Shown piece after piece: positions 1-64,000 of a stretch of DNA of 64,000 nt. The translations under genes and the position numbers were made by a program. The notes beneath the pieces are model-generated. The model was not told the DNA's origin. It did not search any database and saw nothing but the letters and a program-made list of their open reading frames with translations. Within the stretch, counting starts at the first letter, position 1; every line of letters begins with the position of its first letter. This DNA is from Antedon mediterranea (lineage: Eukaryota > Echinodermata > Crinoidea > Comatulida > Antedonidae): NCBI RefSeq assembly GCF_964355755.1, contig NC_092679.1:23622432-23686431 (forward strand), in the 5' to 3' direction.

Positions 1-380
1 ACATATACACACATATATATCCATACATATACCCATACAATACAGACACATATGCATACAATTAACATTAAAACCAAGAACGATAAAAAATATATACAAA
101 TATAATACATTAGACCTATATACACGGGCATAAAAAACCTATAAAAACTGTAATATACGCATACATACAGACAATATACTTTATTTTCATTAAAGCTTAC
201 TGAAAAAAATCTGACAGTTTTTCTTTGACGTTAGCCCATTTTTTTCTAGCATTGATAATGTTACATGCGTATTCATTCTTAATTAAATTTAAAAGTTCTA
301 TTCTGTATAGGTTTCATCGTTTATTGTACATTTCGTTTTTCAACGTTATTTATATGTTATACATGATTTATATATTAAAA

Positions 381-840
381 TCAAAAAACAGAAATTAATT
401 CATTGATGAGTTTGCTATTTGTATTTCCAGTAACTATATTAGTCCAACTTGAAAAGTTGTGTTGTGTTTCGTTAACAGGAAAACACTTAACCATCATTGA
501 ATCGAACTTTCTCCAGACTGGCTGAATTGTATTACATGTATAAAGCATATGTTTTTCCTTTTCTACTTCTATTTTACATTTTTGGCATTTATCACTATCA
601 GCTAATTTCCATAGTTTCAATTTTTTTCTACATGCTATAATCAGGGAGTTGTAAAATAAGACAACTCCCTGCTATAATTATGTGTAGCAATTTAAAGTTG
701 AATTGGGCAACTTTTACAATGTGTTTGGTGCTTTTTTTACACCATATTGTGTGCCAATTTAAATCGACACCAAATTCCTGTCCCCATTTCAATTTCAATT
801 TTAATAAAATTATAGAACTCACTAAACTTATATAATCACA
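381..840 (-). mobile_element. C-terminal fragment of an L1/Tx1-like LINE
   Basis: Two minus-strand reading frames (628-822, then 381-620) together look like the region after the reverse transcriptase of L1/Tx1-type LINEs. The first has a tryptophan-rich stretch (DLNWHTIW) followed by QFNFKLLH. The second carries a zinc-finger-like CQKC followed by EKEKHMLYTC and VWRKF, the pattern seen in zf-RVT domains. The two parts are separated by a frameshift or stop near 625-650. No catalytic RT motif is present, so this is a dead tail. The upstream end (about 780-840) is shared with 14940-15010, so it lies at the edge of the duplicated block. Confidence 0.6.
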
Positions 841-1014
841 AAAAAAAAATCACGAAATGATAGTTTTTCATACTTCAAATCATTAACATGATAATAATAT
901 ATAATAACATAAAAAATAATATACACAAGAATGTTTATTATTTTTTTTTAAAAACTTACACTGTTATAAACTAAACTTTTATTTAATGAATCCATATTTA
1001 ATCAATAGGGAGTT

Positions 1015-1165
1015 TTTGATTTCCGACGACCGATGACCAACCTAGGTCAATCGTGTCGGTCGTGGACCTACTGTAGAGTTGTGGTTTGGTGGTTGTGATG
1101 CTCAGCTACCAATTCTAGTGGCTTGGGTTTAAGTCCTGTCATGTCAGTGTTTTTCTAATGACAAT
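1015..1165 (+). repeat. Possible tRNA-derived SINE relic
   Basis: The segment contains an A-box-like GGTGGTTGTGATGCTCAGC followed about 30 nt later by a B-box-like GGGTTTAAGTCCTG, the spacing expected of a tRNA-derived head. A diverged copy with a small internal deletion lies at about 15190-15335 inside the duplicated block. No clear target duplication or tail could be defined. Confidence 0.3.
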
Positions 1166-1767
1166 AAACAATTCCAAAAACTTGTAATAAGACTTTGTTT
1201 ATGTAGAGGATCTCGTGTGTATGCTTGTCTTAATTTATGTAGAGGATCTCGTGTGTATGCTTGTCTTGTCTTTCCGCTTCAACCTTGAATTAAATAGCCA
1301 TGTAATAGTTTCATGTGATATGACGTATAGCAAAAAACAACAACCATAAAACAGAATGTTGCTATAATAGTAGTGATAGTAGTAATAGTATACACTTTTA
1401 AAATGATTTCAATCATGTGACAGTTCGTTGTGGAAGTCGAAAATAGACAGGAACAAAAATAGTTTCTTCAAATTTGATAAAAATATACATAAACAATAGA
1501 TACTGTAGACTAACTAAGATATTACAAAGAAACAAAATGATATTTAAAAAAATAAGTAAAACAATTAATTTTGAAGTAATTCTATCTTTTTCTATGAAAT
1601 GCATTCGATATGATGACATTCCTAAAGCGATTATAATGAATTCTACTTTTTTCCGAAACAAATCTTTGACAGATATGACGTGTTAAAATATTGCAAACTA
1701 ATGCTTACTAAAGGATTTACGCGCCTTTTTTTATAAGAAAAAATGGCAAAAGCTTTTCGTTTAGGTT

Positions 1768-2888
1768 TTATCTGTCAGTATTTCTAGGTCTCATTTCCTG
1801 AAGCTGTATAACAACCACAGGTCGTGTTCGATTGGTATAAGCAACGTTTGGTTTCTTATCTTTGCTTAAACAAGTAAAGCAATAGTCGATAATTGTGTAT
1901 AGATAGGGATTGACCGAGGAGTTAATTGGTATGATGAACATTGCAGAAAAAACATATATTTCCACAGGAGGTACCCACCAATCCAGTTCAGCACCAATTG
2001 CCATCAATACAATAGGAAACCAGCAACAGAAATCTGTGAAAATGAGAAACCCTATTTTTACAGCAAGTTTGATATCTTTTTTTCTTCTTCGTTTTCTGTT
2101 AGCACCTGCTGATGAGCGCTTGATAGACACGAAAATGATTACGTAACTCACAGCGATGACGATAAAACCTAAACTGTCCGATGTAGATAGCAAAAGCATA
2201 CTCCCAGCCTGGCCAGTGGCTTTTTGATAACGGCAGTGCAAGGCACACACTCTTTACTCCATAATAATTATCCCCGAAATAATACCACGCCACGTCGTCG
2301 TCGAAGTAATAATACTTGTGTTTTATGACGTTTGCTACTTCTGGAAGAAAGCTGAGCACAATCCAACACACCCATGCAATTCCGATAATAATTCTACAAT
2401 TTCTGCAACTAAGACGTTTGGTACTAAATGGATAAGCGATGTTTATAGCACGGTCGATGCTTAAAAGAATTAGTGTAAAAACCGAAGACTGACCAGAGAG
2501 AGTAGCAATGGCACCAGCAAAACTGCAAAGAAAACTATCCTTCCAATCCGATTCAAATTGTGCGTATCGACCTCTATAATGCATATCTACACTTAAAATG
2601 ATAATCAAATAGATTACCATCAGCAGGTCCGACACGGCAAGGTTGGTGATGAGTATGGTTTGCACTTTATTAATTTCGTTATCATTACTTTTGTTGTTAT
2701 CCTTTTTACACTGTCGTGATATGATAACGACTAAATTTCCAGTAACTGCTGAAATTACAATAATCCACATCAATACCCGTATGTATTCACTTTCTAGTAA
2801 GTCTTCACATGAAGCAAATGGATCTACGCCAGGATAGCAATAATCAATGTCACCCACAATGGAACATAAACATGATAAATCCGCCCAC
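1768..2888 (-). pseudogene. LGR/relaxin-receptor-like 7TM exon, frameshifted paralog
   Basis: This exon encodes the hinge and seven-transmembrane domain of a leucine-rich-repeat GPCR and is closely related to the exon at 15926-17030. A likely acceptor (TATAG on the minus strand) just above 2888 gives a phase-2 start. The hinge (CLCSIVGDIDYC, then SCEDLLESEY) and TM1 to TM5 read through from 2888 to about 2180. There, copy A has 5 nt fewer than copy B, and the frame breaks in TM5. TM6, TM7 and the tail continue in another frame from about 2170 to 1768, with CCWFPIVLM, PINSSVNPYLYT and RPRNTDR. It is most likely a pseudogene unless the indel is an assembly error. It fits with the signal-peptide and cap exons at 10.4 and 8.9 kb as one decayed gene. 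Confidence 0.85.
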
Positions 2889-2899
2889 CTATAAGAGTA

Positions 2900-3290
2900 A
2901 AGGTTAACATAATAATAAATGTTTTATCTCTAGGGTAAACATACACTGCAAACTGGACTGGAACTTGTGGAATCATGATAATAAGTAAATTATATAGTCT
3001 AATGAGAAAATGAAATAATAAGATTTTTGTATCATTACTTCTCAAATAATGTAAAAAAAAAACAACCTACAACGTCGGACGGGACATTATGAATTTTAAA
3101 TGAATGTATGAAATTAATAAACAACATTTTAATTAATAGTTTATTATTATATATAATTGAGACATAACGTAACTATATTAATTTAAAAAAAAAAGGAATG
3201 CCCCTATGAATGTTTTGCTAATGAAAGTCTAACCTGGATGCACTGTGCTACAATGATTTCGAGAAATGAGCTAGTTTAACTAGGATTTTA
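2900..3290. other. Non-coding upstream flank of 7TM exon, copy A
   Basis: AT-rich sequence shared with 17040-17560. I see no exon here other than the acceptor region of the 7TM exon. Confidence 0.5.
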
Positions 3291-3618
3291 TGGTACATGT
3301 GCATCAATTCCGCCAACTCCAGTGGCAGTTATCACTGCTCGTGTATAACAATGGATAGACAAAGGCATCAACTTATATTCGAAAAAGTAGAGATGTATTC
3401 AAGCTATGATCATCTTGAACCCACCCTTTCAACAGATTTTATTCAATACTATTCTAAAACCGATTGCAATACATGCAACTTTAAAGGTGGGCTCCGGGAA
3501 TAAAATTTCCATTCTTTTACTTGTAATAATTGTCTTATGAGAGGTGGAAATTGTAATTGGCAAAATGAATGTGAAGGCTCAATGCAAGAACAAGGCTGTC
3601 AAACTTTGCCCAGCTAGG
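3290..3618 (+). other. Unrecognised cysteine-rich coding remnant
   Basis: The frame at 3297-3503, and a second stretch to about 3618 after one stop and a frame change, hold paired cysteines: CINSANSSGSYHCSC, then DCNTCNFKGG, then CNNCLMRGGNC and NECEGSMQEQGC. The first stretch superficially resembles an EGF-like C-x-C end, but spacing is incomplete. Copy B around 17560-17640 and 18000-18065 retains the DNA but not the frame. I do not recognise the family; a transposon-encoded zinc finger is as likely as a host exon. Confidence 0.2.
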
Positions 3619-4125
3619 TAATTAGTGGTATTATCAAATTACACAATGGTAAAGGATAGGTCATTTTGTGTGTGGACCAACTTTCATGACTTGCATTAAA
3701 TAACTATACAATAAAACATAGAAATGAATAGCTATCCTCATACAATTTTGACCAATATTTACATTTATAATGGCCATTTTTTTTGGTTGTGGCCCAATTT
3801 TCAAATAGCAAAAATTACAGTAGCTAAGGAGTTTGTTTTCTATCCAATTTGAATCAGCTCATAAAATACATCGCGAGAGAAAACCAATGAGACCTCCATG
3901 GAATAAACATTGTACAACTAGACAAAACACAATGATATTATTACATTTTGTGATAATTGTCCAGTATAACAAATGTTGAAATGACAGGGCATGTTTTAAA
4001 AGGCTACTGAGAAGAAATGGATATAATTTGAGCAAAGTTAGGAGGCTCATTCTAGTAGCCAGGCTTAGCCTAGCTAAGTTAAGCATAGCCTAGCCAAGAC
4101 CAGGGCATGTTTAGCATCAGTAGAG

Positions 4126-5203
4126 GGGTGTCACGAAACCTAAGACCACGAAAGCTCAGACCCCTAAGACCTAAGATCACGAAAGCTAAGACCCAACACC
4201 TAAGATTACAAATACTAAGATATACTACAGCTTAAAAACAATACTTGTTTATCCATACATAATTTTAAACACAGTAGGTTTCATTTATTACCATAAATAT
4301 AATTTAATACTACCGCAAAACATAGATAAACTCACATTATTTTCGCCCGTTGAGTAAATGTATATTTTTTACTTTACAACAAACAAACTTGACGGGTTGT
4401 TTGTTGGTATATATTTACTCCATTGTGTTGGTTCAGAGGATGTTTTTCTTACGCACCTGCCTTTCTTGTATTTTGACTCCAAATTTGTTGACTAACTTTA
4501 TCCTGAACACCACACTTTAAAATTAGGACTTATAAGTACTTTCAGAAGGAGAAACACATAATAACAAATAAATAAATCCTTTAAATTGATGATTTTACAG
4601 ATGTGTTTCTTTGTATACTGTAATGTAACTCCTCGAGCTCCCACCATGCTCAATGTTTTTGTTTCTATGGAGCGCCAAAAGAGCAACAATAATAGTACAA
4701 GCATAAAAACAGAAAGAAAACGAAACAAAAAACTTATCATGATTTTTAAATTAAAATTTATTTGCCAGTATTTATTTCTTCGTACTTGCATGATTATACT
4801 ATTATCATTACAATTTTAATTTTACATTGTTCCATCCACACTGTAGATGAACTCCACAGAGTTTTCAGCCCTCTATATAATTTTTGCTCTTTTGACGTTC
4901 CATAGAAACAAAAACATTGAACATGGGGTAGGCCTACTGTAGTACTGTATGCTAGTCATTCTGTGTGCGAGAAAAACGTCTGTAAAATCATCAATTTAAA
5001 AATGTATTTGTTACTTTTTATGTGATTCTTTTTCATGAAAGTGCCAATTCTAATGTGTGGTATTCAGAATAAAATGTTGGGAGTTAAAATACAAGGCAGG
5101 TGCGAAAGATAAATATTTGTAATCTTAGGTCTTGGGTCTTAGCTTTCGTGATCTTAGGTCTTAGGGGGTCTGAGCTTTCGTGGTCTTAGGTTTTGTGACA
5201 CCC
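4126..5203. mobile_element. Foldback/MULE-like element with 10-bp target duplication
   Basis: The ends are inverted copies. The left starts GGGTGTCACGAAACCTAAG and the right ends with its complement, ACACCC at 5203, and homology continues inward for hundreds of bases (for example 4640-4675 against 4896-4935). The flanks carry a direct repeat ATCAGTAGAG at 4116-4125 and 5204-5213. Target duplications of 9-11 bp are typical of Mutator-like elements; foldback elements are similar. No transposase is present, so it is non-autonomous. The internal ORFs on both strands are shadows of the inverted repeat. Confidence 0.7.
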
Positions 5204-5293
5204 ATCAGTAGAGGTATCATATACCGATACCGATACGCTGCCAAGTTAGAATAATCCACCTAGTGAATATTCCTTAAATTTTATAAATGTTGA

Positions 5294-5584
5294 TGTAAAT
5301 ACCATTAAAAGGAAGCTTTATAATTTGCCAGAAAAAAATTTAGATGTTTTAGATTTTGATAGTGAATTGTTAAGGTTAGCAGCTCCATACATTGCTTATC
5401 CATTGTGTCATATTGTGAATCTCTCTCTCAAGTCTGGTCTTGTCCCAGCTGATTGGAAAGTAGCAAGGACAACTCCTATATATAAAGGAAAGGGTAGTAA
5501 AGACAGTACAGACCAATATCTGTCGTTGCTCATATCGCAAAGATTATTGAGAGAGTGGTTCAGGAACAAATCATTTCTTTTCTT
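5294..5584 (+). mobile_element. LINE reverse-transcriptase fragment, 5' half of a split element
   Basis: The plus strand encodes the early RT fingers region: IVNLSLKSGLVPADWKVA, then a TTPIYKGKGSK loop and a damaged YRPIS-like motif. The frame shifts around 5510-5540. It stops at 5584, where a minus-strand LINE has inserted, and the RT resumes near 7365. The element is 5'-truncated and dead. Confidence 0.75.
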
Positions 5585-7360
5585 CAATTCAATTCATCGA
5601 CATTTTTATTCCATAATCAAAATAAAAACATATACAAATACAATACAAATAATAAGATAATGGAATGGGATACAAAATAAGCACAAGTGCTTTAAGCATG
5701 TAACCCTAACAAAAAGATCAAACAATTAGTACAAACAAAAAGAACAAACCAAAATAACATAATGTGATTTACTTAACTTAAATATTTCTATTGTTATAAT
5801 ATTGCTTTAATCTCTGTTTAAACAAACTTAAAGTGGGGGATTGTTTTATATAGTCTGTTAAATTGTTCCAAATATGTGTTCCTTGGTAGGAAATACATTG
5901 CTGTCCGACTTTGGTGCGTTTTAGTTGTGGACAGTAGTTTGACCTGTTTCTAGTTGAGTAATTATGGAATGAGGCAGATGTACTAAATAAGTTATTAAAT
6001 GATTCAGGTAATAGATTATGTTTATATTGATACATAAATATAGCAGTGTGTTTCGTATAAAGGTCAAACATATTTAATGTTTGGGTTGAAATAAAAAGTG
6101 GATGAGAAGGATGCATAAAATGAACATGACAAATATTTCTAAGTGCTTTTTTCTGGAGAATATGTATACGGTTTAAGTTTGTAGCAGAAGTAGCACCCCA
6201 TACTGTGATAGCATACGTTATTCTAGGTAATATAAGTGCATTGTATACCGTTAACAAGATTTTACTTGATAACATAGACTTCACTTTGTTTAAGACACCA
6301 ATTATTCTAGAAATACTGTTTGCTACCTCATTTACATGAAAATTAAACGATAAAGTTTCATCCAGAAATAAGCCTAGAAATTTAACTTCAATAGCTTTTA
6401 CTATACATTCATTTCCCATCCTCAATTCTAGTGAGGTAGTGTCAGCTGACTTATTTCTAGCCTTAAATATAACAAATTTTGATTTGTTTACATTTAGCGT
6501 TAATTTGTTAGCAATAAACCAGTCCGAAAGTATAGATAACTCCTGGTTCATTGTATCAAAAGCTTGAGTAATATCATTGTGACTATAAAACACATTTGTG
6601 TCATCTGCATACATAATCATGTCTACATGGTTACATGCTAGACTAATATCATTAATGAATATAAGAAATAATAATGGACCCAATATGGATCCCTGAGGAA
6701 CTCCAGTGTTTACTGTCATTTTACTAGAATGCAGTATTAACAATAAATTTGTATTGTAGTCTTTTTTAAAGATAGTTTGAGAACCAGTTTAGCGGAACTC
6801 CTCTTATACCATAAAATCTTAACTTATCTAATAATATATCATGATCGATTGTATCAAACGCTTTTGATAAATCAAGGAAAACTCCTAGTGTGAACTCTTT
6901 ATTCTCAATAGCGTTTGTGATTTTTTCAATCGTTTGTATTAAAGCATGACTAGTTGAATGGTGTTGTCTAAATCCATACTGTGTTTTACTCAGTACGTTA
7001 TATTTTGAGAGGTAACAAATCGTTTGATCATACACAATCCTCTCAAATATTTTGGAAAAAAAGGGTAAAATGGAAATAGGCCGATAATTATTTATATCGG
7101 AGATGTCACCATTCTTAAATACCGGGATAACTTTAGCAATTTTTATATCAGCCGGGACACAGCCCGATGATAATGACGTATTAATAATATGCAATAAAGG
7201 TTTTAAAATAAACGGGGAAGCAGATTTTATGAGTTGGGCACTTATACCATCATGGCCAGGAGAAGTATTTTTTGTGTTTTTAATATAGTGGTTAAGTTCA
7301 TGTTCAGTAACAGGCTTAAAAAACATTGAAGAGGTAAAATTTCTTAGTTTCTTAGTTTGT
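5585..7360 (-). mobile_element. CR1-like LINE, 5'-truncated, inserted in another LINE
   Basis: Minus-strand ORFs 6766-7326 and 5778-6743 encode one RT domain split by a single frameshift in an A-run near 6765. Motifs in order are [74 protein letters not shown] and the catalytic YADDTNVF. The C-terminal tail ends SLFKQRLKQYY. The 3' end near 5585 is rich in GAATTGAA-type repeats, as in CR1 tails. The endonuclease is missing. The insertion splits the plus-strand LINE of 5294-8400. Confidence 0.85.
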
Positions 7361-7364
7361 TTGA

Positions 7365-8400
7365 TTTAATTAACATTGATCAATTTGCCCTTTTGAAAAA
7401 CCATTCTACTGTAACATGCTTGCACAGAGTAGTTGATGATTGGTAAGAAGGTTTTAATGACTCAGAGGTCGTCGGCGCTTGTTTAGATATATCCAAGTGC
7501 TTTGACACGATAGATCACTCAATTTTGTTATTTAAGCTTTACAAATATGGTTTCCATGAAAATGTTGTTTACTGGTTTAGTAATTACTTAAAAACAGAAA
7601 ACAGTTTGTATACTGTAACAATAACAAATCTACACTTAAGGAAGTGTCCTGGGACCCATCCTGTTTCTCATTTTCATAAATGATATTTCGCAGTCTATAG
7701 TAAATGGAACTTGCAGCGTTTTTGCTGATGATGTTGTGGTTTACACCTCAGGTGATACTGCTAAGATAGTAAATGATTCATAAAATAATTATTGATAACA
7801 TTGGCAAATGGTATGATGACAACCACCTCTCTATAAATACAGAAAAAACAAAGGTTATGTTACTAAGAAACAATCATACAGCTGACAGTAATGATTTAAA
7901 TATACAAATTGGAACCAGTTTAAGTAAACCGTTACTAGAAACTCTATATATAAGTACAATTTAGCCTTGTAGTGATTATGCTATAACAGTCTGGGGAAAT
8001 ACGATAGAGTTAAACAAAAATATTTTAAAGCGACATAAAAAAAGAGCTGCTCGAATTGTAACTAACAACTTCGATTATATTAATGTAAGGGGTGACAACA
8101 TCATCCAGAACCTATCGTGGCAAACTCTTGAAGAGAAACGAGATTTCTCCCTAGCATGTCTAATGTATAAATGTGTTTACGGCATTGCACCAATTAGATT
8201 AGTAAATGAAATTTCACACCCACTTAACACGTGGAGTAGAAAATTTGAATTTAACAATACATAAATACACCCTTAGTAAAATGAATTCGTCCTTTAAAGT
8301 TGCAGGCGCAAAAATATGGAACAGTTTACCAATTGATATTAAATCGGCACCAACAATTACGTCCTTTAAGGCTAGATACAAATCTCATTTCTTTTCATAA
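7365..8400 (+). mobile_element. LINE reverse-transcriptase fragment, 3' half of the split element
   Basis: This stretch continues the RT interrupted at 5584: QFALLKNHST, then a GACLDISKCFDTIDHSIL motif, YKYGFHENVVYWFSNYL, a damaged SGVPQGS region near 7640, FADDVVVYTSG and WYDDNHLSINTEKTKVM. Multiple frameshifts and stops occur. The C-terminal piece (8206-8400) has KVAGAKIWNSLP. It is decayed throughout. Confidence 0.75.
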
Positions 8401-8509
8401 ACACTGTATTATATTTAATTAAGTTTCTCTTTTGTATATTTTGATTAAGACAGGACCACAATGTAAAACAGATACACTGTTATCTGATTGTTTTATCCTG
8501 TATAAATAT

Positions 8510-8780
8510 ATTATTCACACCCACTTAACACGTGGAGTAGAAAATTTGAATGTAACAATACCTAAATACACCCTAAAAATGAATTCGTCCTTTAAAGTTG
8601 CAGGCGCAAAAATATGGAACAGTTTACCAATTAATATTAAATCGACACCAACAATTACGTCCTTTAAGGCTAGATACAAATCTCATTTCTTTTCATAAAC
8701 ACTGTATTATATTTAATTAAGTTTCTCTTTTGTATATTTTGATTAAGACAGGACCACAATGTAAAACAGATACACTATAG
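8510..8780 (+). repeat. Direct duplication of the LINE 3' end
   Basis: Bases about 8510-8780 repeat 8200-8480 (end of the LINE ORF and 3'UTR) with few differences. The protein piece MNSSFKVAGAKIWNSLP appears twice. This is a tandem duplication of the LINE tail. Confidence 0.85.
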
Positions 8781-8836
8781 CAACACATAGTCGGTAGATA
8801 TAAGGTAAAGAAGACAATTAACGATAGGCTACTTAC

Positions 8837-8954
8837 AGTCCTTTAACTGAAGTATAATTGTTATACTCGACAAGCTGTGCATGTTTATGTTTATTCCATC
8901 CGGTACATTGTACGCAATGGTGCTCTAATCCATTACAAGTTGGTCGACAATAAA
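8837..8954 (-). CDS. LRR N-terminal cap (LRRNT) exon of LGR-like gene, copy A
   Basis: Minus-strand exon of 118 nt with acceptor TTATTTGACAG and donor GTAAGT. It enters in phase 1 and leaves in phase 2. It encodes a short cysteine-rich cap (YCRPTC, then HHCVQCTGWN) followed by HAQLVEYNNYTSVKGL, where the final L is completed by the next LRR exon. It is homologous to the cap at 60804-60945, which shares HAQLVEF and the same phases. Its phase-1 entry fits the signal-peptide exon at 10404-10461. No intact LRR exon is visible between here and the 7TM exon at 2888, where LINEs and a foldback element now sit. It is inferred to belong to the decayed paralog. Confidence 0.6.
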
Positions 8955-9100
8955 CTGTCAAATAACCAGAGTACAAACACGTCCACCATGGAAATTATAA
9001 ATACAAGATATTGGGCTTCTTGCATTGGGCAGGAATAAGTAGCCTTAAAATGAAGTATACAGATAATAAACTAATACAAATTAGTATTAATACTAATAAT

Positions 9101-9856
9101 ATTTACCATTCATTATGATCATTTACCATTCATTATGATCATTTAACATTCATTATGATCATTTAACATTCATTATGATCATTTAACATTCATTATGATC
9201 ATTTAACATTCATTATGATCATTTAACATTCATTATGATCATTTAACATTCATTATGATCATTTAACATTCATTATGATCATTTAACATTCAGTATGATC
9301 ATTTAACATTCAGTATGATCATTTAACATTCAGTATGATCATTTAACATTCAGTATGATCATTTAACATTCAGTATGATCATTTAACATTCAGTATGATC
9401 ATTTAACATTCAGTATAATCATTTAACATTCAGTATAATCATTTAACATTCAGTATGATCATTTAACATTCAGTATGATCATTTAACATTCAGTATGATC
9501 ATTTAACATTCAGTATGATCATTTAACATTCAGTATGATCATTTAACATTCAGTATGATCATTTAACATTCAGTATGATCATTTAACATTCAGTATGATC
9601 ATTTAACATTCAGTATGATCATTTAACATTCAGTATGATCATTTAACATTCAGTATGATCATTTAACATTCAGTATGATCATTTAACATTCTCTATGATC
9701 ATTTAACATTCTCTATGATCATTTAACATTCTCTATGATCATTTAACATTCTTTATGATCATTTAACATTCTTTATGATCATTTAACATTCTTTATGATC
9801 ATTTAACATTCTTTATGATCATTTAACATTCTTTATGATCATTTAATATTCATTAT
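9101..9856. repeat. 20-bp satellite array, 37 units
   Basis: Perfectly phased 20-bp units ATTTAACATTCATTATGATC and variants. Order of variants: 9 units with CATTATGATC (the first two with ACCATT), 20 with CAGTATGATC or CAGTATAATC, 3 with CTCTATGATC and 5 with CTTTATGATC, then a partial unit. Variants occur in contiguous blocks, showing local homogenisation. Confidence 0.98.
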
Positions 9857-10040
9857 CTAAAAACTTGTGTATAAAGTTGATCAAAATTTGATTATATTAA
9901 CATCATACTCATAATAATAACTGGTAAATAATAAAAGGATAACATTAAAAGAAAACTGTGAAATACTGTTAATGAAAGGTTTGTTGTTTAATTAATTAAA
10001 ATAATATAAAAATATAGGCTATTCAAGTGAATCCAACTTG

Positions 10041-10198
10041 AAGCTCTGTCTACACTATCAAACTATCTTGATAAGAAAGGTGTGATGTGCCTAAATATGA
10101 GAGTGATATGCTTAAATATGGTAATGATATGACACCATCATGTCTATATATGGGCACACTGTTTTGTCACATAAAGTTTGATAGTGTAGACAGAGCTT
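10041..10198. mobile_element. MITE, 158 bp, AAGCTCTGTCTACA termini
   Basis: The ends AAGCTCTGTCTACACTATCA and its inverted complement are perfect over about 20 bp. The interior holds short ATATGG-type repeats. The flanks share TTG (possible 3-bp target duplication). A relative with the same ends and interior lies at 35441-36155. Confidence 0.8.
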
Positions 10199-10403
10199 TT
10201 GGTACCAGCAGCACAAGATATAAAGGGTGAGGAATAGTGGTTGGCCGTAGAGTTAAAACTAAAGTATTTCTTAATAGGGGTATTTCCTGAATAATGGTGT
10301 CCGATTGGTCTAAATTAAATTTCTAAGACAGCTCCCTAAATATCATATTATTATTATTATATTATAATTAATATAATATATTAAGAAAGTAATGCAATCG
10401 TAC

Positions 10404-10461
10404 CTGAACATCTAGAAAACGGCAACATCGCCAATATCATGATGGTTTGAAAGATGAACAT
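10404..10461 (-). CDS. Candidate signal-peptide exon of LGR-like gene, copy A
   Basis: On the minus strand an ATG with A at -3 opens MFIFQTIMILAMLPFSRCS, 19 residues with a hydrophobic core ending in a small-residue cleavage region. A donor GTACGA follows after one extra base (phase 1). The next cap exon (8837-8954) begins with two bases, so the joint restores a valine codon followed by YCRPTC. The phase match with a secreted-type N-terminus is the reason for the call. The donor is not the strongest consensus and no transcript is available. Confidence 0.5.
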
Positions 10462-10504
10462 CTTTTTACGCAATTCTGTATAAACGCTATATGAATAGTC
10501 AAAT

Positions 10505-10960
10505 TAAACTTTATCTCTGAGAGTCCGCTCATTTTATGAAAACAAATTTACTTACAGGTTCTTTTTATCATTAAGTTTAGTAAGTTTTAATAATTTAGAT
10601 AAATCACTTCACAGTATTTGGTCTAAAGTAGGTGTAATTGTTAATGTTAATACTTAATAGATTTAAATTTCAAAACATTAATATTAAATGTACAAAGAGG
10701 TTATATACCTCTATTGAACAATGATAAATAAACAGCTTACAGGCCTTGGTTACTTTTGAAAGTTCCCGGCAATTTGAGGCAAACTAAGGAAGTTACGTTT
10801 TGACACACTTAATATAAACCTGTTTAATTCGATATGCCATGCTATAATGTTCACATCTTTATTCTGGTTTCTATCCATCGCGCACAAATCGTTCGCCTTG
10901 TATTATATTCAATATTTTAAATAATTATTTTGGTACAAGAGTATTTATGAATTTAATGTC
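10505..10960. repeat. Diverged direct duplication, unit 1
   Basis: This stretch resembles 11370-11990 in the same orientation. Shared landmarks are ATAAATCACTT/ATAAACCACTT, GTTAATGTTAATA, TTATATACCTC and TTTATTCTGGTTT. No coding content recognised. Confidence 0.6.
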
Positions 10961-11149
10961 ACATTTACAATATTGTCTAGATATCATATGACAAAGAAAT
11001 TTCTATGCGGTTTTGATGATTGCTTGGTAACACTGTTTCCAGAATCCAGACACCCAATGAAATTTAAGAACCATAACTTTTGTGAGAAAACACTGGGTCT
11101 TCTCTAATTAAAAAAAAGACAGTTAATTTAAGCAACGAAACGACAGCGC

Positions 11150-11345
11150 TAGTGTACAATGTCCGTATGTTACCGCTGTTTACCTGCTAGGCCTACAGAA
11201 ATAAAGCCTAGCTACGCCAAATACCGTCTACAAGAGAATTCGACGCGAGCTACAGGTAGTGCATTGTTTTTCTCGTTTTATCCATAGAACAAAAAAATTA
11301 AGACAAGGAATTACCTGGTTTTTAAAGCAATGTAATCATTAAATG
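11150..11345. repeat. Fragment related to the TTAA element at 30791-32215
   Basis: CCGCTGTTTACC, CTAGGCCTA, GCGAGCTAC, GGTAGTGCATTGTTT and the AAGACAAGGAAT stretch match 32000-32140 in order. No terminal inverted repeat or flanking TTAA could be defined here. Confidence 0.55.
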
Positions 11346-11369
11346 TATTATTATTATCCAAAACTGCAA

Positions 11370-11990
11370 TCTTTACCTCCGAGAGCTGAGTCTTACAAAC
11401 ACATTTTACTTATATATCGTTTTATCATTGCGTTAGTGAGTTTGAATTATTTAGATAAACCACTTTGCCAGATTTATCTGATAAAGTAGCCGTAAGGGTT
11501 AATGTTAATATTTAATAGATTCATTATTTCAAAACAGTAATATTGAATATAGAAAGTTGTAGAGTTTATATACCTCCATGAAAAAGTTAATTCGGAAACC
11601 ATCCAAAATAAAAAAACTTGCTATTTGATAAACGCATCAGATTATTAAAGCATATTAATATTACGCTTCGTTCCCAATTTCAGACAAACTATGACGTTTG
11701 CAAGATTGTTTGTGATTGCTTAAATTACTTGCTTTGCGTTTCGTCCTAAGAGTGTATCAAAGATACAAGCTACATAAAGGTTGATGAAACTGTATTTGGT
11801 CATTATGGTGTTAAGATTATACTTAGTGCTAAAAACTCAGGTTCAACAATATTCATAATACTTTTTAATATTACACAAAACCTATTAATTTCGATAATGT
11901 TATGCTATACTATAGTATCAGATGTTTATTCTGGTTTCTCACATCACTAAACATTACAGTAGGCCTACTAAATATTTCCGTGTAAAGGAA
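11370..11990. repeat. Diverged direct duplication, unit 2
   Basis: Second copy of 10505-10960. The region equivalent to the signal-peptide exon is not present beside this copy. Confidence 0.55.
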
Positions 11991-13030
11991 CAACTATTGA
12001 GTTTTGTTCTCAACCTTGTTTTTATACCAGGGTAATTATAAAATTAAGAATGAATGTTTAATAAATAACAAAAATAAATTTACACACATACAACTTGGAA
12101 AAGAACTAGATACCACGGGAGAACTAGAATACCACAAGTTGACTTGCATTTGTGATGTAAGTAACTTACTTTGTTTTTCACATTGATTACAATTTGGTGA
12201 GGGTGTCAGTGGAAAAAATCGAAATAAATGTTATCTTGTCAATAAGGTTATTTTAGCTCGAAAACTGGTACGTCGATACAATTAATTCATAGCGCTTAAA
12301 TAGACATACTGTATACTGAACTTTGTTGTTGATTTTTGCTTGACGGAATTGGATGAATAAAGTGTATATGCCCATATTAGGTCTTTATATTTGGAGCAAC
12401 ACAGCACATTTCTGGACATGGTAATTACATTTTAAAATCTAAATATATCGAAAGGAAAGAAATGGGCAAGAATTACAAGAACAGAATGAATGTAAAAGAA
12501 ACCTCGGATAAAAGTATACAACATTGTATTGAGTTAAACATTGTCTAAAGCGTCTTGTAGGCTGATTCAAGTAGAACATTAAAGATCGTAATGTTCTTCC
12601 TGTGACATGTAAGTAGGCATATTGTTTTACTTCAACTTGCAAATCCAACTTATGTTGTTCAAGCCTATGTGGTCGCTATATTGGATCAAAGCTGGCCGAT
12701 CAAGAAGGTTCTTATTTCATATAAACACTCCAAATGGCGGTAATTTTGAAACCTTTATTATTGCTCACATTTTGAAGAATTAAATGAAATGATTTCTTTG
12801 CTGCATGTATAATCTGAATAATGAACAAAATGGCATCCATTGTAACTGATGATAACTTTATGATTGAAATTCTATATACGAGTGATATTATTGAAAGCAA
12901 ATTAGTACTGTAATTGCTAATAACATTGTTACTGGATTGCTATTGATAATTTGAATGTGTATATAAATCAATAATATATATTAGAACCAGTGATGGCGTA
13001 CAGCGGGGGGTAGGGGGAGGGAGCTACGGG
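11991..13030. other. AT-rich non-coding stretch
   Basis: Only short ORFs without recognisable motifs. I see no exon, RNA gene or element with clear ends. Confidence 0.4.
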
Positions 13031-13215
13031 GGATCTATCCCCCTTGTCGGGGAGCCTTTTGACCCGAAACACTCCGGAACTTGATGTTGGTACCTTTCAC
13101 ACCAAAACACCGTGGCGCCCTCCGGAGAATATTCAGCTGTTCAACCCCGCAGTTTTAAACTCCGGAGTTGATTTATTTTACCTTTCACACCAAACAGCGG
13201 GGCGTCAACTCCGGA

Positions 13216-13860
13216 GTGTCTTCACCCTCACACTATCGAACCATCTCGCTCTTACACAATGTAATATTAATAATCTCCTCTGTAACACTATGTAACCACC
13301 CTCGCACTATCGAACCATCTCTCTCTCTTACACAATGTAATATTAATAATCTCCCTCTGTAACACTATGTAACCACCCTCGCACTATCGAACCATCTCGC
13401 TCTTACACAATGTAATATTAATAATCTCCCTCTGTAAGACTATGTAACCACCTTCGCACTATCGAACCATCTCGCTCTTACACAATGTAATATTAATAAT
13501 CTTCCTCTGTAACACTATGCAAACACCTTCGCACTATCGAACCATCTCGCTCTTACACAATGTAATATTAATCTCCCTCTGTAACACTATGTAACCACCT
13601 TCGCACTATCGAACCATCTCGCTCTACACCATGTAATATTAATAATCTTCCTCTGTAACACTATGTAACCACCTTCGCACTATCTAACCATCTCGCTCTT
13701 ACACAATGTAATATTAATAATCTTCCTCTGTAACACTATGCAAACACCTTCGCACTATCGAACCATCTCGCTCTTACACAATGTAATATTAATCTCCCTC
13801 TGTAACACTATGTAACCACCTTCGCACTATCGAACCATCTCGCTCTACACCATGTAACCT
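13216..13860. repeat. About 75-bp minisatellite with higher-order structure
   Basis: About 8 units of roughly 75 bp containing CGCACTATCGAACCATCTCG, TACACAATGTAATATTAAT and CTCTGTAACACTATG. A three-unit block (ATGCAAACACC variant, 3-bp deletion variant, CTACACCATG variant) at about 13466-13628 recurs at 13690-13855, so the array has a higher-order repeat. A CTCCGGAG-rich lead-in of different composition lies at 13050-13215. Confidence 0.9.
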
Positions 13861-14934
13861 ACATTTGATAGTGATCCAGTTTACTCGCATCATTGTCAGT
13901 AAAGTAAGCCTATAACAAACTCAAATAATACAAACAACATCACAATTTTAACTAATTCTACTTTATTTTAATCGTTAAATTGCGCATCATGTCAGAGTAG
14001 TTATAATTAAAATCATAATTAATACAAACCAATTCTATAATAATTTAAAACGAAGATCTACGATATCTTAATTATCTTTTAAAATGAAGGTTACTTAAAA
14101 GTATAAAACAAATCAACATACTTAGCAATTGCTTTTTTAGCAATTTGTATAATATAAACTAATATACCGATATTAAGTTTTATCAGATGACAAACACAAA
14201 CAATGTAGGCCTAATGCATTGGCAAACACATTGATGTAGGCCTGTAAACAAACAATATAGGCCTAATGCAGTGGCAAACACATTGATGTAGGCCAATCAA
14301 GTGCACTTTATCTATCCTTTTCTATTGAATAAGTTATTTATAATCTGCACATTCTTCACATAAATAACATTAATTATAATAATAATTGTATAAAGAAACG
14401 AATGCATTATGTAGATAAAAAAAAACCCAAAACAACTATGTTAATAAAAAAAGTGTTAATGGAAATGTGTTAAATAGATTACAGTATATGTATAAAAAGA
14501 GGAAAGCAGTATTAGTAGAAATTATAATATTATTAAAACAAAATTATTGAAAATGTGATAATATGTAACGAAATGAATACAACTTAAAAAAAGCTTGTAT
14601 GCAAGCAGACGATAAAACAAACATTGTCAATAGAATAATAGGCAAAGTGTACTGTAATGAAAATGTATTTTAGAGAAAACCATATGTAACGAGATAAGGA
14701 ACTTATGTATGGAAGGATAAAAAAAAACATTAATTATAATAATGTACATTTTAAATACTTTTTATAATGATTTAGTGGTCAAACTGTCTAATTATGAAGT
14801 TTAAACTGTAGTTCTAAAAACATTGACGGTTTATTTTAAACTACAAAATGTTTAATAATCAAGAAACCATGAAAGTACTGTACCTTAATGCAGAATGTAC
14901 AATTTAAATATACTTAAAATGATAAACAATTTAA
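13861..14934. other. AT-rich non-coding stretch with a two-copy 60-bp repeat
   Basis: At about 14190-14300 a unit containing AGGCCTAATGCATTGGCAAAC and ACATTGATGTAGGCC occurs twice. The remainder is low-complexity AT-rich sequence with no recognisable coding content. Confidence 0.5.
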
Positions 14935-15925
14935 AACTCCCAAATAATAATGATGATTTATTTTTCAATTTAAATTTTAATAAAATTATAGAACTCACTA
15001 AACTTATATAATCATAAAAAAAAAACAAAAAACGAAATGATAGTTGTTCATACTTCAAATCATTAACATGATAATAATATATAATAATATAAAAAAAAAT
15101 AATATACACAATAATGTTTATTATTTGTTTTTATAATTCATACACTGTTTTAAATTAACTTTTATTTAATGAATCCATATTTAATCAATAGGGAGTTTTT
15201 TTAATTTCCGACGACCGATGACCAACCTAGGTCAGGTCAATCGATGTGTCAGGACCTACTGTAGAGTTGTGGTTTGGTGGTTATGATGCTCAGCTTAAGG
15301 TTTAAGTCCTGTCATGTCAGTGTTTTTCTAATGACAAATAACAATTCAACTCCCAAAAACTTGTAACAAGACTTTGTTCATGTAAAGGATCTCGTGTATA
15401 TGCTTGTCTTGTCTTTCCAAACGCTTCAACGTTGAATCAAATAGCCATGTAATAGTTCCATGTAATATGATGTATAGAAAAAAAAAAACAACAACCACCA
15501 CAAAGCAGAATGTTCTTATAAAATTGATAGTAGTAATAGTATACACTTTTAAAATGATTTCACTCATGTGACAGTTCGTTGCAAAAGTCAAAAATAGTTT
15601 CTTCAAATTTGACTAAAATATACAGAAACAATAGATATACTGTAGCCTAACTAAGTTAATTAAAGAAATTACAAAAAAACAAAATGATATTTTAAAATAG
15701 TAAGTAAAACAAGAATATTCGTCATTGTGTCATTGTAAAGTACTGTAATTCTCTCTTTTTCTATGAAATCCATTCGATTCGATATGATGACATTCCTAAA
15801 GCGATTACAATGAATCCTAAACAGATATTAGACAGATGTGCCATGTTGAAATATACTGCAAACTACAGGTAAGGCTTACGCGCCTTTTCTATGAGAACAA
15901 ATGGCAAAAGCTTAACGTTTAGGTT

Positions 15926-17030
15926 TTATCTGTCAGTATTTCTAGGTCTCATTTCCTGAAGCTGTATAGGCCTAACAGCAACCGGTCGTGCTTGATTGGT
16001 ATTGGCAAGATTTGCTTTCTTAAAGCAACAATCGACAATTGTGTATAGAAAGGGATTGACCGAGGAGTTAATTGGTATGATGAACGTCGCTGACAAAACA
16101 TATATTTCCACAGGAAGCGTCCACCAATCCAGTTCAGCACCAATTGCCATCAATACAATAGGAAACCAGCAACAGAAATCTGTGAAAATGAGAAAGCCTA
16201 TTTTCACTGCTAGTTTGATATCTTCTTTTCTTCTTCGTTTTCTGTTAGCACCTGCTGATGCGCGCTTGATAGACACAAAAATGATTATATAACTCACAGC
16301 GATGATGATAAAACCTAAACTGTTGAATCCTATGTAGATAGCAAAAGCATATTCCCAGCCTGGCCAGTGGCTTTTTGATAATGGCAGTGCAAGGCACACA
16401 CTCTTTACTCCATAATAATATTTCCCGAAATAATGCGACGTCACTTCGTAATACCAGATGTATGTTATGGCGTTTGCTACTATTGGGAGAAAGCTGAGCA
16501 CAATCCAACACACCCATGCAAATCCGATAATAATTCTACAATTTCTGCAACTAAGACGTTTGGTACTAAATGGATAAGCGATGTTTATAGCACGGTCGAT
16601 GCTCAAAAGCATCAATGTAAACACCGAAGACTGACCAGAGAGAGTGGCAATTGCACCAGCAAAACTGCAAAGAGGACTCCATTTCCAACCCCATTCAAAT
16701 GTTGCATATCGCCCTCTGTAATGTATATCTACACTTAAAATGATAATCAAATAGACTACCATTAACAGGTCAGACACGGCAAGGTTGGTGATGAGTGTGG
16801 TTTGGACTTTATTAATTTCGTTATCATTACTTGTGTTGTTATCCTTTTTACACTGTCGTGATATGATAACGACGAAATTGCCACTAACAGCTGTAATTAC
16901 AATAATCCACATCAATACCCGTACGTATTCACTTTCTAGTAAGTCTTCACATGAAGCAAATGGATCTACGCCGGGATGGCAATAATCAATGTCCCCCACA
17001 ATGGAACATAAACATGACGAATCCGCCCAC
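15926..17030 (-). CDS. LGR/relaxin-receptor-like GPCR, hinge and 7TM exon (intact)
   Basis: Terminal coding exon of a leucine-rich-repeat GPCR. A minus-strand acceptor (TTATAG) above 17030 gives a phase-2 entry. Counting from the GTG at 16999: hinge residues 1-27 with paired cysteines and SCEDLLESEY, TM1 about 28-47 (SGNFVVI), TM2 about 68-90 (NLAVSD), TM3 about 108-138 ending SIDR, TM4 about 154-176, TM5 about 216-243 and TM6 about 262-287 (FTDFCCWFPI). TM7 is about 296-322 (PINSSVNPFLYT). C111 and C202 can form the class A disulphide. YRGRYATFEW, FTDF.CW.PI and PINSS.NP.LYT are LGR-type signatures. The tail ends RPRNTDR at the stop. It probably acts at the plasma membrane as a glycoprotein or relaxin-like hormone receptor. 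The ligand cannot be read. LRR exons upstream are in the same phase. The GTG is not a real start. Confidence 0.92.
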
Positions 17031-17649
17031 CTATAACAGTAAAGGTAAACATAATAATAAATGTTTCATCTTTTAGTCAAAACATACACTGCAAACTGGA
17101 CTGGAACTTGTTGTAATAATACGATTTTTTTTATCATTACAATGAAAAATAAAACAACCTAAAACGTCGGACGAGACATTTATGAATTTTAAATGCATGT
17201 ATGAAATTAATAAACAACATTTTAATTAATAGTTTATTATTATGTATAATTGAGACATAACGTAACTATATTAATTTAAAAAAAAGGAATGACCCTATTA
17301 ATGTTTTGCTAATGAAAGTTTGACCAGGATACAGCATGTTTTTTTTAAAATAAACAGGATTTTAAAAAGTCCCGTCCGTAACGTCAAATATGTGTTTTTT
17401 CATATTTAATATTCAATAATTTAAAGATCAGAAAAATTATTAGTAAATGAACATTTTCAACTCACGAACCAAATACTGTGGAATGCCCTTATGTTAATGT
17501 TTTACTAATGAAGTTCTACAAACGATTTAAAAAAATGGGCTTAACTAAGATTTTATGATACATGTGAATCAATTCCGCCAACTCCAGTGGCAGTTTGTTA
17601 TCACAGTGCTCGTCTATAACAATGGATAGAGAAAAGCATCAACTTATAA

Positions 17650-17992
17650 TGTACACACATAGCCTGTTTTATATTATATGTATTCATACTTTTGCTATAA
17701 TATATATAGAAAGAATCCACATGTATACTGGAAGTAATAAACTGAATATCTTCTTTTTTAAGACAAAATGTATAAATAATCATGTTAGAAAAACAGTATC
17801 GCTTTTTGATGATGAACAACTCTAAAATGTATATAGGAAATGTTTTTTTTATTTTGTATCTATTATGTTGTGTTTATTGTTTTATGTAAAAGGGTCCTGC
17901 AAAAACAGAAGTGTAAACTTCTCTATGCAGGATCCTTGCCATCATTTATGCTATGAAACTGTATTTATAAACGATGAGTAAAAAATAAATAA
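17650..17992 (+). mobile_element. LINE 3' tail with conserved hairpin
   Basis: This insertion is absent from copy A of the duplication (junctions ACTTATA and TCGAAAAAGTAG). It ends in an A-rich ATAAATAA tail and carries a hairpin, GGGTCCTGCA against TGCAGGATCC with AGAAGTGTAAACTTCT between, typical of the 3' end of CR1/L2-type LINEs. Truncation leaves no coding sequence. Confidence 0.65.
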
Positions 17993-18065
17993 TCGAAAAA
18001 GTAGAGAGGTGTTCAAGCTATGATCATCCTGATTGTAAAACCAATTTGAATACATGTAACTTTAA

Positions 18066-18720
18066 GTTAAGTCAAAATCTCTTTCTAAATAATTCCTACA
18101 TTTTTTTCTAATAAATCTGATTTAAAAACTACACATCTTTCTCAAACCTTTCATTTTGAGAAAATGGCGGCCATTTTGAAATACATTTACCACTTTATTT
18201 ATTTTGTTGCTGACCAAATAAGCCTACTTACAATTCTGTTAAGTTTTTCAATTCCTCAAAAGTACTCGAATTGTAATCCTGTAAGTTGTTACCGCGTAAC
18301 CGTCTACAAAATAATAGTTTTAAATAAGTAAATCAAGCATAGGCATAAACATGATTAGTAAAATGTGTAAAACAACAAACGACACCCTAACTCATTAACA
18401 CCCCCACAAAAAAATCAGAGTGGCCCTAAGCTTATTTCGAATGTTAGGATAAAAAATCCAATGAGTAAAAGGTTAACATGGCAGTTGTTTTAACCAGTCT
18501 GTTTTCCGATTATACTCTGTAGTGTTTATTTTAACAGAATCAAGAATCCTCCTGATAGACAAAGAAAATAGGTTGTTAAATATGTATTGAAATTACAACA
18601 GTGTTTAACTTACAATATTCTCAGTGATGAAGCAAAAGAAGTAAATGCATATCGATCTATTGTAGTTATGCTGTTGGAATTTAAATGCCTTTAAAAGATA
18701 AATCAATCAATTAGACAAGG
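18066..18720. other. Non-coding stretch
   Basis: No motif-bearing ORF or element ends recognised. Confidence 0.4.
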
Positions 18721-18749
18721 TATGCCTATTACATTATGAAAGTGTACAA

Positions 18750-19078
18750 CATATATGGGGAATAATCAGGTTGTATTTAAGAGAAATTATAGGTCTTGTG
18801 AAACCAATTTGTCTGTTCTGTTGTCACATGCATATGATGCAATAAATGCAAAAGGTCAATGCGAAGTTGTATATACAGATATGGCTAAAGCCTTTGACAG
18901 GGTCTCCCATAAGTTGCTTTTGTTCAAACTTCAAACAAGTTATTTATCGGACAGGTTTCAGAGAGTCACTTTTGATGGTAACGCGCTTCCAGTTTTATCT
19001 GGCGTACCTCAGGGGTCTATGTTGGGGCCTCTTTTTTTTTATTATGTTTATCAACGATTTTTCCTTTGTTCCTTGTCC
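18750..19078 (+). mobile_element. LINE reverse-transcriptase fragment
   Basis: The plus strand encodes an internal RT block: FKRNYRSCETNLSVLLSH, VVYTDMAKAFDRVSHKLL and LSGVPQGSMLGPL, then MFINDFSF in the next frame after a frameshift in a T-run near 19030. The catalytic [FY]ADD block is absent: the sequence switches at about 19079 to an antisense Penelope fragment. Both ends are truncated. Confidence 0.8.
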
Positions 19079-19660
19079 CTGAAATGTTCACGCACCCGCA
19101 TTGATAACCGTCTATTGGTTTCACCAATATACATGGAATTACATCCCATACATTTAAATTTATAAACAACACGAGAGCGGAACACATCAGGGACAGGGTC
19201 CTTAGGACTAAACAAGTTTGACATTTTGAATGATTTGAAAGCTAATTTAATATTAATACCTTTGCAATATTTACGTGTAATTTTGTCGATTCTTTGTTGT
19301 GCGCATTTGGCAAACTAACCTTGTTTTGTTCAATAATCGACTCAACTGACGCAACATTGCAAGGAGAAAAAATATTATTAAGATATCTGTAAATATTGTC
19401 ATTAATTATACTGAGTGGAAAACAGTTTTTACTTAAAATGGTTTTATGTCATTGTTAAAGCTAGACCAGGAATTATTCAATTTCTAAACTCTGTCAATCA
19501 AAGTACGAACAAGCCCAATTTTGTAAGAAAAGGAAGTGAAACTGTTAAAATTAGTGAGGAGACCCGTGAAGGTAGGCTTTCTGAAGACCGAACCATTATT
19601 GTTTAACATTATATCTAAAAATGAAAGACAATGGTCAATTTCATATTCAATTGTGAACTT
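19079..19660 (-). mobile_element. Penelope-like element, 3' part (RT end and GIY-YIG nuclease)
   Basis: On the minus strand 19720-19484 reads IDHCLSFLDIMLNNNGSVFRKPTFTGLLTN, the end of a Penelope-type RT. Further on (about 19250-19080) comes FSPKDPVPDVFRSRVVYKFKC followed by MYIGETNRRL, the start of a GIY-YIG endonuclease. Frameshifts occur between. The upstream half of the same element lies at 23607-23900, separated by a LINE inserted with an AACTT target duplication. Confidence 0.8.
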
Positions 19661-22600
19661 GTACATAAATTGGCAACTTGTACATAAACGGAAGTTTGCA
19701 CTCTTAGGCAGGACAGCCAAACCTAACGTTATTATTATTATTTTATAACTAACATTACTTATTTAGTAGCTTTTTCTCCACATAATAATTTAAAAGATAT
19801 TTTCTTTTATCACATTCGGTTAAACGTAGACGAGAGTAGACTCTGATACCATTGTTTATTAAATAACTGTTTTTGTTGACTTTTCCTTGCAGATTACAAA
19901 TGCAACACTTTTTAAAAATTTACTCCATTAGAAGTTTGGAATTTTTTAATTTACATATTAAAGGCATATTACCTTTTTTTTTTCTATTTTCGTCGTTTAT
20001 TTTTATTATATATGTATATGTATTTATTATTACTTGTTGTGCATGGCAATATACTTTTATGAATATATTATGTCCCTAGAGACAAAACGAACACTATATT
20101 TTCTAAAAACAATTTCTTATTAATATGATTTGTATTGTATGTAGAAACGCTCTCATGAGTGGCGATATTAATCTAAACAGATGTGCATTATGTAATGGGT
20201 ACGCACATGCCCAATGTTCTTTCATAGAACCAGAATGGTACTGTACGTCATGTAATATTTCTCTACTTCCGTTTAATCATATACTCAATGATGATGAGTT
20301 TTTACATGAAATAAAACAATTTCACGTAAACCAATTTGTTGATTTTGATCATCTAAATTCATTAAGTATTAACCCTTTTGACGTAAATACATCCATTCCT
20401 TCTACATGTAGATATCATCTCAGCGATAACTTTAATAGTTCAATTGAAAATATTAATAACAATTTTAGTTTTATTCACTTTAATTCACGTAGCCTGGTAA
20501 AAAACTTTACTGAATCAACTGAATATCTTGAAACTCTTAATCACAAATTTAATATATTATGTTTCACTGAGACCTGGTTTAGTTCAAATACTGTACATAC
20601 TTTATATAACATTCCTGGTTATACATCATTAATTTATAAGAAAGGTGGTGGCGTCTGTCTTTATATTATGGATGATATTAATTTTAGAATGAGAGATGAT
20701 TTGAGTTCTTTAATAATGAAGCTGAAAATATCTGCATTGAAATAGAATTAAAACCAAAAAATTATATTTTCTCAGTAATATACCGACCACCAGAAAAATC
20801 CATAAAAACTTTTAATGAAAACATATCACTATTATTTGAAGTAATCAACACAGAAAAAAAAAGTTTTTATGCTTGTGGAGATTTTAATATTGATTTGCTT
20901 AAATTCAGTTCCCATACACTAACATCAGATTTTTTAAATTGTATATATTCAGTTAATTTATTTCCCGTAATAGACAGACCCACCCGTCTCACCCGTACAT
21001 CTGCTACGTTAATTGACCATATCTACTCTAACAATTTTCATGAAGATATTTTTTCAGGATTACTGTATTGTGACATTACTGACCATTTACCTATATTTTT
21101 TATTTCTCATACATCCAAACCGTCTAATAAAATGAATGACCAAAAATATATATTTAAAAGAGTAATCAATGACACTACCACTTCATCACTAGGCATTGAA
21201 TTACTAAATACTGACTGGTCAGAAATAATATCGATTACAAATGACCTGGATAAAGCTTATAATTCTTTTCACACTAAATTTATGAACATTTATGATAAAC
21301 ACATTAGAATATGTAAAAAAAAAATAAATTTTCGCAAGCAAAACAAACCATGGATAACAAATGGCATTATCAACTCCATAAACAAACGAAATAAACTATA
21401 TAAAAGATATATACAATCTGGCAAAGCCACTGATAAAACTAAATATACTGATTATAGAAACAAATTAACTAATCTAATAAGAATATCACGTAGTATACAT
21501 TACAAAAAGCAATTTGACAAACATAAAAATGATATTAAGAAAACATGGCAAACTATAAATTCAGCTCTTGGCAGAAATATAAAAAGTAAACTTCCAACAT
21601 ATTTTTTAGAAAACAACATAAAAATTGATGACGAAATTCAAATTGCTAATAAATTTAATAAATATTTTGTTGATACTGGCCATACACTTTCACAATCAAT
21701 TAACTCATCTCATTCAAACTTTTCAACATTTTTAAACCAACCCAACAATCACTCCATGTTCCTTTCACCAATCACTGAAAGAGACATAATTAATGCAACC
21801 GAAGAGCTCAAAAATAATAAAAGTCCTGGTGTAGATGAAATACATTCCAACGTTATTAAACAAATTTCTCCGTTTATTTCTAAAACTTTATGTCACATCT
21901 TTAACCTTTCATTTAAATGTGGGAAATTTCCTAATGCGCTAAAAGTTGCCAAAATTGTGCCTATTTTTAAAAAAGATGACCCCCATAAATTTTCAAATTA
22001 TAGACCGATTGCTTTACTTCCATGTTTTTCAAAAATATTTGAAAAGCTAATATATGCTCGTCTAATTTCTTTTTTCACAAAACATAATATTATATACAAC
22101 AATCAATATGGCTTTCGAAAATCACATTCCACAGATCTCGCACTTCTCCACTTATATGAAAAAATAACTAAATCATTTGCAAACAAGCACCATACTATCG
22201 GTATTTTTTTAGATTTGTCAAAAGCATTTGACACCATAAATCATAACATTATTATTTCTAAATTATCGAATTATGGTGTCAGAGGTCTTCCACTACTACT
22301 TTTAAAAGACTACTTATCATTTCGCCAACAATATACATCAATAAACTCAACCAATTCTCAACTCTTGCATGTTACCTGTGGGGTACCACAAGGGTCAATC
22401 CTTGGCCCACTACTCTTTTTAATTTACGTTAATGATCTTCCAAATGTTTCAAAATTATTTAATTTTATCTTATTTGCAGATGACACAAATGTTATTATTT
22501 CTCACGAAAACAAAAATAATCTTGTATCTATAATTAATAATGAACTTAACAAAGTGTCTCTTTGGTTTAAAGCAAATAAGTTATCATTGAATATTTCTAA

Positions 22601-23606
22601 AACAAATTATATTTATTTTAATATTAATAAAAAAAGTAACAAACAGCTAACAGAGCAATTATATATCAATGGCAACCAAATAAAGAGAACAGAAAACTTA
22701 AAATTTCTTGGAGTCACTATTGACTCGGAACTAAATTGGAAACCTCACATAACATATTTAACTAAAATAATCTCGAGAAACGTTGGAATTTTAAGTAAAT
22801 TGAAGTACATACTTCCTTTAAACATCTTATTTTCCCTGTATAATACTCTTATTTTACCCTATTTATCATACTGCAATGTTGCTTGGGCTACAACTGTAGA
22901 TAAATTTACTGGATGCTGCCCCTGGACAGGTTCTGATAACACGAAAATTAATTCTCTCTTTAAATTACAAAAAAAGGCTATCAGAATCTGTTCGGGAGCA
23001 CCTCCAAAATCTCATACTAAACCACTTTTTTATTCTCTAAATACTTTAAATACATTTGATATAAATAAACTCCAAACAGCTTTATTCATGTTCCGCTTAA
23101 ATCATAATAAATTACCAACTCAATTTTACTCCTATTTTCAAAATTTTAATCATTCTTACAACACCAGATCTTCAACTGCAAAAAATCTGATAAACGAAAA
23201 GCATACCATATTACTTAGAAGAACATCTTTTATTTACAATGGACAGTATATATGGAACAACTTACCGCTCAATCTAAAAGCAATAACCATCATAAATACA
23301 TTTAAAACAAAATACAAACAAACACTTATTTCAAACTATTTAGAACATTAGTAATTCACAATTGCCTTAAGACTGTTTTTTTTTCTTTTTTGTTCCTTTT
23401 GTTTAATTTTATTTGTCAATTTGACGAAAGAAAGAAGTTTATTTTTGTTCTCTCACTTAAATTAAATAATTAAATATATTAATTATCTGGAGGACCAAAC
23501 TTAAAGCCTTGGCTTAATGCGTCCTCCTCACACAATTGTTTTTATTAATTTATGTTACTGTTATATTGTATTGTATTGTGTGAAACAATAAACTTGAAAC
23601 TTGAAA
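19661..23606 (+). mobile_element. CR1-like LINE, nearly full length, one frameshift in EN-RT
   Basis: A 3.9-kb element bounded by AACTT direct repeats inside a Penelope element. The ORF from 20125 opens with a C4HC3 PHD-like finger (C3, C6, C20, C23, H28, C31, C40, C43). The endonuclease follows (FIHFNSRSLVKN, ILCFTETWF, VIYRPPEK, ACGDFNIDLL, TDHLPIFF). A single frameshift near 20712 moves to a frame open to 23351. RT motifs are [63 protein letters not shown] and catalytic FADDTNVI. The C-terminus is a CR1-type tail. The 3' end is AATAAACTTGAAACTTGAAA. Apart from one indel it looks young. The 5' part 19661-20124 shows no clear ORF1. Confidence 0.88.
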
Positions 23607-23905
23607 AACTTTATGTTGGGGTGCTGATCGTTAATATAGTCAAAGAAAGTATTTGCATCATCTTTTGTATTGAAAAAAAACAAAAAAAACATGACCGAAG
23701 CTTGTGAGAAGTTCTTTAACCATGTTTGTTCATGATGACCCATACATAAATTGGCTAAAACAGGTACAAGTGAGGATCCCATTGACACACCGTCTATTTG
23801 ATCATAAATATCACCATTGAATATGAAATTGTAAATGTCACATTTACATTTTAAGGCAATTTGCCTTTTTATTAAATGCCTCGCTATAGTCATCCTAACT
23901 CGTAA
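23607..23905 (-). mobile_element. Penelope-like element, RT core part
   Basis: The minus-strand frame 23893-23561 encodes a Penelope-type RT segment: FNGDIYDQIDGVSMGSSLVP, VLANLCMGHHE, then DDANTFFDYINDQHPNIKF, where the next residues continue at 19660 after the inserted LINE. The usual catalytic block is degraded (VMFFLFFF in place of a YVDD-containing strand). The element is dead. Confidence 0.8.
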
Positions 23906-23919
23906 GTTTGGTGGTATTA

Positions 23920-25368
23920 TTTACCTCCGCCAAGGAGGTATATGTAATCGATCGCGTGTGTTTGTCTGTTTGTCTGTTTGTTACTTGGCAAAAAGAATTT
24001 TGCCAAGTATAGTATTTACTTTGTTTGTTTGTTTGTATGTTTGTATGTATGTTTGTTTGTTAGCACGATAGCGCCTACAGTTTTCAAGTTATCCTTCTGA
24101 ATTTGTGGGTTTAGATAGGTATATACTTTCAGACCATGCCTATGGAAAATCAACAACATTGATTTATTAATAACTTCACAAATAACAAAAATGATATTAT
24201 TTTCAGACCGGCTAGTTTTAAAAGATAGGAGACAATTTTCAAAAGCAGGTGAGCAGTCTTAAAGTAACACGTAAACTGAAATTACATTTTCTCGAGAACT
24301 ACTAGTCCAAAAAACCTCATTTTTGGACAAGAGGCAAGGATTATAATTTTTGATTTGTAATTTTAAAACAAAAATTGGTTGAATGTACCGGCTTTTTCAT
24401 TCGAGTAGTTTTAAAAAACCTATTTCTTTTCAAATTCACCCGTTTGGTTTTGGCGTTGCTGTTCTATTGTTATTCAAATTAAACTATTGTTAGTTGATAA
24501 TTAATTTTGTTAGTACCGGCGTATGTCCTTTCTTATTTCATTCTGTACATAGGTATATTACTTACAGAACATGTCTATTGATTTTCAGGAAAACTGATAT
24601 ATTGGTCATGTCTCAAAAGCTTATCTTCCGTACGATATATTAAATAGCACGCATTCTGTCTTTTTTTAACATGGACATATTCTTTGATATGGACCAAAAT
24701 ATTAGTCGACTGGTCACGCGGTTAAGCTTACTACATGGGTTAAGGCAGAGGCGCCGCAAATCGGCACAGCTTCAAGACACTCCTCGACCATTATTCTGGT
24801 CAATCTTGATTTTAGAAAGGTCATTGTTGCAATACCGGAGTTGTTTGTATCAAAAAATTATTTAAACAAATTATTAACCCCAGCAGGATTTTAACAATGT
24901 AAAGCTAATACCTAAAGCAAACAAATGTATCTTTCAACATGCTCCGAGTCAGTGGATATATTTTGCCAAGTACTTCACTCAGTTTCTGAGTGCTTTCATT
25001 TGTTTGTTAGCAGGATTACTCAAAAAGAGTTATAATTGCTGATTTGTAATTTTAAAACATAATTTATTTAATGTGCACGTTTTTTGATGGGAGTAGTTTA
25101 AAAAAACCTATTTCTTTTCAAATTCACTCGTTTGATTTTCGCGTTGCTGTTCTATTGTTAGTCAACTGAAGCTATTGTTGTTGAAAGGCTTGTTACATAA
25201 CCATTACACCACACTCGCATTCACATGCTTGTATTTAAATTAGCCTAAATCAGAAACAGCATTAAGACACACACAAATATATATATATTTCTTTTTAACC
25301 GGAGAAATCTTATGTAGGAGAATTTTACAGTAGGCGGAGGTATGTACTCTCGGAGTGTCTTTCTAGTT
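23920..25368. repeat. Dispersed repeat with GGAGGTATAT/GGCGGAGGTATG ends and TTTG-rich microsatellites
   Basis: It begins CCTCCGCCAAGGAGGTATATG with GTTTGTCTG and GTTTGTATG microsatellites (23955-24065). It ends GGCGGAGGTATGTACTCTCGG near 25365. Internal blocks recur, for example TTTTGCCAAGTA at 24000 and 24962, AAAACCTATTTCTTTTCAAATTCAC at 24415 and 25105, and CGTTGCTGTTCTATTGTTA. No coding potential. The superfamily is unclear. Confidence 0.55.
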
Positions 25369-25369
25369 C

Positions 25370-25890
25370 ATGATTTATCTAATAATATCTTACTTGAAAG
25401 AGTGTCTGTTCACAAAGACCTTGGTATTTTTTAGATAGTTCGTTAACCTTTTGTAAATATATTGATTTTATAGTCTCTAAATGCAATAGACTTCTTGGTT
25501 TTCTTTGGAGACATTGCAGACATATTAATGATAAAAAGGCATTAGTTATTTTATACAAATCTTTAGTTAGGTTGAATCTTGAATTCTGAAGTGTTATTTT
25601 CAACTCTATTTCTCTTGCCCAGTCTTGTAGACTACAAAGTGAACTCAATTATTCATGGTAATTTTGAAGTGTTCTTTCCTATTTCTGTTCCACAATATCA
25701 ATTGTAATCCATCCTTTATTTTCTATATCAAGAATGAGGGTAAATATTACTAAAAATGGTTTTGTTAATCGTTTGCCTCCTAAGTTATACCACTTACTAT
25801 GTAAAGTTGATGGATCTGTAGATATTTTTGTTTATTCACTTGCTTGTTTCCGTCACAAGGTCTTGTCTAATGTCCGTAATATCTAAATGT
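25370..25890 (+). mobile_element. LINE C-terminal fragment
   Basis: The plus strand reads CNRLLGFLWRHCRHINDKKA, ILYKSLVRLNLEF, SISLAQSC and finally VNRLPPKLYHLL with a terminal FRHKVLSNVRNI, the post-RT tail common to CR1/L2/Jockey-type LINEs. Frameshifts and a stop after LEF show it is dead. Confidence 0.7.
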
Positions 25891-26164
25891 TGTCTTGTTC
25901 TCTGTTGATTTTGCTTGTATATTTTATATTATATATAATAATTTATAGCGCCCTTTAAGTTTACGTATTTTGGAAAGTCTCACGTATTTTGGATTAGTAT
26001 AGCGCCCTCAAGTTGATGTATTTTGGAAAAAATTCTGCGTATTTTGGACTGATGTTCACCAACTCGACTCTTCAAATGACGCTAGAACGCGTTGCTTCCG
26101 CCACCGCTGCAATGTACCTATACCAGGGCGCTATGCGGCGTGGGTAGACGTGTTTTAGACCCAA

Positions 26165-26420
26165 GCAATCATGGTAACGAAGAAAAAACTAGAAGAGATC
26201 AAGCAATCGCTTGACATCGCAGCTAAATGAACTCAAAGAAGGCCAAAAGAAACAGAAGGAGATTAGTGAATCTTTCATTAAACGGATTGGAGTATTGGAG
26301 GCCGACAATGGAAAAAAAAAGTAAGCAAAATTTAATTACTGGAAAATAGAGTGAACGAATTAGAACAATACCGTACCAGTGGGACAGCCAGTCGACAAAT
26401 CGTGTCAAATTTCGACTCGG
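26165..26420 (+). mobile_element. LINE ORF1 coiled-coil fragment
   Basis: The plus strand starts VTKKKLEEIKQSLDI and continues with a frame change into lysine- and glutamate-rich sequence. It is clearly related to LTKKELEENKQSLNL at 29125, the ORF1 coiled-coil of the LINE at 28.5-33.2 kb. Short and broken. Confidence 0.55.
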
Positions 26421-28490
26421 AGAGGGCGCCCTAATTTTCTAATTTAGTTCAAAATTGCTAAATTTTAGGGTGTTGGAAAAACACAATATTTGTAAATTTA
26501 GCTGATTATCGGAAAAATATTGTTAGTGAAATAAATTCATAAATGGTTTTAATATATTGTCATGTAAAATTAAATGTATTTGAACAAAACGATAATCTGT
26601 AATTTAACGGCAAAATCAACCAATGTCTTTTTTCCGAAATTGTACCCTAGAAAATCGTTAAAATAAAATATTTAGAAAAATTGAACAGTCCTGAATTTAA
26701 AATCCCTGTTAGAAAAATTAATAATCTACAGAATACGATATTAAGATACAAAATTCGGTGGTTGGGATGCAGCTCCGACTATTCAAACTAAAGGTACCAC
26801 TATTTGTTCCATCGAAAACTAGCGAAACCGCCATTTTGTAAACACATCGTCATCGTGTTTATGAATTTATTTATAGCGAACGATATACGCGATGTTTAAG
26901 AATTCATATAAATAAATACATTCCAATACAACGTATATTATTTACTTGTTTATTTATCACAGTATACATTTTAGTTGAGGAATATTTATCATAACTATTA
27001 TAATAGCTTTTATACGAGTCCGAGGCCTAGCCCTATTAGCGAGCGATTGTTCCAGGGGCGGAAAGTCACTTAGTGACGTTGTGATCGGGTGCGTCGGGCC
27101 TAGCTAATATTAATAATATGACCTGAAATAAGCGGCTAACAAGAACTGTTATATACTTGCTTACAATTGTTTTGTTATTGATGAACAAACAAGCAATTAG
27201 ATTGAATAACAAATTATTTATTCATTTTTTTTGGGTAAAAACATGTACAAACTAATACTGTATAATAATTAATATAAATTAATAGTATTATTATTAATAC
27301 AGTATTAATAAAATATAAAATAGGCCTAACATACAATAAATATTCAATTTTTAAGGTCTACCACATGACAATAACATAATTTACAGAGTATAGTGTAGTA
27401 GGTTTGCATTCAACATAAATATTTGTATTGTAATTCATCTAAATCCTCTGCAACATACATATTTGTAATTCAACATTTTGTTTTAAATAATTAAATTATA
27501 GTTTGGGTATATGACAATGTCGGTAGGTACCGGTGTCATCTTTTTATCCACTTCACTCTCAGTTTGAAGTCACAAAGACAAAGAACTCTGCATCATCAAC
27601 GCTTCCTGAAAGTGTCAGAAAAAATAATAAATATTATTTAAAAAAAATTTTAATGTCTGGTTGTATATATAATTATAATATTATATGACATAAAAGTAAG
27701 GCAAATGGAAGCTGTATTTTATTAATTAATATTACAGTATTTACTACTGTATTATTATTTATATAATCTAGGCCTACTAGTAGCCTAGCTAGGCATCTAT
27801 TGAGCCTAATAAATCAAATAATAAATGAAAAATAAAATTAATACTGATTGAAAAAAAGTATTTTTTGGGAGGGATCAGATCACCAGGCTAGGCCGGCCAG
27901 GACCAATGATACTCGTAACCAGTACAACTTAACGACTATCGGATCAGCATCAACACAGTGTACAACACACGTCTCGCTATCGCCTATACTGACACACGTG
28001 TCTCGCGTTGCCGAAACCACGCTCACAGCTAGAAAATGTACCTACCTTTCGAGGCCTGAGAATACACCAACACATTTTGAACAGGATAGAAATATATCAT
28101 ACTCGATTAAACTAATATTATTCTTGATAAAACAATTGATTATAATTTTTTTAATTTGTTGGGATGCACCTCCGACTATTCAGAAAATGGACAACAAAAC
28201 AGTAGTCAAATCGTACCACATTTATAAATTTCACGAGTCCCGACTTCAGTCGCCGAATGTATTGTATTAGCTTCGGTTTCTTTGAAGGAAACCGATTGGT
28301 TATTCAATTATACTTATTAGGAAATGCTTTTACCATAATAGGTAATGTTGGGCGGTTCTTAAATATTCATGAGAGCTTAAAATAAAACAGCACTTATTTG
28401 CTAGGCGACGAAAAATCGTGGTTTCAGTTTTCAACGATAGGTGGCGCTTCAAAATCGTCAATGCGGAAGTAAGTCGATTTTACACGATTT
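26421..28490. other. Non-coding stretch with a direct repeat
   Basis: A block around GTTGGGATGCA[GC]CTCCGACTATTC occurs at about 26760 and 28158 in the same orientation, possibly marking element ends. The ORF at 27848-28270 has no recognisable motif and I regard it as chance. The rest is AT-rich. Confidence 0.4.
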
Positions 28491-30790
28491 AACGGTCAAA
28501 ACGCGAAGTGGCTTTCCCACTGGTACAGCAGATACAACAATGTTCTAATTACGGAACTACAATATGTGCATTCCTCATACGCATCAGCTGCATCGGCTGA
28601 CCTTGGTGTTTCGTCGGTGGAGTAGACCGCAGATAAAGAACGTGGGTCTATCGAAGAAGCTGTGTTAAAGTTATTTAAAGAGAAAATGAATGTTGACGTT
28701 AACACTTGTGATTTGGAAGCTGTACATATTTTACCAACTAAAAGTAATTCGCAATTAACTAGGCCTTTAGATTTTGTTCGCGAAGAAAGAAACAGAAAGT
28801 GATGAAACCTAAGGTAAAGGTCAAAGCAGAGAATATTTACATAATGATCATTTTGACTAGAGCAAATGCGGAGTTATACAAGCGTACCAGAGATTTAAAA
28901 AAACAAAAGAAACTAGAAGCCACATGGACCAGAAATGGTAAACTTTTTATTAAACGTATTGATAAAAAATGTGTGCATATTAAGAATACATTTGACATTA
29001 ATGACCGTGCATAATTCTTTGCTAAAAAATAACCAATATTCAGTTCGTTATAAATTTGTGGTGTTATCATTAGCAAGTATGTTATTGTTAATGGTTGAAA
29101 CTATTACACAAGTACCAAATATGTTAACAAAGAAAGAACTAGAAGAGAACAAGCAGTCGCTGAACCTCATGACATCTCAGTTGGAAGAACTCAAGGAAGG
29201 CAAAAAGAAACAGAAAGACATTAATCATTTTGCAATTAAGACAGCCAACATAAACCTTCCTCATGGAAGAACCTTTAATTGACCTTAATGTAGGCTCCCT
29301 TTCATCATCTGTGTTTAATCCTAGCAATCTTGACGGAGATAGAGATCCTGATAATAATATTCTTAATACTATGAGTGCAATTACTACACAAATGAACCAT
29401 TCAGTAGAGAATGTGATATTAAAAATAAGTTTACTATTATTCATTTTAATAGTCGTAGTATGGGTGCAAATTTTGAGAAAAATAAAAAATTATTTATCAG
29501 AGTTGGGATCATCACCTGACGTAATTGCAATTAAAGAAACATGGATACGACCTGATAATTCGGTTACTTTTTACATTAATGGCTATGTATTTAATAGTAT
29601 TTCAAGACAAGAAAAGTATGGAGTGGGTGTTGCTCTTTTTATAAGAGAAAGTCTTAACCATAATGTCCGTGATACCCGACTGCTGTGAATATATTTCTGT
29701 TATTGTCTATATTAATAATTCTAATTCAATTTACATATCATGTATATATCGTGCACCTGGTACAGATATAAAAATATTTACTGACACATTTTCAGATCTG
29801 GTCAAGTCAATAACTGATAAGCGGTTATTTATATGTGGTGACTGGAATATAGACTTACTTAAACATGAGAGTAATTGGAACACTAAATGTTTTATTGATA
29901 ATAGTTTTAGTTTAGGAATTTTTCTTCTAATTATTAAACCAACAAGAATAAGAGAAACAACAGCAACCCTAATAGATAATTGTTTCACTTGTGATGTTCA
30001 TTCTGTCATAAATAGTGGTATCTTGATTAACCATATCACAGATCATTTACCAATTTTTACAACAATTAATTATAATGTTACGCCAAGTACTACACATAAA
30101 AATATTACTAAAAGATATTTTATTGAGGTTAAAGTGAATGCTTTAAAAAATGACTTGCGTTACACTGATTGGAACAGTGTATTTATTGAAGAAGATCCAA
30201 ATAATGCTTACGATGTTTTTCATGTAACATTTTATACACCTATTCAATAAATATTTCCCTCCCCAAAAGATTAAATTGACGCAGAAAAGTAATTCAAAAC
30301 CCTGGCTCACATCTGGCCTAATTAATGCATGTAAAAAGAAGAATAATCTATACAAACTTTTTTTTAAAAGATCGAACATCATCTTCAAATAGGTATAAGC
30401 GATACAAAAATAAGCTAACAAATATTATGAGAAATGCTGAGAAACAATATGATAATAACTTATTATTGTTAAAACAAAATGATATTAGGGGTACTTGGAG
30501 TATCATCGATGGTCTGATTAAAACAAGAAATTATTGAAATCTGTCAAAAGATTTTATCGATAATCCTGTTGATACTGTAAATGGTTTCAATAATGTTTTT
30601 GCTAAAGTAGCCAAAAATATAACAAGTCAATTTCCAAGTCGTGATAGTCCCAATGATTATAATAAAAAACGTATTCTAAATTCTATTTTTTAGAGGCCGG
30701 CACTTCCAAAGAAGAATTAATGACAGAAGTGAACTTATTTAAGTCTAAAAATTCCAGCGGACATGATTATGTACCTATGTCAATAGTTAA

Positions 30791-32215
30791 AGCCCCCTTC
30801 CCTACGTTTTTTTAGATCTAATTTAAGATCACAAACTATATTTAATGTAAAAATAATACTATATGGTCCTATTGCGATAACTTTTTTTCGTCTTTAAACG
30901 GTTAAAAATGTGAAAAATAAGTCGATTCTAATAATTATAGCGGCCCGCTATAAATCCCAAAATGCATTGCGCGCGGATTGATATTGTTGTTTTTAGTCGC
31001 GTGGAAGCGACTCTATAGTTCACTATGTCGGTCGGTCGGTCTGTCTGTCTGTCGGTCGGTCTGTCTGTCGGTCTGTCTGTCGGTCTGTCTGTCTGTCTGT
31101 CGGTCCGGTATCACTATGCGTTTTATCGCTTTATGACCTTATCTTGATATCAGTTTAATCTAGCTAAGTCAATTTTTCACAGAATATTCCTTATGGCCAA
31201 GAATCGATGTGGTTATGTTTTCACGGTGCGCAATAAAAAATTACGCGGTCTACGCACGATTTAACGAAATCACGTTTGTAATCATATCTTAACAACCATG
31301 AATCACAATTAAATAAAATTTTGTACTAATAAATTTCAGGGCATAAATCATCATATGGCAATACAATTACGTGCATAGCGCATGTAACGCATGCGTAAGC
31401 GCGCTTAAAATTTTCAAAATTTATTTTCGATGAAATAAGAGTACGTTTCAGGCAATTTTAAGCGTTTACAAAATTGCCATGAGTGCGCAGATTTTTGCGC
31501 GCGCACTGCGCGTTAAATGTTATTGCGCACTCTTCTTGCCCGATTTCTGTTTTCTTGACTTACTTTTCAACTCGAAATTACGTTAGCCTATACGAGCACG
31601 TCAAAAGTGACAGGCTACGCACGTGTAAATTAATAAAATATAAATGTTTTTAAACATTTCAACATTTTTAAACATGTTCAGTAATTTCGGTCAGTATAGT
31701 TCACTATGTCGGTCGGTCCGTCTGTCTGTCGGTCTGTCTGTCTGTCTGTCGGTCTGTTTTTTTGTCGGTCCGGTATCACTATGCATTGTAGCACGCGACT
31801 TAATGGCTGTTGGCCTTGTTCACCTGTAATTCGCCCACTTTTCGATCGATCGTGAGGCCAAAACAAATGGAAGACTCCTAACTCTTCAGCGAAAATACCG
31901 GGTTTTCCCCAATTTGTATCAACGGAGTCTGGCAAAAATAGAAAGACAATTAATGCAGCAACTATACAACGTCAGGCTAGGTATATAGCTAGCGTACGAT
32001 GTTCGTACGTTACCGATGTTTACCAGCTAGGCCTAAGACCGTCCACGAGAGGTCGATCGCCGCGAGCTACTTAGGTAGTGCATTGTTTCTCACTTTTTAT
32101 CATAATTTACCATAAAACGTACATTTAAGACAAGGAATGACATGGTTTAATGTTTTTAAAGTGATATATATGTATTATTTTCCAAAAAACGTCCAAATTT
32201 GCAGGGAAGGGGTCT
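30791..32215. mobile_element. Non-autonomous DNA element with TTAA target duplication
   Basis: The terminal inverted repeats are AGCCCCCTTCCCT on the left and, inverted, AGACCCCTTCCCT on the right. TTAA flanks both ends (30787-30790 and 32216-32219). Removing the element and one TTAA rejoins the interrupted LINE reading frame between PMSIVK and HIIYEIIETL, which independently proves the boundaries. TTAA duplications are typical of piggyBac and Kolobok superfamilies. There is no transposase. Inside are GTCGGTCGGTCTGTCTG microsatellites (31026-31107, 31708-31766). Confidence 0.85.
31026..31107. repeat. GTCGGTCTGTCT microsatellite
   Basis: An interrupted 4-bp repeat (GTCG/GTCT), preceded by a TAGTTCACTATG block. 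The same block and array recur at 31690-31766, and an inverted relative lies at 63615-63680. Confidence 0.9.
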
Positions 32216-33200
32216 TTAAACACATTATATATGAAATCATTGAGACATTGACACATATTTTTAATCGTTCGCTTTAGACTGGTATTTTCCCAGATACCCC
32301 TAAGATTGCAAAAATTGTTCCTATCTACAAAGCTGGGGATAAAAGTAATTTCTCAAATTATCGACCGATCTCCTTGTTGCCCCAATTTTCTAAAATTTTA
32401 GAAAAATTATTTAACACCCGTCTGTTGAAATTTATAGACAAATTTGATATTTTATATTCAGGACAATATGTCCATTAGCCATGCATTGCTTCACTTTTCA
32501 CAGTTCTAAGGTAAATAAATTGACGTTGAATCATATTAAAACAAAGTATATTATTTTTAGCCGCAAAAACAATTATGAACCAACAAATTTAGTTATTAAC
32601 TAAATAAAATAAAGTTTTTAGGAGTTATTATTGATGGAAAATTAAATTGGAAGTATCATATTGACTATATTCATTCCAACATTTCTAAAAGTATTGGAAT
32701 TATCTATAAAGTAAAACATTTACTAAATACATCAGCTTTATTTAAATTAAATATAATTCATTAGTTTTGCCTTATTTTACATATTGTTGTGATGCCTGGG
32801 GTAATACCTTTAAAACTAATTTAAATTGTTTATACATATTACAAAAAAGGCACTCAGACTTGTTATGGAAGTCCAAGTAAACCAATTTTTTATTATTTTT
32901 ATACTCTTGACCTTTATAATTAAATAAAACTATATACAGTTTCTCTAATGCATAAAGCTTGCCATAACTTACTCCCAGCGATTGTTCAAAAGAATTTCAT
33001 TTTATGCTCAGTTGTCCACGATAAATATACTCGTTAAAAACACCAATTCTACCAACAAAACAAAACACTAAAAAATCATTAGGTTTAGTTAGTAAAAGGG
33101 TTAAACTTGAGCGTGAACTACCTGAGACTCTTAATAAGTTACATAAGAATCCTATCCTTTTAAAATAAAATACAAAAATAAATTACTTTTGCAATACTCT

Positions 33201-33575
33201 AATTAAAACAGGTATTTTTTACAATTACATTTTACTCTCTGAGAAAACTATCTTTTTTTTTTGTTAAGATAACAAAAAAAGATTGTTTGCATTTTCTTAA
33301 AAGTTACATTTCTTTTTGTAATGAATATTTATGCATGTTTATGTTTTTTGTGGTAAATGGGAAAAAACACATTTGGTTTATGGCCACATTCCTTTAAAAA
33401 AAGATACAAAAACTAAAAATTACAAATTACAAAAAGCGGTAGAACCAGGATCGTCCCGGCCCGACAAGGGGATGTGCATGAAAAAGCGATCACCATTTGG
33501 CTGATTGCATGTCAAGTGGCCCAGGGACAAATGAGCCGTTTTAATAATTTAAAAAGGGTTACTTAATATACTCAC
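33201..33575. other. Intron-derived repeat unit at distal end of LRR array
   Basis: Up to 33420 nothing is recognisable. From 33430 the sequence AACCAGGATCGTCCCG, GACAAGGGGATGTG and a final GGGTTACTTAATATACTCAC matches the spacer found between LRR exons further right. Confidence 0.6.
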
Positions 33576-33625
33576 TGTATTTTCATTGGGTGACAATGTA
33601 ACTATTTGGTTTATGTACTAAAACC
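33576..33625 (-). pseudogene. Degenerate LRR exon
   Basis: Matches the donor-side and NQIVTL end of the LRR exon but lacks about 22 nt of the middle (the NAFADL segment). The acceptor AG is replaced by AACG, and a TAG codon stands at the first consensus leucine. Non-functional. Confidence 0.75.
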
Positions 33626-33831
33626 GTTAAAAAATAATGCAAACGTACAGTAGCAATTAGCAGTGTTACCAGGATCGTTCCGACAAGGGGGATATGCAAC
33701 AAGCGAAGCAAGCATCATCACTTGGTTGGTGCTAGGGCCACAGTTGGGGGTCCAGGGGAAGAGTGACGTTCAGGGTATTTAATTTGAGGCAATTTTAATG
33801 AATAAAATAAGTTAACTTAATATATACTCAC

Positions 33832-33903
33832 AGTTCTTCCAATGCTGTCAAATCAGCAAATGCATTGGCTGGCAATGTAACTATTTGGTTACCGCTCAAA
33901 CGC
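33832..33903 (-). CDS. LRR exon (24 residues, phase 2-2)
   Basis: 72-nt minus-strand exon between acceptor TTCTTTCTTTAAAG and donor GTGAGT. It encodes RLSGNQIVTLPANAFADLTA and then LEEL, fitting LxxLxLxxNxIxxLPxxxFxxLxx once joined to neighbours in phase 2. It is the last intact LRR exon before the 7TM exon at 17030, whose phase it matches. Confidence 0.85.
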
Positions 33904-35440
33904 CTTTAAAGAAAGAATACAAACGTAGAATACAATTGTACAAATTACTACAACAAATTACTTATTTCATTATATTATTTCCGCTGAACGACACGAAATC
34001 ACAAAAAAACAGTTTTATTTTATGGTGTTTTTTAATGTGTTTGTTATTATTGACCGTTTTTTTATGATGTTTTATGACGTTATTGCTATGCCTAATTAAT
34101 TTCCTACAATGTCATGTTATTTTTATTTTTTTAGTGTTGAAACATTGTCGTCATTGACGTTTTAAAGTAAGATGATCCCCAAATCGTACTATTGTTGTGA
34201 CGTTTATACGTGATGGCTAAGCATAAAACTATATTAAAGTAGACATGTTCGTAACATTTACTTATCCTGAAATCAAAAACGTCTATAACCTTTGACCTGG
34301 TACATCATGCTATATCAGAGCTATCAGACTTTATAATGACCTAATGTTAAAGGATAGGAGACAATTGGTGGTCTGGGACTGTGTCTCAAGTAAACTGGAA
34401 CTAAATTTCCAAAAACTTTATTTGTGTACGAAGGGGAAAGTTATAATTTGTAATCTGAAAACATAATATGACTTAATAGACCAGTAGCCCAGAGGGGTCA
34501 ACCTAGCTGGAAAGTTAACCAATATTTCTATGCATGTGGCAATTATCTACTATCTATCAATGTATGCAAATGACAGTCTGGCGCAAAGTTTACATTGTAA
34601 AGGGTAAAAAATGATCAAGATCAGCTGAAAAGTTAACCCCATGAAATCTTTTGCAAATTGTTTGCCATAGAGCAAAGTGTAATGAGTGACTATTTCCAGA
34701 CAATTTTAGTGGTTGGGGTGCCTGTCAGACCTCCATTTCAGGATGGCCAACATTGAGCTAGATCAGCTTAAAAGTTAACCCTCTAAAACTGGTGGGAAAA
34801 ATGTTCAATAAACTCATAACTATCATGAATGACCATTGCCAGACATTTTAAGTGGTAGATTGTGCCCGCCAGACTAGAACTAGAATCGTGTGAACGCAAG
34901 TAGTAATTCTTTGATCATGGCCATTAATCGCCACGTTCTTAATGTGTCAAGAATGCACATACAATGGAATGCCTTGTTGCATTGACTTTATATATTTATA
35001 TGTTTTTGTTCTATGAGCTCTTAGATTAAGATTTTTTTTTTCTCTTTTGCTATGAATATAATTATTATGTCACCATGATATTCCGAAAAAAAAGTTAATG
35101 AAAGATGAATGAATGAATGATACAGATCTTTAATTATATTTCTAATTGATAGTCACTTCGTTACTAAATAGTATACATAATTAGAGTTTAAAATTGTGTT
35201 TCTATGAACAGCATTTATCGATGTGCAAATTAAGTCAGAAGTCATAATGCAGGTTTTGTAGTAATTTTCACTCAAAATGTCTCGTGATTTCCAAAATTGA
35301 AGACATTGTGTGTTATCCATACCACTAAGTGCTTGGTGTTTGTAAGTCTTTCTGCTTTAGGTTAATGATATAGATGTAGGGTAAGCTGGTGTGAACCATC
35401 TCTTCATTCCAGTTGAGAATCATTGCTTCGGTCTTAAGCT

Positions 35441-36155
35441 CTGTCTACATTACTTATTATTTATTTAATTTCAATCTTTCTACATAACAAAAAAAGACAT
35501 ATAAGTATAACAGCAGAGTAGCGGAAAAGCAAAAGTAATAAAACTGTCATCTTGTGATGTGCTTGACCAGCCCCTGTCAACTAGGATGATACAATAAAGC
35601 CGAGATTTAACAAATTTAGAAACGTACATAGACAAATATGCTATAATAAAATGTTAATAAAAGTGTTCTAAAAATACAATTGCTGATAAGATTGTATAAA
35701 AGTTAAAAAGTTAAAAATTCTGATTGTATAAAAGTTAAAAAGTTAAAAATTCAGAGTAGGTACAATCTAAAAAAAAATCATGTACATTTTCAAAACTTTT
35801 GGTTTATAAAAATATGAAAAGTTAGAAATCTATAAAATGTTGCTTTAAACTGTGTTTAAACTTAAAAAACGACTCTTCAATAAGATTATTTCTGATCGTA
35901 GCACCAAGTTCTGAAAACATTTTAGGAAACCGTACTATCCCTGAGTATTTAAAAGCATCAGTACGAGCTCTACCATGATGAAAGGTGAGTATATCTAGGT
36001 GTCGGTTATTAACTATCAAACTTTATGTGACAAAAAAATGTGATGTGCCCATATATGGAAATGATGTCATATCACTACCATATTTGGGAATATCACTATT
36101 ATATTTGGGCACATTACACTTTTTGTCAAACTAGTTTGATTGTGTAGACAGAGCT
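35441..36155. mobile_element. MITE related to 10041-10198, interrupted by a LINE tail
   Basis: The ends AAGCTCTGTCTACA and TGTGTAGACAGAGCTTT match the MITE at 10041. The middle, about 35460-36016, is a minus-strand LINE C-terminus: IVNNRHLDILTFHHGRARTD, FPKMFSELGATIRNN, SFFKFKHSLKQHF. After the LINE the MITE resumes with CAAACTTTATGTGAC. Confidence 0.65.
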
Positions 36156-36659
36156 TTAGTAAGGTACATATTGATGTCTATAATGTGTAGCTCATCAGAT
36201 GACTGAGCTGGACTGAGCTGAACTGAGCTGAACTGAACTGCTGGGCATAGCCTATCTCACATTAAGTGCATAATCCACTTTTGTGTTCTATTAGTATTAA
36301 TTAGTGGCTTTATTTGAAATTTTATACAGTACTTGTAGCTCCTGAACGTCTGCGATATTATATGATTATTTTCTGTCAGTGTCGTAAAGGAACAGGTAGA
36401 GAGTATATTGGCTGCAAGAATTTGTGTATTGTGAGTATGGTAGAGTTGTTTGAAGAACGCAGGAAAGCCTATTGTTGTGATGATTTTTATGATTTTGGGT
36501 TGCGGGTGATAACAAAGTATTTTGGCTACAGCTGGTTTGGGAGAAACGGCATAGAAATATCGAAGTCGAAGGATAACATTCATTGCAACCGTTACAAGGG
36601 TAGGCCTATATTCGATGGAGATTCATCTATAGATAATAAAGTTAACGGTCAATAACCTT

Positions 36660-37000
36660 AAAGGCCGGGCACACTGTCTGGCACGAAGAACAGTTTGCTC
36701 ACTAAAAATTTTTCGTAAATTATGATTGTATTCAATCAGAGTGCTTTCAAACAAAATTATACGCCACACACTGACTAATAAATTAGATTGTACATGCGCA
36801 GTGGAATTTTCTTGTCAGCAGTTAGCTCACGTTCGCCGCACAGTGTGAGGAAAAAGAAATGCGTGAAAAATATTAAACATGATAGATATTTTCCTCAACG
36901 GCATCCATGGCCAATCACGAATTTCCCGCCGCACAGTACACTGTGAGCAAAGTTTTATTCGTGCCAGTTGGCTCAGCCGATAGTGTACGCCGAGCTTTAC
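36660..37000. mobile_element. Small inverted-repeat element, GGCACGAA/TTCGTGCC type
   Basis: AAAGGCCGGGCACACTGTC and TGGCACGAA on the left pair imperfectly with TTCGTGCCAGTTGGCTCAGC and GTGTACGCCGAGCTTTA on the right. A related end (AAAGCCCGGCGCACACTAG, TGAGCCAACTGGCACGAGC) lies at 61281-61329. No coding content. Confidence 0.55.
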
Positions 37001-38384
37001 TTCAAACCATTTTGTCACAAAATATCTCATTATAGGCCTATACAAAATATAAATGTATATATTCTGAAACATTTGAACAATAATAACTGTTTCTATGGTC
37101 AGTAGTTATCGAGATATAGCATATCAAGGTCAAAAGAAAAAAAATGGCATTTCCTGTAATTGTCAGAATGTTTTAGAGTAAATATAAATATGTGTATATT
37201 CTCAGTATTTAAAGCCCATAGTTTGCCGAGATATTGAAATGCTACTGAAAAATATCAATTTCAAAGGTCAAAAAATGCAAGAAATAGAATTTCCGGGCAT
37301 TTTTGGCCAAAATGAGAGCAGAGCAAATATAAATTTATATATGTGAACTTTATTCAATCAATCGTACATTTGTTATAATGGTAACCGCAATAAGGTATAA
37401 TATTACAAATAAATATGTTCTGAATATTTTGGTACCAGAAACATGTCAATAAACAAATTAAAATGTCCATATCTTAAAGATCTGGAAATTTTTACTTGTT
37501 TTTCCGGTCGAAAATTCCCAATACTACCAAATCCGTTGAAATCCGTTCTACTCTACTATTTAAGTTAGCTTTAGGCTAATCTATGTATGTTTGGGGTGGT
37601 TGTTCAATACTAGGGAGGCATGTTTTACAAGATAAGCTTTTGAGCTGATCTACTGAACATTAAAAATGTCAATGGCAATGGTCATTTATGATAATATTAG
37701 GGATCATGCTGAACATTTTAAAGCATGTTTTATAAGGTTAAGTCGAATTTTTGGAGGGTGGGGTGTTTCACAGTGTCTGGCGGGCAATTAGAATGTTAAT
37801 TTAAACTGATCTAGCTCATTTGTGGCCCTCCTGAAATGGGGTCTGGCAGGCACACCCACCAGTAAAATTGTATGGCAATGGTCATTCATTACATTTCACT
37901 CTATGTCAAACAATTTGCAAAAGATTTCATTGAGTTAACTTTTCGGTTGATCTAGATCATATTTTTGACCCTAGTACAATGCCCCTCCTAGCCACACCCA
38001 CCAAAATAAACTCGCCAGACTGTCATTTCCATTTGATATGTACGTTGATAATTGCCACATGCATAGAAATTGGTTAACTTTCCAGCTAGGTTGACCCCTC
38101 TGGTCTCCTGCTCTATAATGTCAGGTGTTTCGACACACAAGTAGTTTTAAAAACCCAATTTGTTCAAATCAATCCGCTTGTTTGAGGCGTTTTGATAGGC
38201 TAGTCTATTATACTATAGGAAGCAATCTCATCCGTTTGGCTTTTTTTTTTATCTAGTAAAGTGGTGGTACGGTCCTGCATGGTTAACCAAGCACCACTGT
38301 CTTAAGCCTGTTTTCCAGCCGACGTTATTCGACGACGCTATCATCGTTGATCGTTAAAAGTTAACTTAAGTAATATACACTCAC

Positions 38385-38456
38385 AGTTCTTTCAATGCTA
38401 TCAAATCAGCAAATGCATTGGCTGGCAATGTAACTATTTGGTTATAGCTCAAATAC
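38385..38456 (-). CDS. LRR exon (24 residues, phase 2-2)
   Basis: 72-nt minus-strand exon with acceptor TTCTTTAAAG and donor GTGAGT. It encodes YLSYNQIVTLPANAFADL followed by IALKEL. Open, with all consensus positions present. Confidence 0.85.
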
Positions 38457-38801
38457 CTTTAAAGAAAGAATACAAACGTAGAATACAATTATACATTATT
38501 TTAATGTGATACAAATTTACTACAAAATACACATTTCTACAAAAAAAGTACTTATTATTATATTATTTCCGCTGAACGACACGAAATCACAAAAAAACAG
38601 TTATTTTAATAATGTTTTTTTATTTTCATGACTGTTTCGGTATTGTTATGCCTATTAATTACCTACACAATGGTATGTTATGTTTTTTTAAGTTTTTGAA
38701 ACAGTAAAGAAAAGTGGTACGGCCCTGCATGCACTGTCTTAAGCCTGTTTTCTCGACGCTATTATCGTTTAGTTGTAAAAGTTAACTTAAGTAATACTTA
38801 C

Positions 38802-38873
38802 AAAAATGTCAATGCTGTCAAATCAGCAAATGCATTGTCTGGCAATGTAACTATTTGGTTAAAACCCAATTTC
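38802..38873 (-). CDS. LRR exon (24 residues, phase 2-2)
   Basis: 72-nt minus-strand exon with donor GTAAGT rather than the GTGAGT of its neighbours. It encodes KLGFNQIVTLPDNAFADL followed by TALTFL. Its intron unit is shortened. Confidence 0.8.
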
Positions 38874-39220
38874 CTTTAAATAAAAAGTACAAACGTAGAA
38901 TACAATTATACATTATATTAATGTGATAAATATTTACTACAAAATACAAATTACTACAAAAAAGTACTTACTTCATTATATTATTTCCGCTGAACGACAC
39001 AAAATCACAGAAAAACAGTTATTTTATGGTGTTTTTTAAGGTATCTCTGTGTTATTATTTGACCGATTTTTATGACTGTTTCCTTATTTTTATGCCTAAT
39101 TATTTTCCTACAATATCATGTTGTTTTTATTTTTTTAGTGTTTGAAACATTGTCGGCATTGACGTTTTAAAGTAAGATGATCAAAAAATCGTCCTATTGT
39201 TGCGACGTCTATGTGGACTG

Positions 39221-42200
39221 CACCCGATTCTGTAGCTGTTAGTACATTCAACGTGGAAGACTATTGACAGTCTACCAGAGACCTATCTGACTGTATTAAG
39301 TACTTTTAATACACGATATCGCTGTCATTAGGTTCCTATCTGGAGACAATTTGTAACGTTATAGCTATATTCAATATAAAATCCACTCGGCAACCAGAAT
39401 AGTATAGTAGCACAGGTTATGGTATTGCCATGCAAGAAAGGCCTAGGCCTAGTCAATTATTGTACGAATTACGTAATTAGTTTAGTAGCTCATCTACCTT
39501 TTTAGCAGGGCATAATGAATATCGTAGCTAGGCTAGGCCTACTAGCGTGAAATCAACCAATTATTTGGGTGGTATGAGGGGGGTGGGTAGGAAGTTAAGT
39601 ACGAGTTGGCATGGGTACGAGTCGACCAGGGTACACCCACTAGCCCCACTACTAGAGCATAGGCTATAGTCCTGCGAGAATGGGAAATCTGGCCTAGATA
39701 GGCATAGGCCTAAATTAGGTACGCCGCAAAAAAGCTATCCTATGAGCATAAAAAGGCCTCGTAGTAGAGCCAAAGGTGTTAGCCCACTACTACGGATCAC
39801 TAATTAATCTATCTAGGCCCGGGCTAGCTAGCCTAGGCCTATAGAGTTAATTTTAAATTAAGTAGGCCTAGGCCTGGTTGGTTGGTTGCTGGGCTTCAGT
39901 AATTTCGGTCGCATTTTCGGCCTACTTTTCAGGACATGTGAGAGGTGAGGTAGGTTAGCCCAGCTAGGCTAACCTAACCTGTAAGTAGTATTCTAGCCCA
40001 TCCATGATGCCTGATGGGTACGAGTTGGCAGCCATTGGTACGAGTTGACCCGTATTCTAGCTAGGGTGTCCTGGTCAACCCGTACCCAAACCAACCCGTA
40101 TGTAATATAAATATACTTTTAATAGCATTAAACATGGGTACAGGCGCGCCAGCCCATGATGAGTACGAGCCAGCCCATGATGTGCAGGAGTGGGCCAACA
40201 TTTTGGGTATGAGTAAACCAAAATTTGGGTACGTTGTTGGCATGGGTACGTGTTGACCTGTATCCTTCTAGCTAATCTTACTAGGCCTAGAGTAGAGTAG
40301 GTCTATGCTATACCCAGACCGGTTACAATAATGGTCTATTCATTCTGTTTATACTGTAGCTTTATTGATAGCTGGGTTGGGGCGGCTTTTTCTCATTCTA
40401 AAACAGATTTCCTTATCATAATAAAATAATATATAAATTTAAATGTAATATTGTATACATAATATTAGTAATTGCCATTGCATTTATTATAATTATATAT
40501 TATACGGTTACCCCTTAATTATACTATAGTATAATTTTCTTGTTATATTTTACAATATTTTCTTCATAGTTCAACAATTTTTTCTTTCACAGGAAAAATT
40601 ATCATACTGAATCATCACACACCAAGTCTCATAAAGCTCTACTGTATTTCTCCAAGGTACTCCAGCTACATGGTATTGCCTTGAGGCTAAACTACAGTAA
40701 ACGATATACTGGCACTACCATCATTCCTGGCCCGTCAACCTGGACCACATTACAGTATGGTCCAACACATAAGTACAGTAGTCGTACTACTGATTCAAAA
40801 TAGTGAATTACACCCTGTGGTCAAGGCTTTATTTGCTCTTATGCTTATTTCCTCCAAATACAGAGTACGTAGGGCTTTCAATTTGCTTTTATACCTGTTA
40901 ATTTAAAAATCGTTTATGCCTATTGTTGCATAAAGTATCAAATTTAGACTGTAAATACTGGGATGATCACCCTAAATTTTCTTTTTCAATTAACAATTTT
41001 ATATTTCACAGCTGAAAAATGCACTAAAGCATCATATAGAGATTTTTTATTCATAACTGTTAAATTGCATCCCAATACATGGTACCTATATAAAAATACA
41101 AAGGCGGCCAACACAGATAGTTTGATATATACAGTACTCTCTTATAAATAGATGTATCTCTCCAAACTACTCCAACTACCTAATTAGCATACTATTGTAC
41201 ACTTTGTAGACAAGAAATAAATTGTATCCACCTAGAGGACTTATGGTAGTACAGTCGATCGTCCTGTCACTGGCCCGGTCAACATAATCTACGCCTAGAT
41301 TATTACAGTAATTAAAGTACATTATTACAGAGATTTTTTTTTTTTTGCAGATCAAAGTTATGTGTATAGAAAGCAGTACTCGTATTAAAAACTAAGCAGG
41401 TTATATTCTTGTACGCAAACTGGCAGGATGTTTTGAATATTTTTTGTTGTTGAAATGATGGAATCCTAACGTCATTTTCCACGAGCTGGAGAGTGACAAA
41501 GACATATTACGACCCTTTTATTTAAATTTATTTGGATAGACCTCCATGTAAATTCATTAAAGGCTATATGATTGTTTTATATTTTAATATGTGATAGTAG
41601 ATAATCATTGTGCATAATGAAGACTATGAATCTAATATTTACTTGCATTCTCATCTTTGTTTATGTAACTATTTTGTCTAATTGCATTGGATTTTTGTAT
41701 AGGCCAATGGCATTAATGTTTTTCTCAAAGCAAATTAGCCTAATAATGCCATATTTAGACACATAATTCATTGATTTCTGATATTCTGTACTTGTGTATG
41801 CATTACTAAAATAGTAGTTATTTTATTACTTTTATAATGTATAAACATTTATTCATTTTTTTTTTACATTTTTTAATTTAAAAATTATTAAAATACCTAT
41901 CTACCTTTCTGTTATTGTTACTATTATAATATTTTTTGAGGCAGATTGATTTCAATAAAAAAAAATTAAAACAATTAATTTGACTTATACTGTACTATGT
42001 TAGTTCAGGAGATGAAGTGTGTGTGGGCAGAATCTGGTGTGTTGGAGGTTGGTGATGCGAGGTGTATAGTTGTCACTTTAAGACCTAAATTAGATGTTTT
42101 CTGAAGAAAAGAAGTAAGAGGATAGGCTTTCAAACAACTTCAAGAAGATTCACACAGAAATAATTACTTCCCAATAAAATAGTATGTAACTGTGTATATT

Positions 42201-45200
42201 ACAGTACATTGAATAAACTCGAGCGGAAAAATAACACACATAAAAAAATATTAATTTTCTTGTCCAAAAACGCCCTCTCTAGTTTTCTATTAATTTATTA
42301 ATAATTATTATTAATTAATGAGCAATTATAAACATATTTTTAACATTTAATGCTTGAAGCTGATTCTACTCCTAACAAAGTTTCTTACCTCCAAATTTCA
42401 TCAACGTATTCAAAGCACTTCAATAAATATCACATTCAACATTAAAAATTAGGGTTATGATAGAATTTTGCTTAAAAACATATACAAAAAACATTGATAA
42501 AAAATATTTTTCGTATTCAAAAACATTTGATACTTGGTATAAATGTTCAATATAGGTTGCTCCATCCATATTGCAAAAAATAAATAAATATCGAGCCATA
42601 TCACTGATTTTTTAAATTTACGTTTTTACAAAATGTACACTTATGAAAGATCGTACAACTCCAACGCATTTTTTAAACCTAATAACGATTTTGAAAAAAC
42701 AACCAAAAAAAAAACGTTCATGAATGAAATTTTTTTTCTGTGAATAGAGCAACCTATATTGAACATATAAAAAAAGTTTCAAATGTTTTTAAATTCGAAA
42801 AGTATTTTTTATCGATGTTTTTTGTATACTGTTTTTAAGCAAAATTCTATCATAACCCTAATTTTTAATGTTCAATGTGATATTTATTGAAGTGCTTTGA
42901 ATACGTTGATGAAATTTGGAGGTAAGAAACTTTGTTAGGAGTAGAATCAGCTTTAAGCATTAAATGTTAAAAATATGTTTATAATTGCTCATTAATTAAT
43001 AATAATTATTAATAAATTAATAGAAAACTAGAGAGGGCGCTTTTCGACAAGAAAATGAATGTTTTTTTATGTGTGTTATTTTTCCGCTCGAGTTTATTCA
43101 ATGTACTGTAATATACACTGTTACATACTATTTTATTGGGAAGTAATTATTTCTGTGTGAATCTTCTTGAAGTTGTTTGAAAGCCTATCCTCTTACTTCT
43201 TTTCTTCAGAAAACATCTAATTTAGGTCTTAAAGTGACAACTATACACCTCGCATCACCAACCTCCAACACACCAGATTCTGCCCACACACACTTCATCT
43301 CCTGAACTAACACAGTACAGTATAAGTCAAATTAATTGTTTTAATTTTTTTTTATTGAAATCAATCTGCCTCAAAAAATATTATAATAGTAACAATAACA
43401 GAAAGGTAGATAGGTATTTTAATAATTTTTAAATTAAAAAATGTAAAAAAAAAATGAATAAATGTTTATACATTATAAAAGTAATAAAATAACTACTATT
43501 TTAGTAATGCATACACAAGTACAGAATATCAGAAATCAATGAATTATGTGTCTAAATATGGCATTATTAGGCTAATTTGCTTTGAGAAAAACATTAATGC
43601 CATTGGCCTATACAAAAATCCAATGCAATTAGACAAAATAGTTACATAAACAATTAATACTAATATTGGTAGGCATAAAATAAAAGTGTATATAAACTTT
43701 CCTTAAATATAAACAGTATAGGGCCTTACCAATTTATTTAATACATAATATATAAACTATATTACCACAAAATAAATATAAATGAATTTATAAGGACATG
43801 ATGATTATCAAAAATAGTCAATATAATTTAATATTATGTTCATATTATTATAATTATTATATCATAAAGATTTTCAAAAACATAGTTTGATAACTTTTAG
43901 TTTATGTTAGATATCAGACCTTTAATATTTGGAAATAACCTATAATAACTATAAAACATTCTTCTTTTGAACGCAGTATGCATATGTAGATACAGTACAC
44001 ATATATTGTAAGAACACAATTTCAATAATTTCTTTGTTAGTTATCAACCTAGGGGTTAAGTTATTAGGAAAACATTGGTTTATTTTTTATATAAATTATA
44101 TGTACAGAAATTCGTTCTTCTAGCCTCAGATCATTCCTGAAGTTAGACATAAATCACCCAAATTAGTATTAAGTAATGGATATTAGATGAAGTACAGTAC
44201 AAACATTTTTCAGGAGGATACTTTATGTTAAAAGGTGATAATTAGTTTAAATTTTACCCCGATGAAATTTATTCAATTACCAGGTTGAAGTATGGTGGAA
44301 ACACTACTATATGGCAGAATAAATGTACTCATGTAGAACACAGTCAGTTCTACCAAGGTTAGAGGTGTGCCACAATTTGAGATAAGTGGAAACATGACTT
44401 TTTCAATAGTAAACTCATTACCAGCATTATAAATACAATTTTAAAAAGATGAGAATGCAAGTAAATATTAGATTCATAGTCTTCATTATGCACAATGATT
44501 ATCTACTATCACATATTAAAATATAAAACAATCATATAGCCTTTAATGAATTTACATGGAGGTCTATCCAAATAAATTTAAATAAAAGGGTCGTAATATG
44601 TCTTTGTCACTCTCCAGCTCGTGGAAAATGACGTTAGGATTCCATCATTTCAACAACAAAAAATATTCAAAACATCCTGCCAGTTTGCGTACAAGAATAT
44701 AACCTGCTTAGTTTTTAATACGAGTACTGCTTTCTATACACATAACTTTGACTTCTGCAAAAAAAAAAAAAATCTCTGTAATAATGTACTTTAATTACTG
44801 TAATAATCTAGGCGTAGATTATGTTGACCGGGCCAGTGACAGGACGATCGACTGTACTACCATAAGTCCTCTAGGTGGATACAATTTATTTCTTGTCTAC
44901 AAAGTGTACAGTAGTATGCTAATTAGGTAGTTGGAGTAGTTTGGAGAGATACATCTATTTATAAGAGAGTACTGTATATATCAAACTATCTGTGTTGGCC
45001 GCCTTTGTATTTTTATATAGGTACCATGTATTGGGATGCAATTTAACAGTTATGAATAAAAAATCTCTATATGATGCTTTAGTGCATTTTTCAGCTGTGA
45101 AATATAAAATTGTTAATTGAAAAAGAAAATTTAGGGTGATCATCCCAGTATTTACAGTCTAAATTTGATACTTTATGCAACAATAGGCATAAACGATTTT

Positions 45201-46907
45201 TAAATTAACAGGTATAAAAGCAAATTGAAAGCCCTACGTACTCTGTATTTGGAGGAAATAAGCATAAGAGGAAATAAGCATAAGAGCAAATAAAGCCTTG
45301 ACCACAGGGTGTAATTCACTATTTTGAATCAGTAGTACGACTACTGTACTTATGTGTTGGACCATACTGTAATGTGGTCCAGGTTGACGGGCCAGGAATG
45401 ATGGTAGTGCCAGTATATAGTTTACTGTAGTTTAGCCTCAAGGCAATACCATGTACAGTAGCTGGAGTACCTTGGAGAAATACAGTAGAGCTTTATGAGA
45501 CTTGGTGTGTGATGATTCAGTATGATAATTTCTCCTGTGAAAGAAAAAATTGTTGAACTATGAAGAAAATATTGTAAAATATAACAAGAAAATTATACTA
45601 TAGTATAATTAAGGGGTAACCGTATAATATATAATTATAATAAATGCAATGGCAATTACTAATATTATGTATACAATATTACATTTAAATTCATATATTA
45701 TTTTATTATGATAAGGAAATCTGTTTTAGAATGAGAAAAAGCCGCCCCAACCCAGCTATCAATAAAGCTACAGTATAAACAGAATGAATAGACCATTATT
45801 GTAACCGGTCTGGGTATAGCATAGACCTACTCTACTCTAGGCCTAGTAAGATTAGCTAGAAGGATACAGGTCAACACGTACCCATGCCAACAACGTACCC
45901 AAATTTTGGTTTACTCATACCCAAAATGTTGGCCCACTCCTGCACATCATGGGCTGGCTCGTACTCATCATGGGCTGGCGCGCCTGTACCCATGTTTAAT
46001 GCTATTAAAAAGTATATTTATATTACATACGGGTTGGTTTGGGTACGGGTTGACCAGGACACCCTAGCTAGAATACGGGTCAACTCGTACCAATGGCTGC
46101 CAACTCGTACCCATCAGGCATCATGGATGGGCTAGAATACTACTTACAGGTTAGGTTAGCCTAGCTGGGCTAACCTACCTCACCTCTCACATGTCCTGAA
46201 AAGTAGGCCGAAAATGCGACCGAAATTACTGAAGCCCAGCAACCAACCAACCAGGCCTACTTAATTTAAAATTAACTCTATAGGCCTAGGCTAGCTAGCC
46301 CGGGCCTAGGCCTAGATAGATTAATTAGTGATCCGTAGTAGTGGGCTAACACCTTTGGCTCTACTACGAGGCCTTTTTATGCTCATAGGATAGCTTTTTT
46401 GCGGCGTACCTAATCTAGGCCTATGCCTATCTAGGCCAGATTTCCCATTCTCGCAGGACTATAGCCTATGCTCTAGTAGTGGGGCTAGTGGGTGTACCCT
46501 GGTCGACTCGTACCCATGCCAACTCGTACTTAACTTCCTACCCACCCCCTCATACCACCCAAATAATTGGTTGATTTCACGCTAGTAGGCCTAGCCTAGC
46601 TACGATATTCATTATGCCCTGCTAAAAAGGGAGATGAGCTACTAAACTAATTACGTAATTCGTACAATAATTGACTAGGCCTAGGCCTTTCTTGCATGGC
46701 AATACCATAACCTGTGCTACTATACTATTCTGGTTGCCGAGTGGATTTTATATTGAATATAGCCTATAACGTTACAAATTGTCTCCAGATAGGAACCTAA
46801 TGACAGCGATATCGTGTATTAAAAGTACTTAATACAGTCAGATAGGTCTCTGGTAGACTGTCAATAGTCTTCCACGTTGAATGTACTAACAGCTACAGAA
46901 TCGGGTG
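39221..46907. mobile_element. Giant palindromic DNA element, 7.7 kb, 8-bp flanking repeat
   Basis: Left arm 39221-42562 and right arm 42747-46907 are inverted copies of each other, nearly identical (the first 50 bp from each end match perfectly), around a 184-bp spacer. The tip is CACCCGATTCTG. GTGGACTG stands directly outside both tips (39213-39220, 46908-46915), so the whole palindrome is framed as one insertion. The right arm holds an extra 0.8 kb (43654-44445). No ORF above 83 codons and no transposase motif is visible. The small ORFs come in mirror pairs. Eight-bp duplications occur in hAT and P-type elements, and Galileo-type foldbacks of the P group have giant inverted repeats. Superfamily is unassigned. 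It sits between LRR exons. Confidence 0.88.
43654..44445. other. Extra segment present in only one palindrome arm
   Basis: The left arm goes directly from TGAATCTAATATTTACTTGC...CATCTTTG to TTTATGTAAC near 41660. The right arm has about 790 bp between the mirrored positions. No clean target duplication is visible because the junction lies in A-runs, so an insertion here or a deletion in the left arm are both possible. Confidence 0.75.
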
Positions 46908-47271
46908 GTGGACTGGTACTGAGTCTCAAGTAAACTGGAACTACTTTTCCAAAAACTTTATTTGTGTACGAGTGGGAAAGTTATAATTTGTAATCTGAAA
47001 ACATAATTTGACTTAATGTCAGGTGTTTTGATACACGAGTAGTTTTAAAAACCCAATTTGTTCAAATCAATCCGCTTGTTTTGATAGGCTAGTCTATTAT
47101 ACTATATGGAGCAATTTCACCCGTTTGGCTATTTTTTATCCAGTAAAGTGGTACGGCCCTGCATTGTTAACTATGCACCACTGTCTTAAGCCTGTTTTCC
47201 AGCCGACGTTCTTCGACGACGCTATCATCGTTGATCGTTAAAAGTTAACATAAGTACTTTAATATACTCAC

Positions 47272-47343
47272 AGTGTCTTCAATGCTGTCAAATCAGCAAA
47301 TGCATAGGCTGACAATGTAACTATTTGGTTATAGACCAAATCC
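47272..47343 (-). CDS. LRR exon (24 residues, phase 2-2)
   Basis: 72-nt minus-strand exon with acceptor TTCTTTAAAG and donor GTGAGT. It encodes DLVYNQIVTLSAYAFADL followed by TALKTL; proline and asparagine of the common core are replaced by S and Y. Open. Confidence 0.85.
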
Positions 47344-47556
47344 CTTTAAAGAAAGAATGCAAAAGTAAAAATTATAAATTAGGGTTGGCACCAGGATCAT
47401 CCCGACAAAGGGTGGGGCTGATATGCAACAAGCGAAGCGAGCATCATCACTTCGTTGGTGCTAGAGTCACAGTTGGGGGTCCAGGGATTATGACCTTCAG
47501 CGTATTTAATTTGAGGCCATTTTAATGAATAAAATAAGTTAACTTTATATACTCAC

Positions 47557-47628
47557 AGATATTTCAATGCTGTCAAATGAGCAAATGCATTGGCTGGCAA
47601 TGTAACTATTTGGTTATGGCTCAAATCC
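47557..47628 (-). CDS. LRR exon (24 residues, phase 2-2)
   Basis: 72-nt minus-strand exon encoding DLSHNQIVTLPANAFAHL followed by TALKYL, with acceptor TTCTTTAAAG and donor GTGAGT. Open. Confidence 0.85.
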
Positions 47629-47801
47629 CTTTAAAGAAAGAATACAAACGTAAAAATGACAAATTATCGGTGGTAATAGGATCGTCTCGACAGGGGGGAT
47701 ATACATGGGAAAGCGAGCATCGCTTGGCTGGTACATGTCAAAGGGCCTGTGGGACCAAGGGGCCGGTTTAATAATTAAAAAGGGTTGTTTAATATACTCA
47801 C

Positions 47802-47873
47802 AGTTCTTCCAATGTTGTCAAATCAGCAAATACATTGGCTGGCAATGTAACTATTTGGTTATGGTTCAAATCC
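47802..47873 (-). CDS. LRR exon (24 residues, phase 2-2)
   Basis: 72-nt minus-strand exon encoding DLNHNQIVTLPANVFADL followed by TTLEEL. The acceptor reads CTATAAAG and the donor GTGAGT. Open. Confidence 0.85.
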
Positions 47874-49375
47874 CTTTATAGATAGAATGCAATTACAATT
47901 AATTATACATCATATTAATGTGATATATATTTACTACAAAATAAAAATTACTACAACAATTTACTTAATTATATTTTCGCTGAACGACACGAAATCAAAG
48001 AAAAACAGTTATTTTGTAGAGTTTTCTCTAATATATCTCTGTTATTATTTAAAGTTGTATTGTCCCCCAAAACATGAAAAATAAAGATGAAAAAAATCAA
48101 ATTTTGAATAGACCATTTTGTAGTTATAATAAAGTTATTCACTTTCGCCGAAAAAAAATCCGAAAAAAATATTGATTTCGCTTATAAAAAATCAAAATAA
48201 GTTTACCATTTTTTCGAACTCATAAGTTCAGAAATGCCAAAATAACGATGGTTAGCTAACAGCTCATACATATGCATGATATGTTAATGAGTATCCAAAC
48301 AGGGGAGATCCGATCTGTTCACCACGTAAACAAACATGTGCGAAGAACAGAAGAAAGTGCTGGGGTTTCCCTGATCGTATGATGTAAAAAGCTCTGCCGT
48401 TAATTTGCTGGTAAGTAGAATTCTATTTTAGATGAATGACACATCCTCCTATAATAGTTTTTGGCGTATAGTTATAGGCTTAGCTATCTAGGCTAGGGCT
48501 ATAATATAAGCCTACTTCTACTATCTAGTAGGGCCTAGGCCTAGTTAGTACTGTAGTTTACTACTGTGTAGTGTAGTGGCAGCTGTAGGCAGGCAGATAA
48601 TCGGGTCAGAAAAGTAGACGGGAACCCACTTTGAGGCCTAGCTAGGTCCTATATGTCGTACTCACCTAGCTAAGCCATCACTCCACAACTAGCTACAGGA
48701 AATAGGCCTACTATGTTGATGTACCACTGATATACATTTGGAGCTCGAATTAATTTTAAAGTCTAAAAAAGACTAACTGATGACAAAAAACGAACATTTG
48801 GAAAATGATCAGCATACAGTACCAAAGAAGTTGACGGTAGAATAGATTGTTGTTGATAGCAACCAAAACGAAAACACTAGTAAAATAGACTAGGCCTTTT
48901 TTAGGGAGGAGATGCACTTTTCAGGGATTCCTTACTGTACATTAGTACCCCAAATTGAAAACTTCAGATTCATGTACAGAAATAATAATTATATGTATGC
49001 AATAAATTGTGAAATATTTAACTTTTCTATTTGACTTTTGTATTTATACATCATTGTTTTTCAATTTATAGACTTAAGCTAATGAAGACTGGAACAGAAG
49101 TTACACCCATACAGCATTTTAAAGGCAACTGGCAGTAGACTCGGTAGTGGAACACAAGATAAATATTGGATGACTATCATAAAGCATTAGGCAAATGTGT
49201 TGGTTGTTTTCCAGCTTTTAAAATTTTGTATAGTTTTCATAATTAGAGCAATAACATTTGTATACAGCATTAAATAAATAAAAAATACTACTACAGTACA
49301 TGAGATAAAATCACCATAATTTTAATGTGTGAAGATTTACAGTACAGTACAGTACAGTAAAAAATGAGTTAATTA

Positions 49376-49615
49376 CTAGTATATTTCATTGAATTTCTGC
49401 ATTATTGTTGACAATTTATTTTCAACTATTAATTGATGTGTTGATTGTGGCATTACAGCAATAGCTTGTCTTCTGTGATTGTTCATCCATTTTAAAGTGT
49501 CATAGTAAGAAACGTTCAAATAAATATTGTGAATGTTGCTACCACATTTTGTATTGATTTCTTCACCATTTTCCACTACTTGCTCATATTGTTCATTCAA
49601 GTGTGTTAATACCTA
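49376..49615 (-). other. Exon-like ORF inside TTAA element
   Basis: A strong minus-strand acceptor (TCTTTCTTTTAATAG) precedes an open frame that starts VLTHLNEQYEQVVENGEEIN and ends IMQKFNEIY at a stop. The family is not recognised. It could be the last exon of a captured gene or a small element-encoded protein. The acceptor and uninterrupted frame are the only support. Confidence 0.3.
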
Positions 49616-50499
49616 TTAAAAGAAAGACATTATTTATTAAAATATGTACATAAAAAGTTTAATTGTGTGAATGTTGGTTTGAACGTTATTGCTTTGGAAG
49701 AATTTTCAACATAACGGTACTAAGTACTGTAAAGTACACATTCCAAAAAATATTCAACTTAGATTATTTGGTCATTTTCTCTAAAATAATTACATTATTG
49801 GATGTACAGTATAGGCCTAGTTACAATGTTCACAAATTTATATTAGCATTAAAATCTGATTAATCATGAAGGAAAAACCAAGCACCATAATCTCTCCTGG
49901 CCCTGGTGGTGACCTTATTTTCTATTTTTGGCAGCCATTCACAAGTTTTCGCTTTTTGAGTTTCGCTGCTCTTATGTATAATTTTTTTAAATCACAAACT
50001 CTACATAGAAAAAAAAATTAAATGTTTTAAAATGAATGAAAAGTGATATGAATAATGATAAATTAAAGACTATTATTAATATTATAATATTATACTAAAA
50101 ATAAGACGAGTTGGTGGTGTCGAAATTCACACAAGTCACAATAAAACCACGGAGGTATAAAATATTTTATTTTTATACCTCCATGCTAAAACCTTATTCC
50201 TTACTCCATGCTCACAGATGAATGTTATAGGCCTAATCCTATTTAAAGCTAGGTTGGCAATAACTATTAATAAGGCTTACAAGTTGTATCTATTAGTATT
50301 AGCTAGGCCTGCTACTCACTCAGGGTGAACCCTCACTCAGGCCTACAACTAGGCCTAGTACTACTACCACTACTAGACTAGCTACTACTCTAGGCCTAGC
50401 CAATAGATAGGGGATAGTACACTAGATAGCCAGTACAGCTGTAATGGGCTAGCTAGGCTTCCTATACTAACTAACAAAGCTGCACCATAGAAACTACAG

Positions 50500-50657
50500 T
50501 TCTTACTTACCAATCTGTTAGGGCCTAGCCATAGTCTTTTCTTCAAGTAGGAGTTGTTTTTTGTTGTTGTTAAACTACAGAACTTTCCCACATCGTCGTC
50601 TCGCCATATCACGTCGTATTTTTTTTCTGATGACCTAGAGGTCACATACACGCACAA
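50500..50657 (-). other. Exon-like ORF with donor site inside TTAA element
   Basis: An ATG at 50657 opens MCVYVTSRSSEKKYDVIWRD, then DVGKFCSLTTTKNNSYLKKR and LWLGPNRL, meeting a consensus donor GTAAGTAAG near 50510. It could splice to the acceptor above 49615. The function is unknown and expression is unproven. Confidence 0.28.
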
Positions 50658-51491
50658 GAATCATACAATATGCATAATTCATAAGCTAATTCAGGTCAAG
50701 GGTTAAATTTAACCGGAAGCCAGCTGGCTGCCAGCCAACCGACTTCCGGTTGACTATTTTTTACTTTAAATTACGATTTTCTAAGGTAAATAATTTTTTT
50801 TTTGATCCAATTTTTTTTTCAAAGTGAATAACTTTTATGTATCATTAAAATGGCCTTAAAAAAAAATTTTTTTTTTGTTCAGGGGGACAATACATCTTTA
50901 ATGTTATGACTGTTTTGTTATTGTTATGCCTAAGTAATTACCTACAATGTCATGTTATTTATATTTTTTAGTGTTTGAAACATCGTCGGCATTTAAATTT
51001 TAAAGTAAGATGATCAAAAAATCAATCAATTCTTCGATTTCAATTTCTATTTAGATAATCCCAAAATCGTGCTATCTTAAAGTAGACAAAAACGTCTATA
51101 ACCTTTGACTTGGTCCACCATGCCACAACTGAAAAAGTCTCAAGTGAACTGAAACTACTTTTCCAAAAACTTTATTTGTGTACGAGTGGGGAAGTTATAA
51201 TTTGTAATCTGAAAACATAATTTGACTTAATGTCAGGTGTTTCGATACACGATAGTTTTAAAACTCAATTTGTTCAAATCAATCCGCTTGTTTGAAGCGT
51301 TTTGATAGGCTATTCTATTATACTATAGGGAGCAATCTCACCCGTTAGGCTATTTTTTATCCCAGTAAAGTGGTAAGGCCCTGCATGGTTAACTAAGCAC
51401 CACTGTCTAAGCCTGTTTTCCATCCAACGTTGTTCGACGACGCTATCATCGTTGATCGTTAAAAGTTAAAATAAGTCGCTCGCAAACTCGC

Positions 51492-51558
51492 AAATTTCAA
51501 TGTAAAATCAGCAAATGCATTGGCTGGCAAAGTACCTATTTGGTTATTTTACTAATAC
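51492..51558 (-). pseudogene. Degenerate LRR exon
   Basis: LRR exon relic with 5 nt deleted (frame broken), a GC donor in place of GT, and AACG at the former acceptor AG. It still encodes LPANAFADF-like sequence. Close copy of the relic at 58303-58370. Confidence 0.8.
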
Positions 51559-51747
51559 CGTTAAAAAAAGAATGGAACGAGTGGAACCAGGATCATCCCG
51601 ACAAGGGGGATATGTAACAAGCGAAGCGAGCATGGTCACTTAGTTGATACTAGGGCCACAGTTGAGGGTCCTGGGGAAGAATGACGTTCAGAGTATTTAA
51701 TTTGAGGCCATTTTAATGAATAAAATAAGTTAATTTAATATACTCAC

Positions 51748-51819
51748 AGTTCTTCCAAGGCTGTCAAATCAGCAAATGCATTGGCTGGCAATGTAACTAT
51801 TTGGTTATGGCCCAAATCC
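51748..51819 (-). CDS. LRR exon (24 residues, phase 2-2)
   Basis: 72-nt minus-strand exon encoding DLGHNQIVTLPANAFADL followed by TALEEL. Acceptor TTTTTTAAAG and donor GTGAGT. It is identical to the exon at 58539-58610, reflecting duplication of the whole unit. Confidence 0.85.
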
Positions 51820-51968
51820 CTTTAAAAAAAGAATGCAAACGTAGAATACAATTGTACATTATATTAATGTGATAAATATTTACTAAAAAATACAAATTAC
51901 TACAACAACTTACTTATTTCATTATATTATTATTATTATTATTATATTATTATAGTACAAATCCCTTT

Positions 51969-52203
51969 AAAGTTGTATTGTCCCCCAAAACATGAAAAAT
52001 AAAGATGAAAAAAATCAAATTTTGAATAAACCATTTTGTAGTTATAATAAAGTTATATAAAAAAATATTGATTTCGCTTATAAAAAATCAAAATAAGTTT
52101 ATCATTTTTTCGAACTCATAAGCTCAGAAATTCCTAAATAACGATGGTTAGCTAACAGCTCATAAATATGCATGATATGTTAATGAGTATCTAAACAGGG
52201 GGA
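51969..52203. mobile_element. Truncated copy of the AGTTGTATTGTCCCCC element
   Basis: After TTAA the first about 230 bp match 48053-48305 (GTCCCCCAAAACATG, TTGAATA[AG]ACCATTTTG, GCATGATATGTTAATGAGTA). Past ACAGGGGGA the sequence changes to a minisatellite and no right terminal repeat is found. Confidence 0.75.
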
Positions 52204-52700
52204 GACGGGTTGGTGAATTTTGTCCAAGATGGGGAAATTCCTGTCCAGAATGGGGAAATATTTTGTCCAGAATAAGAACAATAGCGATAGGTGGCGCTAT
52301 AATCGTGTCCAAGATGGGGAAGCTGTCCAATATAGAGAAATCAGATTTGTCCAAAATGGGGAAATTTCTGTCCAAGATGGGGAAGTGGTGGCGCTATATC
52401 GTGTCCAAAATGGGGAAATTTCTGTCCAAGATGGGGAAGTGGTGGCGCTATATCGTGTCCAAAATGGGGAAATTTCTGTCCAGGATGGGGAAATGCTGTG
52501 TCAAAAATAGGGAAGCTGTCCAATATAGAGAAATCCGATTTGTCCAGAATGGGGAAATTTCTGTCCAGAATGGGGAAGTGCTGTGTCCAAGATGGGGAAG
52601 CTGTCCAATATAGAGAAAGACGATTTGTCCAAAATGGAGAAATTTCTGTCCAGAATGGGGAAGTGCTGTGTCCAAAATAGGGAAGCTCCACAATATAGAG
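52204..52700. repeat. GTCCA-AAATGGGGAAA minisatellite with nested periodicity
   Basis: Repeats of GTCCAGAATGGGGAA[AG] combine with two spacer types, TTTCT and GTGGTGGCGCTATATC, and a CTGTCCAATATAGAGAAA block, giving composite units of about 50-100 bp. Several frames on both strands stay open only because the unit lacks stops. I do not consider any of these ORFs a gene. Confidence 0.9.
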
Positions 52701-52763
52701 AAGGCAAAACATTAAAACAACATAAGAAACTTTTTTTTGTTTTAAAACTTTAATTAAGTTCAC

Positions 52764-53585
52764 ACTTCTAATCTGAAAACACTACAAAATGTACATAATA
52801 ATAACAGTACTATGTTACACTTTACAAGTACATTTGAAGTGGAAAGGTGTTCTATTAATTAAATAATTAACACCGTTATTAGCTAATTTTAAGTATAATA
52901 AACATAGTGAGGGATGTGGTTCCAATTTACTATTGAAGTAAATTTTCACTGAATCTATACATTTATCTGAAGTTAAAAACTACAGTATATTATATTAAAT
53001 TCCAAGCATAAAAACCACAAAAAAAAATTAGTACCGGCACCGCCATTATTATACCACATCAGTAAGAGTACAGAATATTTATTAATATATTTAATACATG
53101 TTGTCACTTCTTTTCCTTCTTTCTATCCTTTTTATTTTTTCTTTTTTGTTTTTGTTTTTTTTTCGACCACAGGCCGCGGGTATTAATCTATCGTCACATG
53201 CAGTAATTCCACATGGAATTTCGACCACATGATGGAATCCTTGAGTTATTATAGTAACTCAATGGTTTAAAATCAAACGTACACGCCGAATCATTAATTT
53301 CCAGCTATAAACAAAGTGATATCATTGACAAATCGTGCAATATTTGGCCTAATTTTAACTAATTAACTAATTCTCACTTTACAATAGTATACGAGTGTTT
53401 GCATATTTGTAACATAGTATTAATTAGTGCTTTAAATGCGTTATTTCCTACTCCAAATAGGCATAGTTTAGTGTTAATAATTATGTTGATATTAAAATAT
53501 GATTAACAGCCAGTGCTTCGCATTTTCTGTAAGGTTTATGCTCAATTAGATTTGTTTTTTGGGTTAAATTTCTCTCAAAATCTTT
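52764..53585. other. AT-rich non-coding stretch
   Basis: No coding motif or repeat structure recognised apart from a T-rich run at 53110-53165. Confidence 0.4.
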
Positions 53586-54392
53586 GTGTCTATACAAATG
53601 TTATTGGTGAGCAACTATTCTGTCAATGTGTATTCTTTTAAATTTACCAGGGAGTGAATTGCTGTGCTGATTTATTATGGCTACTGATGTTCTTCCCATT
53701 TTCTTGAAAACTTTCCCATTCTGCCGATCATCTCTAATTCCATCAAGAAAAATGTTCATATGGATCATTTCATGAGCCATAGTATTAAGCAATTCACTCG
53801 TCGAATCTGCAGCATTTTTACTATTAATATTTATTATTGATGAGAAACCAATTTTATTCTTATGCAATAATTGAAGTGTTTCTCCGTAAACATTACCTAA
53901 AGGTACAAGAAACACATGATCCTCGGCCTTGGGTAACTTTCCCAAGTATACAATAGTGTTTATGTAGTTGTAGAGCGAATGTATGTCCTTAACCATCTGT
54001 TGGTCTTGCTTGTGGGTCTCTCTCTTCTTGCTTCGGTTCGTAACCGCTCTTGTTGATCATATATTTTCTTTTTATGAGTACATCTTTCGCACATGGCATG
54101 TGTTATGCATTCCTTATGATAAGGCTTGTGGCATGTAAAGCAGTTGATGACTTGTGGAGTGATGGGTGGGTTGCAGCAGTTTGTCAGAGGTATTGCGGAC
54201 ATCCTTGATGCAGGGGCATTGTGGCAGTTATCAATTTCTAAATATCCACGCAAAATCTCCCTTCTCAAATGCTTCAACAAGCTTTCGCCTAACAACCCTC
54301 TCGTCTTCTTCAAATCGTAGTGTTGATGGATCTTTTCCTGCACATAGTGCAGCAGCAAATGCAAATGCTATACAAAAATGGCCACAAGTGTT
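53586..54392 (-). pseudogene. Remnant with cysteine-protease-like end, zinc finger and SprT-like metalloprotease
   Basis: Three minus-strand pieces lie in order. First, about 54386-54240 reads CGHFCIAFAFAAALCAGKDP and RRKLVEAFEKGDF, resembling the end of a C48/Ulp1-like domain of transposon-linked proteins, where [DN]xCG holds the catalytic cysteine. Second, after a frameshift, a zinc finger: NCCNPP, CFTCHKPYHKECITHAMCERC. Third, in another frame from 53996, MVKDIHSLYNYINTIVYLGK leads to TMAHEMIHMNIFLDG, a SprT-like domain with the HExxH zinc motif (HEMIH), ending at 53601. Frameshifts near 54240 and 54000 make it a pseudogene as read. A LINE abuts its upstream end. It may come from a large DNA transposon; this is inference. 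Confidence 0.6.
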
Positions 54393-57142
54393 ACTTTTAT
54401 TTTATTTTTATTTTATTCATTTCGGCAATAAACATAAAATAATAATTACAAAAAAAAAACAAAAACATAGAAATATATATATATATATATATATATGAAA
54501 AACAAGACACGAGGCCGAGGAAAGACAAAAGCATTAAACAAAACGCTGTCACCGGTAAGGTGTGTCTCTCCAACACATAAATAACAAATAACAAGAATAT
54601 ATACAAATATAGTAGACATATCAATTCATTTAAAAATTTAAAAAGTTTCTCTCCGACATTTAAAATATAGCTTTAGAGATAATTTGAAATTAATAAAAGA
54701 ACCATTAACAAAAATATCGCGAATCTCATTGGGTATGGAATTTGAAGTTCTAGTGAATCTGGTCGGGATGCAAAATTTTGACATATCATTACTGGAGCGA
54801 AGATGCTTGAAAGTGAGAGTATCATGACGATTATTAACTATGAGTAAATTATAAATAATAGATCTTTGATGATAAAGTAAAACATTGCAAACAAATAGAA
54901 CAGTATAACAATCTCTAATAGCGATTGTGGATGGGATATCAAGAGTGTCTAGTCTCCCCTCATATGACTGTTCCTGACGACGTTGATGTAAAATCAACCG
55001 GGTGGCCCGTCTCTGGATTTGCTCAATCATTTGAATTTGACATATGCGATAAGGGTACCACACCTCGCAACAGTACTGTATATGAGGGAGGACTAGACAC
55101 TGGTATAATTTTAAAAGAACGGGTGTAGAACAACCACCAGCAATTGCTCTAACAAGACCCAGTGTTCTATTACACTTATTTACAACCGCATGGACTTGTT
55201 TAGACCATGACAAATCATCGGATATGTACACACCAAGAATTTTCAGATGTTTAACATGTGCAATAACCTGATCGTTAAGTATATAGTCATTAGAAGATGG
55301 AGCTCTCCTTCTATCGATATACAAGATGTTACATTTAGTAGGGTTTAAAATAAGTTTGTTTAAAATTGACCATTCAGAGATTTTGTTAATGTCTCTCTGT
55401 AAGGAAATAAAATCACAATAAGAATAACCTGCTTTACTAATAAATGTATCGTCAGCATATTGGTACGGTTTATTTTCCAAGTGAAGATTTAAGTCATTCA
55501 CGTAAATGTTGAACAATAATGGCCCCAAGACTGACCCCTGGGGGACACCTGACTTGAATAAACACCATTCAGATTGGACACCATTAAAAATTACTCTTTG
55601 CTTACGACCAGATAAGAAAGAGTTAATCCATTTTAATAATACACCGCCAACACCATACGTTTTTGAAAGCTTATTCACCAGAATGTCATGCGAGATGGAA
55701 TCAAATGCCCTACTGTAATCAAGAGCCACGACATCAATCCGTGGTGCCCCATTATCTAAAGCCTTAACCCAGGATGTTGTAGCCTCAGCCAAGACTGAGG
55801 AACAAGATTTTCTTGGAGTAAAACCATATTGGCCATCAAACATGAGTCCAAATTCGTTCAGATGAAGACGGAGTTCATCGGTGACAATACTCTCGAGCAC
55901 CTTTGAGAACAAAGATGTCAGTGCAATTGGTCTATAGTTGCATAGGTTCGTCTTGCTGAGCTTCTTATGGACTGGTGCGATGTTTGCACATTTCCATGCC
56001 GAAGGAAGTTCACCACTTTCCAAACTGAAGTTAAAAACATCGGCAAGTAATGGCGATAAACCTTTGGAACAGAGTTTTAACATTTGAGATGTAATGCCAT
56101 CGGGCCCGGCAGCTTTGCCCACAGAGAGTTTCATGATCTTCCTGAAAACAACAATGGGATGGACAATAATGTTTGCTAGAGCAGTAACCTCTAGTCTGGG
56201 TGATGTAGATTCATCTGTTAATGGGTCACTCTGGGTAAAATAAGATTCGAATAGTGAATTAAACGCGTTCGCAATTGTCCTTGGATCGGAGCACATTGTA
56301 TCATTAATCACAAATGAAGAACAATTTGCAGACTTCCGTTTAGACTGGACATAGGCCTACTGCCAGAATTGCTTCATATTATCAGCTTTTCCCATTAATT
56401 CATCAATATATTTACTGTGGGAACGATTTGTGACATATCTTATTTTATTACGGAGAATTTCCTCAAGTTCCAAAGCAGAGTTAGGTTTAGATGGTGGTCT
56501 ATAAAATACACCGCAAAGCCATCTACCATCATTGACACTGAATTCTGCCCAGACACATTCAACATTTTCCATTGAAGGATGGGTAACTTGGATAGGATGT
56601 AATGGCCAGAAGCACACCACCACCGTCTTTATGAGCACCTCTGTCCTTGCGAAAAATGACATGTTGGTTTGATATAACACCATCACTGAGAACTGTATCG
56701 GTGAGCCAGGTTTCAGTTATACCGATGATTGATAGGTGAGTATTCTGTCCCAGGTAAGTTTGTAGACATCTTAGTTTGTTTTTTAGGCTCCTGGCGTTAA
56801 TTAGTACACTACAAATGCTTTCTGATGTTGCAGTTGTATTAAGGGAATCTTTAGAAATATCACTGTTACTTGTCTCAGATTCAATTAAAGACTCATCGGT
56901 GGAGAAGTACGAGTCATTTAGTTTAGGGAGAGCACAATGGTAACAGATCCAGTTATGATTTCTATCCTTAAAAGATTTGCGAAAATGATTTGGGGAAATC
57001 TGGACACAGCTAGCGTGAAAGATTAAAGAGCATTCACAACATACGATTTTCTGACGGTTTCGAAAAATGTTCTTGAAACATGATCCACATGTAACAATAG
57101 CATTTCCATTAGCAACTCGGGGACAGGTAGGCCTGGTAAAAA
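54393..57142 (-). mobile_element. Non-LTR retrotransposon with PHD-like finger, internal deletion and intact-looking RT
   Basis: On the minus strand it opens at about 57130 with a C4HC3 finger (CGSCFKNIF, IVCCECSLIFHASC, WICYHC). The endonuclease start follows (SVLINARSLKNKL, GITETWL, GGGVLL). A frameshift near 56600 and a deletion after VFYRPPSKP remove most of the nuclease. The RT frame runs from 56686 to 54638 with one in-frame TAG at about 56359. RT motifs are GPDGITSQMLK, NYRPIALTSLFSKVLE, YGFTPRKSC, DYSRAFDSISHDIL, GVPQGSVLGPLLFNIYVNDL and catalytic YADDTFIS. The 3' end is an AAATAAAAT-rich tail at 54393-54415 preceded by an (AT)n run. It belongs to the CR1/Jockey group in a different lineage from the 19661 element. 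Confidence 0.85.
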
Positions 57143-57454
57143 AGTAAAAACTTTATATGTGTACGAGTGGGAAAGTTATAATTTGTAATCTGAAAACATA
57201 ATTTGACTTAATGTCAGATGTTTTAAAAACTCAATTTGTTCAAATCAATCCGCTTGTTTGAGGCGTTTTGATAGGCTAGTCTATTATACTATAGGGAGCA
57301 ATATCATCCGTTTGGCTATTTTTTATCCCAGTAAAGTGGTACGGCCCTGCATGATTAACTAAGCACCACTGTCTTAAGCCTGTTTTTCAGCCAACGTTAT
57401 TCGACGACGCTATCATCGTTGATCGTTAAAAGTTAACTTAAGTAATATACTCAC

Positions 57455-57526
57455 AGTTCTTTCAATGCTGTCAAATCAGCAAATGCATTGGCTGGCAATG
57501 TAACTATTTGGTTAAAGCTCAAATTC
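57455..57526 (-). CDS. LRR exon (24 residues, phase 2-2)
   Basis: 72-nt minus-strand exon encoding NLSFNQIVTLPANAFADL followed by TALKEL, with acceptor CTATAAAG and donor GTGAGT. Open. Confidence 0.85.
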
Positions 57527-58302
57527 CTTTATAGATAGAATGCAATTACAATTAATTATACATCATTATAATGTGATATATATTTACTACAAAATAAAAA
57601 TTACTACAAAAATTTACCTAATTATATTTTCGCTGAACGACACGAAATCAAAGAAAAACAGTTATTTTGTAGAGTTTTATCTAATATATCTCTGTTATTA
57701 TTTAATGTTATGACCGTTTTGTTATTGTTATGCCTAAGTAATTACCTACAATGTCATGTTATTTATATTTTTTAGTGTTTGAAACATCGTCGGCATTTAA
57801 ATTTTAAAGTAAGATGATCAAAAAATCAATCAATTTTTCGATTTCAATTTCTATTTAGATGATCCCAAAATCGTGCTATCTTAAAGTAGACAAAAACGTC
57901 TATAACCTTTGACTTGGTCCACCATGCATGCCACAACTGAAAAAGTCTCAAGTGAACTGAAACTACTTTTCCAAAAACTTTATTTGTGTACGAGTGGGGA
58001 AGTTATAATTTGTAATCTGAAAACATAATTTGACTTATTGTCAGGTGTTTCGATACACGAGTAGTTTTAAAACCCAATTTGTTCAAATCAATCCGCTTGT
58101 TTGAAGCGTTTTGATAGGCTATTCTATTATACTATAGGGAGCAATCTCACCCGTTAGGCTATTTTTTATCCCAGTAAAGTGGTAAGGCCCTGCATGGTTA
58201 ACTAAGCACCACTGTCTTAAGCCTGTTTTCCATCCAACGTTGTTCGACGACGCTATCATCGTTGATCGTTAAAAGTTAAAATAAGTACAGTAATAAACTC
58301 AC

Positions 58303-58370
58303 AAACTTTCAATGTCAAATCAGCAAATGCATTGGCTGGCAAAGTACCTATTTGGTTATTGTACTAATAC
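58303..58370 (-). pseudogene. Degenerate LRR exon
   Basis: 68-nt relic: 4 nt deleted, acceptor AG changed to CG, TAG at the first consensus leucine. The core LPANAFADL is retained. It belongs to the same inactive subfamily as 51492-51558. Confidence 0.8.
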
Positions 58371-58538
58371 CGTTAAAAAAAGAATGGAAACGAGTGGAAC
58401 CAAGATCATCCCGACAAGGGGGATATGTAACAAGCGAAGCGAGCATGGTCACTTAGTTGATACTAGGGCCACAGTTGAGGGTCCTGGGGAAGAATGACGT
58501 TCAGAGTATTTAATTTGAGGCCATTGTAATATACTCAC

Positions 58539-58610
58539 AGTTCTTCCAAGGCTGTCAAATCAGCAAATGCATTGGCTGGCAATGTAACTATTTGGTTATG
58601 GCCCAAATCC
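58539..58610 (-). CDS. LRR exon (24 residues, phase 2-2)
   Basis: 72-nt minus-strand exon identical in sequence to 51748-51819 (DLGHNQIVTLPANAFADL, TALEEL), with normal acceptor and GTGAGT donor. Confidence 0.85.
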
Positions 58611-59363
58611 CTTTAAAAAAAGAATGCAAACGTAGAATACAACTGTACATTATATTAATGTGATAAATATTTACTAAAAAATACAAATTACTACAACAAC
58701 TTACTTATTTCATTATATTATTTCCGCTGAACGACACGAAATCACAAAAAAAACTGTTTATTTTATGTTTTTTTTAATGTATCTGTGTGTTATTATTTGA
58801 CCAATGTTTATGACTGTTTTGTTATTGTTATGCCTAATTAATTACCTACAATGTTTTGTTATTTTTATTTGTTTAGTGTTGAAACATCGTCTGCATTGAC
58901 GTTTTAAAGTAAGATGATCCCAAAATCGTCCTATTATTATTATTATTATTATTATTTATTGCCAAAAACCAGATACAAACAAACAAAAACACAGACTATT
59001 GTTGTGACGTCTATACGTGATGGCTAAGCATAACACTATATTAAAGTAGACATGTTCGTAACATTTTCTTATCTTGAAAACAAAAACGTCTATAACATTT
59101 GGCCTAGTACACCATGCTATAACTGACCAATCAGGCTTTCTAATTACCTAGTGTTAAAGGATAGGAGACAATTTGTGGTCTGGTACTGAGTCTCAAGTAA
59201 ACTGGAACTACTTATCCAAAAAATGTATTTGTGTACAAGTGAGAAAGTTATAATTTGTAATCTGAAAACATAATTTGACTTAATCTCAGGTGTTTCGATA
59301 CACGAGTAGGTGGGATTAAAGGGCCGTTTTAATAATTAAAAAAGGGTTATTTAAAATACTCAC

Positions 59364-59435
59364 CGTATTTTCAATGCTGTTAAATCAACAAAATGCATTG
59401 CTGACAATGTAACAATTTGGTTATCGTACTAATAT
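59364..59435 (-). pseudogene. Degenerate LRR exon
   Basis: 72 nt and a normal GTGAGT donor, encoding NQIVTLSAMHFVDLTAL, but the first consensus leucine is TAG and the acceptor dinucleotide is AC rather than AG. An insertion and a deletion that compensate each other alter three residues. Use of the internal TTAG as acceptor would break the phase-2 pattern. Confidence 0.75.
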
Positions 59436-59621
59436 CGTTAAAAAAGAATGCAAAACTAACAATTAGCAGTGGTACCAGGTTCTTCCCGACAAGGGGGATA
59501 TGCAACAAGCGAAGCGAACATCATCACTTTGTTGGTACTAAGGCCCGGGATAGAATGACCTTCAGCGTATTTAATTTGAGGCAATTTTAATGAATAAAAT
59601 AAGTTAACCTAATATACTCAC

Positions 59622-59693
59622 AGATATGTCAATGCTGACAAATCAGCAAATGCACTGGCTGGCAATGTATTTATTTGGTTATGGCTCAAATCT
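59622..59693 (-). CDS. LRR exon (24 residues, phase 2-2)
   Basis: 72-nt minus-strand exon encoding DLSHNQINTLPASAFADL followed by SALTYL. Acceptor TTTTTTAAAG, donor GTGAGT. First intact LRR exon downstream of the cap exon at 60804 in transcript order. Confidence 0.85.
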
Positions 59694-60283
59694 CTTTAAA
59701 AAAAGAATGCAAACGTAAACATGAGCGGTGGTACCAGGATCGTCCCGACAAGGGGGATATGCAACAAGCGAAGCGAGCACCATCACTTGGTTGGTGCTAG
59801 GGCCACAGTTTGGGGATGATCCAGCGGAAGAATGATGTTCAGGGTATTTTTAGTTCGGAACATGTTATTATCCTGAAAACAAAAACCTGACCTGGTACAC
59901 CATGCTACAACTGACCAATCAGGCTTTCTAATGACCTAGTGTTAAAGGATAGGAGACAATTTGTGTACGACGAGTGGAAAAGTTATAATTTGTAATCTGA
60001 AAACATAATTTGACTTATTGTTCAGGTATTTCGATACACGAGTATTTTTAAAAACCCAATTTGTTCAAATCTATCCGCTTGTTTGAGGCGTTTTGATAGG
60101 CTCGTCTATTATACTATAGGGAGCAATTTCACCCGTTTGGCTATTTTTTATCCAGTAAAGTGGTACGGCCCTGCATGGTTAACTAAGCACCACTGTCTTA
60201 AGCCTGTTTTCCAGCCAACGTTATTCGACGACGCTATCATCGTTGATTGTTAAAAGTTAACATAAGTACTGTAATAAACTCGC

Positions 60284-60355
60284 AGATTTTCCAATGCTGT
60301 CAGATCAGCAAACGCATTCGCTGACAATGTAACAATTTATTTATCGTACAAATAT
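60284..60355 (-). pseudogene. Degenerate LRR exon
   Basis: 72-nt relic with a GC donor, no AG acceptor (AACG) and a TAA where the glutamine of the NQI core should be. The remaining LSANAFADLTALE is well preserved. Confidence 0.75.
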
Positions 60356-60360
60356 CGTTA

Positions 60361-60803
60361 GCGATGGTATCAGCACAGTCCTAGGTTCAATGGACCTACG
60401 GTTTATAGTCCTATATCTGAGCGCCATATTATCCACCATAACCATGGTGGAGCGTGTGAGTCTCGAACCCTTGCATATATTCACCATTTTTATCGTTTTT
60501 AACATTTTTGTCGTTGTTACAATTATTGCTATTGTTTTTCCATGTTTTACTATTGATAGCCATTTTTAACAATTCGTCATTATTGTTGATACCAATAATA
60601 ATAGGTTTGTAATGTTGAAAAAATTGCTCTGCATACCATATTCACAGCAAATTTTGAAATACTTATATCGATAGATAATAAAACTTATATAAACGCTGAT
60701 AATAAAACTTAAATTACAAACAAATTGTGGTTTGTCTAACAAAATCTGTTGATATATATTTTAAGGTAAGCCTTATAATATCAACAGTGATAGGCCTACT
60801 TAC
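60361..60803. other. Intron sequence between cap and LRR array
   Basis: Beyond 60360 the intron-unit homology ends. A CCACCATAACCATGGTGG palindrome lies at 60435-60452. Nothing coding is recognised. Confidence 0.45.
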
Positions 60804-60945
60804 AATCGTGTTACCGTATTCTTTGTATTGAACTCAACGAGCTGTGCGTGTACAATTGTATTCCATCTAGAACATGATATACTCCAACCACTGTACCACA
60901 ACCGATAGGTATGATTAGTGCAACTGCAATGTGTTGGACATACAC
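60804..60945 (-). CDS. LRR N-terminal cap (LRRNT) exon of LGR-like gene, copy B
   Basis: 142-nt minus-strand exon, acceptor TTTATTAAACGTAG, donor GTAAGT, entering in phase 1 and leaving in phase 2. It encodes VCPTHCSCTNHTYRLWYSGW, then ISCSRWN, HAQLVEFNTKN and TVTRL. CPxxCxC followed by a fourth cysteine is the LRRNT pattern, and the TVTRL end is completed by the first LxxN of a following LRR exon. It is paralogous to 8837-8954. It is the most upstream exon found for the second receptor gene. A phase-1 signal-peptide exon should lie further right but was not identified. Confidence 0.65.
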
Positions 60946-61799
60946 CTACGTTTAATAAAGACAAATAGAATTTGTTACATTAACCATTATAAGAAAACGC
61001 TATAATAATATTTCTGTTTTTTTTAAATATTTTAGATAACAGACAAATGCACAGAAAGTACTCAGGAATTACCCCGCCCCTAGTCTAGGTTTAAGACTGT
61101 GTTTCGATTTAATATTAGCAAAAAGATATATATTTTGGCACATATGGCGTTTCATACGTAAACTACTTTAGCTCACAACCAACATTCTAGTAATATTTAT
61201 AAACAAAACTTATAATTTCTCAGAACTCGGTGTTAAATCATGGATCAAGGAATGGAAGGATATGTATCGACGGTGACATCTAAAGCCCGGCGCACACTAG
61301 AGCTTTCGGCTGAGCCAACTGGCACGAGCAAAGATTATATAGCGCCGCGTAGCGGCGCAAGATAGGTAACTGTTGCCAAGCTCCTATCTTATAACACTAC
61401 GCGCCCAGTAAATCCATGGACGCCATTCGGGCGGACAGGGAGCTATATTTCCTATACCATCCTGGCTAGTTGAGAATTCTCAACTATTTTATGTTTTTTT
61501 CTACCTTTCTGGAAAATGATATAATCCAAATTGTATTAATACTACCAGTAATAAATATTTAGAAACACTTGCATACCTTCACTAATTTTAGTTGTTTGTA
61601 GTTTAAGACAATCTTAGTGATATTTAAATGAAAACAATACGATAAAAACTATTGTGTCTGTATTTTACAAGACTATGAATTCCGTATAACGTGCATTGTG
61701 GGTACTTCAATTTTTATAGAAAAGCTAGGGAATCCTAATTTAGTAGGCAACATATGGGGGCGGGGCAACCAAACTTGCTTATCAAATCAAAGCACAGTA
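60946..61799. other. Non-coding stretch with a small repeat end
   Basis: 61281-61329 resembles the end of the element at 36660-37000. A following GC-richer stretch (AGCGCCGCGTAGCGGCGC at 61340) can form a hairpin. No coding content recognised. Confidence 0.4.
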
Positions 61800-63470
61800 A
61801 AGCAAAGGATAAAATTAATGTACGATCCAGTTTACCACTGTTCTCGACTATAGTCATTTTGGTATACTTGAGCACAGTGATAAAGAATAGGATAAACTTA
61901 ACAATATACAACAAATAGCATTAATGTACGATCCAGTTTAACACTGTTCTCAACTATAGTCATTTTGGATACTTGAGAACAGTGATAAAGAATAGGATAA
62001 ACTTAACATTATACAACAAATAAAATTAATGTATGATCCCGTTTAACACTGTTCTCAACTATAGTCATTTTGGTATACTTGAGCACAGTGATAAAGAATA
62101 GGATAAACTTAACAATATACAACACATAACATTAATGTACGATGTAGTTAAACACTGTTCTCAACTATAGTCATTTTGGTATACTTGAGCACAGTGATAA
62201 AGAATAGGATAAACTTAACAATATACAACATATAACATTAATGTACGATTCCGTTTAACACTGTTCTCAACTATAGTCATTTTGGTATACTTGAGCACAG
62301 TGATAAAGAATAGGATAAACTTAATAATATACAACAAATAGCATTAATGTACGATCCAGTTTAACACTGTTCTCAACTATAGTCATTTTGAAATACTTGA
62401 GCACAGTGATAAAGAATAGGATAAACTTAATAATATACAACAAATAACATTAATGTACGATCCAGTTTAACACTGTTCTCAACTATAGTCATTTTGGTAT
62501 ACTTAAGCACAGTGATAAAGAATAGGATAAACTTAATAATATACAACAAATAGCATTAATGTACGATCCAGTTTAACACTGTTCTCAACTATAGTCATTT
62601 TGGTATACTTGAGAACAGTGATAAAGAATAGGATAAACTTAACAATATACAACAAAAAACATTAATGTACGATCCAGTTTAACACTGTTCTCAACTATAG
62701 TCATTTTGGTATACTTGAGCACAGTGATAAAGAATAGGATAAACTTAAAAATATACAACAAAAAACATTAATGTACGATCCAGTTTAACACTGTTCTCAA
62801 CTATAGTCATTTTGGTATACTTGAGAACAGTGATAAAGAATAGGATAAACTTAACAATATACAACAAAAAACATTAATGTACGATCCAGTTTAACACTGT
62901 TCTCAACTATAGTCATTTTGGTATACTTGAGCACAGTGATAAAGAATAGGATAAACTTAACAATATACAACAAATAGCATTAATGTACGATCCAGTTTAA
63001 CACTGTTCTCAACTATAGTCATTTTGGATACTTGAGAACAGTGATAAAGAATATGATAAACTTAACATTATACAACAAATAACATTAATGTATGATCCCG
63101 TTTAACACTGTTCTCGACTATAGTCATTTTGGTATACTTGAGCACAGTGATAAAGAATAGGATAAACTTAACAATATACAACAAATAACATTAATGTGTA
63201 CGATCCAGTTTAACCCTGTTCTAAACTATAGTCATTTTGGTATACTTGAGCACAGTGATAAAGAATAGGATAAACTTAACAATATACAACAAATAACATT
63301 AATGTACGATCCAGTTTAACACTGTTCTCAACTATAGTCATTTTGGTATATTTGAGCACAGTGATAAAGAATAGGATAAACTTCGAATAAACAGCAAATA
63401 ACATTAATGTAAGATGCCGTTTAATACTGTTTTAAACTATAGTCATTTGAGTATAATTAATCACAGATAA
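61800..63470. repeat. 106-bp tandem array, about 15 units, hairpin-forming
   Basis: Units of about 106 bp contain TTAATGTACGATCCAGTTTA, CACTGTTCTCAACTATAGTC, ATTTTGGTATACTTGAG[CA]A and CAGTGATAAAGAATAGGATA. Within each, CACTGTTCTCAA and TTGAGAACAGTG can pair over a loop of about 20 nt. In most units a C replaces A in the right stem. Units degenerate toward the right end. Confidence 0.93.
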
Positions 63471-64000
63471 AGAATAAGATCAACTTTAATACTATTTATT
63501 AAATAAAAAAAACTAATTCTATATTAACACATATTATTTACATATACTTTCACTGCTGATTTCTAGTATAAACAGGCCATAGGCCTATACATGGCTGCAG
63601 TCGCGTGCTCAAATTTGAGTTGGTGTTTACCGACCGACCGATCGACATAGTGAGCTGTAGAGTCGCGTTTGCACGCTACTAAAAAGTTCACAAAAACCGT
63701 AGGACGGGCACAGGGAAGTTTGTTCGAGACTCCAACCCCTCCCCTGGCTATGCGTTTAGATTTTTCATGCCTCCTTTACAAACCAAGATTATTAGAATAC
63801 TATTAGGAGGATCAAACACAATTCTTGTTGCCAGATTTCATTGACATTACAGGTATGAAGTCTATCAATATACAGTACCGCTTAATACAATACTTGTTGA
63901 GGCCTATCCATCTATACATTTTAGTGTTATTCCACTTTAAAAAAGTCGATTTATATCAATACTCATCAACATACGATATAACGATAGAATTTATTGGAAC
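63471..64000. other. Non-coding window end with inverted microsatellite block
   Basis: ACCGACCGACCGATCGACATAGTGA (63628-63652) is the inverted relative of the TCACTATGTCGGTCGG block at 31020 and 31702. The rest shows no gene. Confidence 0.5.

Follow-up and report, generated by a model that had tools for sequence, protein, structure and literature searches.

A receptor gene of the LGR type in the crinoid Antedon mediterranea with an array of near-identical single-LRR exons that vary mainly at predicted ligand-facing positions

The closest evolutionary match to the gene described here is found among fungal NLRs. The HET genes of Podospora, with WD, ANK, or TPR repeats, are reported to combine high internal repeat identity, change in repeat number, concerted evolution, and diversifying selection at binding positions (PMC4986451). 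Repeat identity, number change, and position-specific diversification are thus shared, but the fungal proteins are intracellular, use other repeat types, and have exon-continuous arrays, whereas the present gene is from an animal, encodes a membrane GPCR, gives each LRR an exon of its own, and has had its introns copied together with the exons. The zinc-finger array of PRDM9 is a minisatellite within a single exon. It is described as a set of coding repeats with copy-number turnover and diverse contact residues (PMC3890296); the likeness lies in these two features, and the difference is that PRDM9 binds DNA. Lamprey and hagfish VLRs have an LRRNT and, after it, several LRRV modules of 24 residues whose concave surface is variable (PMC3900441). 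The LRRNT and the module length recur in the crinoid gene, but a VLR is put together somatically out of germline modules, whereas the crinoid modules already stand as exons in the gene, and no sign of somatic assembly was seen in the genomic sequence. The repeats inside one plant NLR protein are not known to be near-identical copies. In highly variable plant NLRs, variability is reported to fall on the concave sheet, at the x residues of LxxLxLxx (PMC8226289), as in the present gene, although these are intracellular plant proteins. No description of an LRR-exon array of this kind in an LGR was found in the accessible portions of the open-licence PMC literature.

The window (the whole stretch of 64,000 nucleotides that was analysed) carries the gene on its minus strand. 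A 15-exon model forms a single open reading frame of 723 aa, with GT-AG at 14 of 14 introns, and encodes in order a signal peptide, an LRRNT, 10 near-identical LRRs, 2 diverged LRRs, a hinge, and a 7TM domain. The signal-peptide exon lies 14.8 kb beyond the window. The exon for the LRRNT, a cysteine-rich N-terminal cap (60804..60945; phase 1 in, phase 2 out), is kept in the sister genes A2 and B and in the C7 gene D. Ten 72-nt exons of phase 2-2 had been proposed in an earlier note on this DNA, and all ten were recovered on the minus strand, each free of stops and with an AG acceptor and a GT donor: exons 1 (59622..59693, LDLSHN...), 2 (58539..58610, LDLGHN...), 3 (57455..57526, LNLSFN...), 4 (51748..51819, LDLGHN...), 5 (47802..47873, LDLNHN...), 6 (47557..47628, LDLSHN...), 7 (47272..47343, LDLVYN...), 8 (38802..38873, LKLGFN...), 9 (38385..38456, LYLSYN...), and 10 (33832..33903, LRLSGN...). 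The reported identity of exons 2 and 4 is also correct. Downstream of the array, two diverged, unamplified LRR exons, one of 75 nt (18614..18688, minus strand) and the last of 72 nt (18232..18303, minus strand), have counterparts in A2, B, D, and E. The hinge and the seven-transmembrane domain (PF00001, E = 5.6e-25) share one exon that runs through the stop codon (15926..17030, minus strand).

Four decayed LRR exon cores also lie on the minus strand, at 60292..60342, 59372..59422, 58307..58357, and 51495..51545, the last a block duplicate of the copy at 58307. In each, the acceptor AG has become CG and there is an in-frame stop, the first having in addition a GC donor; all four were excluded from exon counts. 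The decayed copies, the LRRNT exon, the two diverged LRR exons, the 7TM exon, and the sister genes elsewhere did not feature in the earlier note.

A Pfam scan of the joined 723-aa protein returned LRR_8 (E = 1.4e-79) and 7tm_1 (E = 6.4e-25), and this predicted in-frame union of an LRR ectodomain with a rhodopsin-family 7TM domain would place the gene among the LGRs. Compared with solved structures, the 7TM domain matched RXFP1 best (132 bits, E = 2.4e-37), with TSHR at 105 bits and LGR4 at 58 bits, a ranking among solved structures only that points to the relaxin receptors, as in type C LGRs, as the nearest relatives. Type C LGRs (RXFP1/RXFP2 and GRL101) further resemble the predicted protein in their LRR ectodomain, short hinge, and LRR number and length; RXFP1 is tabulated as having 10 LRRs of 24 to 25 residues each (PMC4561518). 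They are defined in addition by at least one N-terminal LDLa domain, and GRL101 (type C2) by several. An LDLa was sought with two cysteine-pattern sets on the transcribed strand between 23706431 and 23638000, and by the Pfam scan of the joined protein; neither detected one, although a divergent or distant exon could escape such a search. Comparison of upstream regions revealed none either: ahead of the array, the window gene (A1) and the C7 gene align in their signal-peptide and LRRNT exons alone. The window gene departs from described type C LGRs in having no detected LDLa and in its arrayed LRR exons, near-identical copies whose variation is limited to exposed positions. In Biomphalaria sudanica, GRL101-like genes are likewise clustered and expanded, in the SudRes2 region, which is associated with resistance to schistosomes (PMC12297450). 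Unlike the window gene, these carry LDL and C-type lectin domains, and repeat-exon turnover is not described in the available part of that account (PMC12297450).

Introns were duplicated together with exons, as the earlier note had proposed: positions 58722-57701 and 51931-50897 are 95.5% identical over an alignment of 1,044, and a second stretch (57709-57443 versus 48056-47790) shows 95.1% identity. The related claim of continuing exon duplication in an LGR-type receptor holds as regards recent duplication, evident in the window blocks of up to 95.5% identity, in identical C7 units spaced 601 bp apart, and in a pair of C8 paralogs with 11 and 7 LRR exons beside 4,405 bp of 99.8% identity; such differences in repeat number between close copies were seen among paralogs within one haploid assembly only. 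One member of the C8 pair may be a pseudogene, because its 7TM domain contains a TGA. Eight neighbouring C8 paralogs have 9, 11, 7, 8, 4, 9, 12, and 10 exons by pattern counts, and a near-identical C7 pair has equal numbers of pattern-matched exons (4 and 4). Judged by the rest of the exon, repeats are near-identical inside one gene, with divergence within arrays of 0.052 (A1), 0.106 (B), 0.008 (D), and 0.031 (E), compared with 0.066 between A1 and A2 and 0.104 between D and A1. Exons of A1, A2, and B are barely more alike within than between genes, and homogenisation within genes is therefore visible only between older subfamilies.

Across the genome, two overlapping LRR-exon patterns found 290 and 218 copies; reversed-pattern controls found 0, which excludes chance. 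Dozens of arrays with the shared pattern are spread over at least six contigs. At E ≤ 1e-100, related 7TM sequence occurs at 56 places, 9 of which have a stop.

Exon differences were said in the earlier note to cluster around the N and the pre-donor positions, and the window gene bears this out: residues 2, 4, 5, 23, and 24 rank first among 42,504 five-codon sets and first among the 3,003 sets restricted to the 15 non-consensus positions. These residues are the five exposed positions of LxxLxLxx. The earlier note had located the differences and not their meaning, which is that the exposed positions vary while the remaining module is nearly invariant. In A2, B, D, and E, the same set ranks 5, 227, 24, and 4 among 42,504 and 2, 61, 11, and 2 among 3,003, ranks that are not p-values because the exons have common ancestry. 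The pattern thus recurs in all four other arrays tested, most weakly in B, and change is concentrated at predicted ligand-facing positions. In the window gene, pN is 0.42 at the five sites and 0.05 in the remaining exon, and pS is 0.064. Tree-based selection models are unsafe where repeats convert.

At the level of sequence, the gene model, the amplification of exons with their introns, the confinement of variation, and the array-length difference beside near-identical DNA are established. Near-identical copies that differ at presumed ligand-facing residues suggest a fast-evolving recognition receptor, and we consider it probable that the locus reflects concerted exon turnover combined with diversifying selection on the putative binding face of an LRR-GPCR. 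Within this large LRR-GPCR family, the ectodomain would be assembled from interchangeable cassette exons of 24 residues. A cassette occupies a single symmetrical exon of 72 nt and brings its own splice sites, so it can be added, deleted, or swapped without loss of frame, and unequal exchange and gene conversion may do so, presumably keeping the module scaffold nearly uniform inside an array, while selection for new binding specificity would maintain diversity at the five exposed residues. Constitutive splicing of the entire array would yield a curved solenoid of about 12 repeats with a concave face that is a patchwork of variable residues; this face may bind a ligand whose signal would pass through the 7TM domain in an immune, allorecognition, or chemosensory role. 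A bolder version, possible but doubtful, is germline-encoded, VLR-like recognition by GPCRs: dozens of LGR genes in which exchange of single-LRR cassettes, inside one gene or from gene to gene, constantly rewrites the concave faces. Individuals would differ in array length and in residue combinations, and the receptors would serve immunity or self/non-self discrimination and signal directly through G proteins.

The gene might instead be an ordinary LGR hormone receptor in which LRR exons were incidentally duplicated and exposed residues vary through weak constraint. One exon per LRR and about 10 to 12 LRRs of 24 residues are normal for an RXFP-like ectodomain, and intron divergence in the window gene (0.24) is not far under that at the five sites (0.42), an excess of only ∼1.7-fold, so that the case for positive selection comes mostly from C7, C8, and the close pairs. 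Relaxed constraint is nevertheless capped at the neutral rate, and in the C7 paralog D, π is 0.41 at codons 2, 4, and 5 but 0.008 at other codons and 0.016 in the upstream intron (−50..−4), with a far more diverged downstream flank (0.07 to 0.30). Here and in the rank and pair comparisons, the D set omits exon 3185923, a distinct repeat, and exons 3175613 and 3174858 fell beyond the chosen range. Likewise, 13 pairs with 3 to 6% flank divergence (9 from D) differ by 0.46 at residues 2, 4, and 5, compared with 0.013 in the remaining exon and 0.049 in the flank. Window exons 51748 and 33832, from the close pairs picked for nucleotide-level comparison after ordering by flank divergence, differ at 5 of 9 hypervariable, 1 of 57 other, and 6 of 133 flank nucleotides. 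Hydrophobic residues, Cys, and Pro are also nearly missing at the three positions: in 40 unique exons, A, V, L, I, M, C, and P account for 3 of 120 residues, against 37.5% expected from random NNY codons, and Y, S, G, D, N, R, W, H, and K for 105, a grouping chosen after the data were seen. Fixed third bases at codons 2 and 4 were not counted as evidence, being imposed by the search pattern. A family with 56 strong 7TM matches is, moreover, unlike a hormone-receptor family, and we regard the hormone-receptor account as improbable.

Alternative or mutually exclusive splicing could give many ectodomains per gene, a Dscam-like or VLR-like repertoire, since ten symmetrical exons with near-identical splice sites keep the frame in any subset. 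A receptor that includes all exons, though, has the usual size of an LGR, and the splice sites fall into no obvious classes, making such a repertoire quite improbable. Variation at codons 2, 4, and 5 might also arise by targeted mutation or patch-wise copying, through a germline or somatic diversifier, and not by selection. A C7 exon pair with 2/166 flank differences and 0/57 in the remaining exon differs at 7/9 hypervariable nucleotides, and a C8 pair with 1/170 flank differences at 3/9. Residues 2, 4, and 5 combine almost freely: in 46 cluster-unique combinations, drawn from 59 zero-mismatch hits among 290 matches, mutual information was not above shuffles (p = 0.27, 0.37, and 0.89). A targeted mutator is weakened by the nine pairs with identical flanks, all of which (9/9) are identical in the patch as well; exons 58539 and 51748 are identical despite 2/149 flank differences; and conversion tracts across homogeneous flanks would account for patch-only differences with no special mutator, so we judge this mechanism very unlikely. 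That the pattern is an artefact of assembly or haplotype duplication is scarcely credible: mis-assembly of the near-identical C7 and C8 tandem units, or allelism of the 99.8% C8 genes, is conceivable, but the window copies are 5 to 25% apart in introns and broken by different insertions, the pattern is shared by dozens of arrays on different contigs, and allelism of the C8 pair would itself mean an allelic difference in array length.

If concerted exon turnover with diversifying selection is the correct reading, the mode of evolution of fungal NLR repeats and PRDM9 also shapes the ligand-facing surface in a family of animal GPCRs, and hypervariable LRR receptors have arisen by a third route, besides those of lamprey VLRs and plant NLRs. 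The origin of new receptor specificities would become testable, as a cassette corresponds to one exon, the codons that vary have been identified, and any long-read genome allows cassettes to be counted. There would also be reason to look for diverse ligands where LGR clusters have expanded in invertebrates, for instance in the snail schistosome-resistance region (PMC12297450). In the 7TM domain, dN/dS among A1, A2, and B is 0.41 to 0.49, i.e., constraint there is not strong.

The window gene is predicted to comprise a signal-peptide exon beyond the window (C10:23701195-23701252; 78764-78821 on the window scale), an exon for the cysteine-rich N-terminal cap (LRRNT; 60804-60945, minus strand), the ten LRR array exons, two diverged minus-strand LRR exons of 75 and 72 nt, and a hinge-7TM exon (15926-17030, minus strand). 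Joined, these give a single 723-aa open frame with GT-AG introns in 14 of 14 cases. Pfam matches in the joined protein were LRR_8 (E 1.4e-79) and 7tm_1 (E 6.4e-25), and among solved structures the 7TM exon was closest to RXFP1 (E 2.4e-37), followed by the thyrotropin receptor (4.3e-29). Cysteine patterns and Pfam revealed no LDLa in the gene region or the joined protein.

The ten array exons were as described in the earlier note: minus strand, 72 nt each, phase 2-2, flanked by AG and GT and stop-free, with exons 51748 and 58539 identical in sequence and intron copies accompanying the exon copies (at best 95.5% identity in an alignment of 1,044 bp). The intron identity supports recent duplication, as had been proposed. 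The gene also contains four dead LRR exon copies (60292, 59372, 58307, and 51495), in each of which CG replaces the AG of the acceptor and a stop lies in frame, and several are interleaved with live exons. This shared acceptor change and alternation indicate that one dead exon was probably copied together with live neighbors and that the duplication unit was probably a block of DNA rather than the single exon.

The family is large. A 7TM protein query returned 108 genome matches, 56 of them with an E value of ≤1e-100 and spread over contigs C1 to C10; a stop occurs in nine of the 56, and one match corresponds to the initial part of a second 7TM exon copy in the window (1768-2923, minus strand; 85 to 87% identical to the window gene), which a frameshift splits into two frames and beside which no LRR array was found. 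Two LRR-exon patterns (35 places each, ≤3 mismatches) gave overlapping sets of 290 and 218 matches, and reversed controls gave 0. A2, the neighbor on the same strand, combines a separate LRRNT with 13 array exons, exons of 75 and 72 nt, and a 7TM; further arrays are B on C10 (six intact exons), D on C7, and E on C8 (11 exons). Upstream of another 7TM copy, the 10 kb read (C10:13201001-13211000) contained four relics of LRR exons but none that was intact. The 7TM dN/dS was 0.41 to 0.49 among the window gene, A2, and B; comparison of these three with D gave 0.16 to 0.19, and comparison of D with E gave 0.08.

With the repeat numbered from L1 to 24, the strand surroundings read L22-x23-x24-L1-x2-L3-x4-x5 (LxxLxLxx), whose x residues are described as surface exposed on the concave sheet (PMC8226289). 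The differences said earlier to concentrate near the N and before the donor fall on these five exposed sites. In the window gene, nonsynonymous divergence was 0.420 at the five sites versus 0.051 in the rest of the exon, which ranks first among 42,504 five-site sets; the corresponding values were 0.489 versus 0.068 in A2 (rank 5), 0.351 versus 0.114 in B (rank 227), 0.327 versus 0.011 in D (rank 24), and 0.385 versus 0.027 in E (rank 4). Limited to the 15 nonconsensus positions, the ranks were 1, 2, 61, 11, and 2 of 3,003, respectively; because the exons share descent, ranks of this kind are descriptive only. Residues 2, 4, and 5 of D alone reached 0.482 (rank 1 of 2,024). Synonymous divergence was 0.064, 0.087, 0.073, 0.004, and 0.053 in the same order. 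Of the 120 residues at positions 2, 4, and 5 in 40 unique exons, 105 belonged to the group Y, S, G, D, N, R, W, H, and K, and 3 to the group A, V, L, I, M, C, and P, for which random NNY codons would give 37.5%; this grouping was chosen post hoc after the data were seen. The 59 zero-mismatch C7-type exons carried 37 distinct combinations of these residues, with no association detectable among them.

In the window gene, mean intron divergence is ∼0.24 and the five-site excess therefore only ∼1.7-fold. Relaxed constraint fails to account for D and for closely related pairs, in which the hypervariable codons lie far above flank divergence. In D, pi was 0.41 at codons 2, 4, and 5, 0.008 at other codons, 0.016 at −50 to −4, 0.070 at +7 to +50, 0.30 farther downstream, and >0.2 upstream beyond about −190. 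Among 238 within-array exon pairs, those with flank divergence of 0.03 to 0.06 (n = 13, 9 from D) had a mean divergence of 0.46 at residues 2, 4, and 5 but of 0.013 over the remaining codons; where flanks were identical, the whole exon was identical (9 of 9). Between window exons 51748 and 33832, differences occur at 5 of 9 hypervariable, 1 of 57 other, and 6 of 133 flank nucleotides; between exons 58539 and 51748, there are none within the exon and 2 of 149 in the flanks. Judged from sequence, the pattern in D and in close pairs is explained by diversifying selection on cassettes with homogenized surroundings. Conversion makes the repeat tree unreliable, a point raised for Prdm9 (PMC3890296), and tree-based selection tests are therefore unsuitable here.

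Array length also differs between paralogs. In eight neighboring C8 paralogs, the exons that match the pattern number 9, 11, 7, 8, 4, 9, 12, and 10, and splice sites were examined for the 11- and 7-exon genes. The latter two have in common 4,405 bp at 99.8%, spanning the last four array exons, terminal LRRs, and 7TM, and 387 bp upstream at 100%; a stricter comparison returned the 4,405-bp piece alone, to which, rather than the whole unit, the 99.8% applies. Beyond the common four, they carry seven versus three additional array exons, and one of the two has a TGA inside the 7TM. In contrast, the two members of a near-identical C7 pair (about 4.06 and 4.18 Mb) each have four exons, with equal spacing, among the first 100 matches listed. 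At C7:3190138-3191340, three LRR exons are spaced exactly 601 bp apart, with identical flanks in two.

An exon that is symmetrical and carries its own splice sites could be a unit for unequal exchange or conversion, added or replaced with the frame kept. The variable residues are predicted to line the concave face of the receptor, the usual ligand site in LRR proteins, and signaling would proceed through the 7TM. With every intact exon included, the receptor would have about 12 LRRs and be of normal size for its type; a published table gives 10 for RXFP1 (PMC4561518). Constitutive splicing is therefore the most parsimonious assumption. From the expansion, the diversifying change, and the association of a GRL101-like gene cluster with the resistance of a snail to schistosomes (PMC12297450), we infer a recognition role for the family. 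A chemosensory role has been suggested for starfish GRL101 (PMC6267866).

The mode of evolution is already known and matches the one described for the repeats of fungal NLRs (PMC4986451) and that of Prdm9, and the architecture resembles that of VLRs, with LRRNT and 24-residue variable modules (PMC3900441). Its occurrence in an LGR is apparently new, as no report was found in the open-licence PMC literature.

A retroelement-like insertion (53601-57152, minus strand) lies in the intron that separates exons 57455 and 51748; one reading frame in it contains reverse transcriptase (PF00078, E 1.4e-30) together with a SprT-like match that is weak (24.0 bits, below the 25.6 cutoff). Other retroelement frames encode reverse transcriptase (20107-23351, plus strand; 5778-7365, minus strand) or give a subthreshold endonuclease match (29645-30250, plus strand). 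Satellite arrays lie at 61809-63486 (106 bp by 15.9), 9101-9856 (20 bp by 37.8), and 13223-13857 (75/221 bp), and stepped self-matches mark a ∼3.8-kb array with a period of ∼24 bp in an A2 intron (C10:23588342-23592162).
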